Assembly: GCF_038562415.1 (NCBI RefSeq)
Contig: NZ_JBCFBA010000012.1
Coordinates: 1 to 64,000 of the forward strand
DNA: 64,000 nt
Direction of reading: 5' to 3'
DNA from: Solidesulfovibrio sp.
GTDB taxonomy: Bacteria; Desulfobacterota; Desulfovibrionia; Desulfovibrionales; Desulfovibrionaceae
The notes under the pieces are model-generated. The model worked only from the letters and a program-made list of their open reading frames with translations. It searched no databases and was not told the origin of the DNA. Of this stretch, positions 1-64,000 are shown piece by piece. A program made the translations under genes and the position numbers. Every line of letters starts with the position of its first letter. The first letter of the stretch is position 1.

Positions 1-1
1 G

Positions 2-712
2 GCCGAGGCCAGGGCGCTCGGCGGGCTCGCGGCCGCCACGCCCGGGGCCGTGTGCATGGTCGGCCACAACTATCGGCGCAAAAACGGCATCCGCTTCCTC
101 AAGGCCTGCCTGGACGAGGGCCGGCTCGGCCGGCCGGTGCACCTCGACGCCATGGTCTCCCACGGCGGGGCCTTCCATTTCGACGCCAACCACTGGCGCA
201 CGGACCCGGCCCGCTGCCTGGGCGGTCCCCTGGCCATGCTCGGCGCGCACAGCCTGGATACGCTACGCTATCTGCTGGGCCGGCCGGAAAGCGTGTTCGC
301 CTTCGCCGACCGCCTGTCCGGCACCTCGGCCAACGTGGACGCGGTGACGGCGCTTTTCCGCATGGCAAGCGGGGCCACGGCCAGCCTGTGCCACCACTAC
401 GTGGTGCCGTCCATCGGCTATGTCCGGGTCCAGGGCTTCGAGGGCACGGCCAGCTACGCCATCGACTCCAACGAGGTGTCCGTGCGCACGGGCCGCGACG
501 TGGCCTGCGTCAAGGCGCCGACGGTGCTCCATACCCTGCCTCCCCTGGACGACCGGCTGGAGCAGGTGGTGGAATTCGCCCGGGCCATACGCGGCCGGGC
601 CACGGTGGAAACCGGCTGGCGGCAAGGCCTGGAGGTGGTGGAGATGCTGCACGGGATCATGGAATCGGCCCGCACGGGGCAGCCCTGGCGGTTTGACGGG
701 GACGCGGCGTGA
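2..712 (+). CDS. Gfo/Idh/MocA-type sugar oxidoreductase (5' truncated by window edge)
   Basis: The reading frame is already open at base 2, so the N-terminal NAD(P)-binding Rossmann half lies outside the window. What remains reads as the catalytic half of a Gfo/Idh/MocA dehydrogenase: a 'VGHNYRRKNG' stretch, then a 'HWRTDPARCLGGPLAMLGAHSLDTLRYLLG' type region (the family's conserved G-G-x-L-x-D/A-x-G-x-H motif; here A replaces D), then the C-terminal beta-sheet domain. Such enzymes oxidise or reduce nucleotide or free sugars. The stop overlaps the GTG start of the next gene (GTGA), implying translational coupling. The substrate cannot be read from sequence. Confidence 0.8.
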   Translation, partial: AEARALGGLAAATPGAVCMVGHNYRRKNGIRFLKACLDEGRLGRPVHLDAMVSHGGAFHFDANHWRTDPARCLGGPLAMLGAHSLDTLRYLLGRPESVFAFADRLSGTSANVDAVTALFRMASGATASLCHHYVVPSIGYVRVQGFEGTASYAIDSNEVSVRTGRDVACVKAPTVLHTLPPLDDRLEQVVEFARAIRGRATVETGWRQGLEVVEMLHGIMESARTGQPWRFDGDAA

Positions 713-1878
713 CCGGCCAGGACGTGGGCGTGGTGGACCGCCACTTCGACCTGACCGGCCGCCTGTCGCGGGCCGAACTGGAAGCCGCGCGCCTGGCGCT
801 CCTCGAGGCGGCCCGCACGGCCGCCCTTCCCGACGGCCGGGGCTTCGACCAGGACCGGGAGGGAATCCTCGCCTGCCTGGCCAGCGGCGATTTCACGGGC
901 AAGGAGGCCGGGGCCGGCCGGTTCACGGGATTCGCCGCGACCGAGCTGGAGGAGGCCGCCCGGCGCCTGCCCCGGGGCGAGGCCGTCGCCTATCTGCGCT
1001 ACCGCTACCGCTGGCACCATTGCCCCCACTCCCGCACCGTACCCGATTTTCCCATCCACCTCGGCATCGAATCGGCCTCGCTGTGCAACCTGCGCTGCAC
1101 CATGTGCTTCCAAAGCGACCCGTCTTTCCGCCGAGACAAAGGCAATTTCGGGCTCATGGACTTCGATCTGTACCGCCGGATCATCGACGAGGGCGCGGCC
1201 AAGGGCCTGTGCTCCGTCAAGCTGTCCATCCGCGGCGAACCGTTGCTGCATCCCCGGCTGCCGGACATGGTCGCCTATGCCCGCAAAAGCCGGTTGCTCG
1301 ACGTGATGCTCAACACCAACGCCACCTTGCTGACCGAGGACAAGGCCCGCGCCCTCCTGGACGCCGAGCCGCACCTGATCGTTTTTTCCGTGGACGCGGA
1401 CACGAAACGGACCTTCGAATCCATCCGGGTGGGGGCGGACTTCGAGGCGGTCGTGGGAAACGTGGAGCGGTTCTTGCAAATTCGGGCCAAGGACTATCCC
1501 GGCTCCATCACCCGGGCCCGGGTGCAGATGACCGTCGTGCCCGAGGCCGAGGGCGAGATCCCGGCCGTGCGGCGGCGCTGGGCCAGCCTGGCCGACCAGG
1601 TGGCCATCAAGCGGGTTGTCCTTCGCCAGGCCGACGGCGACGCGGCCACGCCGGGCGACTGGGGCTGCCGGGTGCTGTGGCAGCGCCTCGACGTGCACTA
1701 CGACGGCGGCGTGTGGCTGTGCGACAACGACTACCACGGCAAGTGCCCCCTCGGGGACGTGCGCCGGGACAGCCTGGAATCCATCTGGCATTCCGGGCGG
1801 ATGGCCTCGCTTCGCGCCCTGCATGCCGCCGGGCGCCGGACCGAGATCGCCCCCTGCCGCCGCTGCAGCGGTTTGTAA
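709..1878 (+). CDS. radical SAM protein with SPASM-like C-terminus
   Basis: 389 aa starting at a GTG that overlaps the previous stop. A Cx3Cx2C cluster motif (CNLRCTMC, Cys126, 130 and 133) marks the radical SAM 4Fe-4S site. The C-terminal ~75 residues carry further cysteines (WLCDNDYHGKCPLGD and a final CRRC) as in SPASM or twitch domains, which bind auxiliary Fe-S clusters. Residues 1-115 form an N-terminal extension I do not recognise. SPASM proteins modify peptides or dehydrogenate sugars or alcohols; next to a sugar oxidoreductase and glycosyltransferases, a sugar substrate is the natural inference but is not shown. Confidence 0.82.
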   Translation: MTGQDVGVVDRHFDLTGRLSRAELEAARLALLEAARTAALPDGRGFDQDREGILACLASGDFTGKEAGAGRFTGFAATELEEAARRLPRGEAVAYLRYRYRWHHCPHSRTVPDFPIHLGIESASLCNLRCTMCFQSDPSFRRDKGNFGLMDFDLYRRIIDEGAAKGLCSVKLSIRGEPLLHPRLPDMVAYARKSRLLDVMLNTNATLLTEDKARALLDAEPHLIVFSVDADTKRTFESIRVGADFEAVVGNVERFLQIRAKDYPGSITRARVQMTVVPEAEGEIPAVRRRWASLADQVAIKRVVLRQADGDAATPGDWGCRVLWQRLDVHYDGGVWLCDNDYHGKCPLGDVRRDSLESIWHSGRMASLRALHAAGRRTEIAPCRRCSGL

Positions 1879-1892
1879 CAACGGAACGGATC

Positions 1893-1988
1893 ATGGCCGC
1901 CGAACTTCCCTGGATCAACTCTTGGACCGCCAACGAGGATTTCGCCAGGCTCGACCGGGGGCCCGCGGCCAATGAGGACGGCCTATGA
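1893..1988 (+). CDS. possible 31-aa ORF coupled to the downstream glycosyltransferase gene
   Basis: An ATG at 1893 opens a 31-codon frame whose TGA overlaps the ATG of the next gene (ATGA). It fills the gap between the radical SAM gene and the glycosyltransferase-like gene. The product is acidic and hydrophilic (PWINSWTANEDFARL...), with no signal peptide or membrane segment. The upstream AACGGA is only a weak ribosome binding site. The coupling geometry matches the rest of the operon, which argues for translation, but a chance frame cannot be excluded. No homologue is recognised. Confidence 0.3.
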   Translation: MAAELPWINSWTANEDFARLDRGPAANEDGL

Positions 1989-4312
1989 TCGCGCTGGAAG
2001 AAATTTTTCCCGACATCGCCCGGACCCTGGGCGGTTTCCCCGAGCCGGGGCGCCTGGCGGGCCGGCGGGTGCTGGTCTACGCCTTCAACACCATGCCGCC
2101 CCTGGTGCCCTATTTCGGTCTGTATGCCCTTGTCCTGGCCCACCGGGGCGCGACGGTCGACCTGGCCTGGCGGCCCTACCTGGAAACCCACCAGTACCTG
2201 CCCCGGGAGGCGCTCGACGCGCTTAACGCCAAGGCCGAAGCCCTGCTGGCCGCCCTCGGCCACCCGCGCCTTGCGGCCGTCAACCTGGCCGGCCTGCCCC
2301 TGTCGCCGCTGCCCCCCGGGGCGCGGGACATCGTCGAGACGCAAGCCGCCATGGACGTGAGCCATTTCCGGCGCTCCGTGGAAACGGACCTCGCCGGCGA
2401 GGACCGCGCGGTCTATCGGCACTACCTGCGCCTGCATCAGGAATGCCTGGGGGCACTTGAAACGCTTTTGCGGGAAAACCGCTACGACAGCGTCCTTATG
2501 CCCACCGGAGACGGCGTGCAGTTCGGGGCGGCCTACCGGTTTTTCCGGGCCAAGGGCCTGGCCGTGTGCACGGTCGAGGCGTTTCGCTGCGGCCGGGACC
2601 GGGCGGCCATCGTCTCGTGGGGGGCGCCGGCCGTGTCGTTTAACCGTGACTTCATCGACGGCCCCTGGGCCGCCTTCGACGCCGACCTGGACGAGGCGAC
2701 GGTGGAGGACTGCCTGGGCCGGTTGGCGCGGCGGTTCCGGAACCAGGCCAGCCACACCTCCATCCAGATCGCCGCCAGCGGCCAGGTCGCGGCGCTGCGC
2801 CAGTCCCTGGCCCTCGATCCCCGGCTCCCGGTGCTCTTGGTCACCCCCAGCCACAATTACGAGAAGCATTTCCGCCTGCGCCATCCGGTGTTCGACAACG
2901 GCTTGCGGTGGTTCGAGGAAACCCTTGTCCATCTGGCCGGGCGCGGCGACTGCCAGGTCCTCGTGCGCCTGCCCCCCCTGCCCGGCTCCAACGGGGAAAA
3001 CGATCCCCACGAACTGGCCGTGAGCCGCGACAGCGGCAGCACGACCTTCGCCAGGCTGTTTCCGCAGTGCCCGGCCCATTTCCGGCTTTTCGGCCCCTTC
3101 GACAAGGTCAGCACCTACGACCTGATGGGCATCGCCGACGGCTGCCTGACCTACAACTCCACCACGGGCCTGGAAATGGCCTTGCTCGGCAAGGCGGCCC
3201 TCGTGCCGACCTCCATCCACTACACCGGCAAGGGGTTCACCCTCGATTCGGACAGCCGGGAGGACTACTTCCGGCAGCTCGACCGGCTCATCCGCGACCC
3301 GGCGGCCAGGGTGCTTTCCCCGGCCCAGGTCCGGCTCGCCAGGCGCTACGCGGTCTTTTTGTACTTCCATTTCCCGCGCCGCCTGCCCTGGAGCCTGCGC
3401 CACCGCCGCTTCCTGTATGACCAGTGGCCCATGGAGCGGCTGCTGTCCCTGGAAGGGGCGCTGTCCCCGTTTACGGACTCCATCGATTTTCTGGCCGACG
3501 CGGAAGCCGACGCCGACAGCCGGGCCAAATGCGTCGAAGTCCGTGGGCTGCTCGCGGCCGTCCGGGCCGCCGCCGGCGACACGGCCACGGCGCGCCGGTT
3601 GCTGGGCCGGCTGTGGGAGGTCGACCTGGCGCGCCTTGGCCGGGAACAGCCGCAGGTCCTGGCCCTGCTCCTGGGGGCATGGGACGACCTGGTTTCCCTG
3701 GCCATGGCCGACGGGCTGGATTGGCGGGTGTACGATTTCAAGCGGCAGTGGCGGGCCCTGGAGGAGAGCGCCCCGGCCGGGCCGGAAACGTCGCGCCTCG
3801 GGCGGTTTCTGTCCGAGGCGGCGGCGCGGTTCGAGGCGGGAGACAGGCCCGACGCGGCAGCGCGGCTGGTGGAAAGCGACGTTCTGGGCTTCCTGGACAT
3901 TTATGTCTCTCGCGGCCGGTGGTACGGCCTGGACCGGAGCTTGCGGCCGGCGACGCCGGATGACCACGAACCGGAGGCCCTCCGGGAACTGGAAAAACAG
4001 GGGCTTTGTTTCATCGCGGCGGACCGGGAGGCCGTTTTCCGAAACATCTTGCGGTATTTCAAGGAACTCCCCGTCCTTATCCAGGAAGGTTACCAGGGCT
4101 ACAACATTGTCCTGTGCAACGGGATGCTTTACGCCCTGGCCCAGGAGCTCGGCCGGGTCGATCCCTTGCGGCTGCTGCTCGAACCACAACCCCTCGTGAG
4201 CGCGGGCCTCCTGATCCCCGGCCAGGACCTGGAGGCGGTCCGCCGGGAGGTGGACCGGACGCTGGACCGACGCGCCGCCAGGATGCGGCAGCTGGCCGGT
4301 GAAGACGCCTGA
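1985..4312 (+). CDS. GT-B-type glycosyltransferase/capsule-synthesis-like protein with C-terminal repeat modules
   Basis: 775 aa. The N-terminal half resembles GT-B proteins of the capsule-synthesis/CDP-glycerol transferase kind: 'YALVLAHRGATVDLAWRP' near the start, a 'TPSHNYEKHF' segment near residue 290, and the typical nucleotide-binding 'TYNSTTGLEMALLGKAALV' near residue 385. After an alpha-helical linker, the last ~140 residues hold two copies of a ~60-aa module (about residues 632-690 and 700-765) with the pattern aromatic-x-I-x(4-5)-G-x-x-Y-A/G-L...L. The same module occurs three times in the next protein. The start has a GAGG ribosome site and overlaps the preceding 31-codon frame. 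Sugar donor and acceptor are unknown. Confidence 0.7.
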   Translation: MIALEEIFPDIARTLGGFPEPGRLAGRRVLVYAFNTMPPLVPYFGLYALVLAHRGATVDLAWRPYLETHQYLPREALDALNAKAEALLAALGHPRLAAVNLAGLPLSPLPPGARDIVETQAAMDVSHFRRSVETDLAGEDRAVYRHYLRLHQECLGALETLLRENRYDSVLMPTGDGVQFGAAYRFFRAKGLAVCTVEAFRCGRDRAAIVSWGAPAVSFNRDFIDGPWAAFDADLDEATVEDCLGRLARRFRNQASHTSIQIAASGQVAALRQSLALDPRLPVLLVTPSHNYEKHFRLRHPVFDNGLRWFEETLVHLAGRGDCQVLVRLPPLPGSNGENDPHELAVSRDSGSTTFARLFPQCPAHFRLFGPFDKVSTYDLMGIADGCLTYNSTTGLEMALLGKAALVPTSIHYTGKGFTLDSDSREDYFRQLDRLIRDPAARVLSPAQVRLARRYAVFLYFHFPRRLPWSLRHRRFLYDQWPMERLLSLEGALSPFTDSIDFLADAEADADSRAKCVEVRGLLAAVRAAAGDTATARRLLGRLWEVDLARLGREQPQVLALLLGAWDDLVSLAMADGLDWRVYDFKRQWRALEESAPAGPETSRLGRFLSEAAARFEAGDRPDAAARLVESDVLGFLDIYVSRGRWYGLDRSLRPATPDDHEPEALRELEKQGLCFIAADREAVFRNILRYFKELPVLIQEGYQGYNIVLCNGMLYALAQELGRVDPLRLLLEPQPLVSAGLLIPGQDLEAVRREVDRTLDRRAARMRQLAGEDA

Positions 4313-4332
4313 CGGGGCGGGAGGAACAATCC

Positions 4333-5793
4333 ATGGTTGAACTGGCGCTGCTGCAATCCCTGCTGGCGGGCGAGCCCTATTACGGGCCGGCCTTGCGCGC
4401 CGACGCCGATGCCGACGGCCGGGAAGCCCTTGCCGCCATCCTGGAGAAGCTGCGCGCCCTGAAAGCCTCGCCGCGGGTGCTGGAAGTCGGCTGCTGGCTC
4501 GGGGCCGGCACGGCCCAGCTGGCGGCCGGGCTGGACAGACTGTTTTCCGACTGGCGGCTCACCTGCCTCGAAGACTTCCATGCCCCCCTGGAATGCGCCA
4601 CGGGCCATCCCGTCGCGCCTGACGAACGCATCGATTTCTATGCCCAGGCGGCGCGAGCCGGCGTGCTGCCCGGGCTGCTGGAACATAACCTCAGGCACGA
4701 CAAGCAGCGTTCACGCCTGCACTTCGTGAACGAGCCACTGCTTGCCGCCTTGCGGGGATACGCCGCCGGCGCCTTCGACCTCGTGGTGCTGCACGGCCCG
4801 CGCGCCCTGTCGCAATTCGACGACATCCTCGGCCACTGCGTCCGGATATGCGCCGCCGACGGCATCGTCTGCGGCAGCGGGCTGCTGTTGCGGGAGGACG
4901 AGGCCGAACCCAACGGCCTGCGCTATTGCCTCAGGTTTCCCAAACGCTCGTACACCGCCTACGACGAACGGACGGGCATCCGGTATTATCCGGAAATCAC
5001 CCATGCCCTTTCGGAGCGCTTTGGCATGGTCCCGGCGTGCCGCGGCTTTTGGGCCGTGCATGTCCGGCCTGATGCCGTACCCGTGCCCATGGCCATGCCG
5101 GCTTCCCCGCAAACGCCCCAGCCGGTGGACGCCGCCGAGCAATACCAGATCGTGCCGCGCGCCGACGGGCGCTATGTGGTGCTGCATGCGTCCATCCCGG
5201 CGTCGCGGCTGGCGGGCGAGCGCCTGGGCGAGCGGGAGATACCGGAACTGTTGGCGTTGTGCGACACGAGGCAGCAGGCCGAGGCCGAGGCCAATTGCCT
5301 CAACGAGCGGCGGCGGCGCCAGAAAGGCGTTTGGCTGGACACGACACCGTATTATTATCTGGTGAAGTTCGGTGCGAGCACCTACATGGCCCAATCCAAA
5401 TTTCTCAATCCGCCCAAAGGCCTCAAAGTCTTTTCACGAATACTTGGCGAGGACGAGCTGGAGCCGCTGTTGCTGCTGGCCTCGTCGCTTGAGGAGCTCA
5501 GGCGGAAAGTCGCCCTCCACGAGGCGGCGGTACGGGCGGAAAAACAGTCGCTGCCCATCCGCGAGCGATATCAAGGGTATTATCTCTATGAGGCGCGGCA
5601 AGACCACTGGGTAGCCGTTTCCCTCGCCGTGACGCGGGGGCGTCCGTTTCAAAACTATCTCGGCGAAGAAGATATTGCTCCATCTGTATTGACGGCCAAA
5701 TCCCTGGAAGCCTTGCGCGACAGGATCGAACACATGGTCAATCGCGACGGGAACAACGAAGCCCTGTCCCAGGCAACAGCGCACTGGCTCTAA
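4333..5793 (+). CDS. SAM-dependent methyltransferase-like protein with three C-terminal repeat modules
   Basis: 486 aa with a strong GGGAGGA ribosome site. Residues ~25-230 look like a class I methyltransferase of the surface-sugar type: motif I 'VLEVGCWLGAGTAQLA' near residue 50, an acidic post-II residue in 'CLEDFHAPLE', and 'FDLVVLHGP' as motif IV. From ~residue 268 there are three copies of a ~70-aa module starting with YQIVPR, YYYLVKF and YQGYYLY, each ending in a helix with SLEELRR/SLEALRD-like residues. The module is shared with the upstream glycosyltransferase-like protein. It may bind glycan or a partner protein; that is inference. This is the last gene of the first block. Confidence 0.65.
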   Translation: MVELALLQSLLAGEPYYGPALRADADADGREALAAILEKLRALKASPRVLEVGCWLGAGTAQLAAGLDRLFSDWRLTCLEDFHAPLECATGHPVAPDERIDFYAQAARAGVLPGLLEHNLRHDKQRSRLHFVNEPLLAALRGYAAGAFDLVVLHGPRALSQFDDILGHCVRICAADGIVCGSGLLLREDEAEPNGLRYCLRFPKRSYTAYDERTGIRYYPEITHALSERFGMVPACRGFWAVHVRPDAVPVPMAMPASPQTPQPVDAAEQYQIVPRADGRYVVLHASIPASRLAGERLGEREIPELLALCDTRQQAEAEANCLNERRRRQKGVWLDTTPYYYLVKFGASTYMAQSKFLNPPKGLKVFSRILGEDELEPLLLLASSLEELRRKVALHEAAVRAEKQSLPIRERYQGYYLYEARQDHWVAVSLAVTRGRPFQNYLGEEDIAPSVLTAKSLEALRDRIEHMVNRDGNNEALSQATAHWL

Positions 5794-5796
5794 GAT

Positions 5797-6107
5797 GTGC
5801 CGACATTTGGCCTGGGCCATGCCATTGCTCTCCACAGGAATGATGCAACGCGACATCGGCAAACCATACATGGTCATTTGGGATGTCCAACGCCTGGCCG
5901 AATCCGGGGCTTGCACGTGCCCGCCGGGCTGGCCTCGCGGTTTTCGGCACGGACATCGTGCCGATGTGCGGTTCCGCCGAACCCACGGGAGCGGTCCTGG
6001 ATGACCGGCCGGACGCATACACCGCCTGAAGAGGCCGCCCGTCATCGAAACCCGCGGCGCCCTGTCCCGCACACCCGGGGCAAGATCGCCTGGCGCACCC
6101 CGGCCTG
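5797..6107 (+). pseudogene. decayed fragment of an AMP-forming acyl-CoA synthetase/ligase
   Basis: This stretch matches, piece by piece, the intact ligase gene at 58843-60387. 'TGGCCGAATCCGGGG' followed by 'TGCACGTGCC' corresponds to the region encoding VAESGGMHVP. 'GTGCGGTTCCGCCGAACCC' corresponds to VWGSTET. The end encodes HTRGKIAWR against RTPGGKIAWR, including the catalytic-lysine region, and then TGA. The pieces lie in different frames, and several hundred bases between the GSTET motif and the C-terminus are missing, so this is a frameshifted and internally deleted copy. Similarity before ~5870 is weaker. It cannot encode a functional enzyme. Confidence 0.8.
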
Positions 6108-7062
6108 ACGGTGGGCCTTGGACGAGGACCAGACTGCCCACGCAAAGCAGCAAGGAGGGGAAATTCCCTTACGCCAGGGATCATCCCGCAGCTACAACAT
6201 ATACTTTCCGGAATTCCACGATCGTTCCGCAGAAAATTGTCGGGGCGTGATCTTGCCGCAACATTCGCATCCACGCTACCTTCATGCAATTTATTTCATT
6301 ATTTCATGAAATAGTTAACTAGATTAGCCACAATAATTTCCCTGTGCCTTTCGCTGTTTCACACAAGAGAAGGGTGTCGCCTCTTTGGCGTCCCATGCGT
6401 TCTACCGTCACGCTGCGACAACAGGGTTGACAAGACAAAACTGTTGATCCATATTTTGTAAAACTCGGGGAGGAGGTGAAAGAGGAATAGCATCGGGTAT
6501 AGCCGGCGCGCCTTACGCAAGGCTGGCGTGGCCGACAACTGCCAAAGCGTCGCCAAGACATGGCCAGCAGGTTGATTTGACAGGGAATACCTAAGTATTT
6601 TATATCGATAGCATACAAGAAAATGGAATTGGACGCGCGCGACGAACAGCCCCGCAAGAACTCGGCTCGTGAAGAAGAACGGACTGTTGTCCTGGAGAGC
6701 AGCGACGAGGATCCCCAGTTTGTTCGTCCATCCGTTTTTTGGGCAACGGACAATCGCCTTGACCGCCAAAACGGCCCGCTGCATCACCAGCAACAAGCAA
6801 CCGCCGCGCGGCCATGCTTCTCAGACGCTGACCGGTATTCTTAGAGGGAATGCCTTGCGAAAGGATCGGTGTAATCCACGAACGCCAATAGCCGAATCCG
6901 ACAACGCCCGTTTCCCCCTGTGGGCCGAGTGCTCGGGGCCCAGCGCACCCGGGGAGGGCTGCGGCGGATGCGTCGGGACAGGAAACGTTACCAGAACCAA
7001 ACCCCTTTTCCAGACGTGGCTGGTTGCAGTTTTTTTGGAAAAAACAACAGGGCATATTGGTG
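6108..7062. other. AT-richer intergenic stretch with no supported gene
   Basis: About 950 bases with clearly lower GC than the flanks, especially 6180-6620. Short open frames exist on both strands, but none has a convincing ribosome site, codon bias or recognisable product. The stretch holds two adjacent palindromes (6300-6321) and a sigma70-like pair, TTGACA at 6427 and CATATT at 6450, with no coding frame behind it. It follows a decayed gene, so part of it may be further decayed coding DNA. Confidence 0.5.
6300..6321. repeat. two abutting perfect palindromes in an AT-rich region
   Basis: TATTTCATGAAATA (6300-6313) is a perfect 14-bp palindrome and TAGTTAACTA (6312-6321) a perfect 10-bp palindrome overlapping its end. 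In DNA this GC-rich, such AT-rich dyads are unusual and resemble operator sites. No regulated gene starts close by, so the role is unknown. Confidence 0.55.
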
Positions 7063-7091
7063 TTGCACCGGTATCCGGGGCAGGTTATACG
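7063..7091 (+). promoter_or_regulatory. sigma70-like promoter of the small secreted protein gene
   Basis: TTGCAC (7063-7068) and TATACG (7086-7091) are separated by exactly 17 bases. Transcription would start near 7098, leaving a leader of about 107 nt before the ATG at 7205. A GGGGCAG...CTGCCCC dyad overlaps the -10 region. The adjacent gene has its own terminator, so this looks like a monocistronic unit. Confidence 0.5.
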
Positions 7092-7204
7092 CTAGGAAAG
7101 GCTGCCCCAGGCCAGGATGGAGCGGCGCCAAGAATTTTCGCGAGGGTTTGTAAACGGGGTTCCAACTTTTCAACTTTTCTCGTAAAACTTCGCAGGAGGA
7201 TTCC

Positions 7205-7516
7205 ATGACAAAGCATTTCATTCTCGTGGTGGCGATGTTGATTTCTTTCGTCGCTGGTGCGGCCGTGGCCAATGCCGCTGAATGGAGAACCGTGACCATC
7301 ACCCAGGCCGGCATAAACGGCTCCACCGCCTATGTACAGGCCACCGACCTCTATAAAGGCTCCTTCACTGCCCGTTATTTCCAGATCCCGACCGCCAACC
7401 AGAACGCCATTCTGGCAACGGCCCTTTCCGCCATCAGTTCCGGAAAAAACGCCGCCCTTGCCGTGAGCAACCTCGCCGCCGGCAGCTCGGTCGTCGCCCT
7501 GTTCATGAACAACTAA
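7205..7516 (+). CDS. small secreted protein of unknown function
   Basis: 103 aa preceded by AGGAGGA. Residues 1-24 are a clear Sec signal peptide: basic MTKH, a hydrophobic core, then cleavage after VANAA. The mature ~79 residues (WRTVTITQAGINGSTAYVQATD...) are beta-rich, cysteine-free and slightly hydrophobic, ending in VVALFMNN. The gene has its own promoter and a strong terminator, unlike the surrounding operons. I do not recognise the family; a small periplasmic or exported protein is all that can be said. Confidence 0.8.
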   Translation: MTKHFILVVAMLISFVAGAAVANAAEWRTVTITQAGINGSTAYVQATDLYKGSFTARYFQIPTANQNAILATALSAISSGKNAALAVSNLAAGSSVVALFMNN

Positions 7517-7562
7517 CTCCTGTCGCCATGCCCGCGCGCCGAAAACGGTGGACGCGGCCGCA

Positions 7563-7604
7563 AGCCTGGCGCCGGCACGGTCCGACGCCAGGCTTTTTGT
7601 TGTT
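7563..7604 (+). terminator. rho-independent terminator after the small secreted protein gene
   Basis: AGCCTGGCG (7563-7571) pairs perfectly with CGCCAGGCT (7586-7594), followed at once by TTTTT and a further T-rich stretch. It lies 47 bases past the stop codon. Confidence 0.85.
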
Positions 7605-7804
7605 TCGCGGTGCCTGGCCCATCCGTCGCCGCACGCACTGCACGTCGCCCGGAAAGCGGCGCACATTCCCGGGGCCGGCCATCTTTTCCTGGACGGTGGC
7701 GACGAATTCCTGTAAAAAAAGCGCTGTCTTGAAATTTTTTGCGACAGCCGGACGATGCCGGCAATAAACCGACCTCCGCGCCCGCGTTGCGGTGCTTTCA
7801 CCTT

Positions 7805-8272
7805 ATGCTGCTTGGATCTGTAAATTTCGATACAACATACGCGCCCTTCCTGAGGGGGGAAGTGTGGGTCGAGGCACTGGCCTGGATACGCCAGAACGCG
7901 ACCACGGCCTCTCCGGGCGTTCATGCATTGCGTGGCCGGGACATGTTCGTCAATGTGCACGGCTATTCCACCGGGTCGGCCAGTGAGGCCCGTTTCGAAT
8001 GCCATCGCCGCTACGTCGATTTACAGTACTGCATCCGGGGCGGCGAAACGATTCTGTGGCGGCCTTGTGCCGAGCCCCCGCGCGAGGACGAGTACGACGT
8101 CGCCAACGACGCCTGTTACCGACCCGTCGCGGGGGAGTGGTCCGCCCTGGTCCTCTCGCCGGGGCTGTTCGCCGTCTTTTTCCCCCAAGACGAACACGCG
8201 CCCAAGATTGCCAACGGCATCCATAAGGATATATGGAAGCTTGTCGTAAAAATTGACCGCACCCTGCTGTAA
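7805..8272 (+). CDS. YhcH/YjgK/YiaL (DUF386) family protein, NanQ-like
   Basis: 155 aa from the ATG at 7805, chosen because MLLGSVNFD matches the usual family N-terminus; the frame is open further upstream but that part looks unlike the family. Family marks are the 'FECHRRYVDLQYCIRGGE' segment (metal-binding H and the D-x-Q triplet), 'FFPQDEHAPKI', and the closing 'WKLVVKI'. These small cupin-like proteins are often encoded with sialic-acid genes, and E. coli NanQ is a sialic acid anomerase. It sits directly before a CMP-sugar synthetase, so it may act on a keto-acid sugar; that is inference. Confidence 0.82.
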   Translation: MLLGSVNFDTTYAPFLRGEVWVEALAWIRQNATTASPGVHALRGRDMFVNVHGYSTGSASEARFECHRRYVDLQYCIRGGETILWRPCAEPPREDEYDVANDACYRPVAGEWSALVLSPGLFAVFFPQDEHAPKIANGIHKDIWKLVVKIDRTLL

Positions 8273-8305
8273 CGAACCGGGCGCGACGCGCATGAGACTG
8301 TTGCC

Positions 8306-8989
8306 ATGGACAAACCGAGCGTTCTCGCGATGATTCCGGCCCGCATGGGCAGCCAACGCCTCAAGAAGAAAAACCTTCGGGAACTCGACGGCGTCCCCCT
8401 GCTCACCCGGGCCATCCGCAAGTCCCTGGCCGCCGGCTGTTTCGACGCCGTGTGGATCAATTCCGAACATCCCGACTTCGGGGCCATCGCCGCCGCCGAG
8501 GGCGTTCACTTCCACCGGCGGCCAGAGGCTCTCGCCAGCAACACCGCCACCAGCGAGGACTTCGTCCAGGAATTTCTGGCCGCCCATCCCTGCGACTACC
8601 TCGTCCAGGTGCACAGCATCGCCCCGTTGCTCACCGCCGCCCAGGTCGCCGCCTTCGTCGCGGCCATGCTGCAAAGCGGCAAGGACGTCTTTTTGAGCGC
8701 AGTCAACGAACAGATCGAATGCGCCATCAACGGCCGCCCCATCAATTTCCGGTATGACCGCAAGACCAATTCCCAGGAACTCGAACCCGTGCAGCGCATC
8801 ACCTGGAGCATCACCGGCTGGCGGGCCGCCTCCTACCTGGCCGCCTACGCCGCCGGGAAATGCGCCACCTACGCCGGCGATGTCGGCTATTGGCCCATCG
8901 ACCGGGCGGCGGGGCACATCATCAAAACCGAGGAGGACCTGCGTTTCGCCCAGGCCTTCCTTGACGCCTTTCCCGAACGAGGAATCTAG
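8306..8989 (+). CDS. acylneuraminate cytidylyltransferase-family CMP-sugar synthetase
   Basis: 227 aa. The N-terminus 'MIPARMGSQRLKKKNLRELDGVPLL' is the CTP-binding signature of NeuA/PseF/LegF/KdsB-like enzymes, which join CMP to a nonulosonate or Kdo-like sugar. Length fits the single-domain form. A second such gene is at 50135-50851. The neighbours (YhcH-like, SIS isomerase, hydroxyacid dehydrogenase, phosphatase) suggest a dedicated sugar-acid pathway, but no synthase of the NeuB type lies in this block. The substrate cannot be assigned. Confidence 0.88.
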   Translation: MDKPSVLAMIPARMGSQRLKKKNLRELDGVPLLTRAIRKSLAAGCFDAVWINSEHPDFGAIAAAEGVHFHRRPEALASNTATSEDFVQEFLAAHPCDYLVQVHSIAPLLTAAQVAAFVAAMLQSGKDVFLSAVNEQIECAINGRPINFRYDRKTNSQELEPVQRITWSITGWRAASYLAAYAAGKCATYAGDVGYWPIDRAAGHIIKTEEDLRFAQAFLDAFPERGI

Positions 8990-9124
8990 CATCGAACCTG
9001 GAAAGCCGTTCCGGCATATTTCGGGGTCACGCCGCATCGGGTTTTTATCGCAAAAAAACACGGCCATATCATGTAAGGGACGCAACATCAGGGCGCGAAC
9101 AGCGCGCGTTGCAAGGAGGGCCTT

Positions 9125-9709
9125 GTGTCCGAATACCTCACCTATGTCGAGCAGCTCAAGGAAGCCCTTGGCGGCTTGGCCGTCACCAGTCGCGACGGCA
9201 GCCTCCTGACCCAAAACGAGGGCTTGCGCCGGTGGCTGGAGATGACCCACGCCCTGCGCCTGGACAAAAAAACCATGTACTTCATCGGCAACGGCGCCAG
9301 CGCCATGATGGCTGGCCACATGGCGGCCGATGCCAGCAAAAACGGCGGCTTCCGCAGCCTGGCCTTCAACGACGCCGCCCTGATGACGGCGGTGAGCAAC
9401 GACATCTGCTATGCCCAGTGCTTTTCCTTTCCACTGATGCGCTTCGCCGACCCCGGCGACATCCTCACCGCCATCAGCAGTTCCGGCAATTCGCCCAACG
9501 TGGTGGCCGCCATCGAACAGGCCCGGGCCATGAACCTTGGCGTCATCACGCTCACGGGGCTCAAGCCCGACAACAAGGCCCGGACCATGGGCGACCTCAA
9601 CTTCTACATCCCGGCCTCCACCTACGGCCTCGTCGAGGCTTCCCATCAAGCCCTTCTGCACGGCTGGCTGGATCTGTACATGGAAGCCCATCCGGAGACG
9701 CAATCATGA
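9125..9709 (+). CDS. SIS-domain sugar-phosphate isomerase, GmhA-like
   Basis: 194 aa from a GTG start with AAGGAGG upstream. The single SIS domain has the GmhA pattern: 'FIGNGASAMMAGHMAADA', 'SNDICYAQCFS', 'ISSSGNSPNV', 'VITLTG' and a late 'EASHQALLHG' matching the region of the catalytic histidine. GmhA turns sedoheptulose 7-phosphate into D-glycero-heptose 7-phosphate. At the position of GmhA's catalytic glutamate an aspartate seems to be present, so a related substrate is possible. With hldE and hldD at 19878-22431 it could supply an ADP-heptose route. The next gene starts within its stop (ATGA). Confidence 0.8.
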   Translation: MSEYLTYVEQLKEALGGLAVTSRDGSLLTQNEGLRRWLEMTHALRLDKKTMYFIGNGASAMMAGHMAADASKNGGFRSLAFNDAALMTAVSNDICYAQCFSFPLMRFADPGDILTAISSSGNSPNVVAAIEQARAMNLGVITLTGLKPDNKARTMGDLNFYIPASTYGLVEASHQALLHGWLDLYMEAHPETQS

Positions 9710-10620
9710 AGGTGGCCATTGGCCCGTCCTCTTTCGCCGCCAAGGACCGCACCCCCCTGGACATGCTCACGCGCGCCGGCGTGGAGATCTTGCCCAATCC
9801 GTATGGCCGCCGGCTCGACCAGGACGAAACCATCGCCCTGCTGCGCGAAGCCGACGGCCTGATCGCCGGCCTGGAGCCGCTCAACCGCACGGTGCTGGCC
9901 TCGGCGAAAAACCTCAAGGCCCTGGCCCGGGTGGGCATCGGCATGACCAACGTGGACCGCGAGGCCGCGGCCGACCTGGGCATCAAGGTTTCCTTCACCC
10001 CGGACGCCCCGGCCGCGGCCGTTGCCGAAATGACCATCTGCTGCATGCTCGCCCTGTGCCGCCGGCTGGTGGCGGTCAACAACGCCACCCGGGCCGGACG
10101 CTGGACCAAAGACGTCTCCCAGGGCCTGTCGGGCCTGCCCGTGCTGCTGGTGGGCTACGGCCGCACCGGCCGGGAAGTGGGCCGCCTGTTGCGGGCCTTC
10201 GGGACCAAGGTCATGGTCTGCGACCCCTTCGTGACCCAGGCCGACCTGACCGACGGCGAGACCGCGGTCAGCCTGGAGGACGGCTTGGCCGTCGCCCGGG
10301 TTGTCAGCCTGCACGCCAGCGGCGAGGATGTCATCCTGGATGACGCCGCCTTCGCCCGCATGCCCGAGGGGGTGATCCTGCTCAACGCCTCGCGGGGCGC
10401 CCTGGTCGACGAGAAAGCGCTGTTGACCGCCCTGGACGCCGGCCGCATCGGCGGGGTCTGGTTCGACGCCTTCTGGCGCGAACCCTACGACGGCGAACTG
10501 TGCCACTACGAGCAAACCCTGCTCACTCCCCACGTGTGCACCTATACGGTCCAATGTCGCAAGGACATGGAGACCACGGCCGTGTCCAACCTGCTGCGCG
10601 ATCTGGGGCTGACGGCGTGA
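9706..10620 (+). CDS. D-isomer-specific 2-hydroxyacid dehydrogenase family protein
   Basis: 304 aa. The NAD-binding fingerprint 'LLVGYGRTGREVGRLLRAFG' sits mid-protein. Catalytic-region motifs follow: 'LNASRGALVDEKALLTALDAGRI' and 'TPHVCTYT' with the catalytic histidine. The family (SerA, PdxB, LdhA relatives) interconverts 2-hydroxy and 2-keto acids; a SerA-like role on a sugar acid or phosphoglycerate is possible. It is coupled by ATGA upstream and GTGA downstream, so it is translated with the isomerase and the phosphatase. The substrate is unknown. Confidence 0.85.
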   Translation: MKVAIGPSSFAAKDRTPLDMLTRAGVEILPNPYGRRLDQDETIALLREADGLIAGLEPLNRTVLASAKNLKALARVGIGMTNVDREAAADLGIKVSFTPDAPAAAVAEMTICCMLALCRRLVAVNNATRAGRWTKDVSQGLSGLPVLLVGYGRTGREVGRLLRAFGTKVMVCDPFVTQADLTDGETAVSLEDGLAVARVVSLHASGEDVILDDAAFARMPEGVILLNASRGALVDEKALLTALDAGRIGGVWFDAFWREPYDGELCHYEQTLLTPHVCTYTVQCRKDMETTAVSNLLRDLGLTA

Positions 10621-11381
10621 GCTGGGACGCGGAACTGCGCCTGGCCCGCGAGGCGGCCCTGCGCGCCGGCGATCTGTTGACCCGGCTTCGCGCCGGCCAG
10701 CTGGACGTGGACAGCGACGCCGGCCGCGACATCAAGCTCGCGGCCGATCGCCAGGCCGAGGCCGCCATTCTGGACACCCTTGCCGCCTCGCCTCATCCGA
10801 TCCTGGCCGAGGAAAGCGGCGTCTCCGGCTCAGCCACCGACGGCCCCCGCTGGATCGTCGATCCCCTGGACGGCACGGTCAACTACTCGCGCGGCCTTGA
10901 CCTGTGCTGCGTGTCCATCGCCCTGTGGGACGGCGAGCGGCCGCTTTGCGGCGTGGTCCACGACTTCACCCGGCGGGAGCTTTTCTGCGGCGTCGTGGGC
11001 CGGGGCGCCTGGCGCAACGACGCGCCGATCCAGGTTTCGGCCGCCGCCGATCCGGCCAGGGCCATCCTGGGCACCGGGTTTCCCGTCAACCGGGATTTTG
11101 CCTCGCCGGCCCTGCACCGGTTCATCGACCGGGTGCGGTCGTTTAAAAAACTGCGCCTGCTCGGTTCGGCCGCGTTGTCGCTGGCCTGGGTGGCCTGCGG
11201 CCGGCTCGACGCCTACTGCGAGGAGGACATCATGCTGTGGGATGTGGCGGCCGGCCTGGCCTTGGTGGCCGCGGCCGGCGGCCGTGCCGAGGCGACGCCG
11301 TCCCCGGCCCGTCCCATGGCCCACCTCGCCCGGGCCGCCGCCACGGCCGGGCTTTTTGCCGCGATTTCGGCCAAAGACTAA
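10617..11381 (+). CDS. inositol-monophosphatase/CysQ-family sugar phosphatase
   Basis: 254 aa from a GTG overlapping the previous stop. Metal-site motifs are 'LAEESG', 'WIVDPLDGTVNY' (the family's D-P-x-D-G-T) and 'EEDIMLWDVAAGLALVAAAGG'. Members are Mg-dependent, Li-sensitive phosphatases for inositol phosphate, PAP, fructose bisphosphate or other sugar phosphates. In this block it probably removes phosphate from the sugar intermediate before CMP activation; that is inference from gene order. Confidence 0.87.
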   Translation: MSWDAELRLAREAALRAGDLLTRLRAGQLDVDSDAGRDIKLAADRQAEAAILDTLAASPHPILAEESGVSGSATDGPRWIVDPLDGTVNYSRGLDLCCVSIALWDGERPLCGVVHDFTRRELFCGVVGRGAWRNDAPIQVSAAADPARAILGTGFPVNRDFASPALHRFIDRVRSFKKLRLLGSAALSLAWVACGRLDAYCEEDIMLWDVAAGLALVAAAGGRAEATPSPARPMAHLARAAATAGLFAAISAKD

Positions 11382-11391
11382 GGAGATGCCC

Positions 11392-12354
11392 GTGATCCAG
11401 CATGAAGTGCAGGATGCCTCGATCCGCATCGACGACCTGCATCCCGACGTCACGTATTCCGAGGAACAGCGTTTGGCCGAAAATTTTGTCCGGTCCACGG
11501 CGTCGGCGCCGGGCCTGGCGCCGTGCCCGGTTTCCGGCAGCCCCCGCCACGAGGTTTTTTTCCAGCGCTTCGGCCGCGACTACGCCCTGTGCCCCCGGAC
11601 CTGGACCGTGGCCCTGGCCAACGAACCCGATCCTGACGCCCTGGCCGCCTATTTCCACGACTCGGACCTCGCGCGCTTCCGAGCCAGCGTCACATACCAG
11701 GATAACCTGGCCCGGCGCCGCGCCCACCTGTGGGACAGCCAGCTCGAATGGGTGCGGCAGCGGCTGCGCCGCCACCTGGGGCCGGGCCGGTTCTCCGTCC
11801 TCGACTGGGGCCCCAAGGCCGTGGGGCACACCGCCCTGTTCGCGACCGCCGACTTCGTCGCGGACTACCGCGTCATGGCCCCCTTGCCGCCCGTCACGGG
11901 CCGGCCGCCCGAGGCCCCCTGCGACGTGGTGCTGCTTTTCGACGCCTTGCAGCGCTTCTGGCGGCCGGCCGAACTGCTGCGCCGCATCAACAGCCACATG
12001 CGCGCGGGTGGCCTGCTCTTTCTGACCCTGCGCTCGGGATCGGGCTTCGACGTGCTGACCCTTGGCGGACACAACACCACCATCTATCCCCTGGACCACG
12101 TGTGCCTGCCTTCGGTGGCCGGCCTGCGCCTGCTGGCCGACCAGGCCGGGTTCGAGGTGCTGGAACTGGCCACGCCGGGCCAGCTCGACGTGTCCATCGT
12201 GGAGCAAGCCAAGGACAGGATCCCGTTGTCCCAGTACTTCCAGCGTTACGTGATGTCCCAGTGCGACGACGCCATGCAGGAACGACTGCAAGCCTTCCTC
12301 CAACGCAACAACCTCAGCTCGCACATCCAGGCTGTGGTGAGAAAGAAGCCCTAA
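11392..12354 (+). CDS. class I methyltransferase-like protein with degenerate SAM motif
   Basis: 320 aa from the GTG at 11392, preferred because AAGGAG lies six bases before it; an in-frame ATG at 11386 abuts that site. The first ~70 residues are an N-terminal extension. The domain then shows 'FSVLDWGPKAVGHTALFATADF', where a methyltransferase would have a glycine-rich loop, followed by 'DVVLLFDALQRFWRPAELLRRINSHMRAGGLLFLTLRSG', which fits motifs IV-VI of Methyltransf_23 types. The unusual loop means SAM binding is uncertain; it may be a scaffold or an altered enzyme. Confidence 0.6.
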   Translation: MIQHEVQDASIRIDDLHPDVTYSEEQRLAENFVRSTASAPGLAPCPVSGSPRHEVFFQRFGRDYALCPRTWTVALANEPDPDALAAYFHDSDLARFRASVTYQDNLARRRAHLWDSQLEWVRQRLRRHLGPGRFSVLDWGPKAVGHTALFATADFVADYRVMAPLPPVTGRPPEAPCDVVLLFDALQRFWRPAELLRRINSHMRAGGLLFLTLRSGSGFDVLTLGGHNTTIYPLDHVCLPSVAGLRLLADQAGFEVLELATPGQLDVSIVEQAKDRIPLSQYFQRYVMSQCDDAMQERLQAFLQRNNLSSHIQAVVRKKP

Positions 12355-12358
12355 CGCC

Positions 12359-13366
12359 ATGGAAATCAAAACCGGCATCATCGGCATGGGCAAGATGGGG
12401 CGCATTCGCAAGCAGTGCCTGGACGCCCATCCCGATTTCCGCGTCACGGCCCTGTGCGACAACCGCGAGGACGCGGCAACAGACTTTCCGGGCGTGGCCT
12501 GCTTCACCGACTGGCGCGAGCTTTTGGCCCAGGACCTGGACGCGGTCTTTGTGTGCACCTACAACAACGTCATCGCGGATATCGTTTGCGCCGCGCTGGC
12601 CCGGCGCCTGCACGTGTTCAGCGAAAAGCCGCCCGGACACTCCATCGGTGATGTCCGCAAAATGATGGCGGCCGAAGCGGACGCACCGGATCGCGTCTTG
12701 AAGTTCGGCTTCAACCACCGCTTCCATTACGGCGTCATGGAAGCCAAATCCATCGTGGACAGCGGCCAGTACGGCGAGGTGCTCTGGGCGCGCGGCATCT
12801 ACGGCAAGGCCGGTGGCATCACCTTCGAGAATTCCTGGCGCTCGGACAAGGACTTGGCCGGCGGTGGCATCCTCCTCGACCAGGGCATCCACATGGTCGA
12901 CCTGCTGCGCTATTTCCTGGGCGACTTCACCGAAATAAAAGGTTTTGTGGAGAAATGCTACTGGACGGGCATCCCCTTTGAGGATAACGCGTTCGCCCTC
13001 ATGAAGACGGACTTAGGCAAGGTAGCCATGCTGCATTCCAGCGCGACGCAATGGAAGCACAAATTCTCGCTGGATATCTTCATGCAAAACGGGTATGTCT
13101 GCATCAACGGCATCCTGTCTTCCACGCGCAGTTACGGTGAGGAATCCATTAGCTTCGCCAAGAAGCAGTTCGAAGACGAGGCCACGGCCATGGGCAAGCC
13201 CCGGGAAGAAATCATCTACTTCGATCGGGACGACTCCTGGAAACTCGAACTGGAGGACTTCCACCAGGCCATCCGCACGGGCAACCGCCTGGCGGCCGGG
13301 GATTCCTCCGACGCGTTGAAGGTCATGCAGCTCATCGAGGACATTTACAACGCCAGCGGGAAATAG
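12359..13366 (+). CDS. Gfo/Idh/MocA-family sugar oxidoreductase
   Basis: 335 aa. Rossmann fingerprint 'TGIIGMGKMGRIRKQCLDAH' at the N-terminus, then 'FSEKPPGHS' (the family's E-K-P lysine), and 'DLAGGGILLDQGIHMVDLLRYFLG' with the conserved G-x-x-x-D-x-G-x-H catalytic histidine. Complete, unlike the paralogue cut off at the window start. It likely oxidises or reduces a sugar hydroxyl or keto group in the same pathway. It is the last of the run that starts at 7805; the gap after it is 205 bases. Confidence 0.87.
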   Translation: MEIKTGIIGMGKMGRIRKQCLDAHPDFRVTALCDNREDAATDFPGVACFTDWRELLAQDLDAVFVCTYNNVIADIVCAALARRLHVFSEKPPGHSIGDVRKMMAAEADAPDRVLKFGFNHRFHYGVMEAKSIVDSGQYGEVLWARGIYGKAGGITFENSWRSDKDLAGGGILLDQGIHMVDLLRYFLGDFTEIKGFVEKCYWTGIPFEDNAFALMKTDLGKVAMLHSSATQWKHKFSLDIFMQNGYVCINGILSSTRSYGEESISFAKKQFEDEATAMGKPREEIIYFDRDDSWKLELEDFHQAIRTGNRLAAGDSSDALKVMQLIEDIYNASGK

Positions 13367-13470
13367 CCCTTGCGCCACCGCGCCGGCCGGCCCACGGAAG
13401 GACGCTGCGGCCGTGCTTGCCCGAGGGAATTCCGGACGGTGGCCACGGCGCGAGCCGTTCGAATAATCTG

Positions 13471-13499
13471 TTGCAATTCCCCCGGTGGCTGGCCATGAT
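13471..13499 (+). promoter_or_regulatory. possible sigma70 promoter before the secreted repeat protein gene
   Basis: TTGCAA (13471-13476) and CATGAT (13494-13499) with a 17-base spacer, in the 205-base gap before the ATG at 13572. The -10 box is only four of six, so the call is weak. Confidence 0.33.
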
Positions 13500-13571
13500 C
13501 ATCATCGGCGATAAGCCGTTGGGGCCGGAGACGTCCGGGCGCCCCGGCCGGGCCTGATTTCGGAGGAAAGC

Positions 13572-14456
13572 ATGCTTTTTCCCCTCGATCGTGGGTTGTT
13601 GTCGTATTGCTTGCTGGGCGCCATCATGACGGTGGCCGGCGTGGCGCGTGACAGCCGTCCCGCCTGGGCGGGGCAGGCCATTTCCTGCAACGGGATCTCC
13701 CTGGGCCAATGCCTGCATCAAGTCGAACTGGCCTACCAGGTGACCATCGGCCTCAATCCGGAAATCGCGGCGAAACAGGTCCAAGTCACCACGGCGGCCC
13801 CCGACCCGGTGACCGCCGTGAAAGACATCTTCGAGGCCACCGGCGGGATGGTCCCGGCCATTGAACAGGAAAACGCCAACAAGATCCTGTCGATCACGGT
13901 CATCGACGCCAAGGGGCAGCTCTTTCAGCCAACCCTGCTTGGTGCCGACACTGCGGCCAAAGCGGCGGCGTATACCCCGAAAACGCCGGACAACGCCAAG
14001 CCGGCCGATAACGCCAGCCTCGCCGACAGCGATGGCCAGCCGTTGCCGCCGCAATTCCCGCCACCTGTCCTTCCGCCGGAGAATCCCGACGACATCATTT
14101 TTCCGGCCAGCGGCGACGACCCCCCCCTGACATTGCGCGAATTGCAGATCAAGGCCCAGGAAGCCAATCTCGACGATCCCAACCGCATCGTCGAAATGCC
14201 GGACAATTCGGACTTTCCCAAGATGACCGAGCGGCAGATCAACGCCATACGGGAGCGGGACGCCCTGCAGATCGACGACCCCAACGCCGTCGTGGGGCCC
14301 GACCAGCCCGAAGGCGAGGTTTTGACCTACAAGCAGATTTTGGAAATTCGCAAGCGGGACGCCGAACTCCTCAAGAATCAAACGGAAGTGGTCATGCCGG
14401 ATGGGACGACTTTTCCCGTCGGCGGACACGAGAAGGCCACCACGGACAATCCGTAG
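13572..14456 (+). CDS. secreted protein with STN-like N-domain, Pro-rich linker and three C-terminal repeats
   Basis: 294 aa with GGAGGAAAGC before the ATG. Residues ~8-32 are a signal-like hydrophobic segment ending near RPAWAG. Residues ~35-110 look like a secretin/TonB short N-terminal (STN) domain: 'SLGQCLHQVELAYQVTIGLNPEIAAKQVQVTTAAPDPVTAVKDIFEATGG'. A Pro/Ala/Asp-rich linker follows. From ~186 there are three imperfect 31-33-aa repeats starting LTLRELQIKAQ, MTERQINAIRE and LTYKQILEIRK, each ending with a VEMPDN/VVGPDQ/VVMPDG-like turn. A periplasmic assembly factor is conceivable; no function is assigned. Confidence 0.7.
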   Translation: MLFPLDRGLLSYCLLGAIMTVAGVARDSRPAWAGQAISCNGISLGQCLHQVELAYQVTIGLNPEIAAKQVQVTTAAPDPVTAVKDIFEATGGMVPAIEQENANKILSITVIDAKGQLFQPTLLGADTAAKAAAYTPKTPDNAKPADNASLADSDGQPLPPQFPPPVLPPENPDDIIFPASGDDPPLTLRELQIKAQEANLDDPNRIVEMPDNSDFPKMTERQINAIRERDALQIDDPNAVVGPDQPEGEVLTYKQILEIRKRDAELLKNQTEVVMPDGTTFPVGGHEKATTDNP

Positions 14457-14535
14457 GCCCACGCGGGAACAAACGCGCATTCCTAACGAGGACAACGGCA
14501 CGGCCACCGCCGGAGCCGCATCACGCCTTCCGAAC

Positions 14536-16689
14536 ATGGCCGACGCTTATTTCAAGACACTCTATCCTTCCGGGGATTGGTTCCCCCCAGAGGAAGGGGG
14601 CAATCACTGGTGGCTGTGGAGCCGGGACCGCGACGAGGTGCGGCTCTATGTGCTGGGCTACCTCGAATCCGGCTCCGGGGTGTTTGAGTTCATCCTGGAG
14701 CACGGCTTGGCCCGGGAGCAGTTGGACAACTTGCTGGTCGACATCGGCGGTTGCGCCTATCGACCGCAGGAGGTGCCGCTGCCGCCGGCGTTCGGCGGAC
14801 GGCGGTTTTTCCGGTGCCTTTTCGACATCCCATCGCTGGCCGGTCGGGACTTGATCGAGGTACGCCTGCGCATCCGGCCGCGGCTGCGGCCTTGCGACCT
14901 GGACCCGGCCAGCCCGGATACCCGGGTCATGGGCTTGGCCATGGGCAATGCCTGGTTCCGGTCCAGCTACCATCCCCTGGGACCGGCCGAAACCTACCTC
15001 GACCGGCGCAAGGTGACCTACCTGGACACCGGAGAGGTTCCCAGCGCGGCGGCCTGGACGGATGCCGCCCACAACCACGTCAAGCTCGCAACCCTCAAAA
15101 ACGCCCATGCCGGCGGCCGCTGCTTCATCATCGGCAACGGCCCGAGCCTGACCATCGCCGACCTGGAGCGCCTGCGCCACGAGGTAACCTTCGCCGCCAA
15201 CAAAATCTATCTGGCCTTTGACCACACCGACTGGCGGCCAACCTATTATACCGTCACCGACGTGGTCACGGCCCAATGTCACCGCGACCGTATCGCCAGC
15301 CTGCCCCTGACCAAGGTCTTCAACCGGTGCGTGGCCCCGTTTTTCCCCGGTGCCGGGGACATCGTCTGGTTTGACGCCGACCCCGCCGCCTTCGCCCACG
15401 GCGAAGTGGTCGGGCCGGGCTTTTCCGACGACCTGCTGCGCGGCAGCTGGCCCGGGTTTTCAGTCACCTTCGATCAGCTCCAACTGGCCTGCCACATGGG
15501 CTTCCAGAAGATCTACCTGCTTGGCGTGGATTTCGACTACGCCCTGGCCGGTCCGCCCGTCGGCCGGTGCGAACAGGGCGAGATCCTGGCCTATGCCGGC
15601 GAAGCCAATTATTTCCTGCCCGGGTACCGCCAGGTGGGCGAACCCTGGACGCGGCCGGCCTTCGAACGCATGGAGGCGGCCTACCGCGAGGCGCGCCGCC
15701 GCTGCGACGCCGCCGGGCGCATTGTGCGCAACGCCTCGCGCCGCAGCCGTCTCGACGCCTTCGAGCGGGCCGATTTCGACGCCCTGACCGCCGCCGGCCG
15801 GCCGGCCGGCCCCGCCTCCCCCCTGGTCTCGGTCATCATACCGGCCCGGGACGCCGCCGACACCATCGAGGAGGCCCTGGCCTCGACCCTGGACCAAGCC
15901 GGAGTCCGGGTGGAGATACTCCTCGTGGACGACGGCTGCCGGGACGATACCGTGGCCCGGGCGCGCCGGGTGGCCGGCCGCCACGTGACGGTCCTGGCCC
16001 ACCCGGACAACGCTTGGCGCGGCGTTTCCGCTTCCCGTCGGCTGGCGCTGGAACGGGCGACCGGGGCGCTCGTCGCCTTTCTGGACGCCGACGACGCCTT
16101 CCTGCCAGGCAAGCTGTCGGCCCAGGCGTCGTTGATGCTGGCCAACCCCGACTGTATCCTGTGCCACACCGACGTGGAGGTCGCAGACGAGACCGGCAAA
16201 GCCAAAGGACTGGCCGGCTATTTCCATCTGGGCGACTTACAGCGGAAATACTTCCTCCACGAGTCGGACGACTTCCTCGCCCAAAATCGGATATGCAACT
16301 CCTCGGTCATGATCCGGCCCGACGCGGCGCGGCATTTTCTCGATCTGCGGCTGCGCTACCAGTTCGAGGACTGGCTGCACTGGATTGTGCTCTCCAGCCA
16401 CGGCCTGTTCGCCTACCTGCCCCAGCGACTGGTCCGCTACCGGTATCATGCGGCCTCCTTCACCGCCCGGTCCACGAATACCGACCAGGCCTTCGCCGCC
16501 ATCGAGATGTTGGCCGCCTTGTTGCAACGGCCCGGCCACGCCTTTCCCCGGCAACGCCTGGTGGACGCCTTGTTGCGGGCCACGGACCACCTGGCCCTGC
16601 TCCAGGCAAACGGCCCTGAGGCGCCGCCTACCCCTTGCGCCCGGCGGCCACGGGATCGCGGCGCACAAGCCGCCGAAAGTAGCCGATGA
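14536..16689 (+). CDS. DUF115 (MptE-like) and GT2 glycosyltransferase fusion protein
   Basis: 717 aa from the ATG at 14536; the ribosome site is weak and the frame is open upstream. Residues ~195-400 carry the DUF115/6-hydroxymethylpterin-diphosphokinase-like core 'CFIIGNGPSLTIADLERL' and 'KIYLLGVDFDYAL', found in motility-glycan (Maf-like) and surface-glycan proteins. Residues ~430-680 are a GT-A family 2 glycosyltransferase: 'VSVIIPARDAADTIEEAL', 'LLVDDG' and 'AFLDADDAF', the metal-binding DxD. Residues 1-190 are an N-terminal region I do not recognise. The last 62 bases overlap the end of the opposite-strand radical SAM gene. Confidence 0.82.
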   Translation: MADAYFKTLYPSGDWFPPEEGGNHWWLWSRDRDEVRLYVLGYLESGSGVFEFILEHGLAREQLDNLLVDIGGCAYRPQEVPLPPAFGGRRFFRCLFDIPSLAGRDLIEVRLRIRPRLRPCDLDPASPDTRVMGLAMGNAWFRSSYHPLGPAETYLDRRKVTYLDTGEVPSAAAWTDAAHNHVKLATLKNAHAGGRCFIIGNGPSLTIADLERLRHEVTFAANKIYLAFDHTDWRPTYYTVTDVVTAQCHRDRIASLPLTKVFNRCVAPFFPGAGDIVWFDADPAAFAHGEVVGPGFSDDLLRGSWPGFSVTFDQLQLACHMGFQKIYLLGVDFDYALAGPPVGRCEQGEILAYAGEANYFLPGYRQVGEPWTRPAFERMEAAYREARRRCDAAGRIVRNASRRSRLDAFERADFDALTAAGRPAGPASPLVSVIIPARDAADTIEEALASTLDQAGVRVEILLVDDGCRDDTVARARRVAGRHVTVLAHPDNAWRGVSASRRLALERATGALVAFLDADDAFLPGKLSAQASLMLANPDCILCHTDVEVADETGKAKGLAGYFHLGDLQRKYFLHESDDFLAQNRICNSSVMIRPDAARHFLDLRLRYQFEDWLHWIVLSSHGLFAYLPQRLVRYRYHAASFTARSTNTDQAFAAIEMLAALLQRPGHAFPRQRLVDALLRATDHLALLQANGPEAPPTPCARRPRDRGAQAAESSR

Positions 16690-18226
16690 TGCGGGAGAAG
16701 TCCCCGCCGGCCAGGGCCGTGGCGCCCTTGGCCGCCAGGCGGGCCGCTTCGCCCAGGGGATAAGCCAGCCGGTAGAGCCAGACGGGGTTGGCCCGCGTGA
16801 AAAACCGCACCACCCCGGGGGACAGCAACGCGGCGTACAAGGCCTTGGGGATGCGCTGGAAGGTCAGCAGGTAGAGCAGGAAGGACGGATAGTCGCGCCG
16901 GGGGGGGATGTAGAAGGGCCGGCGGTAGATTTCCGTTTCCTCGTCATGGATGCGGCCTTCGGCCTTGGCCTGGCGGTAGAGTTCCGTTTCCGGGAAATAG
17001 ACCAGGCTGGCGATGGCCAGGCCGAAGGGTTTGGGCAGCCGGGCCAGCAGCCGCACGGTGTCCAGGCGGTCCTCGAACGTCTCCCAGGGCGCGTCGAGGA
17101 TGACGTGATAATCCGGCGGCAGGAGCCGGTCCCGGCGATCGTGCAGCAGCCTGGCCCCGGCCAGGACCTTGTCGTCGGTCTCCGGGCGGCGAAACCGCCG
17201 ACGCATGGCGGGGCTGCCCGTCTGGATGCCCATTTCGACATAGCACAGACCGGCGTCGATCAGGACGTCGAGCTTTCGCGCCTCCAGCGTCGTGGGCGAG
17301 GCCTGGCAGTAAAGCGGCAGGCCCACATCCTTCTTGTAGGCGGCGGCGAAAGCCTCCAGCCAATCCAGGCGGCGCGAGAAAAACGTGTCGTCGAAAAGCT
17401 GCACCCCCTCGATGAAGGGATAGCGGGCGAGGACCGCGCGCAGCTCGGCCATGACGTGGGGCACGCCCCGGTTGCGGAAATAGGGCACCGGGCCGCCCCG
17501 GAAAAGCTCCTTGACCGTCGGCACGTTGCAATAGGCGCAGCCGTGGGGGCAGCCCCGGTCGGTCATGGTGCGGTAGACACGGAGGAGCCGCCCCGTGCGG
17601 GAAGGCACCCGGGGCAGGGTCCTGGCCAGGATGTCGGCGGTCAGGGGGACGATGCCCCGGGCCTCGGGGGCGTATACATACTGGTCAACGCCGGAAAAAT
17701 CGAAAAACGGCAGCGCGTCCAGGTCCGCCACCAGGGGAGCCAAGCCATTGTCCACCACGGCCCCCGCCCGGCGCGTCCAGACCCCCGCGACGGCGTCCGT
17801 GGCCCCACCCGCGTCCAGGGCGGCAAGCAGTTGCGAAAGCGCCGTTTCCCCCTCGCCCCGGCAGACGAAATCCGCATGGTTCAGGGCTTCGACCGGACGG
17901 ACCGTGGCATGGATGCCGCCCCAGATCACGGGAACGGTCAGACGCGCCCGGACGGCTTCGGTCAGTTGCACGGCCCGATCGTAATAATTGGTGAAAAACG
18001 ACACGCCGATGAGGTCCGAATCCCGGGCCAGCTCCAAGGCCTGGTCCACGACGCGTTCGGGGTAGCGATAGACGAAGGAGCCGTCTTCCTGGAGCAGGCC
18101 GATGCTTCCGGGAAAAAGGACCAGGCGGACATCATGCCCGGCGGCCTTGAGGGTCGCTTGCAGGCTGCGCACGCCAAAGGCCGACAGGTCGGGCGGGGTG
18201 GGAGAGAAAAGCGTCAACCGGGCCAT
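16628..18226 (-). CDS. B12-binding-domain radical SAM protein
   Basis: 532 aa. Residues ~1-140 form a cobalamin-binding-like Rossmann domain: 'LTLFSPTPPDLSAFGVRSLQATLKAAGHDVRLV', 'VIWGGIHATVRP', 'FVCRGEGE'. The radical SAM core follows with CPHGCAYC (Cys226, 230, 233) and the 'VEMGIQTGS' strand. It is closely similar along its length to the partial protein at 63111-64000, so the two are paralogues. Class B enzymes methylate unactivated carbons or rearrange lipids and sugars. Coding overlaps the GT4 gene upstream by 13 bases and the opposite-strand fusion gene by 62. Confidence 0.88.
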   Translation of the reverse strand: MARLTLFSPTPPDLSAFGVRSLQATLKAAGHDVRLVLFPGSIGLLQEDGSFVYRYPERVVDQALELARDSDLIGVSFFTNYYDRAVQLTEAVRARLTVPVIWGGIHATVRPVEALNHADFVCRGEGETALSQLLAALDAGGATDAVAGVWTRRAGAVVDNGLAPLVADLDALPFFDFSGVDQYVYAPEARGIVPLTADILARTLPRVPSRTGRLLRVYRTMTDRGCPHGCAYCNVPTVKELFRGGPVPYFRNRGVPHVMAELRAVLARYPFIEGVQLFDDTFFSRRLDWLEAFAAAYKKDVGLPLYCQASPTTLEARKLDVLIDAGLCYVEMGIQTGSPAMRRRFRRPETDDKVLAGARLLHDRRDRLLPPDYHVILDAPWETFEDRLDTVRLLARLPKPFGLAIASLVYFPETELYRQAKAEGRIHDEETEIYRRPFYIPPRRDYPSFLLYLLTFQRIPKALYAALLSPGVVRFFTRANPVWLYRLAYPLGEAARLAAKGATALAGGDFSRIIGYFRRLVRRDPVAAGRKG

Positions 18227-19881
18227 GGTGACTCACACGGGGTTGCCAGTCTGTCAAGGCGCAGGCGCGTCAACCGCAGGCCCAGGGTGCGGGCGTCGTC
18301 GGACAGGCCTTGGGCAAGGGGCGACGAGGCGCCGCGGAAGGTAAAGACCAGCTCCCCCTCGGCCGGCAGCGGCCCGTCCGGGAAAAAGACGAAGTCGAAG
18401 CAGCGCGTTTCGTGCGGCAGGGGCGGCCAGCGCAAGCGGCCCCGTTCGCGGCCGCAAAAGGAAATCCCCACGTCGAGGACGGCGTCGCCTTGGCCCAGAA
18501 ACGGCTTGGCCTCGAACTGCACGACATAGCCCTGGCAGGCCCCGGCCGGCAGGCCGAAGGCAACCACGGCCCGCTCCCCGTCCGTCCAGCGCCCTTCCCC
18601 CTCGGCGTGGCTCCAGCCGCTTCGAAGATACTCCACGCTCGCGGCGTCCTGCCCGACAAGGATGTCCCGGCCTGGCCGCAAGGCGTTGCGGATATGGGCG
18701 CCGGCCGGGTCGGGATAGCGCGGTTTCGCCGCCCGCACGGCCGCTTCGAGACGGGTCAGCAGATCGCGATACCCGGCCAGCATGGCCTCGGCCGAAAAAA
18801 GCGCCTCGGCCCGTTGCCGGCCGGCCTGCCCGAGGCGTCGGCGGCCGGCCGGATCGGCCGCCAGGGCGGCCAGGGCCTCGATCAGGGCGGCCACCATGCC
18901 CGGCCTGTCGCGCAGGGGGTCGGGGAGCAGGATGCCCGCCTGGCCAAGCTGCTCCGGAATGCCGCTGACCGCCGTGGCCACGACCGGCAGCCCCTGCCCC
19001 ATGGCCTCGACGAGGCACAAGGGCATGCCTTCCGATTCCGAGGGCAGGACGAACAGGTCGGCCGCGCCGAGCCAGTCGCGCACGTCGTCGCGTTGGCCGG
19101 TGAGCCAAATCCGCGAGCCCAGGCCCCGTTCGGCCACGGCCCGGGTCAGGCGATCCCGCCACCCTTGCAGGTCATGGCCGATCCAGGCGTAGTACAGCCG
19201 TTGGCCGCCTGGCCGGGCGGCCAGTTCGGCCGCGGCCTCCAGGAGATACGGGTATCCCTTGCGGGCTTCGTAACGGGCCACGGTCAGGCACAGAATATCC
19301 TGCGGCCCGAGGCCCAGGGATGCGCGCAGCGCGGCCCGCCGCTCGGGGCAAAACGGCTCGAAATATTCCCGGGGCCGGCCATTGTACACCACGCCGGATC
19401 GCTGCTGCGAAACGCCGTAATGGTCGCGCAAGAGGCGCAAATTCTGCCGGGAGACGGCGACAACGGCCAAAGCGCCGGCATAGGCCCTTTCGATGCACTC
19501 GAAAAAGGCGGCAAATCGCGGCGGAACGTCCGGCGTCACGTAATTGACCAAAACGACGTAAGCAATCCCCCAGTCCCGGCACACGGCCTTGGCCGCCAGA
19601 CTCGCATCCGGCGCGCTGTCGCAAAAAAACACCAGATCCGGCCGTTGGCGTAAAAAAAGCGCCTCGGGTTCGTTGCGGCTCAACCGGGCCTTGGCAGGGA
19701 AAAGGACGGGATCGTAGCCGAGCAGCGCGGCGGGCACACCGGCACAGGCGTACGGATTGGGCCTTTCGCCGGAAACCAGCACGACGTCGTGGCCGGCCTG
19801 GACGAAGCTTTCGGCCAGGAGGGCGGCATTGACCGCGGTGCCGCCGAGCCCGGAATCGTCACAATACACAAGGATGTTCAT
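18214..19881 (-). CDS. GT4 glycosyltransferase with extra C-terminal beta-domain
   Basis: 555 aa; its ATG overlaps the hldE stop (ATGA). Residues ~1-380 are a GT-B family 4 enzyme: 'VVYNGRPREYFEPF', 'VARYEARKGYPYLLEAA', 'FVLPSESEGMPLCLVEAMGQGLPVVAT' with the donor-binding E-x7-E. Residues ~400-550 form a separate beta-rich domain ('SVEYLRSGWSHAEGEGRWTDGERAVVAF', ending 'GLRLTRLRLDRL') like the DUF7024-type domains appended to other surface-glycan proteins. Coupled to hldE, it may transfer heptose, but that rests on gene order alone. Confidence 0.85.
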   Translation of the reverse strand: MNILVYCDDSGLGGTAVNAALLAESFVQAGHDVVLVSGERPNPYACAGVPAALLGYDPVLFPAKARLSRNEPEALFLRQRPDLVFFCDSAPDASLAAKAVCRDWGIAYVVLVNYVTPDVPPRFAAFFECIERAYAGALAVVAVSRQNLRLLRDHYGVSQQRSGVVYNGRPREYFEPFCPERRAALRASLGLGPQDILCLTVARYEARKGYPYLLEAAAELAARPGGQRLYYAWIGHDLQGWRDRLTRAVAERGLGSRIWLTGQRDDVRDWLGAADLFVLPSESEGMPLCLVEAMGQGLPVVATAVSGIPEQLGQAGILLPDPLRDRPGMVAALIEALAALAADPAGRRRLGQAGRQRAEALFSAEAMLAGYRDLLTRLEAAVRAAKPRYPDPAGAHIRNALRPGRDILVGQDAASVEYLRSGWSHAEGEGRWTDGERAVVAFGLPAGACQGYVVQFEAKPFLGQGDAVLDVGISFCGRERGRLRWPPLPHETRCFDFVFFPDGPLPAEGELVFTFRGASSPLAQGLSDDARTLGLRLTRLRLDRLATPCESPWPG

Positions 19882-21428
19882 AGGCCATCGGATACGGAGT
19901 CGCCCCGGCCCGATGGCTGCTCCGGCGAGGCGCCGTCCTCCTTGCGGATGCGGCGGATGATGTCCGTGGTGCTGCGCCCCTGCTCCAGGGGCACGAGCAC
20001 CACCCGGCCGCCGGCGGCCATGACCAGATCCGCCCCGACCACGGTGTCCAAGGTGTAGTCGCCGCCCTTGGCCAGCATGTCCGGGGCCACGGCCCGGATG
20101 AGTTCCAGGGGGGTATCCTCGTCGAAAAGGACCACCGCGTCCACGCACCCCAGGGACGCGAGCATGTGGGCCCGCGAGGCCTGGTCCTGGATGGGGCGGC
20201 TTGGCCCCTTGAGGCGGCGCACCGAGGCGTCGGTATTGAGCCCCACGACAAGGCGGTCGCATTCCTGGCGCGCCCCGGCCAGCATGGCGGCGTGTCCCGG
20301 ATGGAGCAGGTCGAAGCAGCCGTTGGTAAACCCCACGCGCAGGCCCCGGCCGCGCCACAGGGCCACGGTTTCCAGGAGGCGTTCGCGGGGCAGGATCTTG
20401 CGGGTCGCGTCCTCGCCGCCCAGGCGCAACACCGCCCGGCGCAGTTCGTCGGGATGCACCACCGCCGTGCCGACCTTGCCGACCACAATGCCGGCGGCCG
20501 TGTTGGCCAGTTCGGCGCAAAGGGGCAAGGTCGCCCCGACCGCCAGGCCGGCGGCCAGCACCGCCGCCACCGTATCCCCGGCGCCGGAAACGTCGAAGAC
20601 TTCCCTGGCCCCGGCCCGGACGTGCACGGGATCGCTCCCGGCGCCGTAGAGGCTCACCCCCTCCTCGCTTCGCGTCAGGCACACGGCGCCGAAGCCATGG
20701 GCGGCCATGAGGACGCGGGCGGCCTCCTCGTAGTCGTCCTCGGTCGCCAGCGCACGGCCGGCGGCGGCGGACAGCTCGCCGCGGTTGGGCGTGATGACGG
20801 CCGCGCCGGCATAGCGGGCGAAATCCGCGCCCTTTGGGTCGACCACCACCGGCCGGCCGGCGGCCCTTGCCGCGGCCATGAGCGCGGCCAAAAGTGCCGG
20901 GGTCACCGCGCCCTTGGCGTAGTCGGACACCAGCACGACATCGACGGCCTTGAGCCATTGGCCAACGGCCGCCGCCAAGGCGTCCTCCGTGGCCTTGGCC
21001 AAGGGGGCCACGGTTTCGAAATCCGTGCGCAACAGCTGTTGCCCGCCGGCCACGTACCGGGTCTTGACCGGGGTACGCCGGCCGGGTTCCACGGCCAGTC
21101 CCGTCCCCAGGACGGCTTTTTGGGCCAAAAGCGCCGCCAGTTGCTCCCCGGCCGGGTCGTCGCCCACCGCCCCGGCAAAGGCCGTGCCCACGCCCAGGGC
21201 GGCCAGGTTGCGCACCACGTTGCCCGCCCCGCCGGGCATGCTCAGTTCGCCTTCGATGGACAGGATGGGGATGGGCGCCTCGGGCGAAACGCGCTTGACC
21301 GAGCCGCGCACGAAACGGTCGAGCATGGCGTCGCCGACGACGAGCACCCTGGCCCGGCCGAGCCGATCGCAGACCTCGAGGAGCGCGGCCAGCTCCCCGC
21401 TCTCCCGACCCTCTGACGGCGTGGGCAT
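19878..21428 (-). CDS. hldE: bifunctional heptose-7-phosphate kinase / heptose-1-phosphate adenylyltransferase
   Basis: 516 aa in the E. coli order: PfkB kinase first ('PGGAGNVVRNLAALG', 'VFDVSGAGDTVAAVLAAGL' with the catalytic G-A-G-D), nucleotidyltransferase second ('VGFTNGCFDLLHPGHAAMLAGAR', HxGH, and 'TTDIIRRI'). It phosphorylates D-glycero-beta-D-manno-heptose 7-phosphate at C1 and later adds AMP to give ADP-heptose for LPS core. Start chosen at the ATG of MPTPSEG, just downstream of hldD. A second HldE-like protein with reversed domains is at 29372. Confidence 0.93.
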   Translation of the reverse strand: MPTPSEGRESGELAALLEVCDRLGRARVLVVGDAMLDRFVRGSVKRVSPEAPIPILSIEGELSMPGGAGNVVRNLAALGVGTAFAGAVGDDPAGEQLAALLAQKAVLGTGLAVEPGRRTPVKTRYVAGGQQLLRTDFETVAPLAKATEDALAAAVGQWLKAVDVVLVSDYAKGAVTPALLAALMAAARAAGRPVVVDPKGADFARYAGAAVITPNRGELSAAAGRALATEDDYEEAARVLMAAHGFGAVCLTRSEEGVSLYGAGSDPVHVRAGAREVFDVSGAGDTVAAVLAAGLAVGATLPLCAELANTAAGIVVGKVGTAVVHPDELRRAVLRLGGEDATRKILPRERLLETVALWRGRGLRVGFTNGCFDLLHPGHAAMLAGARQECDRLVVGLNTDASVRRLKGPSRPIQDQASRAHMLASLGCVDAVVLFDEDTPLELIRAVAPDMLAKGGDYTLDTVVGADLVMAAGGRVVLVPLEQGRSTTDIIRRIRKEDGASPEQPSGRGDSVSDGL

Positions 21429-21444
21429 CACGGCTTCCTCCGCC

Positions 21445-22431
21445 TCACCGGTAGGGGTTTTGCCGACCGAGGTAGCGGCCGACATACTCGGCCACGGCCT
21501 CTTCCAGGGGCCTGGCGGCGTGCGGGTAGCCGGCGGCACGCAGCCGCTCGGTTCGGGCCTCGGTAAAATACTGGTACTTGTCCCGGATCGCCTCGGGCAT
21601 GTCCACGTAGACGATGTCGGGCTCGCGGCCGGCGGCGGCGAAGCCCGCGCCGAGGAAATCGGCAAAGGACCGGGCCTTGCCCGTGCCGACATTGAACAGG
21701 CCGCTGACGGCGGGGTTGTCCAGCAGCCAGAGCACCACGCGCTCGACGTCGCCCACGTAGACGAAATCGCGCATTTGGCCGCCGTCGGGATAGTCCGGAT
21801 GGGCGGACTTGAAAAGCTTCACCGCACGGCCGGCGGCGATGTCCGGCCAAAGCTTGGTCAGCACGCTTTGCATGGAGCCCTTGTGAAACTCGTTTGGGCC
21901 GAAGACATTGAAGAATTTGAGCCCGGCCCATTGCGGCGGTAGCCGCTCGCCCCGCTTGGCCCGACGACAGACGATGCGGTCGAAGGCATGTTTGCTGAAG
22001 GCGTAGAGATTGAGCGGCACGAGCCTGGCCAGGGCCTCGGGCTCGGGATCGTCGTCGAAGCCCCGGGCGCCGTCGCCGTAGGTCGCGGCCGAGGAGGCAT
22101 AGACGAGCGGCACGCCGGCGGCGGTGCAAAATTCCAGCAGGTCAAGGGAGAAGCGCAGGTTCTCGCGCACCACCGCATCGCCGTCGGTGACCGTGGTGGA
22201 GGAAATGGCCCCCATGTGGAGCACGGCCGAAAGGCGCTGCCCCTTGCGTTCCAGCCAGCCCGCCAGGTCCTCGGGCGTGATGAGGTCGTCGAAATCGCGG
22301 CCGCGGATGTTTTTCCATTTGTCGCCGCCGCGCAATCGATCGCACAAAATCAGGTCGCGCCGACCGGATTCGTTGAGGGCGGCGGCGAGGTTGGAACCGA
22401 TAAACCCAGCCGCGCCGGTAACGAGGATCAT
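21445..22431 (-). CDS. hldD: ADP-L-glycero-D-manno-heptose-6-epimerase
   Basis: 328 aa. An extended short-chain dehydrogenase with 'MILVTGAAGFIGSNLAAAL', 'YASSAATYGDG', YAFSK (Y-x3-K catalytic pair), 'KFFNVFGPNEFHKGSMQSV' and 'GGQMRDFVYVGDV', which together are specific to HldD/RfaD. It converts ADP-D-glycero- to ADP-L-glycero-heptose. The ATG of MILVTG is the start; the frame upstream of it is low-complexity. It heads the run hldD-hldE-GT4-radical SAM. Confidence 0.94.
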   Translation of the reverse strand: MILVTGAAGFIGSNLAAALNESGRRDLILCDRLRGGDKWKNIRGRDFDDLITPEDLAGWLERKGQRLSAVLHMGAISSTTVTDGDAVVRENLRFSLDLLEFCTAAGVPLVYASSAATYGDGARGFDDDPEPEALARLVPLNLYAFSKHAFDRIVCRRAKRGERLPPQWAGLKFFNVFGPNEFHKGSMQSVLTKLWPDIAAGRAVKLFKSAHPDYPDGGQMRDFVYVGDVERVVLWLLDNPAVSGLFNVGTGKARSFADFLGAGFAAAGREPDIVYVDMPEAIRDKYQYFTEARTERLRAAGYPHAARPLEEAVAEYVGRYLGRQNPYR

Positions 22432-22588
22432 GCCTGTGCCTTTTCCCTGCGGCTTTCCGCCCTTCGGTGACGCCCCCCTCGGCGGGGCCGGCCCTGGGTT
22501 CCCGTTTCCCCTCGGGGCTTGGCTTTGCCCGAGGAACACGTGGAGACATAGGAGGAAGCCCTCGCCTTGGCAAGAAAGCGGGCCCGCC

Positions 22589-23413
22589 TTACATGTAGCC
22601 CAGGGAGCGCAGTTGCTCCATGGCCTCTTCCTTTTCCTGGTCGCGGCCGGCCCGTTCCTGGGATCGGTCGCTCAGGTCCTGCTCCCAGGCCGGCTTGTCG
22701 CTTTGCCGCACGGTGCCGTGCCGGGTGCCGAGGCTGCGGTAGCCCCGACGGTAGAGTTCGCAAAAGGGGATGTCCCGGGTCAGGGTGATTTCCCAGACGT
22801 CGGCCTCGCGCATGTGCAGGATGGGGTGGATGCGCAAATGGGGAGGGGTGTGGCGGGGACTTTCGTACTCTTCTTCCGCCCGGGCCGGATGCTCGTCCCA
22901 GCGGATGGCCGTGGCCAGGGCGGCCACCTGATTGTCCCGTAAAAAGGCGTTCATGGGCGCCACTTTCATGAGTTGGTTGCCCACGGGGGACTCGGGGTCG
23001 AAGGGAAACCCCGGACCGGTGAATCCCGTGCGCGCCACCTCGGCCCGACTTTCCGGGGACAGCTCGGCCAGGGCGATATAGTCGCCGATGCCAGGCTTTT
23101 TCCCGAGCACTTCGCGGTTGGCGGCAATCGTCCGGTCAAGGCCCCATTCCCGGGTCAGGCGTTCCTGGAAGGCCGTCACTTCCGGAAAGGGATCGCCTTC
23201 GTCAATGGTCAGCACGCGCGGCATGGGCAGGCTTTCCTCGGCGCAGGCCCGGCGCGTCAGCCACAACACCAGCGTACTGTCCTTGGCGCCCGTCCAGGCC
23301 AGCCAGAAATCCCGGCCGAACCGGCGGATGGCTTCGGCCAGGATGGCCTTGGACGCGGCGATCTTGTCTTCCAGTGGCAGGTCGAGGCGTTCTTGCCTCA
23401 AGGTCTTGTCCAT
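22589..23413 (-). CDS. PAPS-reductase/CysD-family PP-loop protein
   Basis: 274 aa with AGGGAG before the ATG. The PP-loop 'AWTGAKDSTLVLWL' replaces the usual SGGKDS, followed by 'LTIDEGDPFPEV'. The C-terminal 'LRIHPILHMREADVWEITLTRDIPFCELYRRGYRSLGT' is the CysD/CysH-type region. Members reduce PAPS or adenylate sulfate. No CysN partner or thioredoxin-type partner is adjacent. In a glycan locus it might provide activated sulfate or thiolation, or be a housekeeping gene inserted here. Divergence of the loop leaves the reaction open. Confidence 0.78.
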   Translation of the reverse strand: MDKTLRQERLDLPLEDKIAASKAILAEAIRRFGRDFWLAWTGAKDSTLVLWLTRRACAEESLPMPRVLTIDEGDPFPEVTAFQERLTREWGLDRTIAANREVLGKKPGIGDYIALAELSPESRAEVARTGFTGPGFPFDPESPVGNQLMKVAPMNAFLRDNQVAALATAIRWDEHPARAEEEYESPRHTPPHLRIHPILHMREADVWEITLTRDIPFCELYRRGYRSLGTRHGTVRQSDKPAWEQDLSDRSQERAGRDQEKEEAMEQLRSLGYM

Positions 23414-23520
23414 GGGGCTCCCTGGGACGCGGAAAGCCCTTTCCGACCGGGACGGCCTCGGGTCGTCACGGCCGGAAGGGGGTGGCCAATTCGCTGCGGC
23501 CGGGCTTGCGAGGCGAAGCC

Positions 23521-23922
23521 TTAATCGGCTTTCTTACGCCGTTCCCAGAGCTTCATGTCCTTCATCTTGGCACGGCGCTCCCGGGCCAGGGACTTGCAAG
23601 CCAGGGCCTGGGTTTTTTTGTAGCCGTACTTGGCGCGATATTCCTCGGCAGTGAGACCATGGGAAGCGAGATGCTTCTTGGTGATGACCTTGAAGGACTT
23701 GCCGCACTCCAAGCAAACGATGGACGCTTCCTTGATGGCCTTTTTCGGGTCCTGGGCCGGCAGTGCCGCATCTTCACCAACGGGCAGTGCCTGTCCGCCG
23801 ACGAGTCCGGCAATACCGCCGGCCACGGACTTGATCATGCTCAAAATCTCGTCTTCGGTCATGGGCCGGGATCCGGCCTGGGCCTTCACAATCTCAAGAG
23901 CGCTTTGCAGATATTCTTCCAT
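23521..23922 (-). CDS. MucR/Ros-family zinc-finger transcriptional regulator
   Basis: 133 aa from the ATG preceded by GAGGGA. The C-terminal half has the prokaryotic C2H2 finger 'CLECGKSFKVITKKHL' with the following H, then 'HGLTAEEYRAKYGY' and a basic tail KKTQ...RRAKMKD...RRKK, the Ros/MucR signature. The N-terminal half (about 1-60) is helical and probably oligomerises. MucR proteins control exopolysaccharide and motility genes in alphaproteobacteria and bind AT-rich DNA. A role in regulating this locus is likely but inferred. Its own promoter carries an inverted repeat. Confidence 0.9.
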   Translation of the reverse strand: MEEYLQSALEIVKAQAGSRPMTEDEILSMIKSVAGGIAGLVGGQALPVGEDAALPAQDPKKAIKEASIVCLECGKSFKVITKKHLASHGLTAEEYRAKYGYKKTQALACKSLARERRAKMKDMKLWERRKKAD

Positions 23923-23959
23923 ATGTTCCCTCGCGATGACAGGCTGTTTAAAGACGGGC

Positions 23960-23988
23960 CCTATACCTACTCCAAGAGTAGGAATCAA
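23960..23988 (-). promoter_or_regulatory. promoter of the mucR-like gene with an inverted repeat in the spacer
   Basis: On the minus strand TTGATT (23983-23988) and TATAGG (23960-23965) are 17 bases apart. The spacer itself is a perfect 7-3-7 inverted repeat (CCTACTC-CAA-GAGTAGG on the plus strand, 23966-23982). Transcription would start near 23953, about 30 bases before the start codon. The dyad position is ideal for repression, most simply autoregulation. The rest of 23923-24236 is AT-rich upstream DNA with no gene. Confidence 0.6.
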
Positions 23989-24236
23989 GGGGTTCTAGCA
24001 TTTTTTTCCTGGATGCGTCCAGATGAATGTTCGGAAAAGCCAATGAGTCGGGATAGAATATCCGCTTTTATATTGCCGGTCGTGCTGTTTTGATAACGCT
24101 GCGGTCATGGGCCGCCGTACTCCGACCGCGATCTCCCGCAATCCGGTCCGCCACCACCACACGCCCTGCCCGCCTCGCGACGCTGTGTCCGCCCAACACC
24201 GCCCAACGGCCCCTGTACGGGGGATTTCCCGGATCC

Positions 24237-25379
24237 TCATTCCCGGGGCCGTCGCGCCCGTTGGGCGCCGAGGTGGCGATAGGCGGCCACGGCCAGGGAA
24301 ACGGCCGCCTCCCAGCCGAGTTCCCGGGCCCGGGCCAGGCCCTTGGCCCGCAGTGTGGCGGCCAGGGCCGCGTCCGTGACCACCCGCAAAAGCGCCTCGG
24401 CCAGGCCGACCGGGTCGGCCGGGTCGACCAGCAGGGCCGCTCCGCCGGCCGCCTCGGGCACGGCCGGGGCCGTCGAGGCCACCACCGGCGTGCCGCAGGC
24501 CATGGCCTCCACCACGGGCAGGCCGAAACCTTCGCCGAAGCTCGGATAGGCGAAGGCCGCCGCGCCGCTCAACAGCGCCGCCAACTCCCCCGACGGCACG
24601 GAACCCGTGAAAAGAACGCCCACCATCGATCCCTCGCGCCGGAGGCGCTCGTGAAAGGCGGCGAACAGCCGATCCTTGCCCCCGGCCAGCACCAGATGGG
24701 GGGCGGCGGCGCCCAGTCGCCGCCGCAGGAGGCGATGGGCCGCCACCAGCGTGGGCAGGTTTTTGCGCGGCTCCATGCGCCCCAGATACAGGACGTACGG
24801 CCCCGCCGGCAGGCCCAGGCGGCGGCGCATGGCCGCCAGGCGACCTGGGTCCGTCACCGGGGCGAAATCCTCCCCCGGGGCGAGGTGGGCGAAGGCGATC
24901 CGGCCGGGCGCGACGCCGTAGCGGGACATGATGGCCTGGCGGCTGAAATCCGAAATGGTGAGGACCAGGCCGGCCCGGCGGGCGGCGACGGGGTAGAGCC
25001 GGCGCATGAGCGAACCCAGGCCGCGCGGAAAATGCTCGGGCATGGTCTCGTGCAGGATGTCGTGGATGGACAGCACCGTGGCCGGGCCGTCGAGCAAGGG
25101 GCCGATGTACTGGCAATGCAGGATGTCCACCTCCCGGGCGGCCCGGCCGGGAAAGGGCCAGACCAGGCGGGCGAGACGGCCGCCGGGGATGGGCCGGAAG
25201 ACGACGTTGGCCGCGTCGCCGGCCAGTTGGCGGATCTCGGGCGCATCGGGGTCCACGGCGTAGAAGACGAAGCCGATGTCCGGCGCGGCCGCCGGAAGCC
25301 GGGCGGCCAGGTTGGCCATGTAGGTGCGCGAGCCCTGCATGAGCCCGGACAGCGTGTGGAGGTCGAGGCCGACCCTCAC
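24237..25379 (-). CDS. GT4 glycosyltransferase
   Basis: 380 aa from a GTG that overlaps the preceding stop (GTGA). A GT-B family 4 protein of the mannosyltransferase-like kind: 'HCQYIGPLLDG', 'VLYLGRMEPRKNLPTLVAAHRLL' (the E-P-R-K-N signature) and 'AYPSFGEGFGLPVVEAMACGTPVVAS'. It is the last gene of a three-gene run with the GT2 and B12 radical SAM genes. Donor and acceptor are unknown. Confidence 0.9.
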   Translation of the reverse strand: MRVGLDLHTLSGLMQGSRTYMANLAARLPAAAPDIGFVFYAVDPDAPEIRQLAGDAANVVFRPIPGGRLARLVWPFPGRAAREVDILHCQYIGPLLDGPATVLSIHDILHETMPEHFPRGLGSLMRRLYPVAARRAGLVLTISDFSRQAIMSRYGVAPGRIAFAHLAPGEDFAPVTDPGRLAAMRRRLGLPAGPYVLYLGRMEPRKNLPTLVAAHRLLRRRLGAAAPHLVLAGGKDRLFAAFHERLRREGSMVGVLFTGSVPSGELAALLSGAAAFAYPSFGEGFGLPVVEAMACGTPVVASTAPAVPEAAGGAALLVDPADPVGLAEALLRVVTDAALAATLRAKGLARARELGWEAAVSLAVAAYRHLGAQRARRPRE

Positions 25380-26389
25380 GGCCGCCCTCCCCGGCCGCGA
25401 CGCGTCCGTACCCCCTCGGCCAGGCGCGCGGCCACGGCCAGGCCCGCCCCGGCGGCGAAGGCCAGGGAACGCCCCAGCACCAGCGGCGGCGCCACCCAGG
25501 CCACGGCCGGATCGCGCCCGGCGGCGAAACGGGCAAAGGGCAAGCTCGAAGCCAGGATGCCCAGGCCACAGCTCAACGCCAGCCAGCCGGCGGCGGACGA
25601 AAACGGCCACAGGGCCAGGCCGGCCGCGAGCAACCCGGCCAGGGCCGTTTGCACCCGCGCCGTTGGGGGCGTGTAGCCGTCGCGCAAGAGTTTTTCCGGG
25701 TGCTGGCGGCAGGCGGCGAACCGCCAGTAGGCCCGGCCGGCCTTGGTGCGCAGGTAGCGCCAAAGCGTGGCCGGGTGGCGGTGGGCCACCCGGGCGTTCG
25801 GCGCGAACACCAGCCGGTGCCCCAGCCGGCACAGCCGGTAGGACAGTTCCGTATCCTCGTTGTCGGCCTTGGTGAAGGCGCCGTCGAAGCCGCCGGCCGC
25901 CTCGAAGACCTCCCGGCGGTAGGCGGCGGCGTAGGTGGCCACCAGGTCCAGGCAGGCAAAGCGCGCGGCAAAGCGGTAGCGGTCCTCGAACTCGACCTGG
26001 GCGAAACGGGCGACCAGCGAGGCCTGGTCCGTGCGGTAGGCGCCCTGGACCCCGGCCACGCCCGTGTCGGCGGCAAGGGGCGCGGTGATGGCCGCCAGAA
26101 AATCCGGGTCGGGCCGGCAGTCCGCGTCGGTGAACACCAGGATTTCGCCGGGCGCGGCGGCGGCACCGGCGTTGCGGGCGGCCGCCGGCCCCCGGTTGCG
26201 CTGCCGTATCACCGTGGCCCCCCAGGCGGCGGCCACGCTGGCGGTCTCGTCGGTGGAACCGTCGTCCACCACCACCACGGCCACCCGGCCCGCGTCGTAG
26301 GTCTGGCCGGCCAGGCCGGCCAGGGTCGCCGGCAAGGTGGCGGCGGCGTTGTAGGCCGGGACCACCACGGCGAGGTCGAACCCGGCCAC
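25376..26389 (-). CDS. membrane-associated GT2 glycosyltransferase
   Basis: 337 aa from a GTG two bases after the upstream gene's stop. GT-A family 2 motifs: 'LAVVVPAYNAAATLPATL', 'VVVDDGSTDET', 'FTDADCRP' (DxD) and 'FTKADNEDTELSYRL' (acceptor-site E-D). The last ~110 residues hold hydrophobic segments (LLAAGLALWPFSSAAGWLAL, and one near the C-terminus), so it is probably anchored at the inner membrane. The frame stays open upstream, but that stretch is not part of the protein. Confidence 0.88.
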   Translation of the reverse strand: MAGFDLAVVVPAYNAAATLPATLAGLAGQTYDAGRVAVVVVDDGSTDETASVAAAWGATVIRQRNRGPAAARNAGAAAAPGEILVFTDADCRPDPDFLAAITAPLAADTGVAGVQGAYRTDQASLVARFAQVEFEDRYRFAARFACLDLVATYAAAYRREVFEAAGGFDGAFTKADNEDTELSYRLCRLGHRLVFAPNARVAHRHPATLWRYLRTKAGRAYWRFAACRQHPEKLLRDGYTPPTARVQTALAGLLAAGLALWPFSSAAGWLALSCGLGILASSLPFARFAAGRDPAVAWVAPPLVLGRSLAFAAGAGLAVAARLAEGVRTRRGRGGRP

Positions 26390-26391
26390 GC

Positions 26392-27864
26392 CTAGACTCC
26401 GGAGCCGGCCAGCAGGTGGCGCACGAAGACTTTCGCCGCCCGGGTCGTGCGGGCCAGCTCGCCGGGCGAGACGGCGGCGGCCAGGGCCCGGCGGGCCAGA
26501 AACGACGGCCGCAGGTAGAAGCGGCGGCGGGCCAGGTCGCACAGGCGCACCAGCTCGGCCGGGGAAAGCGTCTCGTTGCGCACCACGCAGGTGTGCAGCC
26601 CGGCCGGGGTCAGCCAGTCGCGCCAGGCGGCGGCCTCGATAAATCCCCGCTGCCGGTAGTCCTCGTAGGCCTCGGTGCCGGGATAGACCATGACCGGATA
26701 GAACTGGGCGGTATCCGGATTGAGTTTGACGGCGAAATCGATGGTACGCAGGATGGACGCCCGCGTGTCGCCGGGCAAGCCGAAGAGGAAGCAGCCGTGG
26801 ACCCGGATGCCGACGGCTTTGGCCTCGGCCCGGAAGCGCTCCATGCGCGCCGGGGACAGTCCTTTTTTCATGGCGGAAAGGGCCGTTTCGTCGGCGGATT
26901 CGAAGCCCACGCAGACCTGCCGGCAGCCGGCCTTGGCCATGGCGGCGAGCAGCGCGGCCGGCAGGTCGGCCCGGCTGTTGGCCGTCCAGTCGAAAACCAG
27001 GCCCCGGCGCACGATAGCGGCGCAAAATTCCCGGCAGCGGGCCCGGTCGGCCGTGAGGGTATCGTCCTCGAAAAACACCGTGCGCAGGCCCGGGAAATGG
27101 TCCAGGCACCAGGCCACCTCGTCGAGCACGGCCTCGATGGGGCGGTAACGCGCCGTCCGTCCGGTCAGCGTCTGCGGATGCAGGCAGAACGAACAGCGGT
27201 AGGGGCAGCCGCGCGAGGTGGCAAGCGTCACCATGGGCGGCTTGGCGTTGGGATTGAAGTATTCGTCGATATTGAGGAATTGCTTATAGATGGGGGCAAC
27301 CGGCGGCAGCCGGCCCAGGTCGTCCAGATAGGGCCGGTCGGGATTGTGGCGCAGCCGGCCCTGGCCATCCCGAAAAGACAGGCCGTCGATCGTGGCCAGG
27401 CGGGCCGGCGTGGCCGGGCCGCTGTCCAGGACCCGGGCCAGTTCCAGCACGGTCAGGTCGTATTCGCGCCGGGCCACGGCGCAGACCGCCCCGGGCACGG
27501 CGGAAAGGACCTCGCCGGGCAGGGCCGAGGCGTGCGGGCCGACCAGCACGGTGAAAAGCCCCGGCACGGCAGCGCGCAGGGCGGCGGCGGCGGCGATGTC
27601 GGCGTCGATGCTCGGCGTCGAGGTGTCGAGGACGGCCAGGGCCGGGCGCCGCGTTTGCGCCCGGGCGGTCACGGCGGCCAGGTCCAGGCCGTCGGCCGGG
27701 GCGTCGCAGACGTCCACGGCGAAGCCGTCGGCCGCAGCCACGGCCGCGGCCTGGGCCAGAAACAGCGGATAGTAGAGCGTGGCGGACTTGGTCACGGCCG
27801 GCGAGCGCTGGGGCCGCGAAAAACGCGGCAGAAAGGGCGGGTTGAGAAAAAGGACCGAGAGCAT
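26392..27864 (-). CDS. B12-binding-domain radical SAM protein
   Basis: 490 aa; GGAGG lies about ten bases before the ATG. Residues ~1-150 are a cobalamin-binding-like domain ('MLSVLFLNPPFLPRFSRPQRSPA', 'TVLVGPHASALPGEVL'). The radical SAM core has 'TSRGCPYRCSFC' (Cys220, 224, 227), 'VFFEDDTLTADRARCREFC' and 'QVCVGFESADETAL'. The layout is like hopanoid or P-methyltransferase class B enzymes. First gene of the run with GT2 and GT4, so it may tailor a lipid-linked sugar. It belongs to a different subgroup from the pair at 16628 and 63111. Confidence 0.87.
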   Translation of the reverse strand: MLSVLFLNPPFLPRFSRPQRSPAVTKSATLYYPLFLAQAAAVAAADGFAVDVCDAPADGLDLAAVTARAQTRRPALAVLDTSTPSIDADIAAAAALRAAVPGLFTVLVGPHASALPGEVLSAVPGAVCAVARREYDLTVLELARVLDSGPATPARLATIDGLSFRDGQGRLRHNPDRPYLDDLGRLPPVAPIYKQFLNIDEYFNPNAKPPMVTLATSRGCPYRCSFCLHPQTLTGRTARYRPIEAVLDEVAWCLDHFPGLRTVFFEDDTLTADRARCREFCAAIVRRGLVFDWTANSRADLPAALLAAMAKAGCRQVCVGFESADETALSAMKKGLSPARMERFRAEAKAVGIRVHGCFLFGLPGDTRASILRTIDFAVKLNPDTAQFYPVMVYPGTEAYEDYRQRGFIEAAAWRDWLTPAGLHTCVVRNETLSPAELVRLCDLARRRFYLRPSFLARRALAAAVSPGELARTTRAAKVFVRHLLAGSGV

Positions 27865-28011
27865 GTGCCGGCATCCTCCGTTGGCAGGCGACAGGGCAAG
27901 GGCCAGTATAAGGGAAGGGGACGGCCGGAGCAATCCGGGAGGACGGCCGGCCGGCGTGCAACACCCTCTTGCCCGGCCGCGCGCATTGCTGTTTCGGTGA
28001 TATTGGGTCAC

Positions 28012-28017
28012 TATACT
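28012..28017 (+). promoter_or_regulatory. possible -10 box for the EF-hand lipoprotein gene
   Basis: TATACT lies about 109 bases before the ATG, in the divergent gap between the radical SAM and lipoprotein genes, just after a GTGA...TCAC dyad. No good -35 box is present at 16-18 bases, so an activator may be needed or the call may be wrong. Confidence 0.33.
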
Positions 28018-28125
28018 CCCGGCGGCATTGGGGGCTTCGGGCTGTGCGCACCGCCTGGCCCATGTCTGGAAAACCGCGGGATAGTCCGGTCGCACCGACA
28101 GGCAAACAGGGAAAAGGAGGGAGGC

Positions 28126-28422
28126 ATGATGCGGATTTGGGTGGCACTGGCGGTGGCCCTGACGCTTTTGGCGGCCATGGGCGGATGCGCCAAGAAAAAT
28201 GGCTACGCGTCCATGGACGAAGTCTACATGAAGTACGACACGAACAAGGACGGCGTCATCAGCAAGGACGAGTTCGTGGCCAAGTGGAAGAACAAGCAGA
28301 AAGCCGAGACCGCCTGGAAATCCATTGACAAGAAAAATAACGGCTTCGTCGATCGTACGCTCAACAACGACACGCCGCTGAACGTTTGGAGCGCCGTGGA
28401 AAGCAACGACGATCCGTATTAG
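28126..28422 (+). CDS. EF-hand calcium-binding lipoprotein
   Basis: 98 aa with AAGGAGGG upstream; ATGATG gives two possible starts three bases apart. A short hydrophobic segment ends in a lipobox-like MGGC, so the mature protein would be lipidated at Cys22 or nearby. It carries one canonical EF-hand loop, DTNKDGVISKDE, and a second weaker loop, DKKNNGFVDRTL. Small exported calcium-binding proteins of this shape are common in deltaproteobacteria. It precedes the sugar operon but is separated from it by a hairpin, so it is probably an independent gene. Confidence 0.82.
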   Translation: MMRIWVALAVALTLLAAMGGCAKKNGYASMDEVYMKYDTNKDGVISKDEFVAKWKNKQKAETAWKSIDKKNNGFVDRTLNNDTPLNVWSAVESNDDPY

Positions 28423-28439
28423 CACGCGGTATTGGGCAA

Positions 28440-28484
28440 AACGCGCCCGGATGCCCCGGTCTGGGCGCGTTGCACAGGTTTTTT
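28440..28484 (+). terminator. probable terminator after the EF-hand lipoprotein gene
   Basis: AACGCGCCC (28440-28448) pairs with GGGCGCGTT (28463-28471). A run of six T follows at 28479-28484, eight bases past the stem, which is looser than a classical terminator. Confidence 0.5.
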
Positions 28485-28499
28485 CCGGAAAGGAATTCC

Positions 28500-29375
28500 A
28501 TGCCGCCCCTTTTTGTCGCCGAGATTTCGAGCAACCACAATCAGGATATCGACCGGTGCTTGCGCTTCGTGGACGTGGCCGCCGCGATCGGCTGCGGCGC
28601 CGTCAAGTTCCAGCTGTTCACCGTGGCCGATCTGTTCGCCCCGGAGATCCTGGCCGCAAGCGCCAGGCACCGGGCCAGGCGGGCCTACGAGCTGCCGGTG
28701 TCGTTTCTGCCGGCCATCGCCGGGCGCTGCCGTCAGCGGGGCGTCCTTTTCGGCTGCACGCCCTTTTCCCTGGCCGCCGTGGAACAACTGGCCGGCTATG
28801 TCGATTTCCTGAAAATCGCCTCCTACGAACTGTTGTGGCCGCCCCTGGGCGCGGCCTGCGCGGCCACGGGCCTGCCCGTCATGCTGGCCACGGGCCTGGC
28901 CGACCTGGCCGAAGTGGCCGGGGCCGTGGAGAATCTCCGCCGGGCCGGCTGCCCCGAGCCGACCCTGCTCCATTGCGTGTCCGCCTATCCCCTGCCGCCC
29001 GGAGAGGCCAACCTGGCCGCCATCGACAGCCTGCGCCGCGCCTTCGGCCTGCCGGTGGGCTGGTCGGACCACAGCCGCTGTCCGGGCGTCATCCACCGGG
29101 CCGTGCACCGGTTCGGGGCCGAGGTGGTGGAGTTGCATCTGGACCTGGAGGGGGAGGGCCGGGAATACGGGGCGGGGCATTGCTGGCTGCCCGGGGAACT
29201 GGCCGAGTGCATCCGCGACGTGGCCGCCGGGTTGGCCGCCGACGGCGACGGGATCAAGGCCTGCGCCCCCTGCGAAGCCCCGGACCGGGATTGGCGGGCC
29301 GACCCGCACGACGGGTTGCGCCCCCTGCGCCGGGTGCGGGCCGGCTTTACCGGCGACAACGGAGGCGCGTCATGA
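28500..29375 (+). CDS. NeuB/SpsE-family PEP-dependent sugar-acid synthase lacking a SAF domain
   Basis: 291 aa from the ATG at 28500 (AAGGA upstream). Family motifs: 'FVAEISSNHNQDIDRCL' (start of the TIM barrel), 'AVKFQLFTVADLF', 'FLKIASYEL', 'LLHCVSAYPLPPGEANL' and 'VGWSDHSRCPG'. NeuB enzymes condense PEP with an amino- or keto-hexose to give nonulosonates. The C-terminal antifreeze-like SAF domain found in the paralogue at 44962 is missing and the barrel is slightly short, so the substrate probably differs. First gene of a fifteen-gene run; its stop overlaps the next ATG. Confidence 0.85.
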   Translation: MPPLFVAEISSNHNQDIDRCLRFVDVAAAIGCGAVKFQLFTVADLFAPEILAASARHRARRAYELPVSFLPAIAGRCRQRGVLFGCTPFSLAAVEQLAGYVDFLKIASYELLWPPLGAACAATGLPVMLATGLADLAEVAGAVENLRRAGCPEPTLLHCVSAYPLPPGEANLAAIDSLRRAFGLPVGWSDHSRCPGVIHRAVHRFGAEVVELHLDLEGEGREYGAGHCWLPGELAECIRDVAAGLAADGDGIKACAPCEAPDRDWRADPHDGLRPLRRVRAGFTGDNGGAS

Positions 29376-30898
29376 ACCGGGAGGCCAAGCTCAAGACCCT
29401 GGGCGAACTGGCCGCCATCATCGCCGCACACAAGGCCGCCGGCCGCACGGTGGTTCACTGCCACGGCGTCTTCGACCTGCTGCACATCGGCCACATCCGC
29501 TATTTCAGCCAGGCCCGGGAACTCGGCGACCTGCTGGTGGTCACCCTGACCCCGGACCGCTACGTGGACAAGGGGCCGCACCGGCCGGCCTTTTCCGAGC
29601 GGCTGCGGGCCGAGGCGCTGGCCTCCCTTGGCGACGTCGACTACGTGGCCATAAACGAAACCCCCACCGCCGTGGAGACGCTTTTTCGCCTGCGGCCGGA
29701 CGTCTACGTCAAGGGCGAGGAATTTCGCACCGTCGCCGCGGACATGACCGGCAAGATGGGCCTGGAGGCCGAGGCGGTGGAGAAAATCGGGGCCAGGCTG
29801 GCCTTCACCGGCGACATCGTTTTCAGCTCGAGCAGCCTCATCAACCGCTACCTGTCCAATTTCCCCGAGGAACTGCGGGAATACCTCAACGTCTTCCGCC
29901 AGCGCTACGCCCTGCCCGAGGTCCTGGCCGCCGTGGACCGCATGGGGGGGCTGCGCGTGCTGGTGGTGGGCGACGCCATCCTCGACGAGTACCAGTACGG
30001 CCAGGCCATCGGCAAATCGTCCAAGGACCCGGTGCTGGCCCTGCGCTACCATTCGAGCGACCTGTTCGCCGGCGGCGCCTTGGCCGTGGCCAACCACCTG
30101 GCCGATTTCGCCGGCGAGGTGGGGCTTCTCACCGTGCTCGGCGAGCACCAGCGCCACGAGGAATTCATCGTCTCCCAACTCGACCCGCGCATCCGCCGGG
30201 TCTTCCACACCCGGCCGGGCGCGCCGACCATCCTCAAGCGCCGTTTCATCGATTCGGAATCCTTGAACAAGCTCCTCGAACTCTACGTCATGGACGACGC
30301 GCCCATCCCCCCGGAACTGGACGCGGCCATGGCCGCGACGTTTTCGGAGCTGGCCGGCGGCTACGACCTGGTCATCGCCGCCGACTTCGGCCACGCCAGC
30401 ATCGGGCCGCGCCTGCTGGCCGCCCTGTGCGACGGGGCGCCCTTTCTGGCCGTCAACACCCAGGCCAACGCCGGCAACCGGGGGTTCAACACCATCTCCC
30501 GCTACCGGCGGGCCGACGTGGCCTTTCTGGCCGAACACGAACTGCGCCTGGAAACGCGCGACCTCGAACGCGACGTGCGCCCGCTCATGGAGGGCGTCAG
30601 CGCCGCCCTGAGGGGCGCCTATTGCGTGGTGACCACCGGCCGGCAGGGCTGTTCGGTGCTCGGCCCGGGCGGCGCCTTCGTCAAGGTGCCGGCCCTGGCC
30701 GCCACGGTGGTGGACCGGGTGGGCTCGGGCGACGCCTTTTTTTCCGTGGCGGCCATGGCCGCGCGGCTGGGGCTGCCCGAGGAGCTCATCGGCTTTCTCG
30801 GCAACGTCGCCGGCGGCCAGGCGGTGGAGACCATCGGCAACAAGAAACCCGTGCGTTCCCTGGCCATCAAGAAAAGCCTGACCGCACTGCTCAAATAG
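29372..30898 (+). CDS. reversed HldE-like protein: nucleotidyltransferase followed by PfkB sugar kinase
   Basis: 508 aa. Residues ~20-160 are a cytidylyltransferase-fold domain ('VVHCHGVFDLLHIGHIRYF', HxGH; 'KGEEF'; 'FSSSSLINRYL'). Residues ~190-508 are a PfkB kinase ('VLVVGDAILDEYQYG', 'FAGGALAVANHLA', 'VVDRVGSGDAFFSVAAM' with the catalytic G-S-G-D). Classical HldE has the opposite order. Such proteins can phosphorylate a sugar and activate it with a nucleotide. The gene is coupled to the synthase upstream by ATGA, so it likely works on a sugar of the same pathway. AMP versus CMP cannot be told. Confidence 0.88.
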   Translation: MNREAKLKTLGELAAIIAAHKAAGRTVVHCHGVFDLLHIGHIRYFSQARELGDLLVVTLTPDRYVDKGPHRPAFSERLRAEALASLGDVDYVAINETPTAVETLFRLRPDVYVKGEEFRTVAADMTGKMGLEAEAVEKIGARLAFTGDIVFSSSSLINRYLSNFPEELREYLNVFRQRYALPEVLAAVDRMGGLRVLVVGDAILDEYQYGQAIGKSSKDPVLALRYHSSDLFAGGALAVANHLADFAGEVGLLTVLGEHQRHEEFIVSQLDPRIRRVFHTRPGAPTILKRRFIDSESLNKLLELYVMDDAPIPPELDAAMAATFSELAGGYDLVIAADFGHASIGPRLLAALCDGAPFLAVNTQANAGNRGFNTISRYRRADVAFLAEHELRLETRDLERDVRPLMEGVSAALRGAYCVVTTGRQGCSVLGPGGAFVKVPALAATVVDRVGSGDAFFSVAAMAARLGLPEELIGFLGNVAGGQAVETIGNKKPVRSLAIKKSLTALLK

Positions 30899-30900
30899 CC

Positions 30901-31887
30901 ATGCCCAGCCGCTACCCGACCTTCGACCGCGCCGCCTTGCGGCTGTTGCCCCTGGCCCGCCGCGAAAACGACCTGACCGCCTCGGTCATCCGCGACCCCG
31001 CCCCCACGGCCACGGTGCGCGAACCCTTTGCCCGCATCGCCGCGCGCCTGGTCGCGGCCAGGCAAACCGGGGCCACGCGGGCGCTGATGCTGGGCGCCCA
31101 TGTCCTGCGCCGCGGCCTGCAACGCTACCTCGTCGACCTCATGGAATCCGGCTGCCTGGACGTGGTCGCCGTCAACGGCGCCTGCGCCATCCACGACTTC
31201 GAACTGGCGCTTATTGGTGCCACCACCGAATCCGTGGCCCGCTACGTCCGGGAGGGCCAGTTCGGGCTGTGGCGCGAAACCGGCCGGCTCAACGACATCG
31301 TGCGCCAGGCCGCGGGCGATGGCCTGGGCCTGGGCGAGGCCGTGGGCCGGGCCATCCGGGAAGGCGATTTCCCGGGCAAGGCCGACAGCCTCCTGGCCCG
31401 GGCCTATGCCCTGGACGTCCCGGTCACGGTCCATGTCGGCATCGGCTGCGACATCACCCACGAGCACCCCAACTGCGACGGCGCGGCCTACGGCGCGGCC
31501 AGCTACCGCGATTTCCTCGTCTTCACCCAGTGCCTCACCCGCCTGGCCGGCGGGGTGGTCATGAATTTCGGCAGCGCGGTCACGGCGCCCGAAGTCTTCC
31601 TCAAGGCCCTGGCCATGGTGCGCAACGCCACCCTGGCCCGGGGCGAGGCCATGGGCGGATTCGCCAGCCTCGTGTGCGACCTGCGCCCCCTGCCCGAAAC
31701 CTACGCCCGCCAAGCGCCCAAATCCGACCCCGACTACTATTTCCGCCCCTGGAAGACCATGCTCGTGCGCACCCCGGGCGAAGGCGGCGAGAGCCGCTAC
31801 GTCCGGGGGGACCACGCCGAGACCGTGCCGGAACTGTGGACCGCCCTGGCCCGGCTGGGGGCTTTCGAGGGCGCCGGACGTGGCTGA
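30901..31887 (+). CDS. conserved protein of unknown function, possibly deoxyhypusine-synthase-like fold
   Basis: 328 aa, starting two bases after the kinase stop. Striking conserved-looking stretches are 'LMLGAHVLRRGLQRYLVDLMESG', 'NGACAIHDFELALIGATTESV', 'VTVHVGIGCDITHEHPNCDG', 'GAASYRDFLVF' and 'NFGSAVTAPEVFLKAL'. No signal peptide or membrane segment. The pattern of glycine-rich strands and the GSAVTAPEVF segment recalls Rossmann-type NAD-binding proteins of the deoxyhypusine-synthase kind, but I cannot confirm this. Placement between an activating kinase and a glycosyltransferase suggests a role in sugar metabolism. Confidence 0.55.
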   Translation: MPSRYPTFDRAALRLLPLARRENDLTASVIRDPAPTATVREPFARIAARLVAARQTGATRALMLGAHVLRRGLQRYLVDLMESGCLDVVAVNGACAIHDFELALIGATTESVARYVREGQFGLWRETGRLNDIVRQAAGDGLGLGEAVGRAIREGDFPGKADSLLARAYALDVPVTVHVGIGCDITHEHPNCDGAAYGAASYRDFLVFTQCLTRLAGGVVMNFGSAVTAPEVFLKALAMVRNATLARGEAMGGFASLVCDLRPLPETYARQAPKSDPDYYFRPWKTMLVRTPGEGGESRYVRGDHAETVPELWTALARLGAFEGAGRG

Positions 31888-33430
31888 GCCTGGCGGGCGG
31901 CTGCTGGTCGTCGGCACGGCCAAGCCCGACTACGTGGAACGCTTCCTGGCCCGGCCCGAGGCGGCCGGCGCGGCGCTTTTGGCCGCGCGGCGCGACCGGG
32001 AACGCTTTGCCGGCCGGGCCGGCCGGGCCTTTTATTTCTCGGGGACCCTGCGCTGGTTCACCCCGGCCCTGCTGGCCGCCTTCGCGGCCGTGCGGCCGGA
32101 CCGGGTGGTGATCGTGTGCGGCCTGGCCTTCGACCACGCCAACGTGGTGGAGGCGGCCCGCATCGCCTCGTCCCTGCTGGGCCGGCCGGCGGACGTCCGG
32201 GTGGCGGTGGACCGGGCCGTGCTGCCGCCGCCGCCCCTGCCCGGCCGGGGGCCGGCCTGGCTGGAGATCTTGCGCCTGTTCCCGCTGGCCGCCCTGGCCG
32301 GCCTGGTGTGGCTGGCCCGGCCCTGGCGCACGGTGCGCGTGGGGGCCATCTACGCCCACCGCCTGGGCCACCTGGCCCTTGATTGCGAGATCTACCTGTG
32401 CGAGCGCGACCTGGGCGAGGTGCCGCCGCGCTGCCTGGACATCTTCTATCCCGAGTCCGGACGGGTGGCCAACGCGCCCCTGCTGGCCATGTTCGGCCGG
32501 TGCATGCGCATCCACCCGGCCGGGCGCTGGCTGCGCGAGGCCGTGGACCTGTTTGGCCTCGGGGCGCGCCACGAGGCGGTCATGGCCACCCACCGCATGC
32601 CCTTCGCCCGCGACGCCGCCTGCCTCATGCAGCGCGTCCCGGCCCACCTGCGCCTGACCGAGGCCGAGCGCCGCCGGGGCGAGGCCGGGCGACGCGCCCT
32701 CGGCCTGCCGCCCGGGGTACCCCACGTCTGCCTGCTCGGCCGCGACGACCGCTACCTGCGCGCCGTCAGCGGCGAACACGGCGACGGCGGCCACCAGTGG
32801 CCGCGCAACATGGACATCGCCGCCTTCGGCCCGGCCGCGTTGGCCCTGGCCGAACGCGGCTACGCCGTGGTGCGCATGGGCAGCCTCGTGGCCGAGCCCT
32901 TCGCCGTCGACCATCCCCTGGTCTTCGACTACGCCAGCCACCCGGCCCGCGACCCCTTCCTGGACATCTTCCTCGCCGCCACCTGCCGGTTTTTCGTGGG
33001 CGCGCCGAGCGGGCTGCTCCACGTGCCCATGGTCTTCCGCATCCCCTGCCTGTCGGTGAACCTGGCCCGGGTGGGGCTCATGCACGCCTGCGACCCGCGC
33101 GACATGACCATCTTCAAGCTGTTGCGCCTGCGCCGCGAAAACCGCCTGCTGACCCTAAGCGAAATCCTGGCCACGGGCCGGGCCGTGCGGCGCATCGAGG
33201 AGGCGGCGGCGGATGCGGACGTGGACTACCTGGACAACACCCCCGAGGACATCCGCGACGCGGCCCTGGAAATGCACGAACGCCTGGACGGCACCTGGCG
33301 CGACGCGCCCGGGGACGCCGCGCTGCAGGAGCGCTTCCGCCGCTTGTTTCCCCCGGACGCCTACAACCGCTGCCGCCGAAGCCCCGTCGGGACGGCCTTT
33401 TTGCGCCGCCACCGCGACCTGCTGCGCTAA
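31880..33430 (+). CDS. TIGR04372-like glycosyltransferase
   Basis: 516 aa from a GTG overlapping the previous gene by eight bases. The second half has the features of the TIGR04372 family: 'VCLLGRDDRYL', 'QWPRNMDIAAFGPAALALAERGYAVVRMGS' and 'CRFFVGAPSGLLHVPMVFRIPCLSVNLA'. A hydrophobic stretch near residues 125-145 may associate with the membrane. These proteins are found in surface-polysaccharide clusters and are taken as GT-B enzymes. Donor unknown; it may use the sugar made by this operon. Confidence 0.75.
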   Translation: MAEPGGRLLVVGTAKPDYVERFLARPEAAGAALLAARRDRERFAGRAGRAFYFSGTLRWFTPALLAAFAAVRPDRVVIVCGLAFDHANVVEAARIASSLLGRPADVRVAVDRAVLPPPPLPGRGPAWLEILRLFPLAALAGLVWLARPWRTVRVGAIYAHRLGHLALDCEIYLCERDLGEVPPRCLDIFYPESGRVANAPLLAMFGRCMRIHPAGRWLREAVDLFGLGARHEAVMATHRMPFARDAACLMQRVPAHLRLTEAERRRGEAGRRALGLPPGVPHVCLLGRDDRYLRAVSGEHGDGGHQWPRNMDIAAFGPAALALAERGYAVVRMGSLVAEPFAVDHPLVFDYASHPARDPFLDIFLAATCRFFVGAPSGLLHVPMVFRIPCLSVNLARVGLMHACDPRDMTIFKLLRLRRENRLLTLSEILATGRAVRRIEEAAADADVDYLDNTPEDIRDAALEMHERLDGTWRDAPGDAALQERFRRLFPPDAYNRCRRSPVGTAFLRRHRDLLR

Positions 33431-33453
33431 GGCAGCGCGGCCAGGAGGACCGG

Positions 33454-34641
33454 ATGCCGGCACCATGCATCGCCTGCGGGCACGAGGCCGCCGCCCCGCT
33501 GCTCGACCTGGGGGACATCCCGGCCAGCGGCGTTTTCCTTGAAAGCCCCGACCAGGCGCCGGCCACCGTCCGCCTGGCCTACGCGTTCTGCCCGGTCTGC
33601 GGCCTGATCCGCCAGCGCGGCGCCCCGGCCGAAACCGCTTACGCCGGGGCCGACCGGGCCACGGCCCGGCGCCAGTTCGCCTACGTCCACGACCTGCTGC
33701 GGCGCACCGCCGCCCTGGCCCCGCCCGGCGACGGCCTCGTCCTGGACGTGGGGGCCAACGACGGGGCCTTCCTGGACCTGGCCGCCCGGGCCGGCTACCG
33801 CCGGCGGCTGGGCGTGGAGCCGTCCCGGGCCTGCGCCGCCGCCTGCGCCGCCCGGGGCCACGCCGTGGTCGCCGCCCCCCTGGACCGGGACACGGCCGCG
33901 GGCATCCGCCGGGAACACGGCCCGGCCGCCATCGTCTTTTGCCGCCACACCATCGAGCACGTCGCCGACCCGCTGGGCTTGCTGGAGGCGGCGGCGGCCT
34001 GCCTGGCCCCGGACGGGCTGCTGGTCCTCGAAACCCCTCACGCCGCCTGGCCCGTGGCCGCGCTTCGCGTCCACGAACTGTGGCAGGAGCATCTGTTTGT
34101 CTTCCACCCGGCCAACCTGACCCGGCTGCTCGGCCGGGCCGGGTTGGCCGTGGTCGCGGCCGAGGCCTACCGCCACGACGGCACCTTCGACCAGGTATGC
34201 TGGGCCAGGCCGGGGCTTGCCGCCCGGCCGGGCACGCCGCCGGCCTTCCTGGAGGCCTGCCGCGCCCTCGGGGGCCGGTTCGCGGCCTTCGCCGCCGGGC
34301 TGCGCCACCGGGCGGCCGGCTGGCCCCGGCCCGTGGCGGCCATGGGCGCGGCCCACGTGCAGGCCCACTTCCTGCTTTTCACCGGCCTTGGCGCGGTGGT
34401 GGACCACATCCTGGACGACGACCCGCGAAAGCGCGGTCGGTGGCTGCCCGTGCCCCGGCCGGTGCCCGTGATCGGCACGGCCGAGGGCATCGCCCGCGCC
34501 CCGGCCACGCTGTTGGAAACCGCCTTCGCCTATCCCGACTGGACGCGCCGGGTGCGGGAAGGACTGGGGCCGGCGGCCGTCGCGGTCGATCCCTACGCCG
34601 GTGTGGCCTGGGACCCGGACGGCGCCGGCCGTAAGCCCTGA
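33454..34641 (+). CDS. sugar C-methyltransferase-type protein (Zn-binding, SAM and C-terminal domains)
   Basis: 395 aa; CCAGGAGGA precedes the ATG. Three parts: an N-terminal zinc-ribbon-like segment with CIACG and CPVCGL, a SAM domain with 'GLVLDVGANDGAFLDLAARAG' and 'CRHTIEHVADPLGLLEAA', and a C-terminal Rossmann-like domain ('AMGAAHVQAHFLLF', 'DHILDDDPRKRG'). That architecture is the one of TylC3-type C-methyltransferases, which methylate C3 of NDP-4-keto sugars to make branched-chain sugars. A 4-keto sugar substrate is therefore likely in this operon. Confidence 0.85.
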   Translation: MPAPCIACGHEAAAPLLDLGDIPASGVFLESPDQAPATVRLAYAFCPVCGLIRQRGAPAETAYAGADRATARRQFAYVHDLLRRTAALAPPGDGLVLDVGANDGAFLDLAARAGYRRRLGVEPSRACAAACAARGHAVVAAPLDRDTAAGIRREHGPAAIVFCRHTIEHVADPLGLLEAAAACLAPDGLLVLETPHAAWPVAALRVHELWQEHLFVFHPANLTRLLGRAGLAVVAAEAYRHDGTFDQVCWARPGLAARPGTPPAFLEACRALGGRFAAFAAGLRHRAAGWPRPVAAMGAAHVQAHFLLFTGLGAVVDHILDDDPRKRGRWLPVPRPVPVIGTAEGIARAPATLLETAFAYPDWTRRVREGLGPAAVAVDPYAGVAWDPDGAGRKP

Positions 34642-34743
34642 TCCCGGCCCTCCCCGGGTGGCGCGGCGGTGGACGGGGCCGCCCCGGGCGGCTACTGTCT
34701 GGCCCCGCGACGAACGCGGCCCCTTGCCCACAGGAGAACGATC

Positions 34744-35739
34744 ATGGACAACGTGAAGTCGGTCTGCGTCACCGGCGGCGCCGGGTACGTCGGCTCCGCC
34801 CTGGTGCCGGGGCTGCTCGCGGACGGCTACAAGGTGACCGTGCTGGACCTGTACCTTTACGGCCAGGAAGCGCTGGCCGCCTGCCGGGGCAATCCGGCCC
34901 TGACGGAGGTCGCCGGCGACATCCGCGACACCGCCCTGCTGCGCCGCGTCCTCCCCGGCCACGACGCGGTCATCCACCTGGCCTGCATTTCCAACGACCC
35001 GAGCTACGAGCTCAATCCGGCCCTGGGCAAGTCCATCAACTACGACGCCTTCCCGCCCCTGGTCGCGGCAAGCAAGGCCGCCGGGGTCAGGCGCTTCCTC
35101 TACGCCTCGAGCTCCAGCGTCTACGGCATCAAGGACGACGCCGAGGTCACCGAGGACCTGCCGCTTGCGCCCCTGACCGACTATTCCCGGTACAAGGCCC
35201 TGTGCGAGGACTACCTGCACGCCGCCGGCGGCGAGGGCTTTACCGTCACGACACTTCGCCCGTCCACGGTCTGCGGCTACGCCCCCCGGCTGCGCCTGGA
35301 CCTGACGGTCAACATCCTGACCAGCCACGCCCTCGGCAAGGGCGTGATCACGGTGTTCGGCGGCGGGCAAAAACGGCCCAACCTGCACATCGACGACATG
35401 GCCGACGTCTACCGCCAACTGCTCAAGGAACCGGCGCGGCGCATCCACGACAAGATCTACAACGTGGGCTACCAGAACTACACCGTCCGGGAGATCGCCG
35501 AGATCGTGCGCCGCACGCTCGGGGGCGACATCGCCGTCACGGTGACCCCGAGCAACGACAACCGTTCCTACCACGTCAATGCCGACAAGATCCGGCGCGA
35601 ACTGGGCTACGCCCCGACCCGGACCCTGGAGGACGCCGTGCTGGGCCTGCAGCGGGCCTTCGCCGGGGGGCTGATTCCCGATCCCGACGACATCAAGTAC
35701 TCCAACATCAAGACCATGCGACACGCGAACCTGGCCTAA
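34744..35739 (+). CDS. NAD-dependent nucleotide-sugar epimerase/dehydratase (extended SDR)
   Basis: 331 aa. 'VCVTGGAGYVGSALVPGLLADGYKVTVLD' binds NAD. 'YASSSSVYG' and 'YSRYKALCEDYL' give the Ser and Y-x3-K catalytic residues. 'LRPSTVCGYAPRLRLDL' and 'NLHIDDMADVY' follow. Members epimerise or reduce NDP-sugars. Together with the preceding C-methyltransferase it could epimerise or reduce a 4-keto sugar after methylation. Gap to the upstream gene is 102 bases, the largest in this operon, with CACAGGAGAACG as the ribosome site. Confidence 0.87.
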   Translation: MDNVKSVCVTGGAGYVGSALVPGLLADGYKVTVLDLYLYGQEALAACRGNPALTEVAGDIRDTALLRRVLPGHDAVIHLACISNDPSYELNPALGKSINYDAFPPLVAASKAAGVRRFLYASSSSVYGIKDDAEVTEDLPLAPLTDYSRYKALCEDYLHAAGGEGFTVTTLRPSTVCGYAPRLRLDLTVNILTSHALGKGVITVFGGGQKRPNLHIDDMADVYRQLLKEPARRIHDKIYNVGYQNYTVREIAEIVRRTLGGDIAVTVTPSNDNRSYHVNADKIRRELGYAPTRTLEDAVLGLQRAFAGGLIPDPDDIKYSNIKTMRHANLA

Positions 35740-35744
35740 CCGCC

Positions 35745-36428
35745 ATGGGGCTCGTCATCGGCATCGACCTCGACAACACCGTCATCGACTACGACGGCGT
35801 GTTTTTCGAGCTGGCCGCCGAGCGGGGCTGGCTGCCCCCGGCCGCCGGCCCGGGCGGCCGGCCCGGCAAGCGTGCCTTGCGCGACGCCCTGCGGGCCGCC
35901 GGCCCGGCGGGCGAGGACCGCTGGCGGTGGTTGCAGGCCCAGGCCTACGGCCCGCGGATCGGCCGGGCGGCGCTTTTTCCCGGCGTGGCGGCGGCCCTGG
36001 CCGGCCTGGCCGCCGACGGCGCCCGGCTGCACGTGGTCAGCCACAAGACCGCCCGGGCCAACCACCACGACACCAAAACGGACCTGCGCCGGGCCGCCCT
36101 GGACTTTCTGGCCGCGCGCGGGCTGACCGGCCCGGGCGGCCCCCTTGGCGAGGCCCGCATCCATTTCCGCGACACGCGCCGGGAAAAGCTCGACACCATC
36201 CGCCGACTCGGCTGCCGCGCCTTCGTGGACGACCTGCCCGAGGTGCTGGGCGACCCGGATTTCCCGCCCGGCACGGTTCGAGTGCTGTTCGACCCGGCCG
36301 AGCCGGCCGAATCGGGCGAGCCGGCCGGGTATCCCGCCGAGGCCGGCCTGATCCGCTGCCGCGACTGGGCCGAGGTGGGCCGGGCGGTGCGGCGGCTGTG
36401 CCCCCCTTGCCGGGAGGAGGCGCCGTGA
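35745..36428 (+). CDS. HAD-superfamily phosphatase
   Basis: 227 aa. Motif I 'VIGIDLDNTVIDYDGVF' (DxDxT), motif II around 'LHVVSHKT', and motifs III/IV 'REKLDTIRRLGCRAFVDDLPEVL' (K and DD) complete the HAD core. It probably removes a phosphate from a sugar intermediate, as GmhB does in heptose pathways. It is followed by a GTG-start kinase overlapping its stop, so a phosphatase and a kinase are made together. Confidence 0.82.
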   Translation: MGLVIGIDLDNTVIDYDGVFFELAAERGWLPPAAGPGGRPGKRALRDALRAAGPAGEDRWRWLQAQAYGPRIGRAALFPGVAAALAGLAADGARLHVVSHKTARANHHDTKTDLRRAALDFLAARGLTGPGGPLGEARIHFRDTRREKLDTIRRLGCRAFVDDLPEVLGDPDFPPGTVRVLFDPAEPAESGEPAGYPAEAGLIRCRDWAEVGRAVRRLCPPCREEAP

Positions 36429-37507
36429 CCGGCCCCGTCGCCCTGCCCGAGGCCTGGGAGGCCGGCCGCGACCGGGAGCTGCCGGGAGCGCTTACGGCCC
36501 TGCTGCCGGGAGCGCCGCGCCGGCTTTCCCGGCTGGGCGGCGGGCGCAACAGCGCCGTCTACCTGGCCGAGTGCGGCGCGCGCGGCACCTTCGTGGTCAA
36601 GGCCTACGCCCCGCCCGGCCCCGGCGGCCGGGACCGGCTGGAGGTGGAATGCGCCGCCCTGCGCTTCCTGGAAGCGGCCAGCCCGCCCGAGGACCCGGCG
36701 CCCGCGCCCCGGCTGGTGGCCGCCTGCCCGCAGGCGCACCTGGCCGTGCACGCGTACCGGCCGGGCACGGCCGTAACCGCCCCCGACGCCCGGGACGTGG
36801 ACCTGGCCCTGGCCTTCGTGGCCCGGCTGCGCGCCCTGTCGGGCCACCCGCTGGCAAGGGCCCTGCCGCCGGCGGCCGAGGCCGCCTTCGATCCGGCGGC
36901 CCTTGGGGCCACGCTCGCGCGGCGGTTCGAGGCGCTGGCCGCCGTGGCGGACGATGCGCCGCAAACCCGGGCCATGCGCCGGTTTCTGGACGACGAGCTG
37001 CGGCCCCTGGCTCAGGCGGCCCTGGCGCGGGCCGCCACGGCCTTTCCGGCCAGCGGTCCCCTGCCCCAGTCCGAACGCGTCTTGAGCCCCTCGGATTTCG
37101 GCTTCCACAACGCCCGGCGCACTCCGGACGGCGGCCTGGTCTTTCTGGACTTCGAATATTTCGGCTGGGACGATCCGGCCAAGCTCGGCGCGGATTTCCT
37201 GCTGCACCCGGCCATGGGCCTGACGCCGGCCCTTGGCCGGCGCTTCGCCCGGGGGCTGTGCGCGCGCTTCGGCCCGTCCCTGGCCGGGCGCCTGGCCGCC
37301 CTGGGGCCGGTTTACGCGGTCAAGTGGTGCCTGATCCTGCTTAACGAGTTCACGGCCCAGGGCCTGGCCCGGCGGCGGCTGTCCGGTTGCCGGCAGGACC
37401 GGGCGGCCGTGCTTCGCGCGCAACTGACGAAAGCCGGGCGCCTGGCCGCCCTGGCAAGGAGCGACCATGTCGCACGCTGCCTCGACGACGGGCCAGATCG
37501 GCCTTGA
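36425..37507 (+). CDS. aminoglycoside-phosphotransferase-fold sugar kinase
   Basis: 360 aa from a GTG overlapping the HAD gene stop (GTGA). An APH/choline-kinase fold: 'RLGGGRNSAVYLAECGARGTFVVKAYAP' (P-loop and the ATP lysine), then 'LSPSDFGFHNARR' in place of the usual H-x-D-x4-N catalytic loop, keeping D and N, and 'LVFLDFEYFGWDDPAKLGADF' (D-x-E metal motif). In sugar operons such kinases often phosphorylate C1 of a free sugar. Its end overlaps the transketolase gene by 41 bases. Confidence 0.78.
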   Translation: MTGPVALPEAWEAGRDRELPGALTALLPGAPRRLSRLGGGRNSAVYLAECGARGTFVVKAYAPPGPGGRDRLEVECAALRFLEAASPPEDPAPAPRLVAACPQAHLAVHAYRPGTAVTAPDARDVDLALAFVARLRALSGHPLARALPPAAEAAFDPAALGATLARRFEALAAVADDAPQTRAMRRFLDDELRPLAQAALARAATAFPASGPLPQSERVLSPSDFGFHNARRTPDGGLVFLDFEYFGWDDPAKLGADFLLHPAMGLTPALGRRFARGLCARFGPSLAGRLAALGPVYAVKWCLILLNEFTAQGLARRRLSGCRQDRAAVLRAQLTKAGRLAALARSDHVARCLDDGPDRP

Positions 37508-38327
37508 CACGCCGCTGGATGCGACCTCGCGCCGCCTGCGCGCCCGGATCGCCGACATCCTCGCCTGCAGCCGGCGCGGCCACCTCGGTTCGGCCTTTTC
37601 GCTGATCGAGCTTCTGCGCGCCCTCTACGACGGCTTCCTGCGCTACGACCCCGCGCGGCCCCGCTGGGACGGCCGGGACCGCTTCATTTTGAGCAAGGGC
37701 CACGGCTGCCTGGCCCAGTACGTGTTTCTGGCCGAGAAGGGCTTCATCGACGCGGCGGAACTGCGGCTTTTCTGCCGGGCGGAAGGCATCCTGGGCGGCC
37801 ATCCCGAGGCCGCCAAGATCCCGGGCGTCGAGTGCTCCACGGGGTCGCTGGGCCACGGCCTGCCCATCGGCGTGGGCATGGCCCTGGCCGCCCGGCTGCG
37901 GGGGCAGGCCCACCGGGTGGTGGTGGTGCTCGGCGACGGGGAATGCGACGAGGGCACGGTCTGGGAAGCGGCCCTTAGCGCCGGCAACCGGGGCCTGTCC
38001 AACCTGCTCGCGTGCGTGGACTACAACAAGATGCAGTCCTACGGCGCCACGGCCGCCGTGGCCGACCTGGATCCCCTGGCCGCCAAGTGGCGGGCCTTCG
38101 GCTTCGCCGCGCGCGAGGTCGACGGCCACGACCTGGCCGCCCTGGGCCGGGCCTTGTCCGCCTTCCCCTTCGCCCCGGACAGGCCCTCGTGCCTGATCTG
38201 CCACACGGTCAAGGGCAAGGGCCTGGCCCTGGCCGAAAACAACCTCGACTGGCACCACAAGTCGGCCCTGACCGACGCCGACCTGGCGGCCATCCGCCAG
38301 GGGCTGGCCTGCCCGGGAGGCGCGTAG
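37467..38327 (+). CDS. transketolase-like protein, N-terminal (TPP-binding) half
   Basis: 286 aa from the ATG at 37467, set by AAGGAG just upstream, although this overlaps the kinase gene. Motifs: 'RRGHLGSAFSLIELLRALY', 'RFILSKGHGCLAQYVFL', 'GSLGHGLPIGVGMALA' and the TPP signature 'VVLGDGECDEGTVWEAAL...N'. It pairs with the next gene to form a split transketolase, as in other sugar clusters. The subunit binds the diphosphate of TPP. A ketose is made by moving a two-carbon unit; this one probably serves the dedicated sugar pathway. Confidence 0.9.
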   Translation: MSHAASTTGQIGLDTPLDATSRRLRARIADILACSRRGHLGSAFSLIELLRALYDGFLRYDPARPRWDGRDRFILSKGHGCLAQYVFLAEKGFIDAAELRLFCRAEGILGGHPEAAKIPGVECSTGSLGHGLPIGVGMALAARLRGQAHRVVVVLGDGECDEGTVWEAALSAGNRGLSNLLACVDYNKMQSYGATAAVADLDPLAAKWRAFGFAAREVDGHDLAALGRALSAFPFAPDRPSCLICHTVKGKGLALAENNLDWHHKSALTDADLAAIRQGLACPGGA

Positions 38328-38328
38328 C

Positions 38329-39252
38329 ATGCGCCGGAAATGCCTGGACATGGTGACCGCCCTGGCCCGGCGCGACCCGCGCGTGGTGTTCGTGGGCTCG
38401 GACCTGGGCCACGGCACCCTGGCCGATTTTCGCCGGGAGATGCCCGAGCGCTTCTTCATGGAGGGCATCAGCGAGGGCCATGTCCTGGGCCTGGCCGCCG
38501 GCCTGGCCCTGGAAGGCTTCGTGGTCTACGTCAACACCATCGCCACCTTTCTCACCCGCCGGGCCTACGAGCAGGCCGTGCTGGACCTGGGGCTGCACAA
38601 CCTGCCCGTGCGGCTGATCGGCAACGGCGGCGGCCTGGTCTACGCCCCCCTCGGCCCGACCCACCTGGCCACCGAGGATCTGACCACCTTCCGGGCCATC
38701 CCCAACATGGCCGTGATCTGCCCGGCCGACGCCACGGAAATGGAACGCTTCATGCCCCAGACCCTCGACTGGCCCGGGCCCATCTACATCCGGCTGGGCA
38801 AGGGCCACGACCCCGTGGTCACCCCGCCGGGCGCGCCCTTCGTCATCGGGCGGGGCCAGCTGCTGCGGCCGGTGGGCCGGGTGCTGCTCGTGACCACCGG
38901 GGTCTGCCTGGGGCCGGTGCTGGAGGCGGCCGACCTGCTCGGCGCCGGCGGCATCGTCGCCGGGGTGCTGCACCTGCCCACGGTCAAGCCCCTGGACGCG
39001 GAACTGCTGCGCCAAGCCATGGCCCAGGCCCGGGCCGTGGTCACGGTGGAGGAGAACACCATCCTCGGGGGCCTGGGCGGCGCCGTGGCCGAGGTGCTGG
39101 CCGAGGCCGACTTCCCGCAGGCCAAGCGCTTCCGGCGTATGGGCCTGCCCGACGTTTTTCCCGACTGCTACGGCACGCAAAAGGGCCTTTGGCAACGGTA
39201 CGGACTGACCCCGGCCGCCATCCGCGACACGGCCGCCGGGATCGCGGAGTAG
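38329..39252 (+). CDS. transketolase-like protein, C-terminal (pyrimidine-binding) half
   Basis: 307 aa, one base after the N-half gene. 'VVFVGSDLGHGTLADF', 'FFMEGISEGHVLGLAAGLALEGFVVYVNTIATFLTRRAYEQ' (the catalytic Glu region), 'GNGGGLVYAPLGPTHLATEDL' and the regulatory-domain stretch 'LLVTTGVCLGPVLEAADLL' match transketolase/DXS C-terminal halves. Active only as a complex with the neighbour. Because central metabolism normally has its own fused transketolase, this split pair points to a special ketose. Confidence 0.9.
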   Translation: MRRKCLDMVTALARRDPRVVFVGSDLGHGTLADFRREMPERFFMEGISEGHVLGLAAGLALEGFVVYVNTIATFLTRRAYEQAVLDLGLHNLPVRLIGNGGGLVYAPLGPTHLATEDLTTFRAIPNMAVICPADATEMERFMPQTLDWPGPIYIRLGKGHDPVVTPPGAPFVIGRGQLLRPVGRVLLVTTGVCLGPVLEAADLLGAGGIVAGVLHLPTVKPLDAELLRQAMAQARAVVTVEENTILGGLGGAVAEVLAEADFPQAKRFRRMGLPDVFPDCYGTQKGLWQRYGLTPAAIRDTAAGIAE

Positions 39253-39255
39253 GCC

Positions 39256-39918
39256 ATGGGACGGTTGCGCTCCTTTTTCACGCCCCTGCACCAGCGCACC
39301 AGCCGCGACTACCTCGCCCGCATGACCGACGACAAGGTCGGCTGCATGCGCGTGGCCAAGCGCTACGACGCCGACTACTGGGACGGCGACCGGCGCTTCG
39401 GCTACGGCGGCTACCGCTACGACGGCCGCTGGGCGCCCGTGGCCCGGGCCATGATCGAGGCCTACGGGCTGACCGCCGCGTCGCGCGTGCTGGACGTGGG
39501 CTGCGGCAAGGCCCATCTGCTCCACGAGCTGCGCGCGCTGCTGCCGGGGCTTACGGTGTGCGGCCTGGACGTCTCGGCCCACGCCCTGGCCGGGGCGCCG
39601 GCCTCGGTGCGGGCCGACCTGCGCCCGCACCGGGCCCAGGACCCCCTGCCCTTCGACGACGGCCAGTTCGACCTGGCCCTGTCCCTGGGCTGCCTGCACA
39701 ACCTGCGGTTGTTCGAGCTGGAGGCCGCCCTGGCCGGGATCGAGCGGGTGGGCCGGCGCAAGTTCGTCATGGTCGAAAGCTACCGGGACGAGCAGGAGCT
39801 GTTCAACCTCCAGTGCTGGGCGCTCACCTGCCAGGCCTTTTTCGATACGGCGGAGTGGGTTTGGCTTTTCGAGCGGTTCGGCTACACCGGCGATTACGAA
39901 TTCATCTATTTCACCTAA
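39256..39918 (+). CDS. class I SAM-dependent methyltransferase
   Basis: 220 aa. Residues ~1-70 include 'RYDADYWDGDRRFGYGGYRYDGRW', a stretch seen in sugar methyltransferases. Motif I 'RVLDVGCGKAHLLHELRALLP', post-I 'CGLDVSAHAL', and motif IV 'PLPFDDGQFDLALSLGCLHN' follow. It starts three bases after the transketolase stop. A small-molecule or sugar target is likely. Confidence 0.83.
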   Translation: MGRLRSFFTPLHQRTSRDYLARMTDDKVGCMRVAKRYDADYWDGDRRFGYGGYRYDGRWAPVARAMIEAYGLTAASRVLDVGCGKAHLLHELRALLPGLTVCGLDVSAHALAGAPASVRADLRPHRAQDPLPFDDGQFDLALSLGCLHNLRLFELEAALAGIERVGRRKFVMVESYRDEQELFNLQCWALTCQAFFDTAEWVWLFERFGYTGDYEFIYFT

Positions 39919-39931
39919 GCGGCCGGATGCC

Positions 39932-40999
39932 ATGCAACGCTATACCCCGCTCAAGATTTTCCATTACACCGACAAGCTCGACGCGCTGCCCCGGGAGACG
40001 GGCCGGGTGGAAGCGCCCGTGCATGTCCGCCTCAAGCCCACCAACCAATGCAACCACGCCTGCGCCTACTGCGCCTACCGGTCCAAGGCCCTGCAACTGG
40101 GCCGGGACATGCGCCTGGCCGACAGCCTGCCGCGCCGCAAGATGCGGGAAATCGTCGACGACCTCGTGGACATGGGCGTGGGGGCCGTGACCTTCAGCGG
40201 CGGCGGCGAACCCTTCGTCTATCCCCACCTGGCCGAGGCGGCCGACCGGCTGGCCGCTGGCGGCGTACGCATCGCCAGCCTGACCAACGGCGGGCGGCTC
40301 GCGGGCGAGGCGGCCGACGTGTTCGCCCGGCGGGGGACCTGGCTACGGGTGTCCATGGACGGCTTCGACGGGCCGAGCTACGCCCGTTACCGGGGCGTGG
40401 CCGAGGACGAATTCGACCGGGTGCTCGGCAACATCCGGCGGTTCGCCGCCCTGGGCGGCCCCTGCCGGCTGGGGGTGAGCTACGTCGTGGACCGGGGCAA
40501 CGCCCACAAGGTCCGCGACATGGCCGCGCGGCTCAAGGACCTGGGCGTGGACAGCTTCAAGGTCTCCCCCTGCGTGGTGGCCGACGACGCGGCGGCCAAC
40601 AATGCCTATCACGAACCGCTGTTCGCCCTGGTGCGCCCCGCCGTGGACGCCATCCTGGAAACCCTGGCCGGCGACGGCTTCGAGGTCTTCGACGCCTACC
40701 ACGCCTTTTCGGGGCGCTTCGCCAAACGCTACTCCTGGTGCCCCTCCCTCCAGCTGCTTGCGGTCATCGGCGCGGACCAGCGCGTCTACGCCTGCCAGGA
40801 CAAGGCCTACAACCGCCGCTGCGGCCTGCTCGGCAGCATCCGGCGGCGGCGGTTCAAGGAGTTCTGGCTGGACGGCAAGGACAAGTTCTTCGCCATCGAC
40901 CCGTCCCGCGACTGCCCCCACCACTGCGTGGCCCAGGCCAAAAACGAACTGGTGCTCGGCTACCTGGGCGCGGACCCGCAACACCTGCCCTTCGTGTGA
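39932..40999 (+). CDS. radical SAM protein with SPASM-like C-terminal cysteines
   Basis: 355 aa. 'LKPTNQCNHACAYCAYR' holds the radical SAM cysteines (Cys40, 44, 47). 'GAVTFSGGGEPFVYPHL' is the SAM-binding G-G-E-P motif. C-terminal cysteines (YSWCPSL, YACQDKAYNRRC, RDCPHHC) fit an auxiliary cluster as in SPASM or twitch domains. Related enzymes dehydrogenate sugars and aminocyclitols. It likely oxidises or rearranges the operon's sugar intermediate; this is inference. Confidence 0.85.
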   Translation: MQRYTPLKIFHYTDKLDALPRETGRVEAPVHVRLKPTNQCNHACAYCAYRSKALQLGRDMRLADSLPRRKMREIVDDLVDMGVGAVTFSGGGEPFVYPHLAEAADRLAAGGVRIASLTNGGRLAGEAADVFARRGTWLRVSMDGFDGPSYARYRGVAEDEFDRVLGNIRRFAALGGPCRLGVSYVVDRGNAHKVRDMAARLKDLGVDSFKVSPCVVADDAAANNAYHEPLFALVRPAVDAILETLAGDGFEVFDAYHAFSGRFAKRYSWCPSLQLLAVIGADQRVYACQDKAYNRRCGLLGSIRRRRFKEFWLDGKDKFFAIDPSRDCPHHCVAQAKNELVLGYLGADPQHLPFV

Positions 41000-41004
41000 C
41001 CGCC

Positions 41005-41892
41005 ATGCCGCCCGCCCGCCCCGCCCCGCCCGCCATCCCCCGCCTCGCCGTCATCGGCGCCGAGGGCTTTCTCGGCCGGCGCCTGCTGGCGGCCGCGCGG
41101 GCGGCCCAGCCCGGGGCCGTGGGCACGTCCCACCAGCCGCACGCGGGATTGCTGCCCCTCGACCTGGCCCGGCCCGACCGCGACCCGGCGTTTGGGGCCA
41201 CAGGCGGGCCCACCGTGGCGGTCATCGCCGCCGGCGTGACCCGTGTGGACCGCTGCCAGCGCGACCCGGACGGCACGGCGGCCGTCAACGTCCACGGCAC
41301 GCTGCGCCTGGCCGCGTGCCTGGCCGCAGGCGGGATCCGGCCGATATTTTTGTCCTCGGACCGGGTCTTCGACGGCCGCGAGGGCGCGCCCTTCGACGAA
41401 ACGGCCCGGCCCGAGGCGGCCTCGGTGTACGGGCGCCAGAAGCTCGCCGTGGAACGGGCCTTGCTGGATGCCTGCCCGGGGGCGCTGGTGGTGCGCCTGA
41501 GTAAGCTCTACGGCCCGGCCCGGGGGGACGGCGGCCTCTTCGACGCCATGGCCGACCGGCTTATGGCCGGCCGGCCCGTCGACCCGCCCTACGACCAGTT
41601 TTTCAACCCCACCAGCGTCGCGGACGCGGTGGAAGCGATCCTGCGGCTGGCCGCCGCCGGCACGGCCGGCATCGTCCATGTCTGCGCCGAGCCCCCCTGC
41701 GGCCGGCGGGAGCTGGGCCTGCGCCTGGCCGAGCTCTTGCGGGCCGATCCGGCCCTCGTGCCGCCGCCGCCCGGGCCGACGCTGCGCACGGCCCTGGTCG
41801 CCGGCCGGCTCGGGGCCGAAACGGGCGTGACGCCCCTGGCGCCCCTGGAGGGGCTGGCCCGCTTTGCCGCGAGCTGCGGCGCGACGGCCTGA
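41005..41892 (+). CDS. RmlD-like NDP-4-keto-sugar reductase (SDR)
   Basis: 295 aa. 'RLAVIGAEGFLGRRLLAAARAAQPG' binds NAD(P)H. 'VIAAGVTRVDRCQRDPDGTAAVNVHGTLRLA', 'FLSSDRVFDGREGAPFDETARPEAASVYGRQKLAVERAL' (Y-x3-K) and 'PPYDQFFNPTSVADAVEAIL' are RmlD-type motifs. It probably reduces a keto group on the NDP-sugar late in the pathway. It lies between radical SAM and methyltransferase genes. Confidence 0.85.
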   Translation: MPPARPAPPAIPRLAVIGAEGFLGRRLLAAARAAQPGAVGTSHQPHAGLLPLDLARPDRDPAFGATGGPTVAVIAAGVTRVDRCQRDPDGTAAVNVHGTLRLAACLAAGGIRPIFLSSDRVFDGREGAPFDETARPEAASVYGRQKLAVERALLDACPGALVVRLSKLYGPARGDGGLFDAMADRLMAGRPVDPPYDQFFNPTSVADAVEAILRLAAAGTAGIVHVCAEPPCGRRELGLRLAELLRADPALVPPPPGPTLRTALVAGRLGAETGVTPLAPLEGLARFAASCGATA

Positions 41893-41916
41893 CGAAACAC
41901 CAACGGAGCCACGGCA

Positions 41917-42609
41917 ATGGATACACCCGACGAACCAACGGCGCGCCAGCGCTGGCAGCGCGTGCGCGACCTCGAAACCCCCGGCCGGCGGGTGGTGCTT
42001 GGCCAAAACGCTTCCTGGAAGCTGGCCGACGACCCCCGCCACCTGCTCTTCACCTTCGCCCGCTACAAGCACGCCGCCCGGCTCCTGCCCCGGCGGCCGG
42101 GCAAGGCCGTGCTCGAACTGGGCTGCGGCGAGGGGCTGGGCGCCTTTTTCCTGGCCGAGGGGGCGGGGAGGGTCCTTGGCGTGGATTTCGACGCCGCCGC
42201 CCTGGAGGCGGCCCGGGCGGCCTGCGACCTGCCGGGCGTGGAATTTCGCCAGGCCGACTTCCTGGGCGCCGCCTTCGGCGCCTTCGACGGCGTGGTCAGC
42301 CTGGACGTGATCGAACACATCGCGCCCGAGGCCGAGGAGGCCTTCCTGCGAACCCTGACGGCCAACCTGGCCCCGGGGGGCGTGTGCGTCGTGGGCACGC
42401 CCAACGCCACGGCCCAGGCCCACGCCTCGCCGGGCAGCCGCATCGGCCACGTCAACCTCTACACCGGCGAACGCCTCTACGAGAGCCTGACCCGCCATTT
42501 CGCCAACGCCTTCGTCTTCGGCCTCAACGACGAAACGCTCCACACGGGCTTTCTGCCCATGTGCCACTACCTGCTGGCCGCCGCCTGCGGCCCGCGCCAG
42601 GCGGCCTGA
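41917..42609 (+). CDS. class I SAM-dependent methyltransferase
   Basis: 230 aa. Motif I 'AVLELGCGEGLGAFFLAEGA', post-I 'GVDFDAAALEAARA', motif IV 'FDGVVSLDVIEHI' and 'LAPGGVCVVGTPN' are textbook Methyltransf_11/23. It is the third methyltransferase of this operon. The 'IGHVNLYTGERLYE' stretch is typical of surface-sugar methylases. Target unknown. Confidence 0.85.
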   Translation: MDTPDEPTARQRWQRVRDLETPGRRVVLGQNASWKLADDPRHLLFTFARYKHAARLLPRRPGKAVLELGCGEGLGAFFLAEGAGRVLGVDFDAAALEAARAACDLPGVEFRQADFLGAAFGAFDGVVSLDVIEHIAPEAEEAFLRTLTANLAPGGVCVVGTPNATAQAHASPGSRIGHVNLYTGERLYESLTRHFANAFVFGLNDETLHTGFLPMCHYLLAAACGPRQAA

Positions 42610-42613
42610 AGGC

Positions 42614-44284
42614 ATGGACGGTCGCGACGCCCCTCCCCTGCTGCGCCGGGAATTTCTGCGCCTGGTCACCCGCAGCCCCAAAAGCGCCCCCCTGCTCGTC
42701 CTGGCCCTCGAACGGACGCTTTCGGCCTTGCCCGCCGGCAGCCGGCTGGCCCTGTACGGCTGCGGCACCTACGCCCAGGCCCTGGTGGACAAGGCCCCGC
42801 AGGCCCTGCGCCGCCTGGACGTCTGTTTCGTGACCTCGGATCCGGCCGGCCAGACCGATTTCCGGGGCTTTCCCCTGTGCGCCCCCCAGGCGCTGCAAGA
42901 CGCGCCGCCCGCCAAGGTCGTGCTGCTCAGCGCCACCTACGGCCACGAGATGCGGGCCAGGCTGCCGTTTCTGCCGCCCGAGGCGATCATCGACCTGGAA
43001 GCGGCGGTTGCGGCCTACGGCCTCGACGCCCTGTACGCCCTGGCGGCGGGCCAGGCCCGGAAACGGGCGCGGACGGCGGCGGCCCGGCTGGCCCGGACGC
43101 TGCCGAACGACCGGAAGCTGATCCTTTTCATGGTGCCCAAGGCACCGCAGCACCTGATCAAGACCATGCGGGCGGTGCGCCGCCAGGGCCAGGCCGTGGT
43201 CCTGGCCGTGCAGGACCAGGCCATCACGCAGGATGTCGGCGTGGGCGGGTATGTCGCGCGGGGCGTGCTCGACGGGCTTCATGAAACCGGGGTGTGCTTT
43301 TCCCTGGAATGCCTGGAACTGGCCCGACTGTTGCGGCCGCACTGCGTCCACGCCGTGGCCGGCATGTGGAACAACGAGGGCCTGGCCGCCTTCCTGGCCC
43401 ACACCGACCGGCCGACCGTGGTGGAATACTGCGACATCAAGCAGTTGGTGTTCAAAAACGACGCCGACGCCAGGCGCTACCTGCGCCAGGACGAAGCGGA
43501 ATACGCCGCGGAACGCCAGGCCGCCGCGGCCGTCTATACCGGCGCCCGCGGCGTGATCATCAAGGAGTCGCCCGAGGTCATCGACGCCCTGGCCGCCCTG
43601 CACGGCGGCCACCGGCCGCCGGCCGTGCTGCGGTTCGCCCACTACGTCAGCCCTGAGCTGCTCGCCCCCCCGGGCACGGCCAAGCTGTCCGAAACGGATG
43701 GCGGCTTCCATTTCGTCTATGCCGGCGGCCTGGGCAACGACCCGGCCTGGCACAACTACCCGGTCTGCCGCAGCCTGCTTGCGGCGGCGAAAATCCTGGA
43801 GGCCCAGGGCATCCACCTCGACGTCTACAACGCCTCGGACGCCACGGGCGCGGGCTTCGAGGACTTCGTGCGCCTCGGCCGGACCTCCCGGTATTTCCGC
43901 TACCACTTCGCCGTGCCCTACGAACGGCTGCGCGAGGTCCTGCCGCGCTACGACTGCGGCTGGTTCTGCTTCGATTTCAGCCGGGCCAGGGAAAACCCGC
44001 TGTTTTACCGGACGGCCATGGGTTCCAAGATCTTCGCCTACCTGGAATCGGGCCTGCCCGTGGCCGTGGCCCCGCAGCAGGCCAACATGCTGGATTTCGT
44101 GACCCGCCACGGCATCGGCCTGGGTCTGGACTTCACCGACCTGCCGCGCCTGGCCGCCATCGTCGCGGCCACGGACTGGGCGGCCTTTGGCCCCCCCATC
44201 GAACGGGCTCGCCGGGAACTGACCTACGAACGCCACGCGCCCCGGCTGGTCGCCTTTTACGAGCAGCTGTCCAGGTTGCCCTAG
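42614..44284 (+). CDS. GT-B-like glycosyltransferase with N-terminal Rossmann-like domain
   Basis: 556 aa. Residues ~30-150 form a small domain ('SRLALYGCGTYAQALVDKA', 'AKVVLLSATYGHEMR') like those appended to sugar-cluster methyltransferases and glycosyltransferases. Residues ~175-550 look GT-B: 'RKLILFMVPKAPQHLIKTMRAVRRQG', 'CVHAVAGMWNNEG', 'FHFVYAGGLGNDPAWHNYPV', 'AMGSKIFAYLESGLPVAVAPQQANM', the last resembling the donor site of family 4. Final gene of the long plus-strand run, ending 69 bases before the convergent acyltransferase gene, with no clear terminator between. Confidence 0.72.
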   Translation: MDGRDAPPLLRREFLRLVTRSPKSAPLLVLALERTLSALPAGSRLALYGCGTYAQALVDKAPQALRRLDVCFVTSDPAGQTDFRGFPLCAPQALQDAPPAKVVLLSATYGHEMRARLPFLPPEAIIDLEAAVAAYGLDALYALAAGQARKRARTAAARLARTLPNDRKLILFMVPKAPQHLIKTMRAVRRQGQAVVLAVQDQAITQDVGVGGYVARGVLDGLHETGVCFSLECLELARLLRPHCVHAVAGMWNNEGLAAFLAHTDRPTVVEYCDIKQLVFKNDADARRYLRQDEAEYAAERQAAAAVYTGARGVIIKESPEVIDALAALHGGHRPPAVLRFAHYVSPELLAPPGTAKLSETDGGFHFVYAGGLGNDPAWHNYPVCRSLLAAAKILEAQGIHLDVYNASDATGAGFEDFVRLGRTSRYFRYHFAVPYERLREVLPRYDCGWFCFDFSRARENPLFYRTAMGSKIFAYLESGLPVAVAPQQANMLDFVTRHGIGLGLDFTDLPRLAAIVAATDWAAFGPPIERARRELTYERHAPRLVAFYEQLSRLP

Positions 44285-44353
44285 CCACAGACGGTCATTT
44301 CGCGGCCCGCAGCACGCCGTGAAGGACAACAGGCCCGGCGGCCGGCCACCGTT

Positions 44354-44935
44354 TCACACCTCGACCGCAGCGCAGGCCATGCCGGCGTGGGGGGCCTCCC
44401 CGGCCCAGTCGCCCTGGGCGCAGCGCAGGCCTTTCCCGGCCGGGACAAGCCGGCCGCCGCAACGGCACACCAGTCCGACCGGCCGGGCCGGATTGCCGAC
44501 GACAAGGGTAAAAGGCGCCACGTCCCGCGTGACCACCGCTCCGGCCCCGACCAGGGCGTACTCCCCCACCGTGACCCCGGGCGCGACGACCGCCCCGGCC
44601 CCGATGGAACAGCCACGCAACAGCACGGTCGGCACCACCGGCACCGGGCGCTTGCTGCGCGGATAGCGGTCGTTGGCGAAAACCGCCGACGGGCCGATAA
44701 AGACATCGTCGCCGGCCGTCAGCCCGTTCCACAGGGCCACGTGGCACTTGACCGTGACCCGGTCGCCCAGGACCACGCCGCCCTCGATGAACACGTGGTC
44801 GCAGATGTTGGCCTCGCGCCCGATGACCGCGCCGGGCAACACGTGGGCAAAGGCCCAGACCCGCGACCCCGGCCCCACGGTTTCGGACTCGCACAGTCCC
44901 AAAGGATGGACAAAAACGTTGCCGCCTGCGTTCAC
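44354..44935 (-). CDS. left-handed beta-helix sugar N-acyltransferase (WbpD/WlbB-like)
   Basis: 193 aa from a GTG with GGGAG eight bases upstream. Hexapeptide repeats run through most of the protein ('SRVWAFAHVLPGAVIGREANICDHVFIEGGVVLGDRVTVKCHVALW', 'VTVGEYALVGAGAVVTRDV'). 'IGPSAVFANDRYPRSK' and 'VVGNPARPVGLVCRCGGRL' match 3-amino-sugar N-acetyltransferases. It probably acetylates an amino group of a UDP-sugar. In this operon it could replace the missing PseH step. Last gene of the minus-strand run. Confidence 0.85.
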   Translation of the reverse strand: MNAGGNVFVHPLGLCESETVGPGSRVWAFAHVLPGAVIGREANICDHVFIEGGVVLGDRVTVKCHVALWNGLTAGDDVFIGPSAVFANDRYPRSKRPVPVVPTVLLRGCSIGAGAVVAPGVTVGEYALVGAGAVVTRDVAPFTLVVGNPARPVGLVCRCGGRLVPAGKGLRCAQGDWAGEAPHAGMACAAVEV

Positions 44936-44961
44936 TGGCGAAGCTCCCGGTTTTGCCGGCC

Positions 44962-46026
44962 CTACCCCACCTCCTCGCGCCGGATGGGCGTATCGGCCGG
45001 GATGTCGGCCAGGGCCCGCCTGCCGACGACCAGCCCCTCTTCCAGGCCCGTGAAAAACCGGGCCGGGTCGGTGAGCGGCTGCTTGCAGGCGAGCATGTCG
45101 GCGGTGAGGACCGCGCCCTTGGCGATGGCCTGCCGGCTGCACACGGCCACGTGGTAGGCGTCCTTGGCCGCCCGCTCCTCGGGAAGGACTCCGGTTGCCA
45201 GGCCGCGCCCCTTGTGCAGGCGGCGCACGGACCGGGCCATGGCCGCGAATTCCGGCGGGGTGAGGCTGATGCCGTGGTCCAGGCCGGCCATGGCCCGGTC
45301 CAGGGTCAGATGGCGCTCGATGACGGCCGCGCCAAGAACGGTCGCGGCCACGGAAAACTCGATGCCGTCCTCGTGGCTGCTCAGGCCCACCGGCAAGCCG
45401 TAGCGTTCGCGCAAATACGGGATCGTGTCCAGGCGCATGAGGCCGTCAGGCGTCGGGTAGCTGCTGACGCAATGCAACAGCACGAGCGGATTGCCCCGCA
45501 GGCTGGCCACGGCCGCGTCGCGCTCGGTTTCGGTCGCGCCGCCCAGGCTGCACACCACCGGCAGGCTCGTGGCGGCCACGGCCCGCAGCAGCGGCCCGTT
45601 GGTCACACTGTGGCTGGCCACCTTGACCACCCCCACCCCGGCCTCCAAAAGGAATCGCAGGCTCGGCAGGTCGAAAGCCGAGGCGCAGAAAACAAGCCCC
45701 AGGCTCTCGGCGTAGCGGCGCAGGGAAACGTAGTCGGCAAGCGACAGCTCCAGGCGTTGGCGCACCTCGCGCTGGGTGCGGCCCAGGGCCGGGCACTTGG
45801 CAAAGGGCGCGTCCAGAAAGGCGGCCACGGCCAGATCGGCCGGGGAGCGCTTCTGGAATTTCACGAACGTGGCCCCGGATACGGCCGCCGCATGGACAAG
45901 CTCCTTGGCCAGCTCCGGGCTGCCGTTGTGGTTGAGGCCGATCTCGGCCGTAAGCGCCGGCGGCAGGTCGCCGCCGATCTCCAGGGAGCCGAAGGGGGTG
46001 GGGAATACCGTCGTCGGGGCCGGCAT
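44962..46026 (-). CDS. pseI: NeuB-family nonulosonate synthase with SAF domain (PseI-like)
   Basis: 354 aa with GGAGGCGCC before the ATG. Full NeuB layout: 'LTAEIGLNHNGSPELAKELVHAA', 'TFVKFQKRSP', 'VKVASHSVTNGPLL', 'LLHCVSSYPTPDGLMRL', 'GLSSHEDGIEFSVAATVLGA' in the barrel, then a SAF domain ('VAVCSRQAIAKGAVLTADMLACKQPL'). It condenses PEP with the 6-deoxy hexose from the PseB/C/G steps. The symbol follows pathway context; a NeuB- or LegI-type substrate is not excluded by sequence alone. Confidence 0.85.
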   Translation of the reverse strand: MPAPTTVFPTPFGSLEIGGDLPPALTAEIGLNHNGSPELAKELVHAAAVSGATFVKFQKRSPADLAVAAFLDAPFAKCPALGRTQREVRQRLELSLADYVSLRRYAESLGLVFCASAFDLPSLRFLLEAGVGVVKVASHSVTNGPLLRAVAATSLPVVCSLGGATETERDAAVASLRGNPLVLLHCVSSYPTPDGLMRLDTIPYLRERYGLPVGLSSHEDGIEFSVAATVLGAAVIERHLTLDRAMAGLDHGISLTPPEFAAMARSVRRLHKGRGLATGVLPEERAAKDAYHVAVCSRQAIAKGAVLTADMLACKQPLTDPARFFTGLEEGLVVGRRALADIPADTPIRREEVG

Positions 46027-46039
46027 GGCGCCTCCGGGG

Positions 46040-46498
46040 TCAGGGGTTACCGTGTTCGCCCAGCCAGGCTTTCGCCCTGGCCCAGGTGGCCTTGGGCGCG
46101 GGCGGGTTGGGCGTGGGCCGGGGATCCGGCGCGACGGGGACGACCGTGCACCAGGGCGGCCGCCAAGGGAGTTTTGGCAGGGGCTGGCCGCCGGTGGTCT
46201 CGTAGACGCCGTTTGCAAGGACGTAATAGCGCAGGTTGGCCACGGGCATCATGCTCCAGGCGGCCAGGCCCATGAGCGCGTTGCCGTCGCCGTCCACGAC
46301 CACCACGGTCAGCTCCGGCCGGGCCAGGGCCAGGCCGATGCCCACGGACAGGGCCTCGCCCATGGCGTGGAGCAGGTAGAAATTCTCCGGCCCGTCGGCG
46401 AAATGGGCGGCCTCGCGGGCGGTCAGGCCGTTGCTAAAGAGGAAAAACGCCCCGGGATGAGCGGCCTTGATGCGACGGATGGCTTCGATCCTAGGCAT
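46040..46498 (-). CDS. TPP-dependent decarboxylase small subunit (phosphonopyruvate/sulfopyruvate decarboxylase beta-like)
   Basis: 152 aa. This is the TPP diphosphate-binding half: 'LFSNGLTAREAAHF', 'NFYLLHAMGEALSVGIGLALARPELTVVVVDGDGNALMGL' (GDG...N) and 'NLRYYVLANGVYETTGGQPLP', matching the C-terminal half of phosphonopyruvate decarboxylase and ComE. It overlaps its partner gene by eight bases. The complex would decarboxylate a 3-carbon keto acid to an aldehyde. Confidence 0.82.
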   Translation of the reverse strand: MPRIEAIRRIKAAHPGAFFLFSNGLTAREAAHFADGPENFYLLHAMGEALSVGIGLALARPELTVVVVDGDGNALMGLAAWSMMPVANLRYYVLANGVYETTGGQPLPKLPWRPPWCTVVPVAPDPRPTPNPPAPKATWARAKAWLGEHGNP

Positions 46499-47006
46499 CG
46501 AGGTTCCCCCGGTGCACGATCACGGCGGCGATGCGCCCGGCCGCAAAGGCCGCCTCGGCGGCGGCGTCCACGGCGGGAAGCCCCAGGGCCTGGAGGTCGA
46601 AGGCGGCGATGCCGGCCGCCGCCAGCAAGGGCAGGGTCAGGCCGGCCCAGTCGCGGTGCTGCACCTCCTCCCAGGCCAGCTCCCCCCGGTTGGAGACCAC
46701 GAGGACCAGCCCCTGGCCGTGGAGCGCAAAAAGCCCGAGCAGGGCGTCGAGGCAAAGCCCCAGGCCGCTGTTTTGCATGAGCAGGCACGGCCGCCTGCCG
46801 CCCAGGGCCGCGCCGAAGGCCGCGCCCACGGCATGGTTTTCGCGCGGGGCGAAGCACATGGGCGAAAGCGCGGCCTGGGTGGCCGCCAGCACGCTGTCGG
46901 GCACGGCGCAAAACCAGTCGCAACGCGCCGCGAGCGCGGCGGCGAAAGCGGCGGACCCGCAGACGCGATCGGCCAGTTCGCGGCCCCTGGCGTCACGGTG
47001 CGCCAT
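46491..47006 (-). CDS. TPP-dependent decarboxylase large-domain subunit (phosphonopyruvate/sulfopyruvate decarboxylase alpha-like)
   Basis: 171 aa forming the pyrimidine-binding half: 'FCAVPDSVLAATQAAL', 'FAPRENHAVGAAFGAALGGRRPCLLMQNSGLGLCLDALLGLFALHGQGLVLVVSNRGE' (activating Glu in ENH, and the MQNSGLG stretch typical of Ppd and ComD). Split into two genes as in archaeal sulfopyruvate decarboxylase. The gene is sandwiched between Fe-ADH and its partner, each overlapping. Its substrate is not certain because no PEP mutase is seen. Confidence 0.82.
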   Translation of the reverse strand: MAHRDARGRELADRVCGSAAFAAALAARCDWFCAVPDSVLAATQAALSPMCFAPRENHAVGAAFGAALGGRRPCLLMQNSGLGLCLDALLGLFALHGQGLVLVVSNRGELAWEEVQHRDWAGLTLPLLAAAGIAAFDLQALGLPAVDAAAEAAFAAGRIAAVIVHRGNLDA

Positions 47007-48114
47007 GGGTGATCTCCAGCACCAGGTTGGTTACGGCCTGGGGCGATAACGGCCGGGAGTTGACGGCGGGCAGGCCCGTGTCCTCCAAAACGCGGGCGAT
47101 CACGGCCGCCGGGTCGCAGGGCCGGGCCAGGGCCAGGCGCGCCGCCTCGGGCGGCAGCATCCGGGCCAGCCAGCCGCCGATATCCCGGGCGGCTTCGCGG
47201 TCCGAAACGTCCCGGGCGTCGAAGGCCGCCTCGGCCAGGGCGGCCAGCCGGCCCTGGTAGTGGTCGGCGTTGTAGGCCAGCACGCGCGGGGCCAACCAGA
47301 CGTTGAGCAGGCCGTGGGGCAGATCGGAAAAACGGGCCAGGGCCACGGACAGGGTGTGGACCAGGCCGGTGCGGCTGGCGGCGATGCAAAGCCCGCCGAA
47401 AAGGGCCGCCCGGGCCAGCGGTTCGGCCCAGGATTTTTTCGGCGCGCCGGAAAGCGCTCCCGGCAGGTGGCGGCGCACCAGGCCCAGGCCGGCCGCGGCC
47501 AGGGGCTCGATGAGCCGATTGCGCGGGTTGCCCAGGGCCGCTTCCAGGCAGTGCAAAAAAGCGTCGAGCGCCCCGGCCCGCAGGGCTAGGGGCGGCAGGC
47601 CGGCCAACAGCCCGGGATCGACCAGCGCCTGCCTGGGGCGCAGGCAGGGGGCGGCCAGGGTGAACTTGCGGCCGGTTGCGGCGTTGTTGACGACGGCGTA
47701 GGGCGTGACCTCACTGCCCGAACCACAAGTGGTGGGCACCAGGAACAGCGGCAAGGCGGCCTTTACGGGGCGCGCCCCGAACTCGTAGTCGGCAATGCCC
47801 CCGCCGCCGGCCAGGCACAGGGCCACGGCCTTGGCGCAATCCAGCGTGCTGCCGCCGCCGGCCGCGACCACGGCGTCCACAGGCTCGCCGAGGCCGGCCA
47901 CCAGGGCGTCCACGGCGGCGCTGTCCGGCTCGGCCCCGCCCCGCCGGGCCAGCAGCACGGCCTTGCCGGCGCGCTTCAAGATGCCGTCCAGCCGGTCGGC
48001 CAGGGCCTCGGGCAGGGAGCGGCTGACGAGCAGCAGCACCCGCCCCCCCGGCGGGGACAGGGCTTCCAGGGCGTCTTCCCCGAAAACGATTTCCGTGGGG
48101 CAACTCAAGCGCAT
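46993..48114 (-). CDS. iron-containing alcohol dehydrogenase, phosphonoacetaldehyde-reductase-like
   Basis: 373 aa. Group III Fe-ADH: 'PVDAVVAAGGGSTLDCAKAVAL' (NAD site), 'LFLVPTTCGSGSEVTPYAVV', 'ALDAFLHCLEA', and 'TGLVHTLSVALARFSDLPHGLLNVWL', which carries metal-binding histidines. Directly followed by the split decarboxylase genes, it probably reduces the aldehyde they form. The same decarboxylase-reductase pair makes 2-hydroxyethylphosphonate in phosphonate producers. Confidence 0.85.
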   Translation of the reverse strand: MRLSCPTEIVFGEDALEALSPPGGRVLLLVSRSLPEALADRLDGILKRAGKAVLLARRGGAEPDSAAVDALVAGLGEPVDAVVAAGGGSTLDCAKAVALCLAGGGGIADYEFGARPVKAALPLFLVPTTCGSGSEVTPYAVVNNAATGRKFTLAAPCLRPRQALVDPGLLAGLPPLALRAGALDAFLHCLEAALGNPRNRLIEPLAAAGLGLVRRHLPGALSGAPKKSWAEPLARAALFGGLCIAASRTGLVHTLSVALARFSDLPHGLLNVWLAPRVLAYNADHYQGRLAALAEAAFDARDVSDREAARDIGGWLARMLPPEAARLALARPCDPAAVIARVLEDTGLPAVNSRPLSPQAVTNLVLEITHGAP

Positions 48115-48117
48115 GGG

Positions 48118-49083
48118 TCATTCCTCCATGGCCGTCCCGGCCTGTCCCGGGCGGCGGGGATGGGCGACGCGCCGGGCCAGGGTCACCACCGTGCGGCCGA
48201 TGCCCAGTCCGGCCAGGGCCTGGTAGAGCCGCGTCTTGAGCCCCGACAGCCCGGCCGCGTCCATGGCCAGCTCGAAGGCCTTGCGTTTGGCCTGGCAGGC
48301 CCGGCCCAGGGCCGGATCGCCCACGTAGTTGTCGCCCATAAGCAAAAAGAGCTCCATGGGGAAGCTGGCCTGGGCCTCAAGGACCTGGAAACCCTGGCGC
48401 GCGAGCAGGGCGGCGATGCTGGCCGGCGTGAAATAGTTGAGGTGGTGCGGTGGGGCCAGCCACCAGGGCGGCAGGGCAAGCGCCCGTTCGGCCGCCGCCT
48501 GGAGCGGGTTGCCGTCGTTGGGCAGGCTGACGAGCAGCAAGCCCCCCGGGGCGAGCAGGCCGTGGATGCGGCGCAGCATCCCGGCCGGGTCGGGCAGGTG
48601 TTCGAGCACCTCGGCGGCGTGGACGGCGTCGAAGCGAGGCAGGGCGGCGGCTGCGACGTCGTCGAGGAAGCCCTCGGTCACGGCCAGGCCCAGCACGTCG
48701 CGGGCATGGGCCGCCGCCTGGCGGGCCGGCTCCACGCCGTGGACGGCAAAACCGGCCCGGCGGCAGGCGTCCAGGAAAAACCCGCCGCCGCAGCCCACGT
48801 CCAGGATGCGCTTGCCCCTCGCCCCGCCCAGGTGTTCGGCCAGCAGGGCCGCCCGTTCGCCGTGGACCAGGTCGAGCCAGGCCCGGTCCTCGGTCTGGTG
48901 GGCCAGGGCGTCGGGCTTTTCCTGGCTGTAGTATGCCTCACGGTAGGCCCGGGCCAGGGCCTCGGGATCGGGCAGGGGCACGACGTGGGCGAAGCCGCAC
49001 GCCCGGCAGTCGATGAGTGTGTAGCCCCTGGCTTCTGCCAGGGTCGGGCCGTGGTGGCCGGGGGCGGCGTCCTTGGCGGTCAT
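48118..49083 (-). CDS. class I SAM-dependent methyltransferase (Methyltransf_23)
   Basis: 321 aa. An N-terminal 'LIDCRACGFAHVVPLPDPEALARAYREAYY' resembles the zinc-site edge of sugar methyltransferases but keeps only one C-x2-C pair. Motif I 'RILDVGCGGGFFLDACRRAGF', motif IV 'FDAVHAAEVLEHLPDPAGML' and 'PHHLNYFTPASI' follow. Its ATG overlaps nothing downstream but is coupled to the pseG-like gene stop upstream. It may methylate the nonulosonate or another residue of the same glycan. Confidence 0.85.
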   Translation of the reverse strand: MTAKDAAPGHHGPTLAEARGYTLIDCRACGFAHVVPLPDPEALARAYREAYYSQEKPDALAHQTEDRAWLDLVHGERAALLAEHLGGARGKRILDVGCGGGFFLDACRRAGFAVHGVEPARQAAAHARDVLGLAVTEGFLDDVAAAALPRFDAVHAAEVLEHLPDPAGMLRRIHGLLAPGGLLLVSLPNDGNPLQAAAERALALPPWWLAPPHHLNYFTPASIAALLARQGFQVLEAQASFPMELFLLMGDNYVGDPALGRACQAKRKAFELAMDAAGLSGLKTRLYQALAGLGIGRTVVTLARRVAHPRRPGQAGTAMEE

Positions 49084-50138
49084 AGGCGTGGGTTGCCGGC
49101 TCGGGACCGGGCTTGGCGGATGGCGTCGAGGAGAAGGTCGGCGATCACGGCCGCGCCGGGGCCAAGGCCCAGGGCCAGGGCGCTTCGGGACAGGGCCGCC
49201 CGCCGGGCCGGGGACCGGACAAGCCCGTCGAGGAGAGCGGCCAGGGCCGACGGGGCCAGGTCGACGAAATATCCGGCGTTTTCGGCCGCGCCTGGGCCGG
49301 CCAGGCAGTCAGCGGACCGGGCGTGGTCCGGGGAAAGGCCGACGAGCACCGCCGGCCGGCCCAGGGCGGCCAGTTCGTAGGCCGTGGTGCCAAAAGCCGT
49401 CAGGGCCAGGGCCGCCCGGCGCATGAGGGGAAGCAAGTCCGTCGGTCCGTCCACGGCCCGAACCCGGTCCGCCAGCTCCCGGGCCAGCCCCAGGCAGTCC
49501 CGCCGCACCGGGCAGGCCGCCGGCACCACTACCGTGGCCGCGACGTTCGCGCCCATGGCGGCCACGGCCCGCAGGGCCAGCAGCGTCAGGCCGTGGGGAT
49601 CGGTGCCGCCCATGGTCACGAGCAGGGCCGGCGGGGCGCCCTCGGGCGCGGGAGGGGCCGCAAGCGGGGCGAAAAGCCGTTCGTCGAGGGGAACGTAGGC
49701 GAAACCGGTCAGCAGCCGGCCGCCATAACCCGTCCAATCGAGCTCCCGGACTTGCGGCACGGGCGGATAGAAGGCGATATCGGCGGCCAGGCGCTTGTCC
49801 GTGGGGTCGTCGAGCACGGCGGTGACGGCCGGGCGCAGGGCGCACACGTCCTGCGCCGCGAGGTCGTCGCGCACGTCCAGAAGCCAGGCGTCCATTGCCT
49901 TTCCCGCTGCGCGCAGCCAGTCCCGGAAGGCCGCCGCCCCGGGCCGGGGCAGTTCGTCCACGGGGAAGCCCTCCCGGCGCAACCGGTCGGGCCCGGGGCG
50001 GCCGCCGGCCACGACGAAACGCACGGCCGCGCCCCGGCTAGCCAAGGCCCGGGCCACGGGCAGGCAGCGGCCGAAGTGCCCCAGTCCCACGGCCGGGCCG
50101 CAGTCCAGGCGGATGCCGATACGGGGCGCGACGCTCAC
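49080..50138 (-). CDS. pseG: PseG/SpsG-like UDP-sugar hydrolase
   Basis: 352 aa from a GTG overlapping the cytidylyltransferase stop. 'IRLDCGPAVGLGHFGRCLPVARALASRG' is the PseG signature, including the G-x-G-H. 'LLVTMGGTDPHGLT' and 'ALTAFGTTAYELAALGRPAVLVGL' complete the GT-B fold. PseG cleaves UDP from UDP-2,4-diacetamido-2,4,6-trideoxy-altrose before the PseI step. Length is near the family norm. It sits between pseF-like and methyltransferase genes. Confidence 0.85.
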   Translation of the reverse strand: MSVAPRIGIRLDCGPAVGLGHFGRCLPVARALASRGAAVRFVVAGGRPGPDRLRREGFPVDELPRPGAAAFRDWLRAAGKAMDAWLLDVRDDLAAQDVCALRPAVTAVLDDPTDKRLAADIAFYPPVPQVRELDWTGYGGRLLTGFAYVPLDERLFAPLAAPPAPEGAPPALLVTMGGTDPHGLTLLALRAVAAMGANVAATVVVPAACPVRRDCLGLARELADRVRAVDGPTDLLPLMRRAALALTAFGTTAYELAALGRPAVLVGLSPDHARSADCLAGPGAAENAGYFVDLAPSALAALLDGLVRSPARRAALSRSALALGLGPGAAVIADLLLDAIRQARSRAGNPRL

Positions 50139-50851
50139 CGCCCGGCCTCCCGGTCGCCTCCCGCCCCGAAAAAGGCGGCATAGAGCCGTTCGGCCAGGTC
50201 CCAGTCCTCGGGCGTGTCGATGTCCTGGCACAGGTGGCGGGGGATGACCAGGCCGTGGGCCAGCACGGGTTCGCCCCGCGCCCCGGCCGCGGCAATGGCC
50301 GCCAGGTCGTGCCAGTAGAACTGGGCCGCGTCGTGATAGGCCGGCTCCAGGTCCTGGGAGCGGGTCAGGGCGTATTCGGGGTGCAGGTAGGAGACCCGGC
50401 CGTCCGGCCCCCGGCGCAGGGCCCGCTGGATCGGGTAGCCGAAATCGGTCACGCCCATGACCACGCAGGCCCCCGGGGTGCGGCGCAGCAGGTCGTAGCC
50501 GCGTTCGATGGTCGCGGCCGTGGTGAAGGGGTTGGCGTACAGGGCGCAGTAGGCGGTCACGGGCGCCTCGTTGGCCGCGAGCCAAGCCACGGCGTGGTCC
50601 AGCACGGGCTGGGTCGGGGCGTGGTCGTCGGCCAGTTCCGCCGGGCGGACAAAGGGCGCCTTCGCGCCGTGGCGGCGGGCCGTTTCGGCGATGGCCGCGT
50701 CGTCGGTGGAGACGATGACCGCGTCGAAAAGCCCCGTCCCCAGGGCGGCCTCGATGGGATAGGCCAGCAAGGGCTTGCCGAAAAAGGGTTTCACGTTCTT
50801 GCCCGGGATGCGCTTGCTGCCGCCCCGGGCCGGGATGATGGCCACGATCAT
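50135..50851 (-). CDS. pseF: CMP-nonulosonate synthetase (PseF-like)
   Basis: 238 aa from the ATG that overlaps the upstream stop; an in-frame GTG ten codons earlier is less likely. 'MIVAIIPARGGSKRIPGKNVKPFFGKPLLAYPIEAAL' binds CTP, with 'VIVSTDDAAIAETARRHGA' and 'IDTPEDWDLAERLY' as further NeuA/PseF motifs. It adds CMP to the finished sugar acid for transfer. Assigned PseF rather than NeuA by the co-operonic pseG and pseI. Confidence 0.88.
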   Translation of the reverse strand: MIVAIIPARGGSKRIPGKNVKPFFGKPLLAYPIEAALGTGLFDAVIVSTDDAAIAETARRHGAKAPFVRPAELADDHAPTQPVLDHAVAWLAANEAPVTAYCALYANPFTTAATIERGYDLLRRTPGACVVMGVTDFGYPIQRALRRGPDGRVSYLHPEYALTRSQDLEPAYHDAAQFYWHDLAAIAAAGARGEPVLAHGLVIPRHLCQDIDTPEDWDLAERLYAAFFGAGGDREAGR

Positions 50852-52050
50852 GGGCGCTTCCCCGTTTGCGGCTTGCGGCACACGGCCACGGTATTTTGCC
50901 CGAGCGGATCGCCCTCGAAGACGATGCGGCCCTGCTTGATGCCGATCAGGTGTTCGACGACGAAATGCCCCTCCAGCAGGGCGGCCAGCTCCCGCAACGA
51001 ATATTCCCGCGCGTGCCGGGCGTTTATGGGGATGTGCCCGAGGCTGTTCTGGGGCGTGGACAGCACGAAAAGCCCGCCCGGGCGCAGCACCCGGGCCACT
51101 TCCGAAAGGTAGGCCCCGGCCTCGACGTGCTCGATGGTCTCGAAGCCGACCACCGCGTCCAGGCAGGCCCCGGCCAGGGGCAGGCGCGTCACGTCGGCCC
51201 GCACGGCCGGCACGCCCGGCGCGGCCGCCCGCAAGGCGGCCAGGGCCTGGCCGGACCGGTCCGCGCCCACGGCCAGCCGGACCTGGCCGGCCAGTCGGGC
51301 CGTGCCGTAGCCCGCCCCGCAGGCCGCGTCGAGCACGGCCCAGTGTGGCCGCAAATAAGGCTCGGCCAGTTCATAGTGGAAGCGCCACTGGTCGCCGGCG
51401 GCGATGCCGGGGCCGCGCGCCTCCAGGCGCTCCTGGTCGTAGACCGCTGCGGCGAAGCGGCGAAGCGCCCGCAGTGCGACGTCGTCCGGCCGGGGCGGCT
51501 CGGCCAGGCGCAGGCAGGAAAATTCCCCGGGCCGGCGCAGCATGGCGTATTTGGGGTGGATGTGAAAGGCCGGCTCCAGGTCGGCCAGCCCGGCCAGACG
51601 GCGCAAGGCCCCCACCCGGTAGACGTCCACCGTCAGCTGGATGGGATAGTCGTCCGGGGCTTTCACCAAGTCATAGCCGCCGGCCAGGGCCGTTTCCACC
51701 AAAAGCCTGGCCAGGGGCGGAAAAAAACCGAAATGCAGGCCGTCTGCGCGCACGATGACGGCCGCCTCGGGCAGATCGGCCGTCACGGCCACCAGCCGGG
51801 CCAGGGGGCTGGCGTCGTGGGCGGTGACGGACAGGCCCCCGCGCGCCCGCATGAGGGTATCGAGCGCCCCGCCGGCGTCGAAGGCCGGAGCGGCCAGGCG
51901 CAGCGGCGTGCCGGGAAAAGTCGCAAGCGCCCGGTCCATGGTCCAGGCGGCAACCGGCCGGCCCTGGACCAGGTTCAGGCACATGTCCCGGCCACCGCCG
52001 TAGGACCGGCTGGCCGCCTGGATGACCACCGCCCCGGGCATGGCGGTCAT
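50848..52050 (-). CDS. fusion of a degenerate SpsF-like nucleotidyltransferase and a methyltransferase
   Basis: 400 aa. Residues ~1-175 follow the SpsF/KdsB fold ('AVVIQAASRSYGGGRDMCLNLVQGRPVAAW', 'DLVKAPDDYPIQLTVDVYRVGALRRL'), but the usual R-x2-S-x-R-L-P-G-K activation loop is altered. Residues ~225-400 are a methyltransferase with 'AVLDAACGAGYGTARLAGQ' (motif I at 238-250), 'VVGFETIEHVEAG' and 'RPGGLFVLSTPQNSLG'. First gene of the minus-strand operon, whose leader begins in the 168-base divergent gap. The first domain may bind without catalysing. Confidence 0.7.
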   Translation of the reverse strand: MTAMPGAVVIQAASRSYGGGRDMCLNLVQGRPVAAWTMDRALATFPGTPLRLAAPAFDAGGALDTLMRARGGLSVTAHDASPLARLVAVTADLPEAAVIVRADGLHFGFFPPLARLLVETALAGGYDLVKAPDDYPIQLTVDVYRVGALRRLAGLADLEPAFHIHPKYAMLRRPGEFSCLRLAEPPRPDDVALRALRRFAAAVYDQERLEARGPGIAAGDQWRFHYELAEPYLRPHWAVLDAACGAGYGTARLAGQVRLAVGADRSGQALAALRAAAPGVPAVRADVTRLPLAGACLDAVVGFETIEHVEAGAYLSEVARVLRPGGLFVLSTPQNSLGHIPINARHAREYSLRELAALLEGHFVVEHLIGIKQGRIVFEGDPLGQNTVAVCRKPQTGKRP

Positions 52051-52218
52051 AGGCCCTTCACTTTTATGGAAATCGGGTGCATTGCTGCCTCATGCCACAG
52101 GCCGCGCCGCCTTGACAACGCGCGCCCGGGGCCTGGCCCGGACCCTGCGGCCCCATCGGCCGAATCGGCGAAACGTTTACGCGCCCGTCCCCGTGGCGGC
52201 GCCATCCCGGGCGGCGGC

Positions 52219-53463
52219 ATGCAACGATGCGTCCTTTTTGTCGGCGGCGGCCTGGAAACCCTGCCCGGCCTGGAATTGGCCAAGGCCATGGGCCTGGCCG
52301 TGGCCGTCAGCGACGGCAATCCGGCCGCCCCCGGCCTGGCCTTGGCCGATCACCCCCTGGTCGCCTCCACCTACGACCCGGCGGCGACCGTAACGGCGGC
52401 GCGCGCCCTGGCCGGACGGCGGCCCATAGACGGCGTGCTGTGCCTGGCCGTGGACGTGCCCCACACCGTGGCCGCCGTGGCCGAGGCGCTTGGCCTGCCC
52501 GGCATCGGCGCCCAGGCGGCGCGCCTGGCCATGGACAAGCTGGCCATGAAGGCGCGCCTGGCCGCGCGGGGCCTGCCCGTGCCCTTTTTCGCGCCCGTGC
52601 CCGACGTCCCGGCCCTTTTGGCCATCGTGGCCCGGCGCGGCCGGGACCTGGTGCTCAAGCCCGTGGACAGCCGGGGGGCGCGGGGCGTGCAGCGCCTGGC
52701 CCGGCTGGACGACCTTGGCGCGGCCTTCGCCGAAGCGTTGCGCCATTCCCCCACCGGCCGGGTCATGGTCGAGCAGTTCCTTGGCGGGCCGCAACTGAGC
52801 ACCGAATCCCTGGTGGTGGAGGGCGTGGCCGTCACGCCCGGCTTTTCCGACCGCAATTACGAATATCTGGACCGCTTCGCGCCCTTTATCATCGAAAACG
52901 GCGGCGAACTGCCCACGCGCCTGCCCCCGGACACCGTGGCCGCCGTGGCTGACTTGGTTGACCGGGCGGCCCGGGCGCTCGGCATCGGCCGGGGCGTGGT
53001 CAAGGGCGACATCGTCATCCACCAGGGCGAACCCTTCGTCATCGAACTGGCCGCCCGGCTGTCCGGCGGCTATTTCTGCTCCCACGAGATCCCGCGATCG
53101 ACCGGCGTGGACCTGCTGGGGGCGGCCATCCGCCAGTGCCTGGGCGAGGCGGTCCCGGCGGCCGAACTGGCGCCCCGGCTGGCGCGCGGCGTGGCCCAGC
53201 GCTGGCTGTTCGCCGACCCCGGGGTCGTCACGGCCGTGGAGGGCCTCGCGGCGGCCCGGGCCGTGCCCGGGGTGTTCCACCTGGAGCTGCGGGCCGGGCC
53301 GGGGGATGTGGTCGCGCCCATAAACTGCCATCCGGCCCGCCTGGGCGTGGTCATGGCCGAAGCCGACACCCGGGAGGGCGCCGTGGCGGCGGCGGAAGCG
53401 GCCGTGGCCACCATTGCCGTGAAAACCCGGCCCCTTGGCCCCGCAGGCGCGCCCCATGGCTGA
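52219..53463 (+). CDS. ATP-grasp ligase
   Basis: 414 aa from the ATG at 52219. An N-terminal Rossmann-like pre-ATP-grasp domain ('CVLFVGGGLETLPGLELAKAMGLAVAVSDG') precedes the ATP-grasp core: 'MDKLAMKARLAARGLPVPFF', 'VLKPVDSRGARGVQRLA', 'VMVEQFLGGPQLSTESLVV' and 'FVIELAARLSGG' (metal-binding E-x-N-like). Such enzymes join a carboxylate to an amine, for example an amino acid to a sugar amine. First of four coupled genes ahead of pseB and pseC. It overlaps the next gene by eight bases. Confidence 0.85.
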   Translation: MQRCVLFVGGGLETLPGLELAKAMGLAVAVSDGNPAAPGLALADHPLVASTYDPAATVTAARALAGRRPIDGVLCLAVDVPHTVAAVAEALGLPGIGAQAARLAMDKLAMKARLAARGLPVPFFAPVPDVPALLAIVARRGRDLVLKPVDSRGARGVQRLARLDDLGAAFAEALRHSPTGRVMVEQFLGGPQLSTESLVVEGVAVTPGFSDRNYEYLDRFAPFIIENGGELPTRLPPDTVAAVADLVDRAARALGIGRGVVKGDIVIHQGEPFVIELAARLSGGYFCSHEIPRSTGVDLLGAAIRQCLGEAVPAAELAPRLARGVAQRWLFADPGVVTAVEGLAAARAVPGVFHLELRAGPGDVVAPINCHPARLGVVMAEADTREGAVAAAEAAVATIAVKTRPLGPAGAPHG

Positions 53464-55477
53464 GGCGGCGCTCAAGCTCTTCGCGGTCTTCCACTGCAAC
53501 CTCATGTTCTCGGCCATCGAGGAGGCCGACCGGGCGGCCGTCATCCGGCGCTGCTACCGGCCGATCCTGGACGCGGCCGAGCGTTTCGGCCTGCCCCTGG
53601 GTTTCGAGGCCTCGGGGCTGACCCTGGAGATCGCCCGCCGCCTGGACCCGGGCTTCATCGACCGGCTCGGGGAGCTGTGCCGGCGGGGGACGGTGGAATT
53701 TATCGGCGGCGGCTATGCCCAGCTCATCGGCCCGCTGGTTTCGCCCCGGGTCAACCGGACCAACCTGGCCGCCGGCCTGGAGGCGGCCCGCGCGATCCTG
53801 GGCGTGACGCCGCGCCTGGCCTTCCCCGGCGAGCTGGCCTGGTCGGCCGGGCTGGCCGGCCACTACCGCCAGGCCGGTTTCGACGGGGTCATCCTCGATT
53901 TCGAAAATCCCCGCTCGGCCTGCCGCCTGCCGGCCGAGGCCGGAGGGCGCGTGGTGCGCACCGTCGGCCCGGACGGCGCTTCCATCCCGGTCCTTTTCAA
54001 CCACTGCCTGGCCTTCCAGAAGTTCCAGCGCTACGCCCACGGCGAAATGGCGCTGTCCGCCCTGCTCGACTACCTGGCTGGCAAAATTGGCCTCGGGCCG
54101 GTCTTTTCGCTCTACGGCAACGACGCGGAAATCTTCGATTACCGGCCCGGCCGCTTCGAGGCCGAAGCGCCCCTTGCCCCCGAAGGCGAATGGCGGCGCA
54201 TAAGCCGGCTGCTCCAGGCCCTGGCCGGCGACCCCCGTTTCGCCCTGGTCGCCCCCTCGGCCGCCCTGGCCGCCGGCGGCGACCCGGGCGGCCTGCCCGA
54301 GCTGGCCCTGACCACGGCGACGGTCCCCATCGCGGTCAAAAAACAGCGCAAATACAACATCAGCCGCTGGGCCGTGACCGGGCGCGACGACCTGCGCCTC
54401 AATGCCGCCTGTGCCCTGCTGGCCGAAGGCCTGCCCGACCCGGCCCCGGGCCGCCCGGTCGGGCGGAACTGGAAGGCCGTGTTGCGGCTTTTTTCCAGCG
54501 ACCACCGCACGCATTTGACGCAGAAGCGCTGGCGCGCATTGCGGCGAAACGCCGTGCTGCGCCAGGGCCTGGCCGGCTTGGAAGCGGCCATGGACGCGGC
54601 CTGCCCGCCCTTCCCGGCCGACCCGGCCCCGCCGCCCGGCGCACGCTGCGACGGCGACCGGGTCTGCCTGGCCACGCCCACGGTGCGGGCCGAGTTGCTC
54701 ACCCGCAAGGGCCTGGCCGTGGAATCGGTGACCTTCGCCGGCCTGGGCGATCGCCCCCTGGCCGGCGCCGTCGGCCACGGCACCTTCGCCGACATCGCCC
54801 TGGCCGCCGACTTTTTCACCGGCCACCTCGTCTTCGAAGCCCCGGGCCGGCCCAAGGTCACCGACCTCGTCCCCTGCCGCCCGACCTTCGGCAGCCACGG
54901 CGAGGGGATCACCGCCGGCTTCGAAACCCGGCTGGGCCTGGGCGGCCTGCGCAAGGCCGTCACCGCCTCCCGCACCGCCCCGCGCCTGGACATCGTCTAT
55001 GATTACACTTCCCAACGGCCCCTTGCCGGTTCGCTACGGCTTTTTCACGTCACCCTGCCGCCGGGTGCCTTCGATCCGGGGAGCCTCTATTACCGGGCCG
55101 CCCAGGGCGGGCCGCCCGAAACGTTCCCCCTGGCCGGGCAGGACGTGGACCACGGCCGGGCTGTGTCGTTTCTGGTCTCGGCCGGCCAGGGCGTGGGGGC
55201 CAGCGACGGCGTGGTGGACATCGGCGACCGGGACAAGTTCCTGCGCGCCCGGGTGGTGACGCCGGGGGTGCGGCCGTTGGCGCTCGTCACCTGCCGCCAG
55301 GACGAGGAGGGCCTGTTTTGCCGGCTGGCTTTTTCCATCCTGGAGACCGACGAAACCTCGCGGCCGGGGGGCCGGGGGGCACGCCGGCTGTGCCTGCGGT
55401 TTTCCCTGGAGGCTTTCGCCGCCCGCCCCGTTTGTGCGCCCGGCCGAAGTGACGTAGAAGCCGGGAAAACCGACTGA
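53456..55477 (+). CDS. GH57-like glycosidase/transferase
   Basis: 673 aa. The N-terminal ~300 residues follow GH57 motifs in order: 'FHCNLMF' (motif 1), 'EFIGGGYAQLIGPL' (2), 'AFPGELAWSAGL' with likely nucleophile Glu126 (3), and 'SLYGNDAEIFDYRPGRF' with likely acid Asp223 (4). The rest is beta-rich, as in alpha-amylase-like GH57 proteins. No signal peptide, so it acts in the cytoplasm. Its place between an ATP-grasp ligase and pseB is seen repeatedly for nonulosonate loci in my memory but not verified here. Substrate unknown. Confidence 0.72.
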   Translation: MAEAALKLFAVFHCNLMFSAIEEADRAAVIRRCYRPILDAAERFGLPLGFEASGLTLEIARRLDPGFIDRLGELCRRGTVEFIGGGYAQLIGPLVSPRVNRTNLAAGLEAARAILGVTPRLAFPGELAWSAGLAGHYRQAGFDGVILDFENPRSACRLPAEAGGRVVRTVGPDGASIPVLFNHCLAFQKFQRYAHGEMALSALLDYLAGKIGLGPVFSLYGNDAEIFDYRPGRFEAEAPLAPEGEWRRISRLLQALAGDPRFALVAPSAALAAGGDPGGLPELALTTATVPIAVKKQRKYNISRWAVTGRDDLRLNAACALLAEGLPDPAPGRPVGRNWKAVLRLFSSDHRTHLTQKRWRALRRNAVLRQGLAGLEAAMDAACPPFPADPAPPPGARCDGDRVCLATPTVRAELLTRKGLAVESVTFAGLGDRPLAGAVGHGTFADIALAADFFTGHLVFEAPGRPKVTDLVPCRPTFGSHGEGITAGFETRLGLGGLRKAVTASRTAPRLDIVYDYTSQRPLAGSLRLFHVTLPPGAFDPGSLYYRAAQGGPPETFPLAGQDVDHGRAVSFLVSAGQGVGASDGVVDIGDRDKFLRARVVTPGVRPLALVTCRQDEEGLFCRLAFSILETDETSRPGGRGARRLCLRFSLEAFAARPVCAPGRSDVEAGKTD

Positions 55478-55492
55478 CCCCGTGGAAATGCG

Positions 55493-56479
55493 ATGCTTGA
55501 CGACGCCAATATCCTCATCACCGGCGGCACCGGCTCCTTCGGCCAGGCCTGCGCCGCCGCCATCCTGCGCCGCCACCGGCCAAGGCGCCTGATCATCTTC
55601 AGCCGCGACGAGCTCAAACAGTACGAGATGAGCCAGGCCCTCAGCGTCAAGGACCATCCCTGCCTGCGCTACTTCATCGGCGACATCCGCGACCGCGAGC
55701 GCCTGCGCCGGGCCTTTCTGGGCGTGGACTACGTCATCCACGCCGCAGCCATGAAGCAGGTGCCGGCCGCCGAATACAATCCCTTCGAAGCGGTCAAGAC
55801 CAACGTCCTCGGCGCGCAAAACATCGTGGACACGGCCATCGACCTGGGGATCAAGAAGGTGCTGGCCCTGTCCACGGACAAGGCCGCCAACCCCATCAAC
55901 CTCTACGGCGCGACCAAGCTGTGCTCGGACAAGCTGTTCATCGGCGGCAATTCCTACGCCGGCAACGCCGGGCCGCGTTTCGGCGTGGTGCGCTACGGCA
56001 ACGTGCTGGGCAGCCGGGGCAGCGTGGTGCCGTTTTTCCTGGAGTCTCGGGCTACCGGAACGCTTACGGTCACCCATCCGGACATGACCCGCTTCTGGAT
56101 CACGCCCCGGGCCGGAGTGGATTTCGTGCTCCAGAGCCTGGAGCGGATGGCCGGGGGCGAGATTTTCGTACCGAAAATCCCCAGCATGCGCGTGGTGGAC
56201 ATGGCCCGGGCCATCGGGCCCGAATGCGCCATCGAATACGTGGGCATCCGGCCCGGGGAAAAGATCCACGAGGTCATGATCCCGCTGTACGAGGCCCGCA
56301 ACACCTTCGATTGCGGCGACCACTACGTCGTCATGCCGGCCTTCCGCTTCTTCAGCCCGGCCGGGGGCGAGGCTTCCTGCTGCGGCCGGCCCGTGGCCGA
56401 GGACTTCGAATACCGCTCCGACACCAACGACCGCTGGCTGACCGGGGAGGAACTGTTACGGCTCCTGCGCGACCTGTGA
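55493..56479 (+). CDS. pseB: UDP-N-acetylglucosamine 4,6-dehydratase (inverting)
   Basis: 328 aa. 'ILITGGTGSFGQACAAAIL', 'FSRDELKQYEMSQAL', 'HAAAMKQVPAAEYNPFEAVKTNV' and 'LSTDKAANPINLYGATKLCSDKLF' with the PseB-type M-K pair are diagnostic of PseB/FlaA1-type enzymes. It makes UDP-2-acetamido-2,6-dideoxy-beta-L-arabino-4-hexulose, the first step to pseudaminic acid. Full length for the family. Its stop overlaps the pseC GTG. Confidence 0.94.
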   Translation: MLDDANILITGGTGSFGQACAAAILRRHRPRRLIIFSRDELKQYEMSQALSVKDHPCLRYFIGDIRDRERLRRAFLGVDYVIHAAAMKQVPAAEYNPFEAVKTNVLGAQNIVDTAIDLGIKKVLALSTDKAANPINLYGATKLCSDKLFIGGNSYAGNAGPRFGVVRYGNVLGSRGSVVPFFLESRATGTLTVTHPDMTRFWITPRAGVDFVLQSLERMAGGEIFVPKIPSMRVVDMARAIGPECAIEYVGIRPGEKIHEVMIPLYEARNTFDCGDHYVVMPAFRFFSPAGGEASCCGRPVAEDFEYRSDTNDRWLTGEELLRLLRDL

Positions 56480-57618
56480 TCCCCTACGGCCGCCAGCTGG
56501 TGGACGAGGACGACATCGCGGCCGTGGTGGCCGTGCTGCGCTCACCGCTTTTAACCGGCGGCCCGGCCGTGGCCGCCTTCGAGGCGGCGGTGGCGGCCTT
56601 TTGCGGCGCGCCCCAGGCCGTGGCCGTCTCCAGCGGCACGGCCGCCCTGCACGCGGCCATGGCCGCCCTGGGCATCGGCCCGGGCGACGAGGTGGTGGTG
56701 CCGGCCCTCACCTTTGCCGCCACGGCCAATTGCGTGCTCTACCAGAACGCCCGGCCGGTGGTGGCCGACGTCGACCCGGACACGCTGCTCTTGACCCCGG
56801 CCGCCGTGGAGCGAGCCCTGACGGCCAGGACCCGGGCGGTCATCGCCGTGGACTACGCCGGCCAGCCCTGCGACTACGCCGCCTTGTCCGCCCTGTGCCG
56901 GGATAGGGGCCTGGCGCTGACGGCCGACGCCTGCCACAGCCTGGGCGGCGCCGACGAACGGGGCCGCCCGGTCGGCACCTTGGCCGACGTCACGGCCCTG
57001 AGCTTCCATCCGGTCAAGCAGGTGACCACGGGCGAGGGCGGCATGGCGCTGACGGCCGACGCGAACCTGGCCGCGCGCATGCGCCGGTTTCGCAACCACG
57101 GCATCGACGCCGATTGGACCAGCCGGGAAAACTCCGGCCAACACCGCTACGCCGTGGTGGAACAGGGCTTCAACTACCGCCTAAGCGCCATCCACTGCGC
57201 CCTGGGCACGAGCCAGCTGGGCAAGCTGCCGGCCTTCCTGGCCGCCCGGCGGCGCATCGCCGCCGTCTATGACGCGGCCTTCGCCGACCTGCCCTTTGTC
57301 ACGCCCCTGGGCCGCCGGCCGGGCCTGACCCATGCCTGGCACCTCTACGTGGTGCGCCTGCGGGGGCCCGGGGCAGGCAGGCGCGACGCCGCCCACGCCG
57401 CCCTTTTGGCCCAAGGCATCGGCGTCAACGTCCACTATCCGCCCCTGCACCTGCATCCCCATTTCCGCCGTCTCCTCGGCACCGGCCCGGGGCTTTGCCC
57501 CGTGGCCGAGGCCGCCGCCGCCGACATCCTGACCCTGCCCCTGCATCCTTCGCTTGCGGACGACGACGTCGGCCGGGTCATCGACGCCGTGCGGGGCCTG
57601 GGCCGGCTGCTTCGGTAG
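56476..57618 (+). CDS. pseC: UDP-4-amino-4,6-dideoxy-N-acetyl-altrosamine transaminase
   Basis: 380 aa from a GTG overlapping the pseB stop. DegT/DnrJ/EryC1 fold: 'LLTGGPAVAAFEAAVAAFCGAPQAVAVSSGTAALHAAM', 'DACHSLGG', 'SFHPVKQVTTGEGG' with the PLP lysine, and 'NYRLSAIHCALGTSQLGKL'. Second step of the pathway, adding an amino group at C4. The N-terminal 'IPYGRQLVDEDDIAAV' is PseC-typical. It ends flush against the convergent sialidase-like gene. Confidence 0.94.
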   Translation: MIPYGRQLVDEDDIAAVVAVLRSPLLTGGPAVAAFEAAVAAFCGAPQAVAVSSGTAALHAAMAALGIGPGDEVVVPALTFAATANCVLYQNARPVVADVDPDTLLLTPAAVERALTARTRAVIAVDYAGQPCDYAALSALCRDRGLALTADACHSLGGADERGRPVGTLADVTALSFHPVKQVTTGEGGMALTADANLAARMRRFRNHGIDADWTSRENSGQHRYAVVEQGFNYRLSAIHCALGTSQLGKLPAFLAARRRIAAVYDAAFADLPFVTPLGRRPGLTHAWHLYVVRLRGPGAGRRDAAHAALLAQGIGVNVHYPPLHLHPHFRRLLGTGPGLCPVAEAAAADILTLPLHPSLADDDVGRVIDAVRGLGRLLR

Positions 57619-58716
57619 TCAGGAAAGCCGGAAGCGGTAGCAAGCCACCGCCGGCAGGTCGCCGGGGCGCCGGGCCAGATGGCAGGCGGCCAGGATGCGG
57701 CCGTCGGGCAGGCGGAGCAGGTCGCCGTAGCCGCCGTGAAAACGGCCGCCGTCGTAGGCGGCCAGGACCCGGGGCCGGCTCCAGGAGAGCCCGCCGTTCG
57801 GGGAATGGAGCAGGGACACGGCGCAAGGAAAGGTTCGCGCCTCGGTTTCCGTACCCTCGGGCGGTCCCCGGCGGCGGTCCCCGGGATCCAGGTCGCGGCA
57901 AAGGGCCAGCACCTCGCCGCCCGGCAGCACGAGCAAGGCCGGGGCCTCGCCGAAAACGCCGATGGGCGCCGGCGGGGAGAAGGTGCGGCCGTCGTCGTCG
58001 GAAAACGACACATGCAGCCCGGCCACCACCGGGCTTTGCCGCGACAGGGCCAGCAGCCGCCCCGAAGGCAGGCGGGCCAGGGCGGTTTCGTTGAGGCGCG
58101 GGCCTTCGGTGTGGGCATGGACCAGGCCGCGCACGGGCAGTTCCACCGGCCCGGGGCCGGCCTGGGCCAGCGCTTGCGGGGTCAACGCGACCACGGCCAC
58201 GCCCGCGCCGTTGTAAAACGTCCCCAGGAGCGCCTGGCCATCGGCATCCGGCACCAGATGGCCGAAAAAGGCGCCGTAACCGCCGGGAACCGTCACTTCC
58301 ACCGGCGGCGCGAAGGCGGTTGCGCCAGGCGGGGCGAACTGGACGCGGCTGACGAAACGCTCGGGGCCGTGGGACCGGGTCATAAGGGCCAGGGAGCCGT
58401 CCGGCAGGGCCGAAAGCAGGGCATCGTGCTCGTTGGTGACTTCGGGAATGTGGCGCAGGACCGGGCGCGGCGGGGCGAAGGTTTGGCCCAGGTCGCCTGA
58501 ATCCGTCAGGTAGACGTCGCCGCCCGGCCCGTGGCCGGCCACGGCTTCCTCGCCCCGGCTTTTGCCGCGCCCCCGGCGAAAGGCCAAAAAGATCCGGCCG
58601 TCGCGCACGGCCAGGGTGGGAAAGGCCTGATAGCCGCCCCATGGGCCGGGCAGGGGCGGCAGGCTGGCCAGGTCGCGCGGGCCGGGAAACGGCGGGCGTT
58701 TCGAAGCGTCGTCCAT
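57619..58716 (-). CDS. BNR/Asp-box sialidase-like beta-propeller protein
   Basis: 365 aa from the ATG of MDDASK; the ribosome site is weak and the frame is open 24 codons further. Three Asp-boxes are visible: 'SGDLGQTF', 'SDDDGRTF' and 'SPNGGLSW'. A 'YQAFPTLAVRDGRIFLAFRRG' start and 'HTEGPRLNETALARLPSG' recall the arginine-rich sialidase active site. No signal peptide, so it is likely cytoplasmic. It may hydrolyse or proofread nonulosonate conjugates made nearby. It ends with zero bases between its stop and that of pseC. Confidence 0.75.
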   Translation of the reverse strand: MDDASKRPPFPGPRDLASLPPLPGPWGGYQAFPTLAVRDGRIFLAFRRGRGKSRGEEAVAGHGPGGDVYLTDSGDLGQTFAPPRPVLRHIPEVTNEHDALLSALPDGSLALMTRSHGPERFVSRVQFAPPGATAFAPPVEVTVPGGYGAFFGHLVPDADGQALLGTFYNGAGVAVVALTPQALAQAGPGPVELPVRGLVHAHTEGPRLNETALARLPSGRLLALSRQSPVVAGLHVSFSDDDGRTFSPPAPIGVFGEAPALLVLPGGEVLALCRDLDPGDRRRGPPEGTETEARTFPCAVSLLHSPNGGLSWSRPRVLAAYDGGRFHGGYGDLLRLPDGRILAACHLARRPGDLPAVACYRFRLS

Positions 58717-58842
58717 GAGCCCAGGATACGGGTATCGGCGACGCGACGGAAGGGCCGCGCTACGGGCAGCGGCCTGGAAGGAAATCACCCAACCGTTTCT
58801 CTTTGCCCTTGGGCGACGTGGACATCTGGTGTGAAGGCAAGG

Positions 58843-60387
58843 CTAGACCAGGGCGCGCCAGGCGATCTTGCCGCCGGGCGTGCGCGGCAGGGCGTCGCGG
58901 ATCTCGATCACGCGCGGCATCTTCATGCGGTGCAGACGGGCGGACAGGAACCGGCGCAGCCCGCCAGACGTGAGCGCGGCCCCCTCGCGCGGCACCACCA
59001 CCGCCTTGGCCACCTCGCCGCGCAGCTCGTCGGACACGGGCACCACGATGCATTCGGCCACGTCCGGATGGGCCCGCAGCGCCTCCTCGATCTCCACGGG
59101 AAAGACCTTCATGCCGCCGACCTTGAGCAGCATGCTCTGCCGGCCGGCGAAGAAATAGGAGCCGTCGGCCTCCCGGCGCACCACATCGCCCGTGCGGAAC
59201 CGGCCGCCGTAGAGCCGGAATTCCGGCCTGGCCTCCTCGCCGAAATACCCCGGGCACACCCCCGGCCCGGAAATGACCAGTTCGCCGGGTTCGCCGACCG
59301 CCGCCTCGCCGCCGTCCTCGCGCACCACCCGCACCGTGTAGCCGGCCACCGGCCGGCCCAGCCGGCACGGCGCGTGGGTGTCGCCCGGCCGGTTGGCCAG
59401 GGCCACCCCCGTGGTCTCGGTGGAACCCCACACCGGCAGGATGCGCGCACCGAACCGCGCCGCCAAGCCGCGGGCCAGGGCCGCAGGCACGTGCATGCCC
59501 CCGGATTCGGCCACGCGCACCGTCCCCAGGGGATTGCCCGCCCCGGCCGGCAGGCGCAGCAGCGTTTCGTAAATGGCGGCCACGGCCATCAGCGCCGTCA
59601 CCTTGTGGCGGGCGCAGGCCTCGGCCACGGCCCGAGCCGAAATCCGGTCGCACAGTACCATGGGGCCGCCGAGACAAAGCGGTCGCAGCAGCGTTTCGTG
59701 CGGATGGACGAACACCGGCATCAGGCACAGGTGGACGTCATCGGGAAGGAGGCCAAAAGCGGCCACGCTGGCCTCGGTGTTGGCCAGGAGGTTGCCGAGG
59801 GTGGTCACGGCCCCCTTGGGCGCGCCCGTGGTGCCGGAGGTGAAATTCAAATAGACCGGAGCGTCGGGCGCGACCTCGGGCAAGGCAGCCGGAAACGGCC
59901 CGGCGGCCAGATCGTCGAGATGGAGTCGGCCGTTCGTGGCCGGCCCGTCCATGATCAGCACGGTGAACGGCGTGGTGCCGGGATACAGCGCTTCCAGGGC
60001 AGGGACGAATTCCGCGGCCAAACAGACCACCACCGGGCGCAGCCGGTTGAGGATGTCGCGGACGACCGCCGGCGGCTGGTTGGGGTCCACCGGGAAAAAC
60101 ACCCCGCCGGCGGCCGAGGCGCCCAGGAAGGCGGTTACGGCCGCCGGGGTCTTGCGCCCGTAGACGGCCAGCCGCTGCCCCGGCCCAAGCCCGAGGGCCA
60201 TCAGCGAACCGGCCAGCCGGGCCGCGCGTTCGGCCAGTTCGGCCCGGCGTACGATGGCTTCCCCAGCCAGGATGGCCGCGCCGCCCGGGCCGGCCTCGGC
60301 CACGGTGCGCAACAGGTCGTAGAGTCCGCCCGGCCGGGCGCGGCTGGCGATCAGCGGCAAAACAGGTTGTTCTTCTTTTCCGGTCAT
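58843..60387 (-). CDS. AMP-forming acyl-CoA synthetase/ligase family enzyme
   Basis: 514 aa. Adenylate-forming motifs in order: 'YLNFTSGTTGAPKGAV' (P-loop), 'LPVWGSTETTGVAL', 'YGGRFRTGDVV', 'GRQSMLLKVGGMKVFPVEIEEAL' and 'LPRTPGGKIAWR' with the catalytic lysine. It activates an acid as acyl-AMP, then passes it to CoA or a carrier. No carrier protein gene is adjacent. In a sugar locus it may supply acyl groups for sugar N-acylation. A decayed copy is at 5797-6107. Confidence 0.9.
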   Translation of the reverse strand: MTGKEEQPVLPLIASRARPGGLYDLLRTVAEAGPGGAAILAGEAIVRRAELAERAARLAGSLMALGLGPGQRLAVYGRKTPAAVTAFLGASAAGGVFFPVDPNQPPAVVRDILNRLRPVVVCLAAEFVPALEALYPGTTPFTVLIMDGPATNGRLHLDDLAAGPFPAALPEVAPDAPVYLNFTSGTTGAPKGAVTTLGNLLANTEASVAAFGLLPDDVHLCLMPVFVHPHETLLRPLCLGGPMVLCDRISARAVAEACARHKVTALMAVAAIYETLLRLPAGAGNPLGTVRVAESGGMHVPAALARGLAARFGARILPVWGSTETTGVALANRPGDTHAPCRLGRPVAGYTVRVVREDGGEAAVGEPGELVISGPGVCPGYFGEEARPEFRLYGGRFRTGDVVRREADGSYFFAGRQSMLLKVGGMKVFPVEIEEALRAHPDVAECIVVPVSDELRGEVAKAVVVPREGAALTSGGLRRFLSARLHRMKMPRVIEIRDALPRTPGGKIAWRALV

Positions 60388-60446
60388 GCTTCAGGATACG
60401 TCATCGGCGAGCTTTTTGGCAAGACATCCGAGAGGTTGCGTGGTGA

Positions 60447-60473
60447 TTGCCGACCGGATCGTTCCGGTATAAA
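60447..60473 (+). promoter_or_regulatory. possible promoter of the small exported protein gene
   Basis: TTGCCG (60447-60452) and TATAAA (60468-60473) are 15 bases apart, tighter than ideal. A CCGGA-TCGT-TCCGG inverted repeat (60454-60467) fills the spacer. Start of transcription near 60480, about 66 bases before the ATG. Confidence 0.42.
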
Positions 60474-60545
60474 GGCAATGCGTCCCTGGCGGCGCGCGCC
60501 CGCCGGGCGGCTTTTTTCCCACATGAAACGTCGCGCGGAGACGAC

Positions 60546-60887
60546 ATGAAGACGGTGCGTTTGGCCTGTGCGGCGGCGGTGATTCTGACGATCTGGCTGG
60601 TTGCGGCCGCCTCGGCCCGTGCGGCCACTCCCGACGAAGACCTCAAGCCCATCAAAACCGGCGTGAGCATCACCGGCGTGGTGGAGGAAGACTACACCGA
60701 CGGCTTGCTTTTGACCACCGACGAGGGGGTCAGCTATCTGGTGCTCACCCCGGAAGAGATCACCCTGGAAACGGAAGAGGCGTTCCACAAAAAATTCAGG
60801 GGCCGGGAAGTCACGCTGACGGGCAATGTCTACCGTGACGAGGACGGTTCGCTCAGCCTCTTCGTGACCACGCTCCCCACGCCATGA
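60546..60887 (+). CDS. small exported protein of unknown function, OB-fold-like
   Basis: 113 aa with GGAGACGAC before the ATG. Signal peptide: basic MKTVR, hydrophobic core, cleavage after ASARA near residue 26. The mature part 'GVSITGVVEEDYTDGLLLTTDEGVSYLVLTPEEITLE...GREVTLTGNVYRDEDGSLSLFV' is a short acidic beta-barrel-like sequence with alternating strands, as in OB-fold periplasmic proteins. No cysteine. It is isolated between two minus-strand genes and has its own promoter candidate. Confidence 0.75.
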   Translation: MKTVRLACAAAVILTIWLVAAASARAATPDEDLKPIKTGVSITGVVEEDYTDGLLLTTDEGVSYLVLTPEEITLETEEAFHKKFRGREVTLTGNVYRDEDGSLSLFVTTLPTP

Positions 60888-60911
60888 CGCAACGGCGGGC
60901 CGGCGGCGCGG

Positions 60912-61829
60912 TCAGGATGTGGCCCGGACTTCCAGGAGGTGCCACCAGCCGGGATCGGCGCGCACCACCGCGGCGTACCGGTCCAGCAGCTCCCGGGTCA
61001 GGGCCATGGTCGCCGTGTTCCTGTCGCCGCCCGGCACGGGCAGCGGCGCTTCCAGACGCAGCCGGTAGGGAGCCTCGCGGCCCGGCACCAGCCAGGCCGG
61101 ACACAGGGCCGCGTCCCCGGCCAGGGCCAGCCTGGCCGGCCCCAGGGGCACGGACAAGGGACCGCCGGGAAAATCGAAGGTGGCGTGGCGACCGAAGGCC
61201 GGTTGCCCCGGCGCGTCGTCCATGGTGGTCATGAGCACGCCCCCGGCGCGCAGGTGGGCCAGGGCCTCCCGGCCCCCCGGCCCCGGGGCCACGATGCGGG
61301 CCGGGATGCGCCCCTCGTAGCGCCGGCGCAGGCGCAGGGCCACCCGACGGCCGACAAACGACAGGCCGGCGTCGTTTAAAAAGCCGATCTGGAGCATGGG
61401 GTAGCCCAACACGCCCAGGGCGGCCAGCGGCAATTGCGTCGGCCCGAAATGCCCGATGGGCAACACCACGCCCCGCCCGGCGGCAAGCGCCGCATCAAGG
61501 TGTTCCCGCCCCCGGATTTCCAGCACCTGGCCGATGTTTTCCCGGGTCAGCCGGGGAAACAGGAAGATGGACAGCTGGTTGGCATAGTGGGTCTCGAAGG
61601 CGGCCAGGGCCTGGGCCTGTCGCTCCACCGGGGAAAGCCCGGGCGAAACGCGCCCCACGGCGGCCAGGAGCCTGGCCTGCCGCCCCGGCGCAACGGCGGC
61701 GTGAGCCCGGCCGAGGCCGCGCAGGAAGGCGAAGCCCCGGCGCGGCGCCAGCCGCTCCACGAAAAGGCGCAGGGGATACCAGACCACCAGCCGCAGCAGG
61801 TCGCGCCCCGGGCTTTCCGTCACGCGCAT
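60912..61829 (-). CDS. LpxL/HtrB-like acyltransferase with altered active-site residue
   Basis: 305 aa from the ATG one base after the upstream stop. An LPLAT-fold lipid A acyltransferase: N-terminal amphipathic/hydrophobic stretch 'LLRLVVWYPLRLFVERLAP', then 'GRGVVLPIGHFGPTQLPLAALG' holding the H-x4-acid motif region, and 'GGVLMTTMDDAPGQP', 'FPGGPLSVPLGPARLAL'. At the acid position after His127 there is Gln132 rather than Asp/Glu, so classical catalysis is uncertain. Coupled to two radical SAM genes, it may work on a modified lipid. Confidence 0.8.
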   Translation of the reverse strand: MRVTESPGRDLLRLVVWYPLRLFVERLAPRRGFAFLRGLGRAHAAVAPGRQARLLAAVGRVSPGLSPVERQAQALAAFETHYANQLSIFLFPRLTRENIGQVLEIRGREHLDAALAAGRGVVLPIGHFGPTQLPLAALGVLGYPMLQIGFLNDAGLSFVGRRVALRLRRRYEGRIPARIVAPGPGGREALAHLRAGGVLMTTMDDAPGQPAFGRHATFDFPGGPLSVPLGPARLALAGDAALCPAWLVPGREAPYRLRLEAPLPVPGGDRNTATMALTRELLDRYAAVVRADPGWWHLLEVRATS

Positions 61830-61830
61830 G

Positions 61831-63114
61831 CTATTTGCCTCTGGCCTTGAGGAACATGTCAAAAAATTTTTCTATATAGGCTGTTCTTTTTTGGCCGTAG
61901 CGCACCGGTTCGAGCAGGTCGTCGCCCGGGGCGATTCTTCCTTCGCGCCCGGCCAGTTCGGCCAGGGCGGTATGGGGCTCGACGCGCAGGGTGCTCAGCT
62001 CGAAATGCGCCCGCCGGCCCATCTGCCGCCGCGCCCGCAGGATGAAGCCGAGCATGGCCAGGGCCTGGCCCAGGCTCTGGCCGGGCGGGTTCTTGAAGAA
62101 GTTGTAGCTGACGTCGAAACAGCCCATGTCGCGCACCAGGGCGTAGCCGGCGTCGATCTCGGCCCGGGTCACGGCCTTGCCCAGGGCGCGCAGGGCGGTG
62201 TCGCCGTAGGCGTCCGGGGAGAAGATGACCGTGTCGCAGCCGGCGTCGCGGGCCAGTTCCAGCAATTCCCGGGTCAGCCCCCGCTCGGTGAACCAGGCCG
62301 ACCAGGCCATGGTCAGCCCCCGGTCGATCATGGCCCGCATGACCGCCGCCGCGTGCTCGGCCGGGGCGTTGAAGACCGAATCGAGAAAGGTGAAGCGCGT
62401 GAGCCCCAAGGCTTGCAGGCCGGCCAGTTCCGCAGCCACGCGCCCGGGGGCCTTGCGGCGGTAGGCGCGGCCATTGAGAAATCCATACGGGCAGTAGAGG
62501 CAGGCAAAGGCGCAGCCCCGCTTGGTCTCGACGCCCACCCCAAAGGGCACGGCCGCGTAGGGGGCCAGGGGCAGGACGGCGAAATCCGGCGCGGGCAGAT
62601 CGGTGAAATCGGCCTTGGCCGCCGGTCCGGAAAAAAGGACGCGTCCCCCTTCCCGGCGGTAGACCGAGGGCACGGCGGCCACGTCGCCGCCCGACCCGGC
62701 CAGGGCGGCGACCAAGGCGGCGAAGGTTGCCTCGCCTTCCAGGTACACGCCGTAATCGATGGCCGGATAGCGGTCCATGAGCGGCCCGGCGAACATGGAA
62801 AAACCCGCGCCGCCGACGATGAGCGGCCCGGAAAATTCCCGGCGCGCCGTGTCCAGCACCGCCGCGAAGGGCGGCAGATAGGACACGGACCGGCGCGTGT
62901 TGGTGGAATCGATGTTGCGCAGCGACACCCCGACCGCCTCGGGCCGGAACTCCCGGATCCGCGCGGCCAGCCCGCCCAGGGGATCGGCGGCCGTGTTGGG
63001 GTCGAAACAGGTCACCGCGTGGCCGGCCAGGGAGGCGGCCAGGCAGGCCAGGCCCACCGGATAGACCGGCGGCCCGTCGCCGCCCAGCCAGGATTGGACG
63101 AGCAGGACCTTCAC
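61831..63114 (-). CDS. B12-binding-domain radical SAM protein
   Basis: 427 aa from a GTG overlapping the upstream stop (GTGA). Cobalamin-type N-terminal domain ('VKVLLVQSWLGGDGPPVYPVGLACLAASLAGH', 'LIVGGAGFSMFAG', 'DYGVYLEGEAT') and radical SAM core with 'VETKRGCAFACLYCPYG' (Cys201, 205, 208), 'FTFLDSVFNAP' and 'DTVIFSPDAYGD'. It is of a different subgroup from its neighbour upstream. Genes on both sides suggest a lipid or sugar-lipid methylation or rearrangement. Confidence 0.87.
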   Translation of the reverse strand: MKVLLVQSWLGGDGPPVYPVGLACLAASLAGHAVTCFDPNTAADPLGGLAARIREFRPEAVGVSLRNIDSTNTRRSVSYLPPFAAVLDTARREFSGPLIVGGAGFSMFAGPLMDRYPAIDYGVYLEGEATFAALVAALAGSGGDVAAVPSVYRREGGRVLFSGPAAKADFTDLPAPDFAVLPLAPYAAVPFGVGVETKRGCAFACLYCPYGFLNGRAYRRKAPGRVAAELAGLQALGLTRFTFLDSVFNAPAEHAAAVMRAMIDRGLTMAWSAWFTERGLTRELLELARDAGCDTVIFSPDAYGDTALRALGKAVTRAEIDAGYALVRDMGCFDVSYNFFKNPPGQSLGQALAMLGFILRARRQMGRRAHFELSTLRVEPHTALAELAGREGRIAPGDDLLEPVRYGQKRTAYIEKFFDMFLKARGK

Positions 63115-64000
63115 GTCGGGCGCCCCAGCAGGCGTTTCAGGAACCGCCTGGCCGGCCCGGCCACGGCGAAGGCCAGCCGCCACAAGGGTTCCAGGGCCTT
63201 GGCCCCGAGCGCCCGCGCCACGGGGCCGGCGGCGCACAGGGTCAGCAGGGGCGCGGGAAACCGGCCGCCCTTGGCGAGAAGAATCAGGAAATTGACGTAG
63301 TCCGGCCGGCGCATGGTGTAGCTTTTGGTGTACACGTCGCGACGCTCGTCGGTGAGAAGGCCGTCGGCGGCGGCCATGGCCGCGAGCTTGGTGCCGGGAT
63401 AGAGCACCAGGGAAAAGGGCTGGAGCCGAAAGGGTTTCGGGATTTTGGCGATGAAGCGCACGGATTCGAGTCGGTCGTCGAGGGTCTCGTAGGGCGTATC
63501 CAGGATGAAATCGTAGCTCGGCGGCAACAGCCGGTCCTTGTACCCGTTGATGACGGCCATGGCGGCCAGCATTTTTTCGTTGCCCATGGCCTGGCGGTTA
63601 AACAGCGCCTGGATGCGCGGCGAGCCCGTCTGCACGCCCATCTGCAAATAGACCAGGCCGGCGTCCACCAGCGCGTCCAGCTTGTCCCGGGCGATCGTGG
63701 CCGGGCTGCCCAGGCAGCTAAACGGCAGGCCGACACGGGCCTTGTACTGGCGGCAGAACTCCCGGATGTCGCCCAGGGGCCTGGCGAAAAAGGCGTCGTC
63801 GGAAATCCAGACGTAGCCGATAAAGGGCATAGCCGCCCGGGCCGCCTCCAATTCGGCCATGACGTGGGCAACGCTTCGCCAGCGCAAATAGCCCTTGGCG
63901 CCGTAGAGGGACTTGATGGCGTCGTTGACGCAGTAGGCGCAGCGGTGCGGGCAGCCTCGGCCGGTCATGGTCTGATAGCCCACGCGACCGAGCAGCCGCG
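63111..64000 (-). CDS. B12-type radical SAM protein, N-terminus outside the window
   Basis: The frame is open to the window edge. The visible part begins just before 'GYQTMTGRGCPHRCAYC' (the Cx3Cx2C site) and runs through 'WISDDAFFARPLGDIREFC', 'VYLQMGVQTGSPRI' and 'LPPSYDFILDTPYETLDDRLESV' to a C-terminal basic helix. It aligns along its whole length with the protein at 16628-18226, so a B12-binding N-terminal domain is expected beyond the edge. First of the three-gene run with the other radical SAM and the LpxL-like gene. Confidence 0.87.
   Translation of the reverse strand, partial: RLLGRVGYQTMTGRGCPHRCAYCVNDAIKSLYGAKGYLRWRSVAHVMAELEAARAAMPFIGYVWISDDAFFARPLGDIREFCRQYKARVGLPFSCLGSPATIARDKLDALVDAGLVYLQMGVQTGSPRIQALFNRQAMGNEKMLAAMAVINGYKDRLLPPSYDFILDTPYETLDDRLESVRFIAKIPKPFRLQPFSLVLYPGTKLAAMAAADGLLTDERRDVYTKSYTMRRPDYVNFLILLAKGGRFPAPLLTLCAAGPVARALGAKALEPLWRLAFAVAGPARRFLKRLLGRPT

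Follow-up and report, generated by a model that had tools for sequence, protein, structure and literature searches.

We propose that a fifteen-gene operon of Solidesulfovibrio sp., a sulfate-reducing bacterium, serves to build an activated sugar not yet described and to transfer it to a surface glycan, by a heptose-like route that includes oxidation and transfer of a two-carbon (C2) unit. We put the probability of this reading at roughly one half. The product is possibly a branched sugar. Comparison of related loci indicates that the operon is built around a core cassette of g02, g06–g11 and one oxidation enzyme (g12 or a Zn dehydrogenase), whose order is conserved across phyla. A first-pass annotation of the same DNA had suggested an activated-sugar pathway matching no recognised one, and we judge this to be likely.

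The operon occupies positions 28500–44284 of the window, that is, the whole stretch of 64,000 nucleotides that was analysed (Table 1). Its fifteen ORFs all lie on the + strand, and in each of them GC is 0.89–0.94 at the third codon position and 0.44–0.60 at the second. The successive spacings from g01 to g15 are −4, 2, −8, 23, 102, 5, −4, −41, 1, 3, 13, 5, 24 and 4 bp. With co-directional ORFs and no gap above 102 bp, the coupled fifteen-gene run described earlier is borne out. The stop of g08 is at 37507, and g08 therefore overlaps g09 by 41 bp. A consensus scan of 27900–45100 found no sigma-70-like promoter, and terminator-like matches in this region were at chance level (10 found, 9.2 expected). 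It is plausible from this arrangement that the fifteen genes form a single transcript.

Table 1. Genes of the operon, with window positions and the main basis of each assignment.
Gene	Predicted product	Position	Strand	Basis
g01	NeuB-family PEP-condensing synthase without SAF (module A)	28500..29375	+	PF03102 167.6 bits
g02	Nucleotidyltransferase-PfkB kinase, HldE-like, domain order reversed	29372..30898	+	CTP_transf_like + PfkB
g03	GSU2086-family protein, deoxyhypusine-synthase/AgrE-like NAD-binding fold	30901..31887	+	NCBIfam NF052581 353.5 bits, cut-off 250
g04	Glycosyltransferase	31880..33430	+	TIGR04372 202 bits, cut-off 45
g05	Methyltransferase, putative zinc-binding N-terminus	33454..34641	+	PF13489 85.8 bits; PF08421 30.6 bits, just below cut-off
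g06	SDR, probable sugar-nucleotide dehydrogenase (core cassette)	34744..35739	+	Best solved relative 6vo6/6vo8
g07	HAD phosphatase (core cassette)	35745..36428	+	DxDNT, S, K and DD motifs unchanged across 18 sequences
g08	APH/choline-kinase-like sugar kinase (core cassette)	36425..37507	+	Residues of the kinase motifs unchanged across 19 sequences (Solidesulfovibrio protein compared up to 11 residues before its end)
g09	Transketolase N-terminal half, ThDP site (core cassette)	37467..38327	+	PF00456 155.5 bits
g10	Transketolase C-terminal half, altered acceptor pocket (core cassette)	38329..39252	+	PF02779, PF02780
g11	Class I SAM methyltransferase (core cassette)	39256..39918	+	Relatives in 474/519 pattern-matched stretches
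g12	Radical SAM enzyme, probable alcohol dehydrogenase	39932..40999	+	PF04055; fold nearest DesII, SkfB, BlsE
g13	RmlD-like reductase	41005..41892	+	PF04321 119 bits
g14	Class I methyltransferase	41917..42609	+	Family profile match
g15	Protein with no family match; glycosyltransferase per first-pass annotation	42614..44284	+	No Pfam match at E ≤ 1, no NCBIfam match at E ≤ 0.001

Most of the families read from the sequence at first were recovered by profile searches. The g01 synthase has the NeuB-family domain and lacks a SAF domain, as had been claimed, and it scored 146 bits against the NeuB_NnaB model (cut-off 400). A NeuB paralogue in the same window (44962–46026) carries a SAF domain. The same agreement was obtained for the nucleotidyltransferase-kinase g02, the glycosyltransferase g04, the SDR, both halves of the split transketolase, two further methyltransferases, the radical SAM enzyme and the RmlD-like protein. 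For g03, described as an unknown conserved protein, a family was found (Table 1). The protein labelled a C-methyltransferase, g05, has a Methyltransf_23 match, with Methyltransf_13 just below its cut-off. The HAD (g07) and kinase (g08) labels draw on conserved motifs, and for g08 also on the RefSeq label of a homologue; neither protein had a Pfam match over the cut-off. The glycosyltransferase label of g15 is not confirmed because the protein matched no Pfam or NCBIfam family at the thresholds in Table 1, and no relative of it was detected in any of the 80 loci compared below (E ≤ 1e-8).

The comparison covered these 80 of the 474 relatives of g11. Judged by gene order in them, SDR-HAD-kinase-TktN-TktC-methyltransferase (g06–g11) together with g02 is a recurring syntenic cassette. 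The transketolase is present in 52 of the 80 loci. Within these 52, relatives of the HAD phosphatase occur in 40, of the kinase in 38 and of g02 in 30 (11 of them at ≥40% identity), and a g06-type SDR (≥38% identity) occurs in 24; a wider SDR count of 33/52 takes in SDR2-type matches. HAD and kinase are fused in one ORF in 18 of the 38 loci scored. According to record titles, the transketolase–methyltransferase pair extends over ten bacterial phyla, and the order of the core genes recurs in other phyla beyond chance. The first-pass annotation would have given up its pathway if gene content were not co-conserved; for the core genes, co-conservation was found. As controls from the convergent operon of the window, PseG, NeuA and NT-MT were found in 0/80 loci and a generic methyltransferase in 11/80, and the upstream B12 radical SAM gene was found in 4/80. 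Among named plasmid records there was one close g11 match, on Solidesulfovibrio carbinolicus pDCAR1, and phage records gave one weak and partial match. Seven genomes (Bradyrhizobium, Methylocapsa) had a methyltransferase–Zn dehydrogenase pair without a transketolase in the fetched stretch. In six of the seven, a close transketolase and most of the cassette are located elsewhere; in the other (G435) a close transketolase is absent from the genome.

The idea that all fifteen genes are one conserved unit did not survive this comparison. The genes g01, g03, g04, g05, g13 and g14 vary between the loci, with relatives of g13 in 12/80 and of g14 in 19/80, and the glycosyltransferases and other methyltransferases differ from locus to locus. 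A g01 relative was found in one of the 80 loci (27% identity), and GSU2086 (g03) in four, or five if a partial one is counted. Homologues of g01 with 57–62% identity lie ahead of g02 in two relatives. This distribution suggests that NeuB g01 and the GSU2086-family g03 make up a second, narrower module, and that g01 is a lineage-specific addition.

At three points the cassettes have one of two unrelated enzymes, or neither, but never both. The counts for Zn alcohol dehydrogenase, g12, both and neither were 34, 19, 0 and 5 (58 loci); for the g06-type SDR (SDR06), a second radical SAM enzyme (rSAM2), both and neither they were 24, 12, 0 and 10 (46 loci); and for GSU2086, SDR2, both and neither they were 8, 25, 0 and 8 (41 cassettes). 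With shared ancestry ignored, the p values for the three pairs in this order are 4e-11, 2e-5 and 1e-4. The GSU2086 cassettes are mostly from Desulfovibrionales. In a g11 tree in which most branches were weakly supported, at least 5 and at least 6 switches were counted, and an independent-pair test gave 1 pair on starred branches and 3 on all branches; correction of the exclusivity tests for ancestry by this tree was dropped because its support was too weak. The g12 enzyme never occurs alongside the Zn alcohol dehydrogenase, and it is therefore probably a radical SAM dehydrogenase standing in for the zinc enzyme. Its predicted model is nearest in fold to DesII, SkfB and BlsE. DesII acts on a sugar nucleotide and BlsE on a cytosine nucleoside. 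The best solved relative of g06 scored 149 bits, versus 107 for the next, and is presumably Cj1427, a sugar-nucleotide C4-dehydrogenase; g06 is thus a probable sugar-nucleotide dehydrogenase. Cj1427 is reported to oxidise GDP-manno-heptose at C4 (PMC10680097).

The split transketolase differs from a canonical one at the acceptor side. In E. coli numbering, g09/g10 keep H26, H66, H100, D155, N185 and H261, and in g10 H461 is replaced by G and D469 by L. We compared the Solidesulfovibrio pair with 30 close homologues (C-half identity ≥50%). H66, H100, D155, N185, H261 and H473 are kept in all 30, H26 and E411 in 29 (one gap each) and R358 in 28 (two gaps). D469 is L and R520 is K in 30/30; H461 is G in 29/30, the exception being L044, which has A; its C half is split in two and misaligns at this position. 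We take H26, H66, H100, D155, H261, E411 and H473 to be the ThDP and catalytic residues of transketolase, and H461 and D469 to be acceptor-pocket residues, of which H461 binds the acceptor phosphate. Thus the catalytic residues of a canonical transketolase are present and H461 and D469 are not, which indicates an enzyme with intact catalytic residues and a rebuilt acceptor pocket. Since R358 is kept and R520 is K, the phosphate site may partly survive. H461, D469 and R520 are all kept in the full-length housekeeping transketolase encoded by the same genome, and in split pairs that belong to a nonulosonate-type cluster (L045, L060).

The genome has other genes for core heptose. An HldE at 19881–21530 of the window scores 491 bits (cut-off 521) and exceeds both domain cut-offs, and HldD is encoded in the same window. 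By the HldE models g02 is below both cut-offs (139 bits versus 521; 104 versus 345). Given HldE and HldD in the window, g02 is a divergent paralogue, surplus to core heptose, and g02 and g03 were ruled out as the core heptose enzymes of this genome. Domain profile searches found no GmhA-like isomerase among the fifteen ORFs; three gmhA-family matches elsewhere in the genome, one of them at 9275–9661 of the window, are all below the cut-off. Of 53 related cassettes, 30 have a SIS (GmhA-like) protein within the sequence fetched. The Solidesulfovibrio operon has none, and the earlier suggestion of a complete pathway is not supported. The predicted model of g03 has moderate confidence (pLDDT 70), with Foldseek matches to 3c2q and DHS, and members of its family were detected in 250 of the 395 genomes sampled from the phylum. 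In a Tn-seq table, GSU2085 (hldE), GSU2086 and GSU2087 (gmhA) show similar defects. This table was all the literature found on GSU2086, and it is informative as to linkage, not function.

From these data we infer that the cassette acts as a side branch patterned after heptose synthesis. At the start, a ketose phosphate would be isomerised by the SIS protein present in relatives, phosphorylated at C1 by g08 or the g02 kinase, relieved of the phosphate at its other end by g07 and nucleotidylated by g02. SDR2 or g03 would then epimerise the sugar nucleotide, and g06 or rSAM2 would oxidise it to a 4-keto sugar. The transketolase g09/g10 would add a two-carbon ketol unit to this non-phosphorylated carbonyl, and g12 or the Zn dehydrogenase may oxidise a further hydroxyl. 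Methylation by g11 and other methyltransferases, reduction by g13 and transfer by g04 would complete the route. The step list is not universal, because some cassettes are without HAD, kinase, SDR or g02. More tentatively, this may be a widespread route in which a split transketolase, rebuilt for a keto sugar nucleotide, places a two-carbon branch on an oxidised heptose-type sugar nucleotide. Unrelated enzymes would interchange at three of its steps, at two of them with a radical SAM enzyme replacing an NAD- or zinc-dependent dehydrogenase.

The transketolase could instead act first, as in the first-pass annotation, which started from a ketose made by this enzyme. The ketose would come from an unphosphorylated aldehyde, g08 would phosphorylate it, an isomerase would give the aldose phosphate, g02 would activate it and the other enzymes would oxidise and methylate it, with branching at a keto carbon not required. 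This order suits the loss of H461 (an unphosphorylated acceptor) and the SIS proteins near 30/53 cassettes, and it gives the kinase a clear role. However, neither the Cj1427-like SDR nor the other oxidation enzyme would have any special tie to the transketolase, and the HAD–kinase fusion (18/38) would make less sense, unless phosphatase and kinase work at different positions. Three features, namely the changed acceptor pocket, the SDR resembling Cj1427 and the presence of a second oxidation enzyme, agree at least equally well with a keto sugar as the acceptor of the C2 unit. We regard the transketolase-first order as unlikely. That an ordinary transketolase feeds sedoheptulose 7-phosphate locally to a heptose pathway, the rest being unrelated tailoring genes, is improbable: the SIS, HldE-like, HAD and SDR members do resemble that pathway, but the Solidesulfovibrio pair and its close homologues no longer have H461 and D469, and the genome already has its housekeeping enzyme, with HldE and HldD close by.

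It is also quite unlikely that the operon is a patchwork of glycan genes that have nothing to do with one another and share no product. Such a patchwork would account for the variable genes g01, g03, g04, g05, g13 and g14 and for g15, and could hold for the genes outside the core; for the core it is already contradicted by an order that recurs across phyla with interchangeable enzymes. We give very little credence to the cassette being the pathway for bradyrhizose, a C10 sugar that C2 transfer could help to assemble. According to one paper (PMC4743980), the genes for bradyrhizose are unknown, and an eleven-gene cluster is proposed there. A sample of 242 Bradyrhizobium genomes had the transketolase in 61, but at the same share (E ≤ 1e-70) in those with photosynthetic reaction-centre genes (6/24) and in the others (55/218). 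In this sample it does not track photosynthetic Bradyrhizobium, which counts against bradyrhizose as the product. A search for a product name through Bradyrhizobium O-antigen chemistry gave nothing usable.

If C2 transfer onto an oxidised sugar nucleotide is correct, it would add C–C bond formation to sugar-nucleotide biosynthesis in many bacterial groups, including a SAR86 contig and Bradyrhizobium, and would predict an unrecognised surface sugar. It would also offer naturally occurring transketolases with which tertiary alcohols or branched sugars could be made, and testable functions for a radical SAM family and the widespread GSU2086 family. We found no published description of the cassette in the literature searched, most subscription papers being outside its coverage.

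Several known systems share parts of the operon. With the nonulosonate (sialic/pseudaminic acid) pathways it has a NeuB-family synthase in common, but g01 is without SAF and far below equivalog cut-offs, and the operon has no CMP-synthetase. In 2-deoxystreptamine synthesis, the radical SAM dehydrogenase BtrN has an NAD-dependent counterpart. Radical SAM and Zn dehydrogenase likewise alternate within one pathway here, although the g12 fold is nearer DesII, SkfB and BlsE, and BtrN matches the g12 profile weakly. The ADP-/GDP-heptose pathway (GmhA-HldE-GmhB-HldD) is resembled by the SIS isomerase of relatives, the HldE-like g02, the HAD and the SDR epimerase-like protein. Unlike HldE, g02 has reversed domains and is far below the HldE cut-offs; it exists alongside HldE and HldD, and the genes it is linked to encode a transketolase, methyltransferases and an oxidation enzyme. 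The capsular heptose modification of Campylobacter jejuni (Cj1427/MlghA and later steps) is approached by g06, whose nearest structures, 6vo6/6vo8, are presumably those of Cj1427, and by the RmlD-like reductase; unlike that system, the operon has an extra transketolase, kinase and radical SAM enzyme, and no C3/C5-epimerase counterpart was recognised among the fifteen genes. YerE is described as a decarboxylase that uses pyruvate, and the split transketolase of miharamycin is a proposed one (PMC12247030). By description, the operon is like these ThDP-dependent sugar-branching systems (YerE; the proposed miharamycin/amipurimycin split transketolases) in having a ThDP enzyme beside enzymes that could make keto sugars.

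The fifteen-gene operon (g01–g15) holds a conserved sugar cassette with a rebuilt transketolase. The first-pass annotation had read all fifteen genes as the makings of a complete pathway to an activated sugar; the cassette inside the operon is real, but the full gene set is less conserved and falls short of such a pathway. The genes are spaced at −41 to +102 bp, and their third-position GC is 0.89–0.94 in a window of 70% GC. The conserved protein left without a family, g03, matches the GSU2086 profile. The calls of HAD phosphatase g07 and sugar kinase g08 rest on motifs, with no Pfam match above cut-off, and g15, previously called a glycosyltransferase, matched no Pfam or NCBIfam family.

Features of the window and their positions
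Feature	Position	Strand	Observation
HldE	19881–21530	−	491 bits: below whole-protein cut-off (521), above both domain cut-offs
HldD	21448–22539	−	382 bits, above cut-off (275)
HldE + HldD	19881–22539	−	6 kb upstream of the operon
tRNA-Arg (ARAGORN)	20542–20625	−	within the hldE gene; probably spurious
Small ORF	28126–28422	+	directly upstream of the operon; lipoprotein-like with EF-hand-like motifs (read by eye)
Operon g01–g15	28500–44284	+	all genes on this strand
Convergent operon	44354–52050	−	downstream; hexapeptide acyltransferase, NeuB+SAF, split ThDP subunits, Fe alcohol dehydrogenase, methyltransferase, PseG-like, NeuA-like, methyltransferase

In a survey of 40 genomes, including that of the window, GSU2086 was present in 7 and the HAD phosphatase in 6. 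Comparison of regions of up to 20 kb showed two modules: A, NeuB–g02–g03, and B, HAD–kinase–TktN–TktC–methyltransferase(–radical SAM), where TktN and TktC are the transketolase halves. NeuB is present in genomes G008 and G020, and in G007 g02–g03 occur without it. Module B is found in G007, G008, G020 (without g12) and G037, and is rearranged in G011. Scanning genome contigs with an alignment of the methyltransferase g11 gave 474 relatives, and the best 80 of these 474 loci were examined further. Transketolase was present in 52 of the 80, together with relatives of the HAD phosphatase (40), kinase (38), nucleotidyltransferase-kinase g02 (30), g06-type SDR (SDR06; 24) and g12 (14). Control genes from the neighbouring operon were found in the same best 80 as follows: PseG, NeuA and NT-MT in none, NeuB+SAF in one, the ThDP subunit in two and a generic methyltransferase in 11.

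The recurring order is SIS–g02–SDR2–SDR06–HAD–kinase–TktN–TktC–methyltransferase–(Zn dehydrogenase or radical SAM), SDR2 being an epimerase-like SDR. Many loci depart from it, either by exchanging g02 and SDR2 or by placing HAD and kinase after the transketolase, and contig ends truncate some. In 18 of the 38 loci scored (all 18 within L061–L130), a single fused ORF encodes both HAD and kinase. By record title, many records being MAGs with possible binning errors, transketolase with g11 occurs in Verrucomicrobiota, Pseudomonadota, Thermodesulfobacteriota, Gemmatimonadota, Chlorobiota, Chloroflexota, Elusimicrobiota, Campylobacterota, Planctomycetota and Myxococcota, and in two archaeal records. 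A g11 relative in a record titled Klebsiella pneumoniae MAG (L064) probably lies on a mis-binned contig. The other 28 of the 80 loci, mostly Bradyrhizobium, lacked transketolase in the stretch examined, and 27 carry methyltransferase and Zn dehydrogenase. Six of seven genomes with such loci (five Bradyrhizobium, one Methylocapsa) encode a close transketolase elsewhere (56–58% identity), adjoining g02, SDR06, HAD and kinase; a wider draw found it in 61 of 242 Bradyrhizobium genomes.

Fusion of a GSU2086 domain to a g02-like nucleotidyltransferase domain (L053:9544–11052, minus strand) backs a common pathway for the two. Plasmid pDCAR1 of Solidesulfovibrio carbinolicus (L172) carries both modules alongside pseB, pseC, pseF and an MptE-like (Maf-like) protein; this company hints at glycosylation of flagellin or another protein.

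With E. coli transketolase as reference, the window pair and 30 close homologues retain the ThDP and catalytic residues. Like the window pair, the homologues have L469 (30/30), G461 (29/30) and K520 (30), and mostly G385. The G461 exception is misaligned at that site, its C half being in two pieces. These are overlapping ORFs in G007 (L044:13550–14529), and the cassette there may be broken or the sequence in error. Among 16 more distant split pairs G461 occurs in 14 and L469 in 12, and one Azospirillum plasmid pair has G461 too; LysW-linked and TRAP-linked pairs differ again. H461, D469 and R520 are retained in the housekeeping transketolase of the window's genome and in the split pairs of the nonulosonate-type cluster (L045, L060). 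H461 and D469 bind the acceptor. The acceptor of the cassette transketolase is therefore probably other than a standard phosphosugar, judging from these pocket residues. In L045 and L060 the NeuA–PseG–methyltransferase neighbourhood carries the canonical-pocket split transketolase instead of the ThDP subunits of the window's convergent operon, possibly another swap of C–C forming enzymes.

Across 58 cassette loci (window included), counted as loci and not as independent events, Zn dehydrogenase alone occurs in 34, g12-type radical SAM alone in 19, both in none and neither in five. Likewise, of the 46 loci with HAD, 24 carry SDR06 without rSAM2 (another family of radical SAM enzymes), 12 carry rSAM2 without SDR06, none carries both and 10 carry neither; rSAM2 is a single cluster of 15 out of 19 weaker radical SAM matches. 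SDR06 accompanies Zn dehydrogenase in 21 loci, the two radical SAMs co-occur in 11, rSAM2 with Zn dehydrogenase in none, and SDR06 with g12 in three (window, L084, L094). The 41 cassettes with g02 hold GSU2086 in eight, SDR2 in 25, both in none and neither in eight. The g11 tree gives at least five and at least six enzyme switches, weakly supported, and the independent-pair test was underpowered. Functional replacement is the simplest reading of this exclusivity; g12 would then be a radical dehydrogenase, and g03 would substitute for the epimerase-like SDR. The g12 model (pLDDT 81) is closest in fold to DesII, SkfB and BlsE, and its sequence profile to SkfB, MoaA and anSME, with BtrN weak. At TM-scores of about 0.5, the g03 model (pLDDT 70; five sequences) resembles LOR/SDH 3c2q, deoxyhypusine synthase and AgrE; weak sequence matches concur, and the predicted fold suggests NAD binding.

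The ThDP subunits of the convergent operon are split and sulfopyruvate/phosphonopyruvate-decarboxylase-like. With HldE and HldD upstream and NeuB+SAF, PseG-like, NeuA-like and ThDP-subunit genes downstream, the locus would be a large surface-glycan region. A role of g02 as the core heptose enzyme was ruled out, because HldE and HldD are encoded in the same window.

From family chemistry, the pathway would comprise isomerisation, phosphate steps, nucleotide transfer, epimerisation, C4 oxidation, C2 transfer and a second oxidation. In the literature, keto-sugar branching by split transketolases is a proposal for miharamycin and amipurimycin (PMC12247030), Cj1427 oxidises GDP-manno-heptose at C4 (PMC10680097), and Geobacter Tn-seq gives similar scores for insertions in GSU2085, GSU2086 and GSU2087 (PMC5585712). 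A literature search by title or abstract start, of incomplete coverage, found no description of the transketolase cassette, and it is apparently new to the literature. By kind it belongs to sugar-nucleotide biosynthesis.
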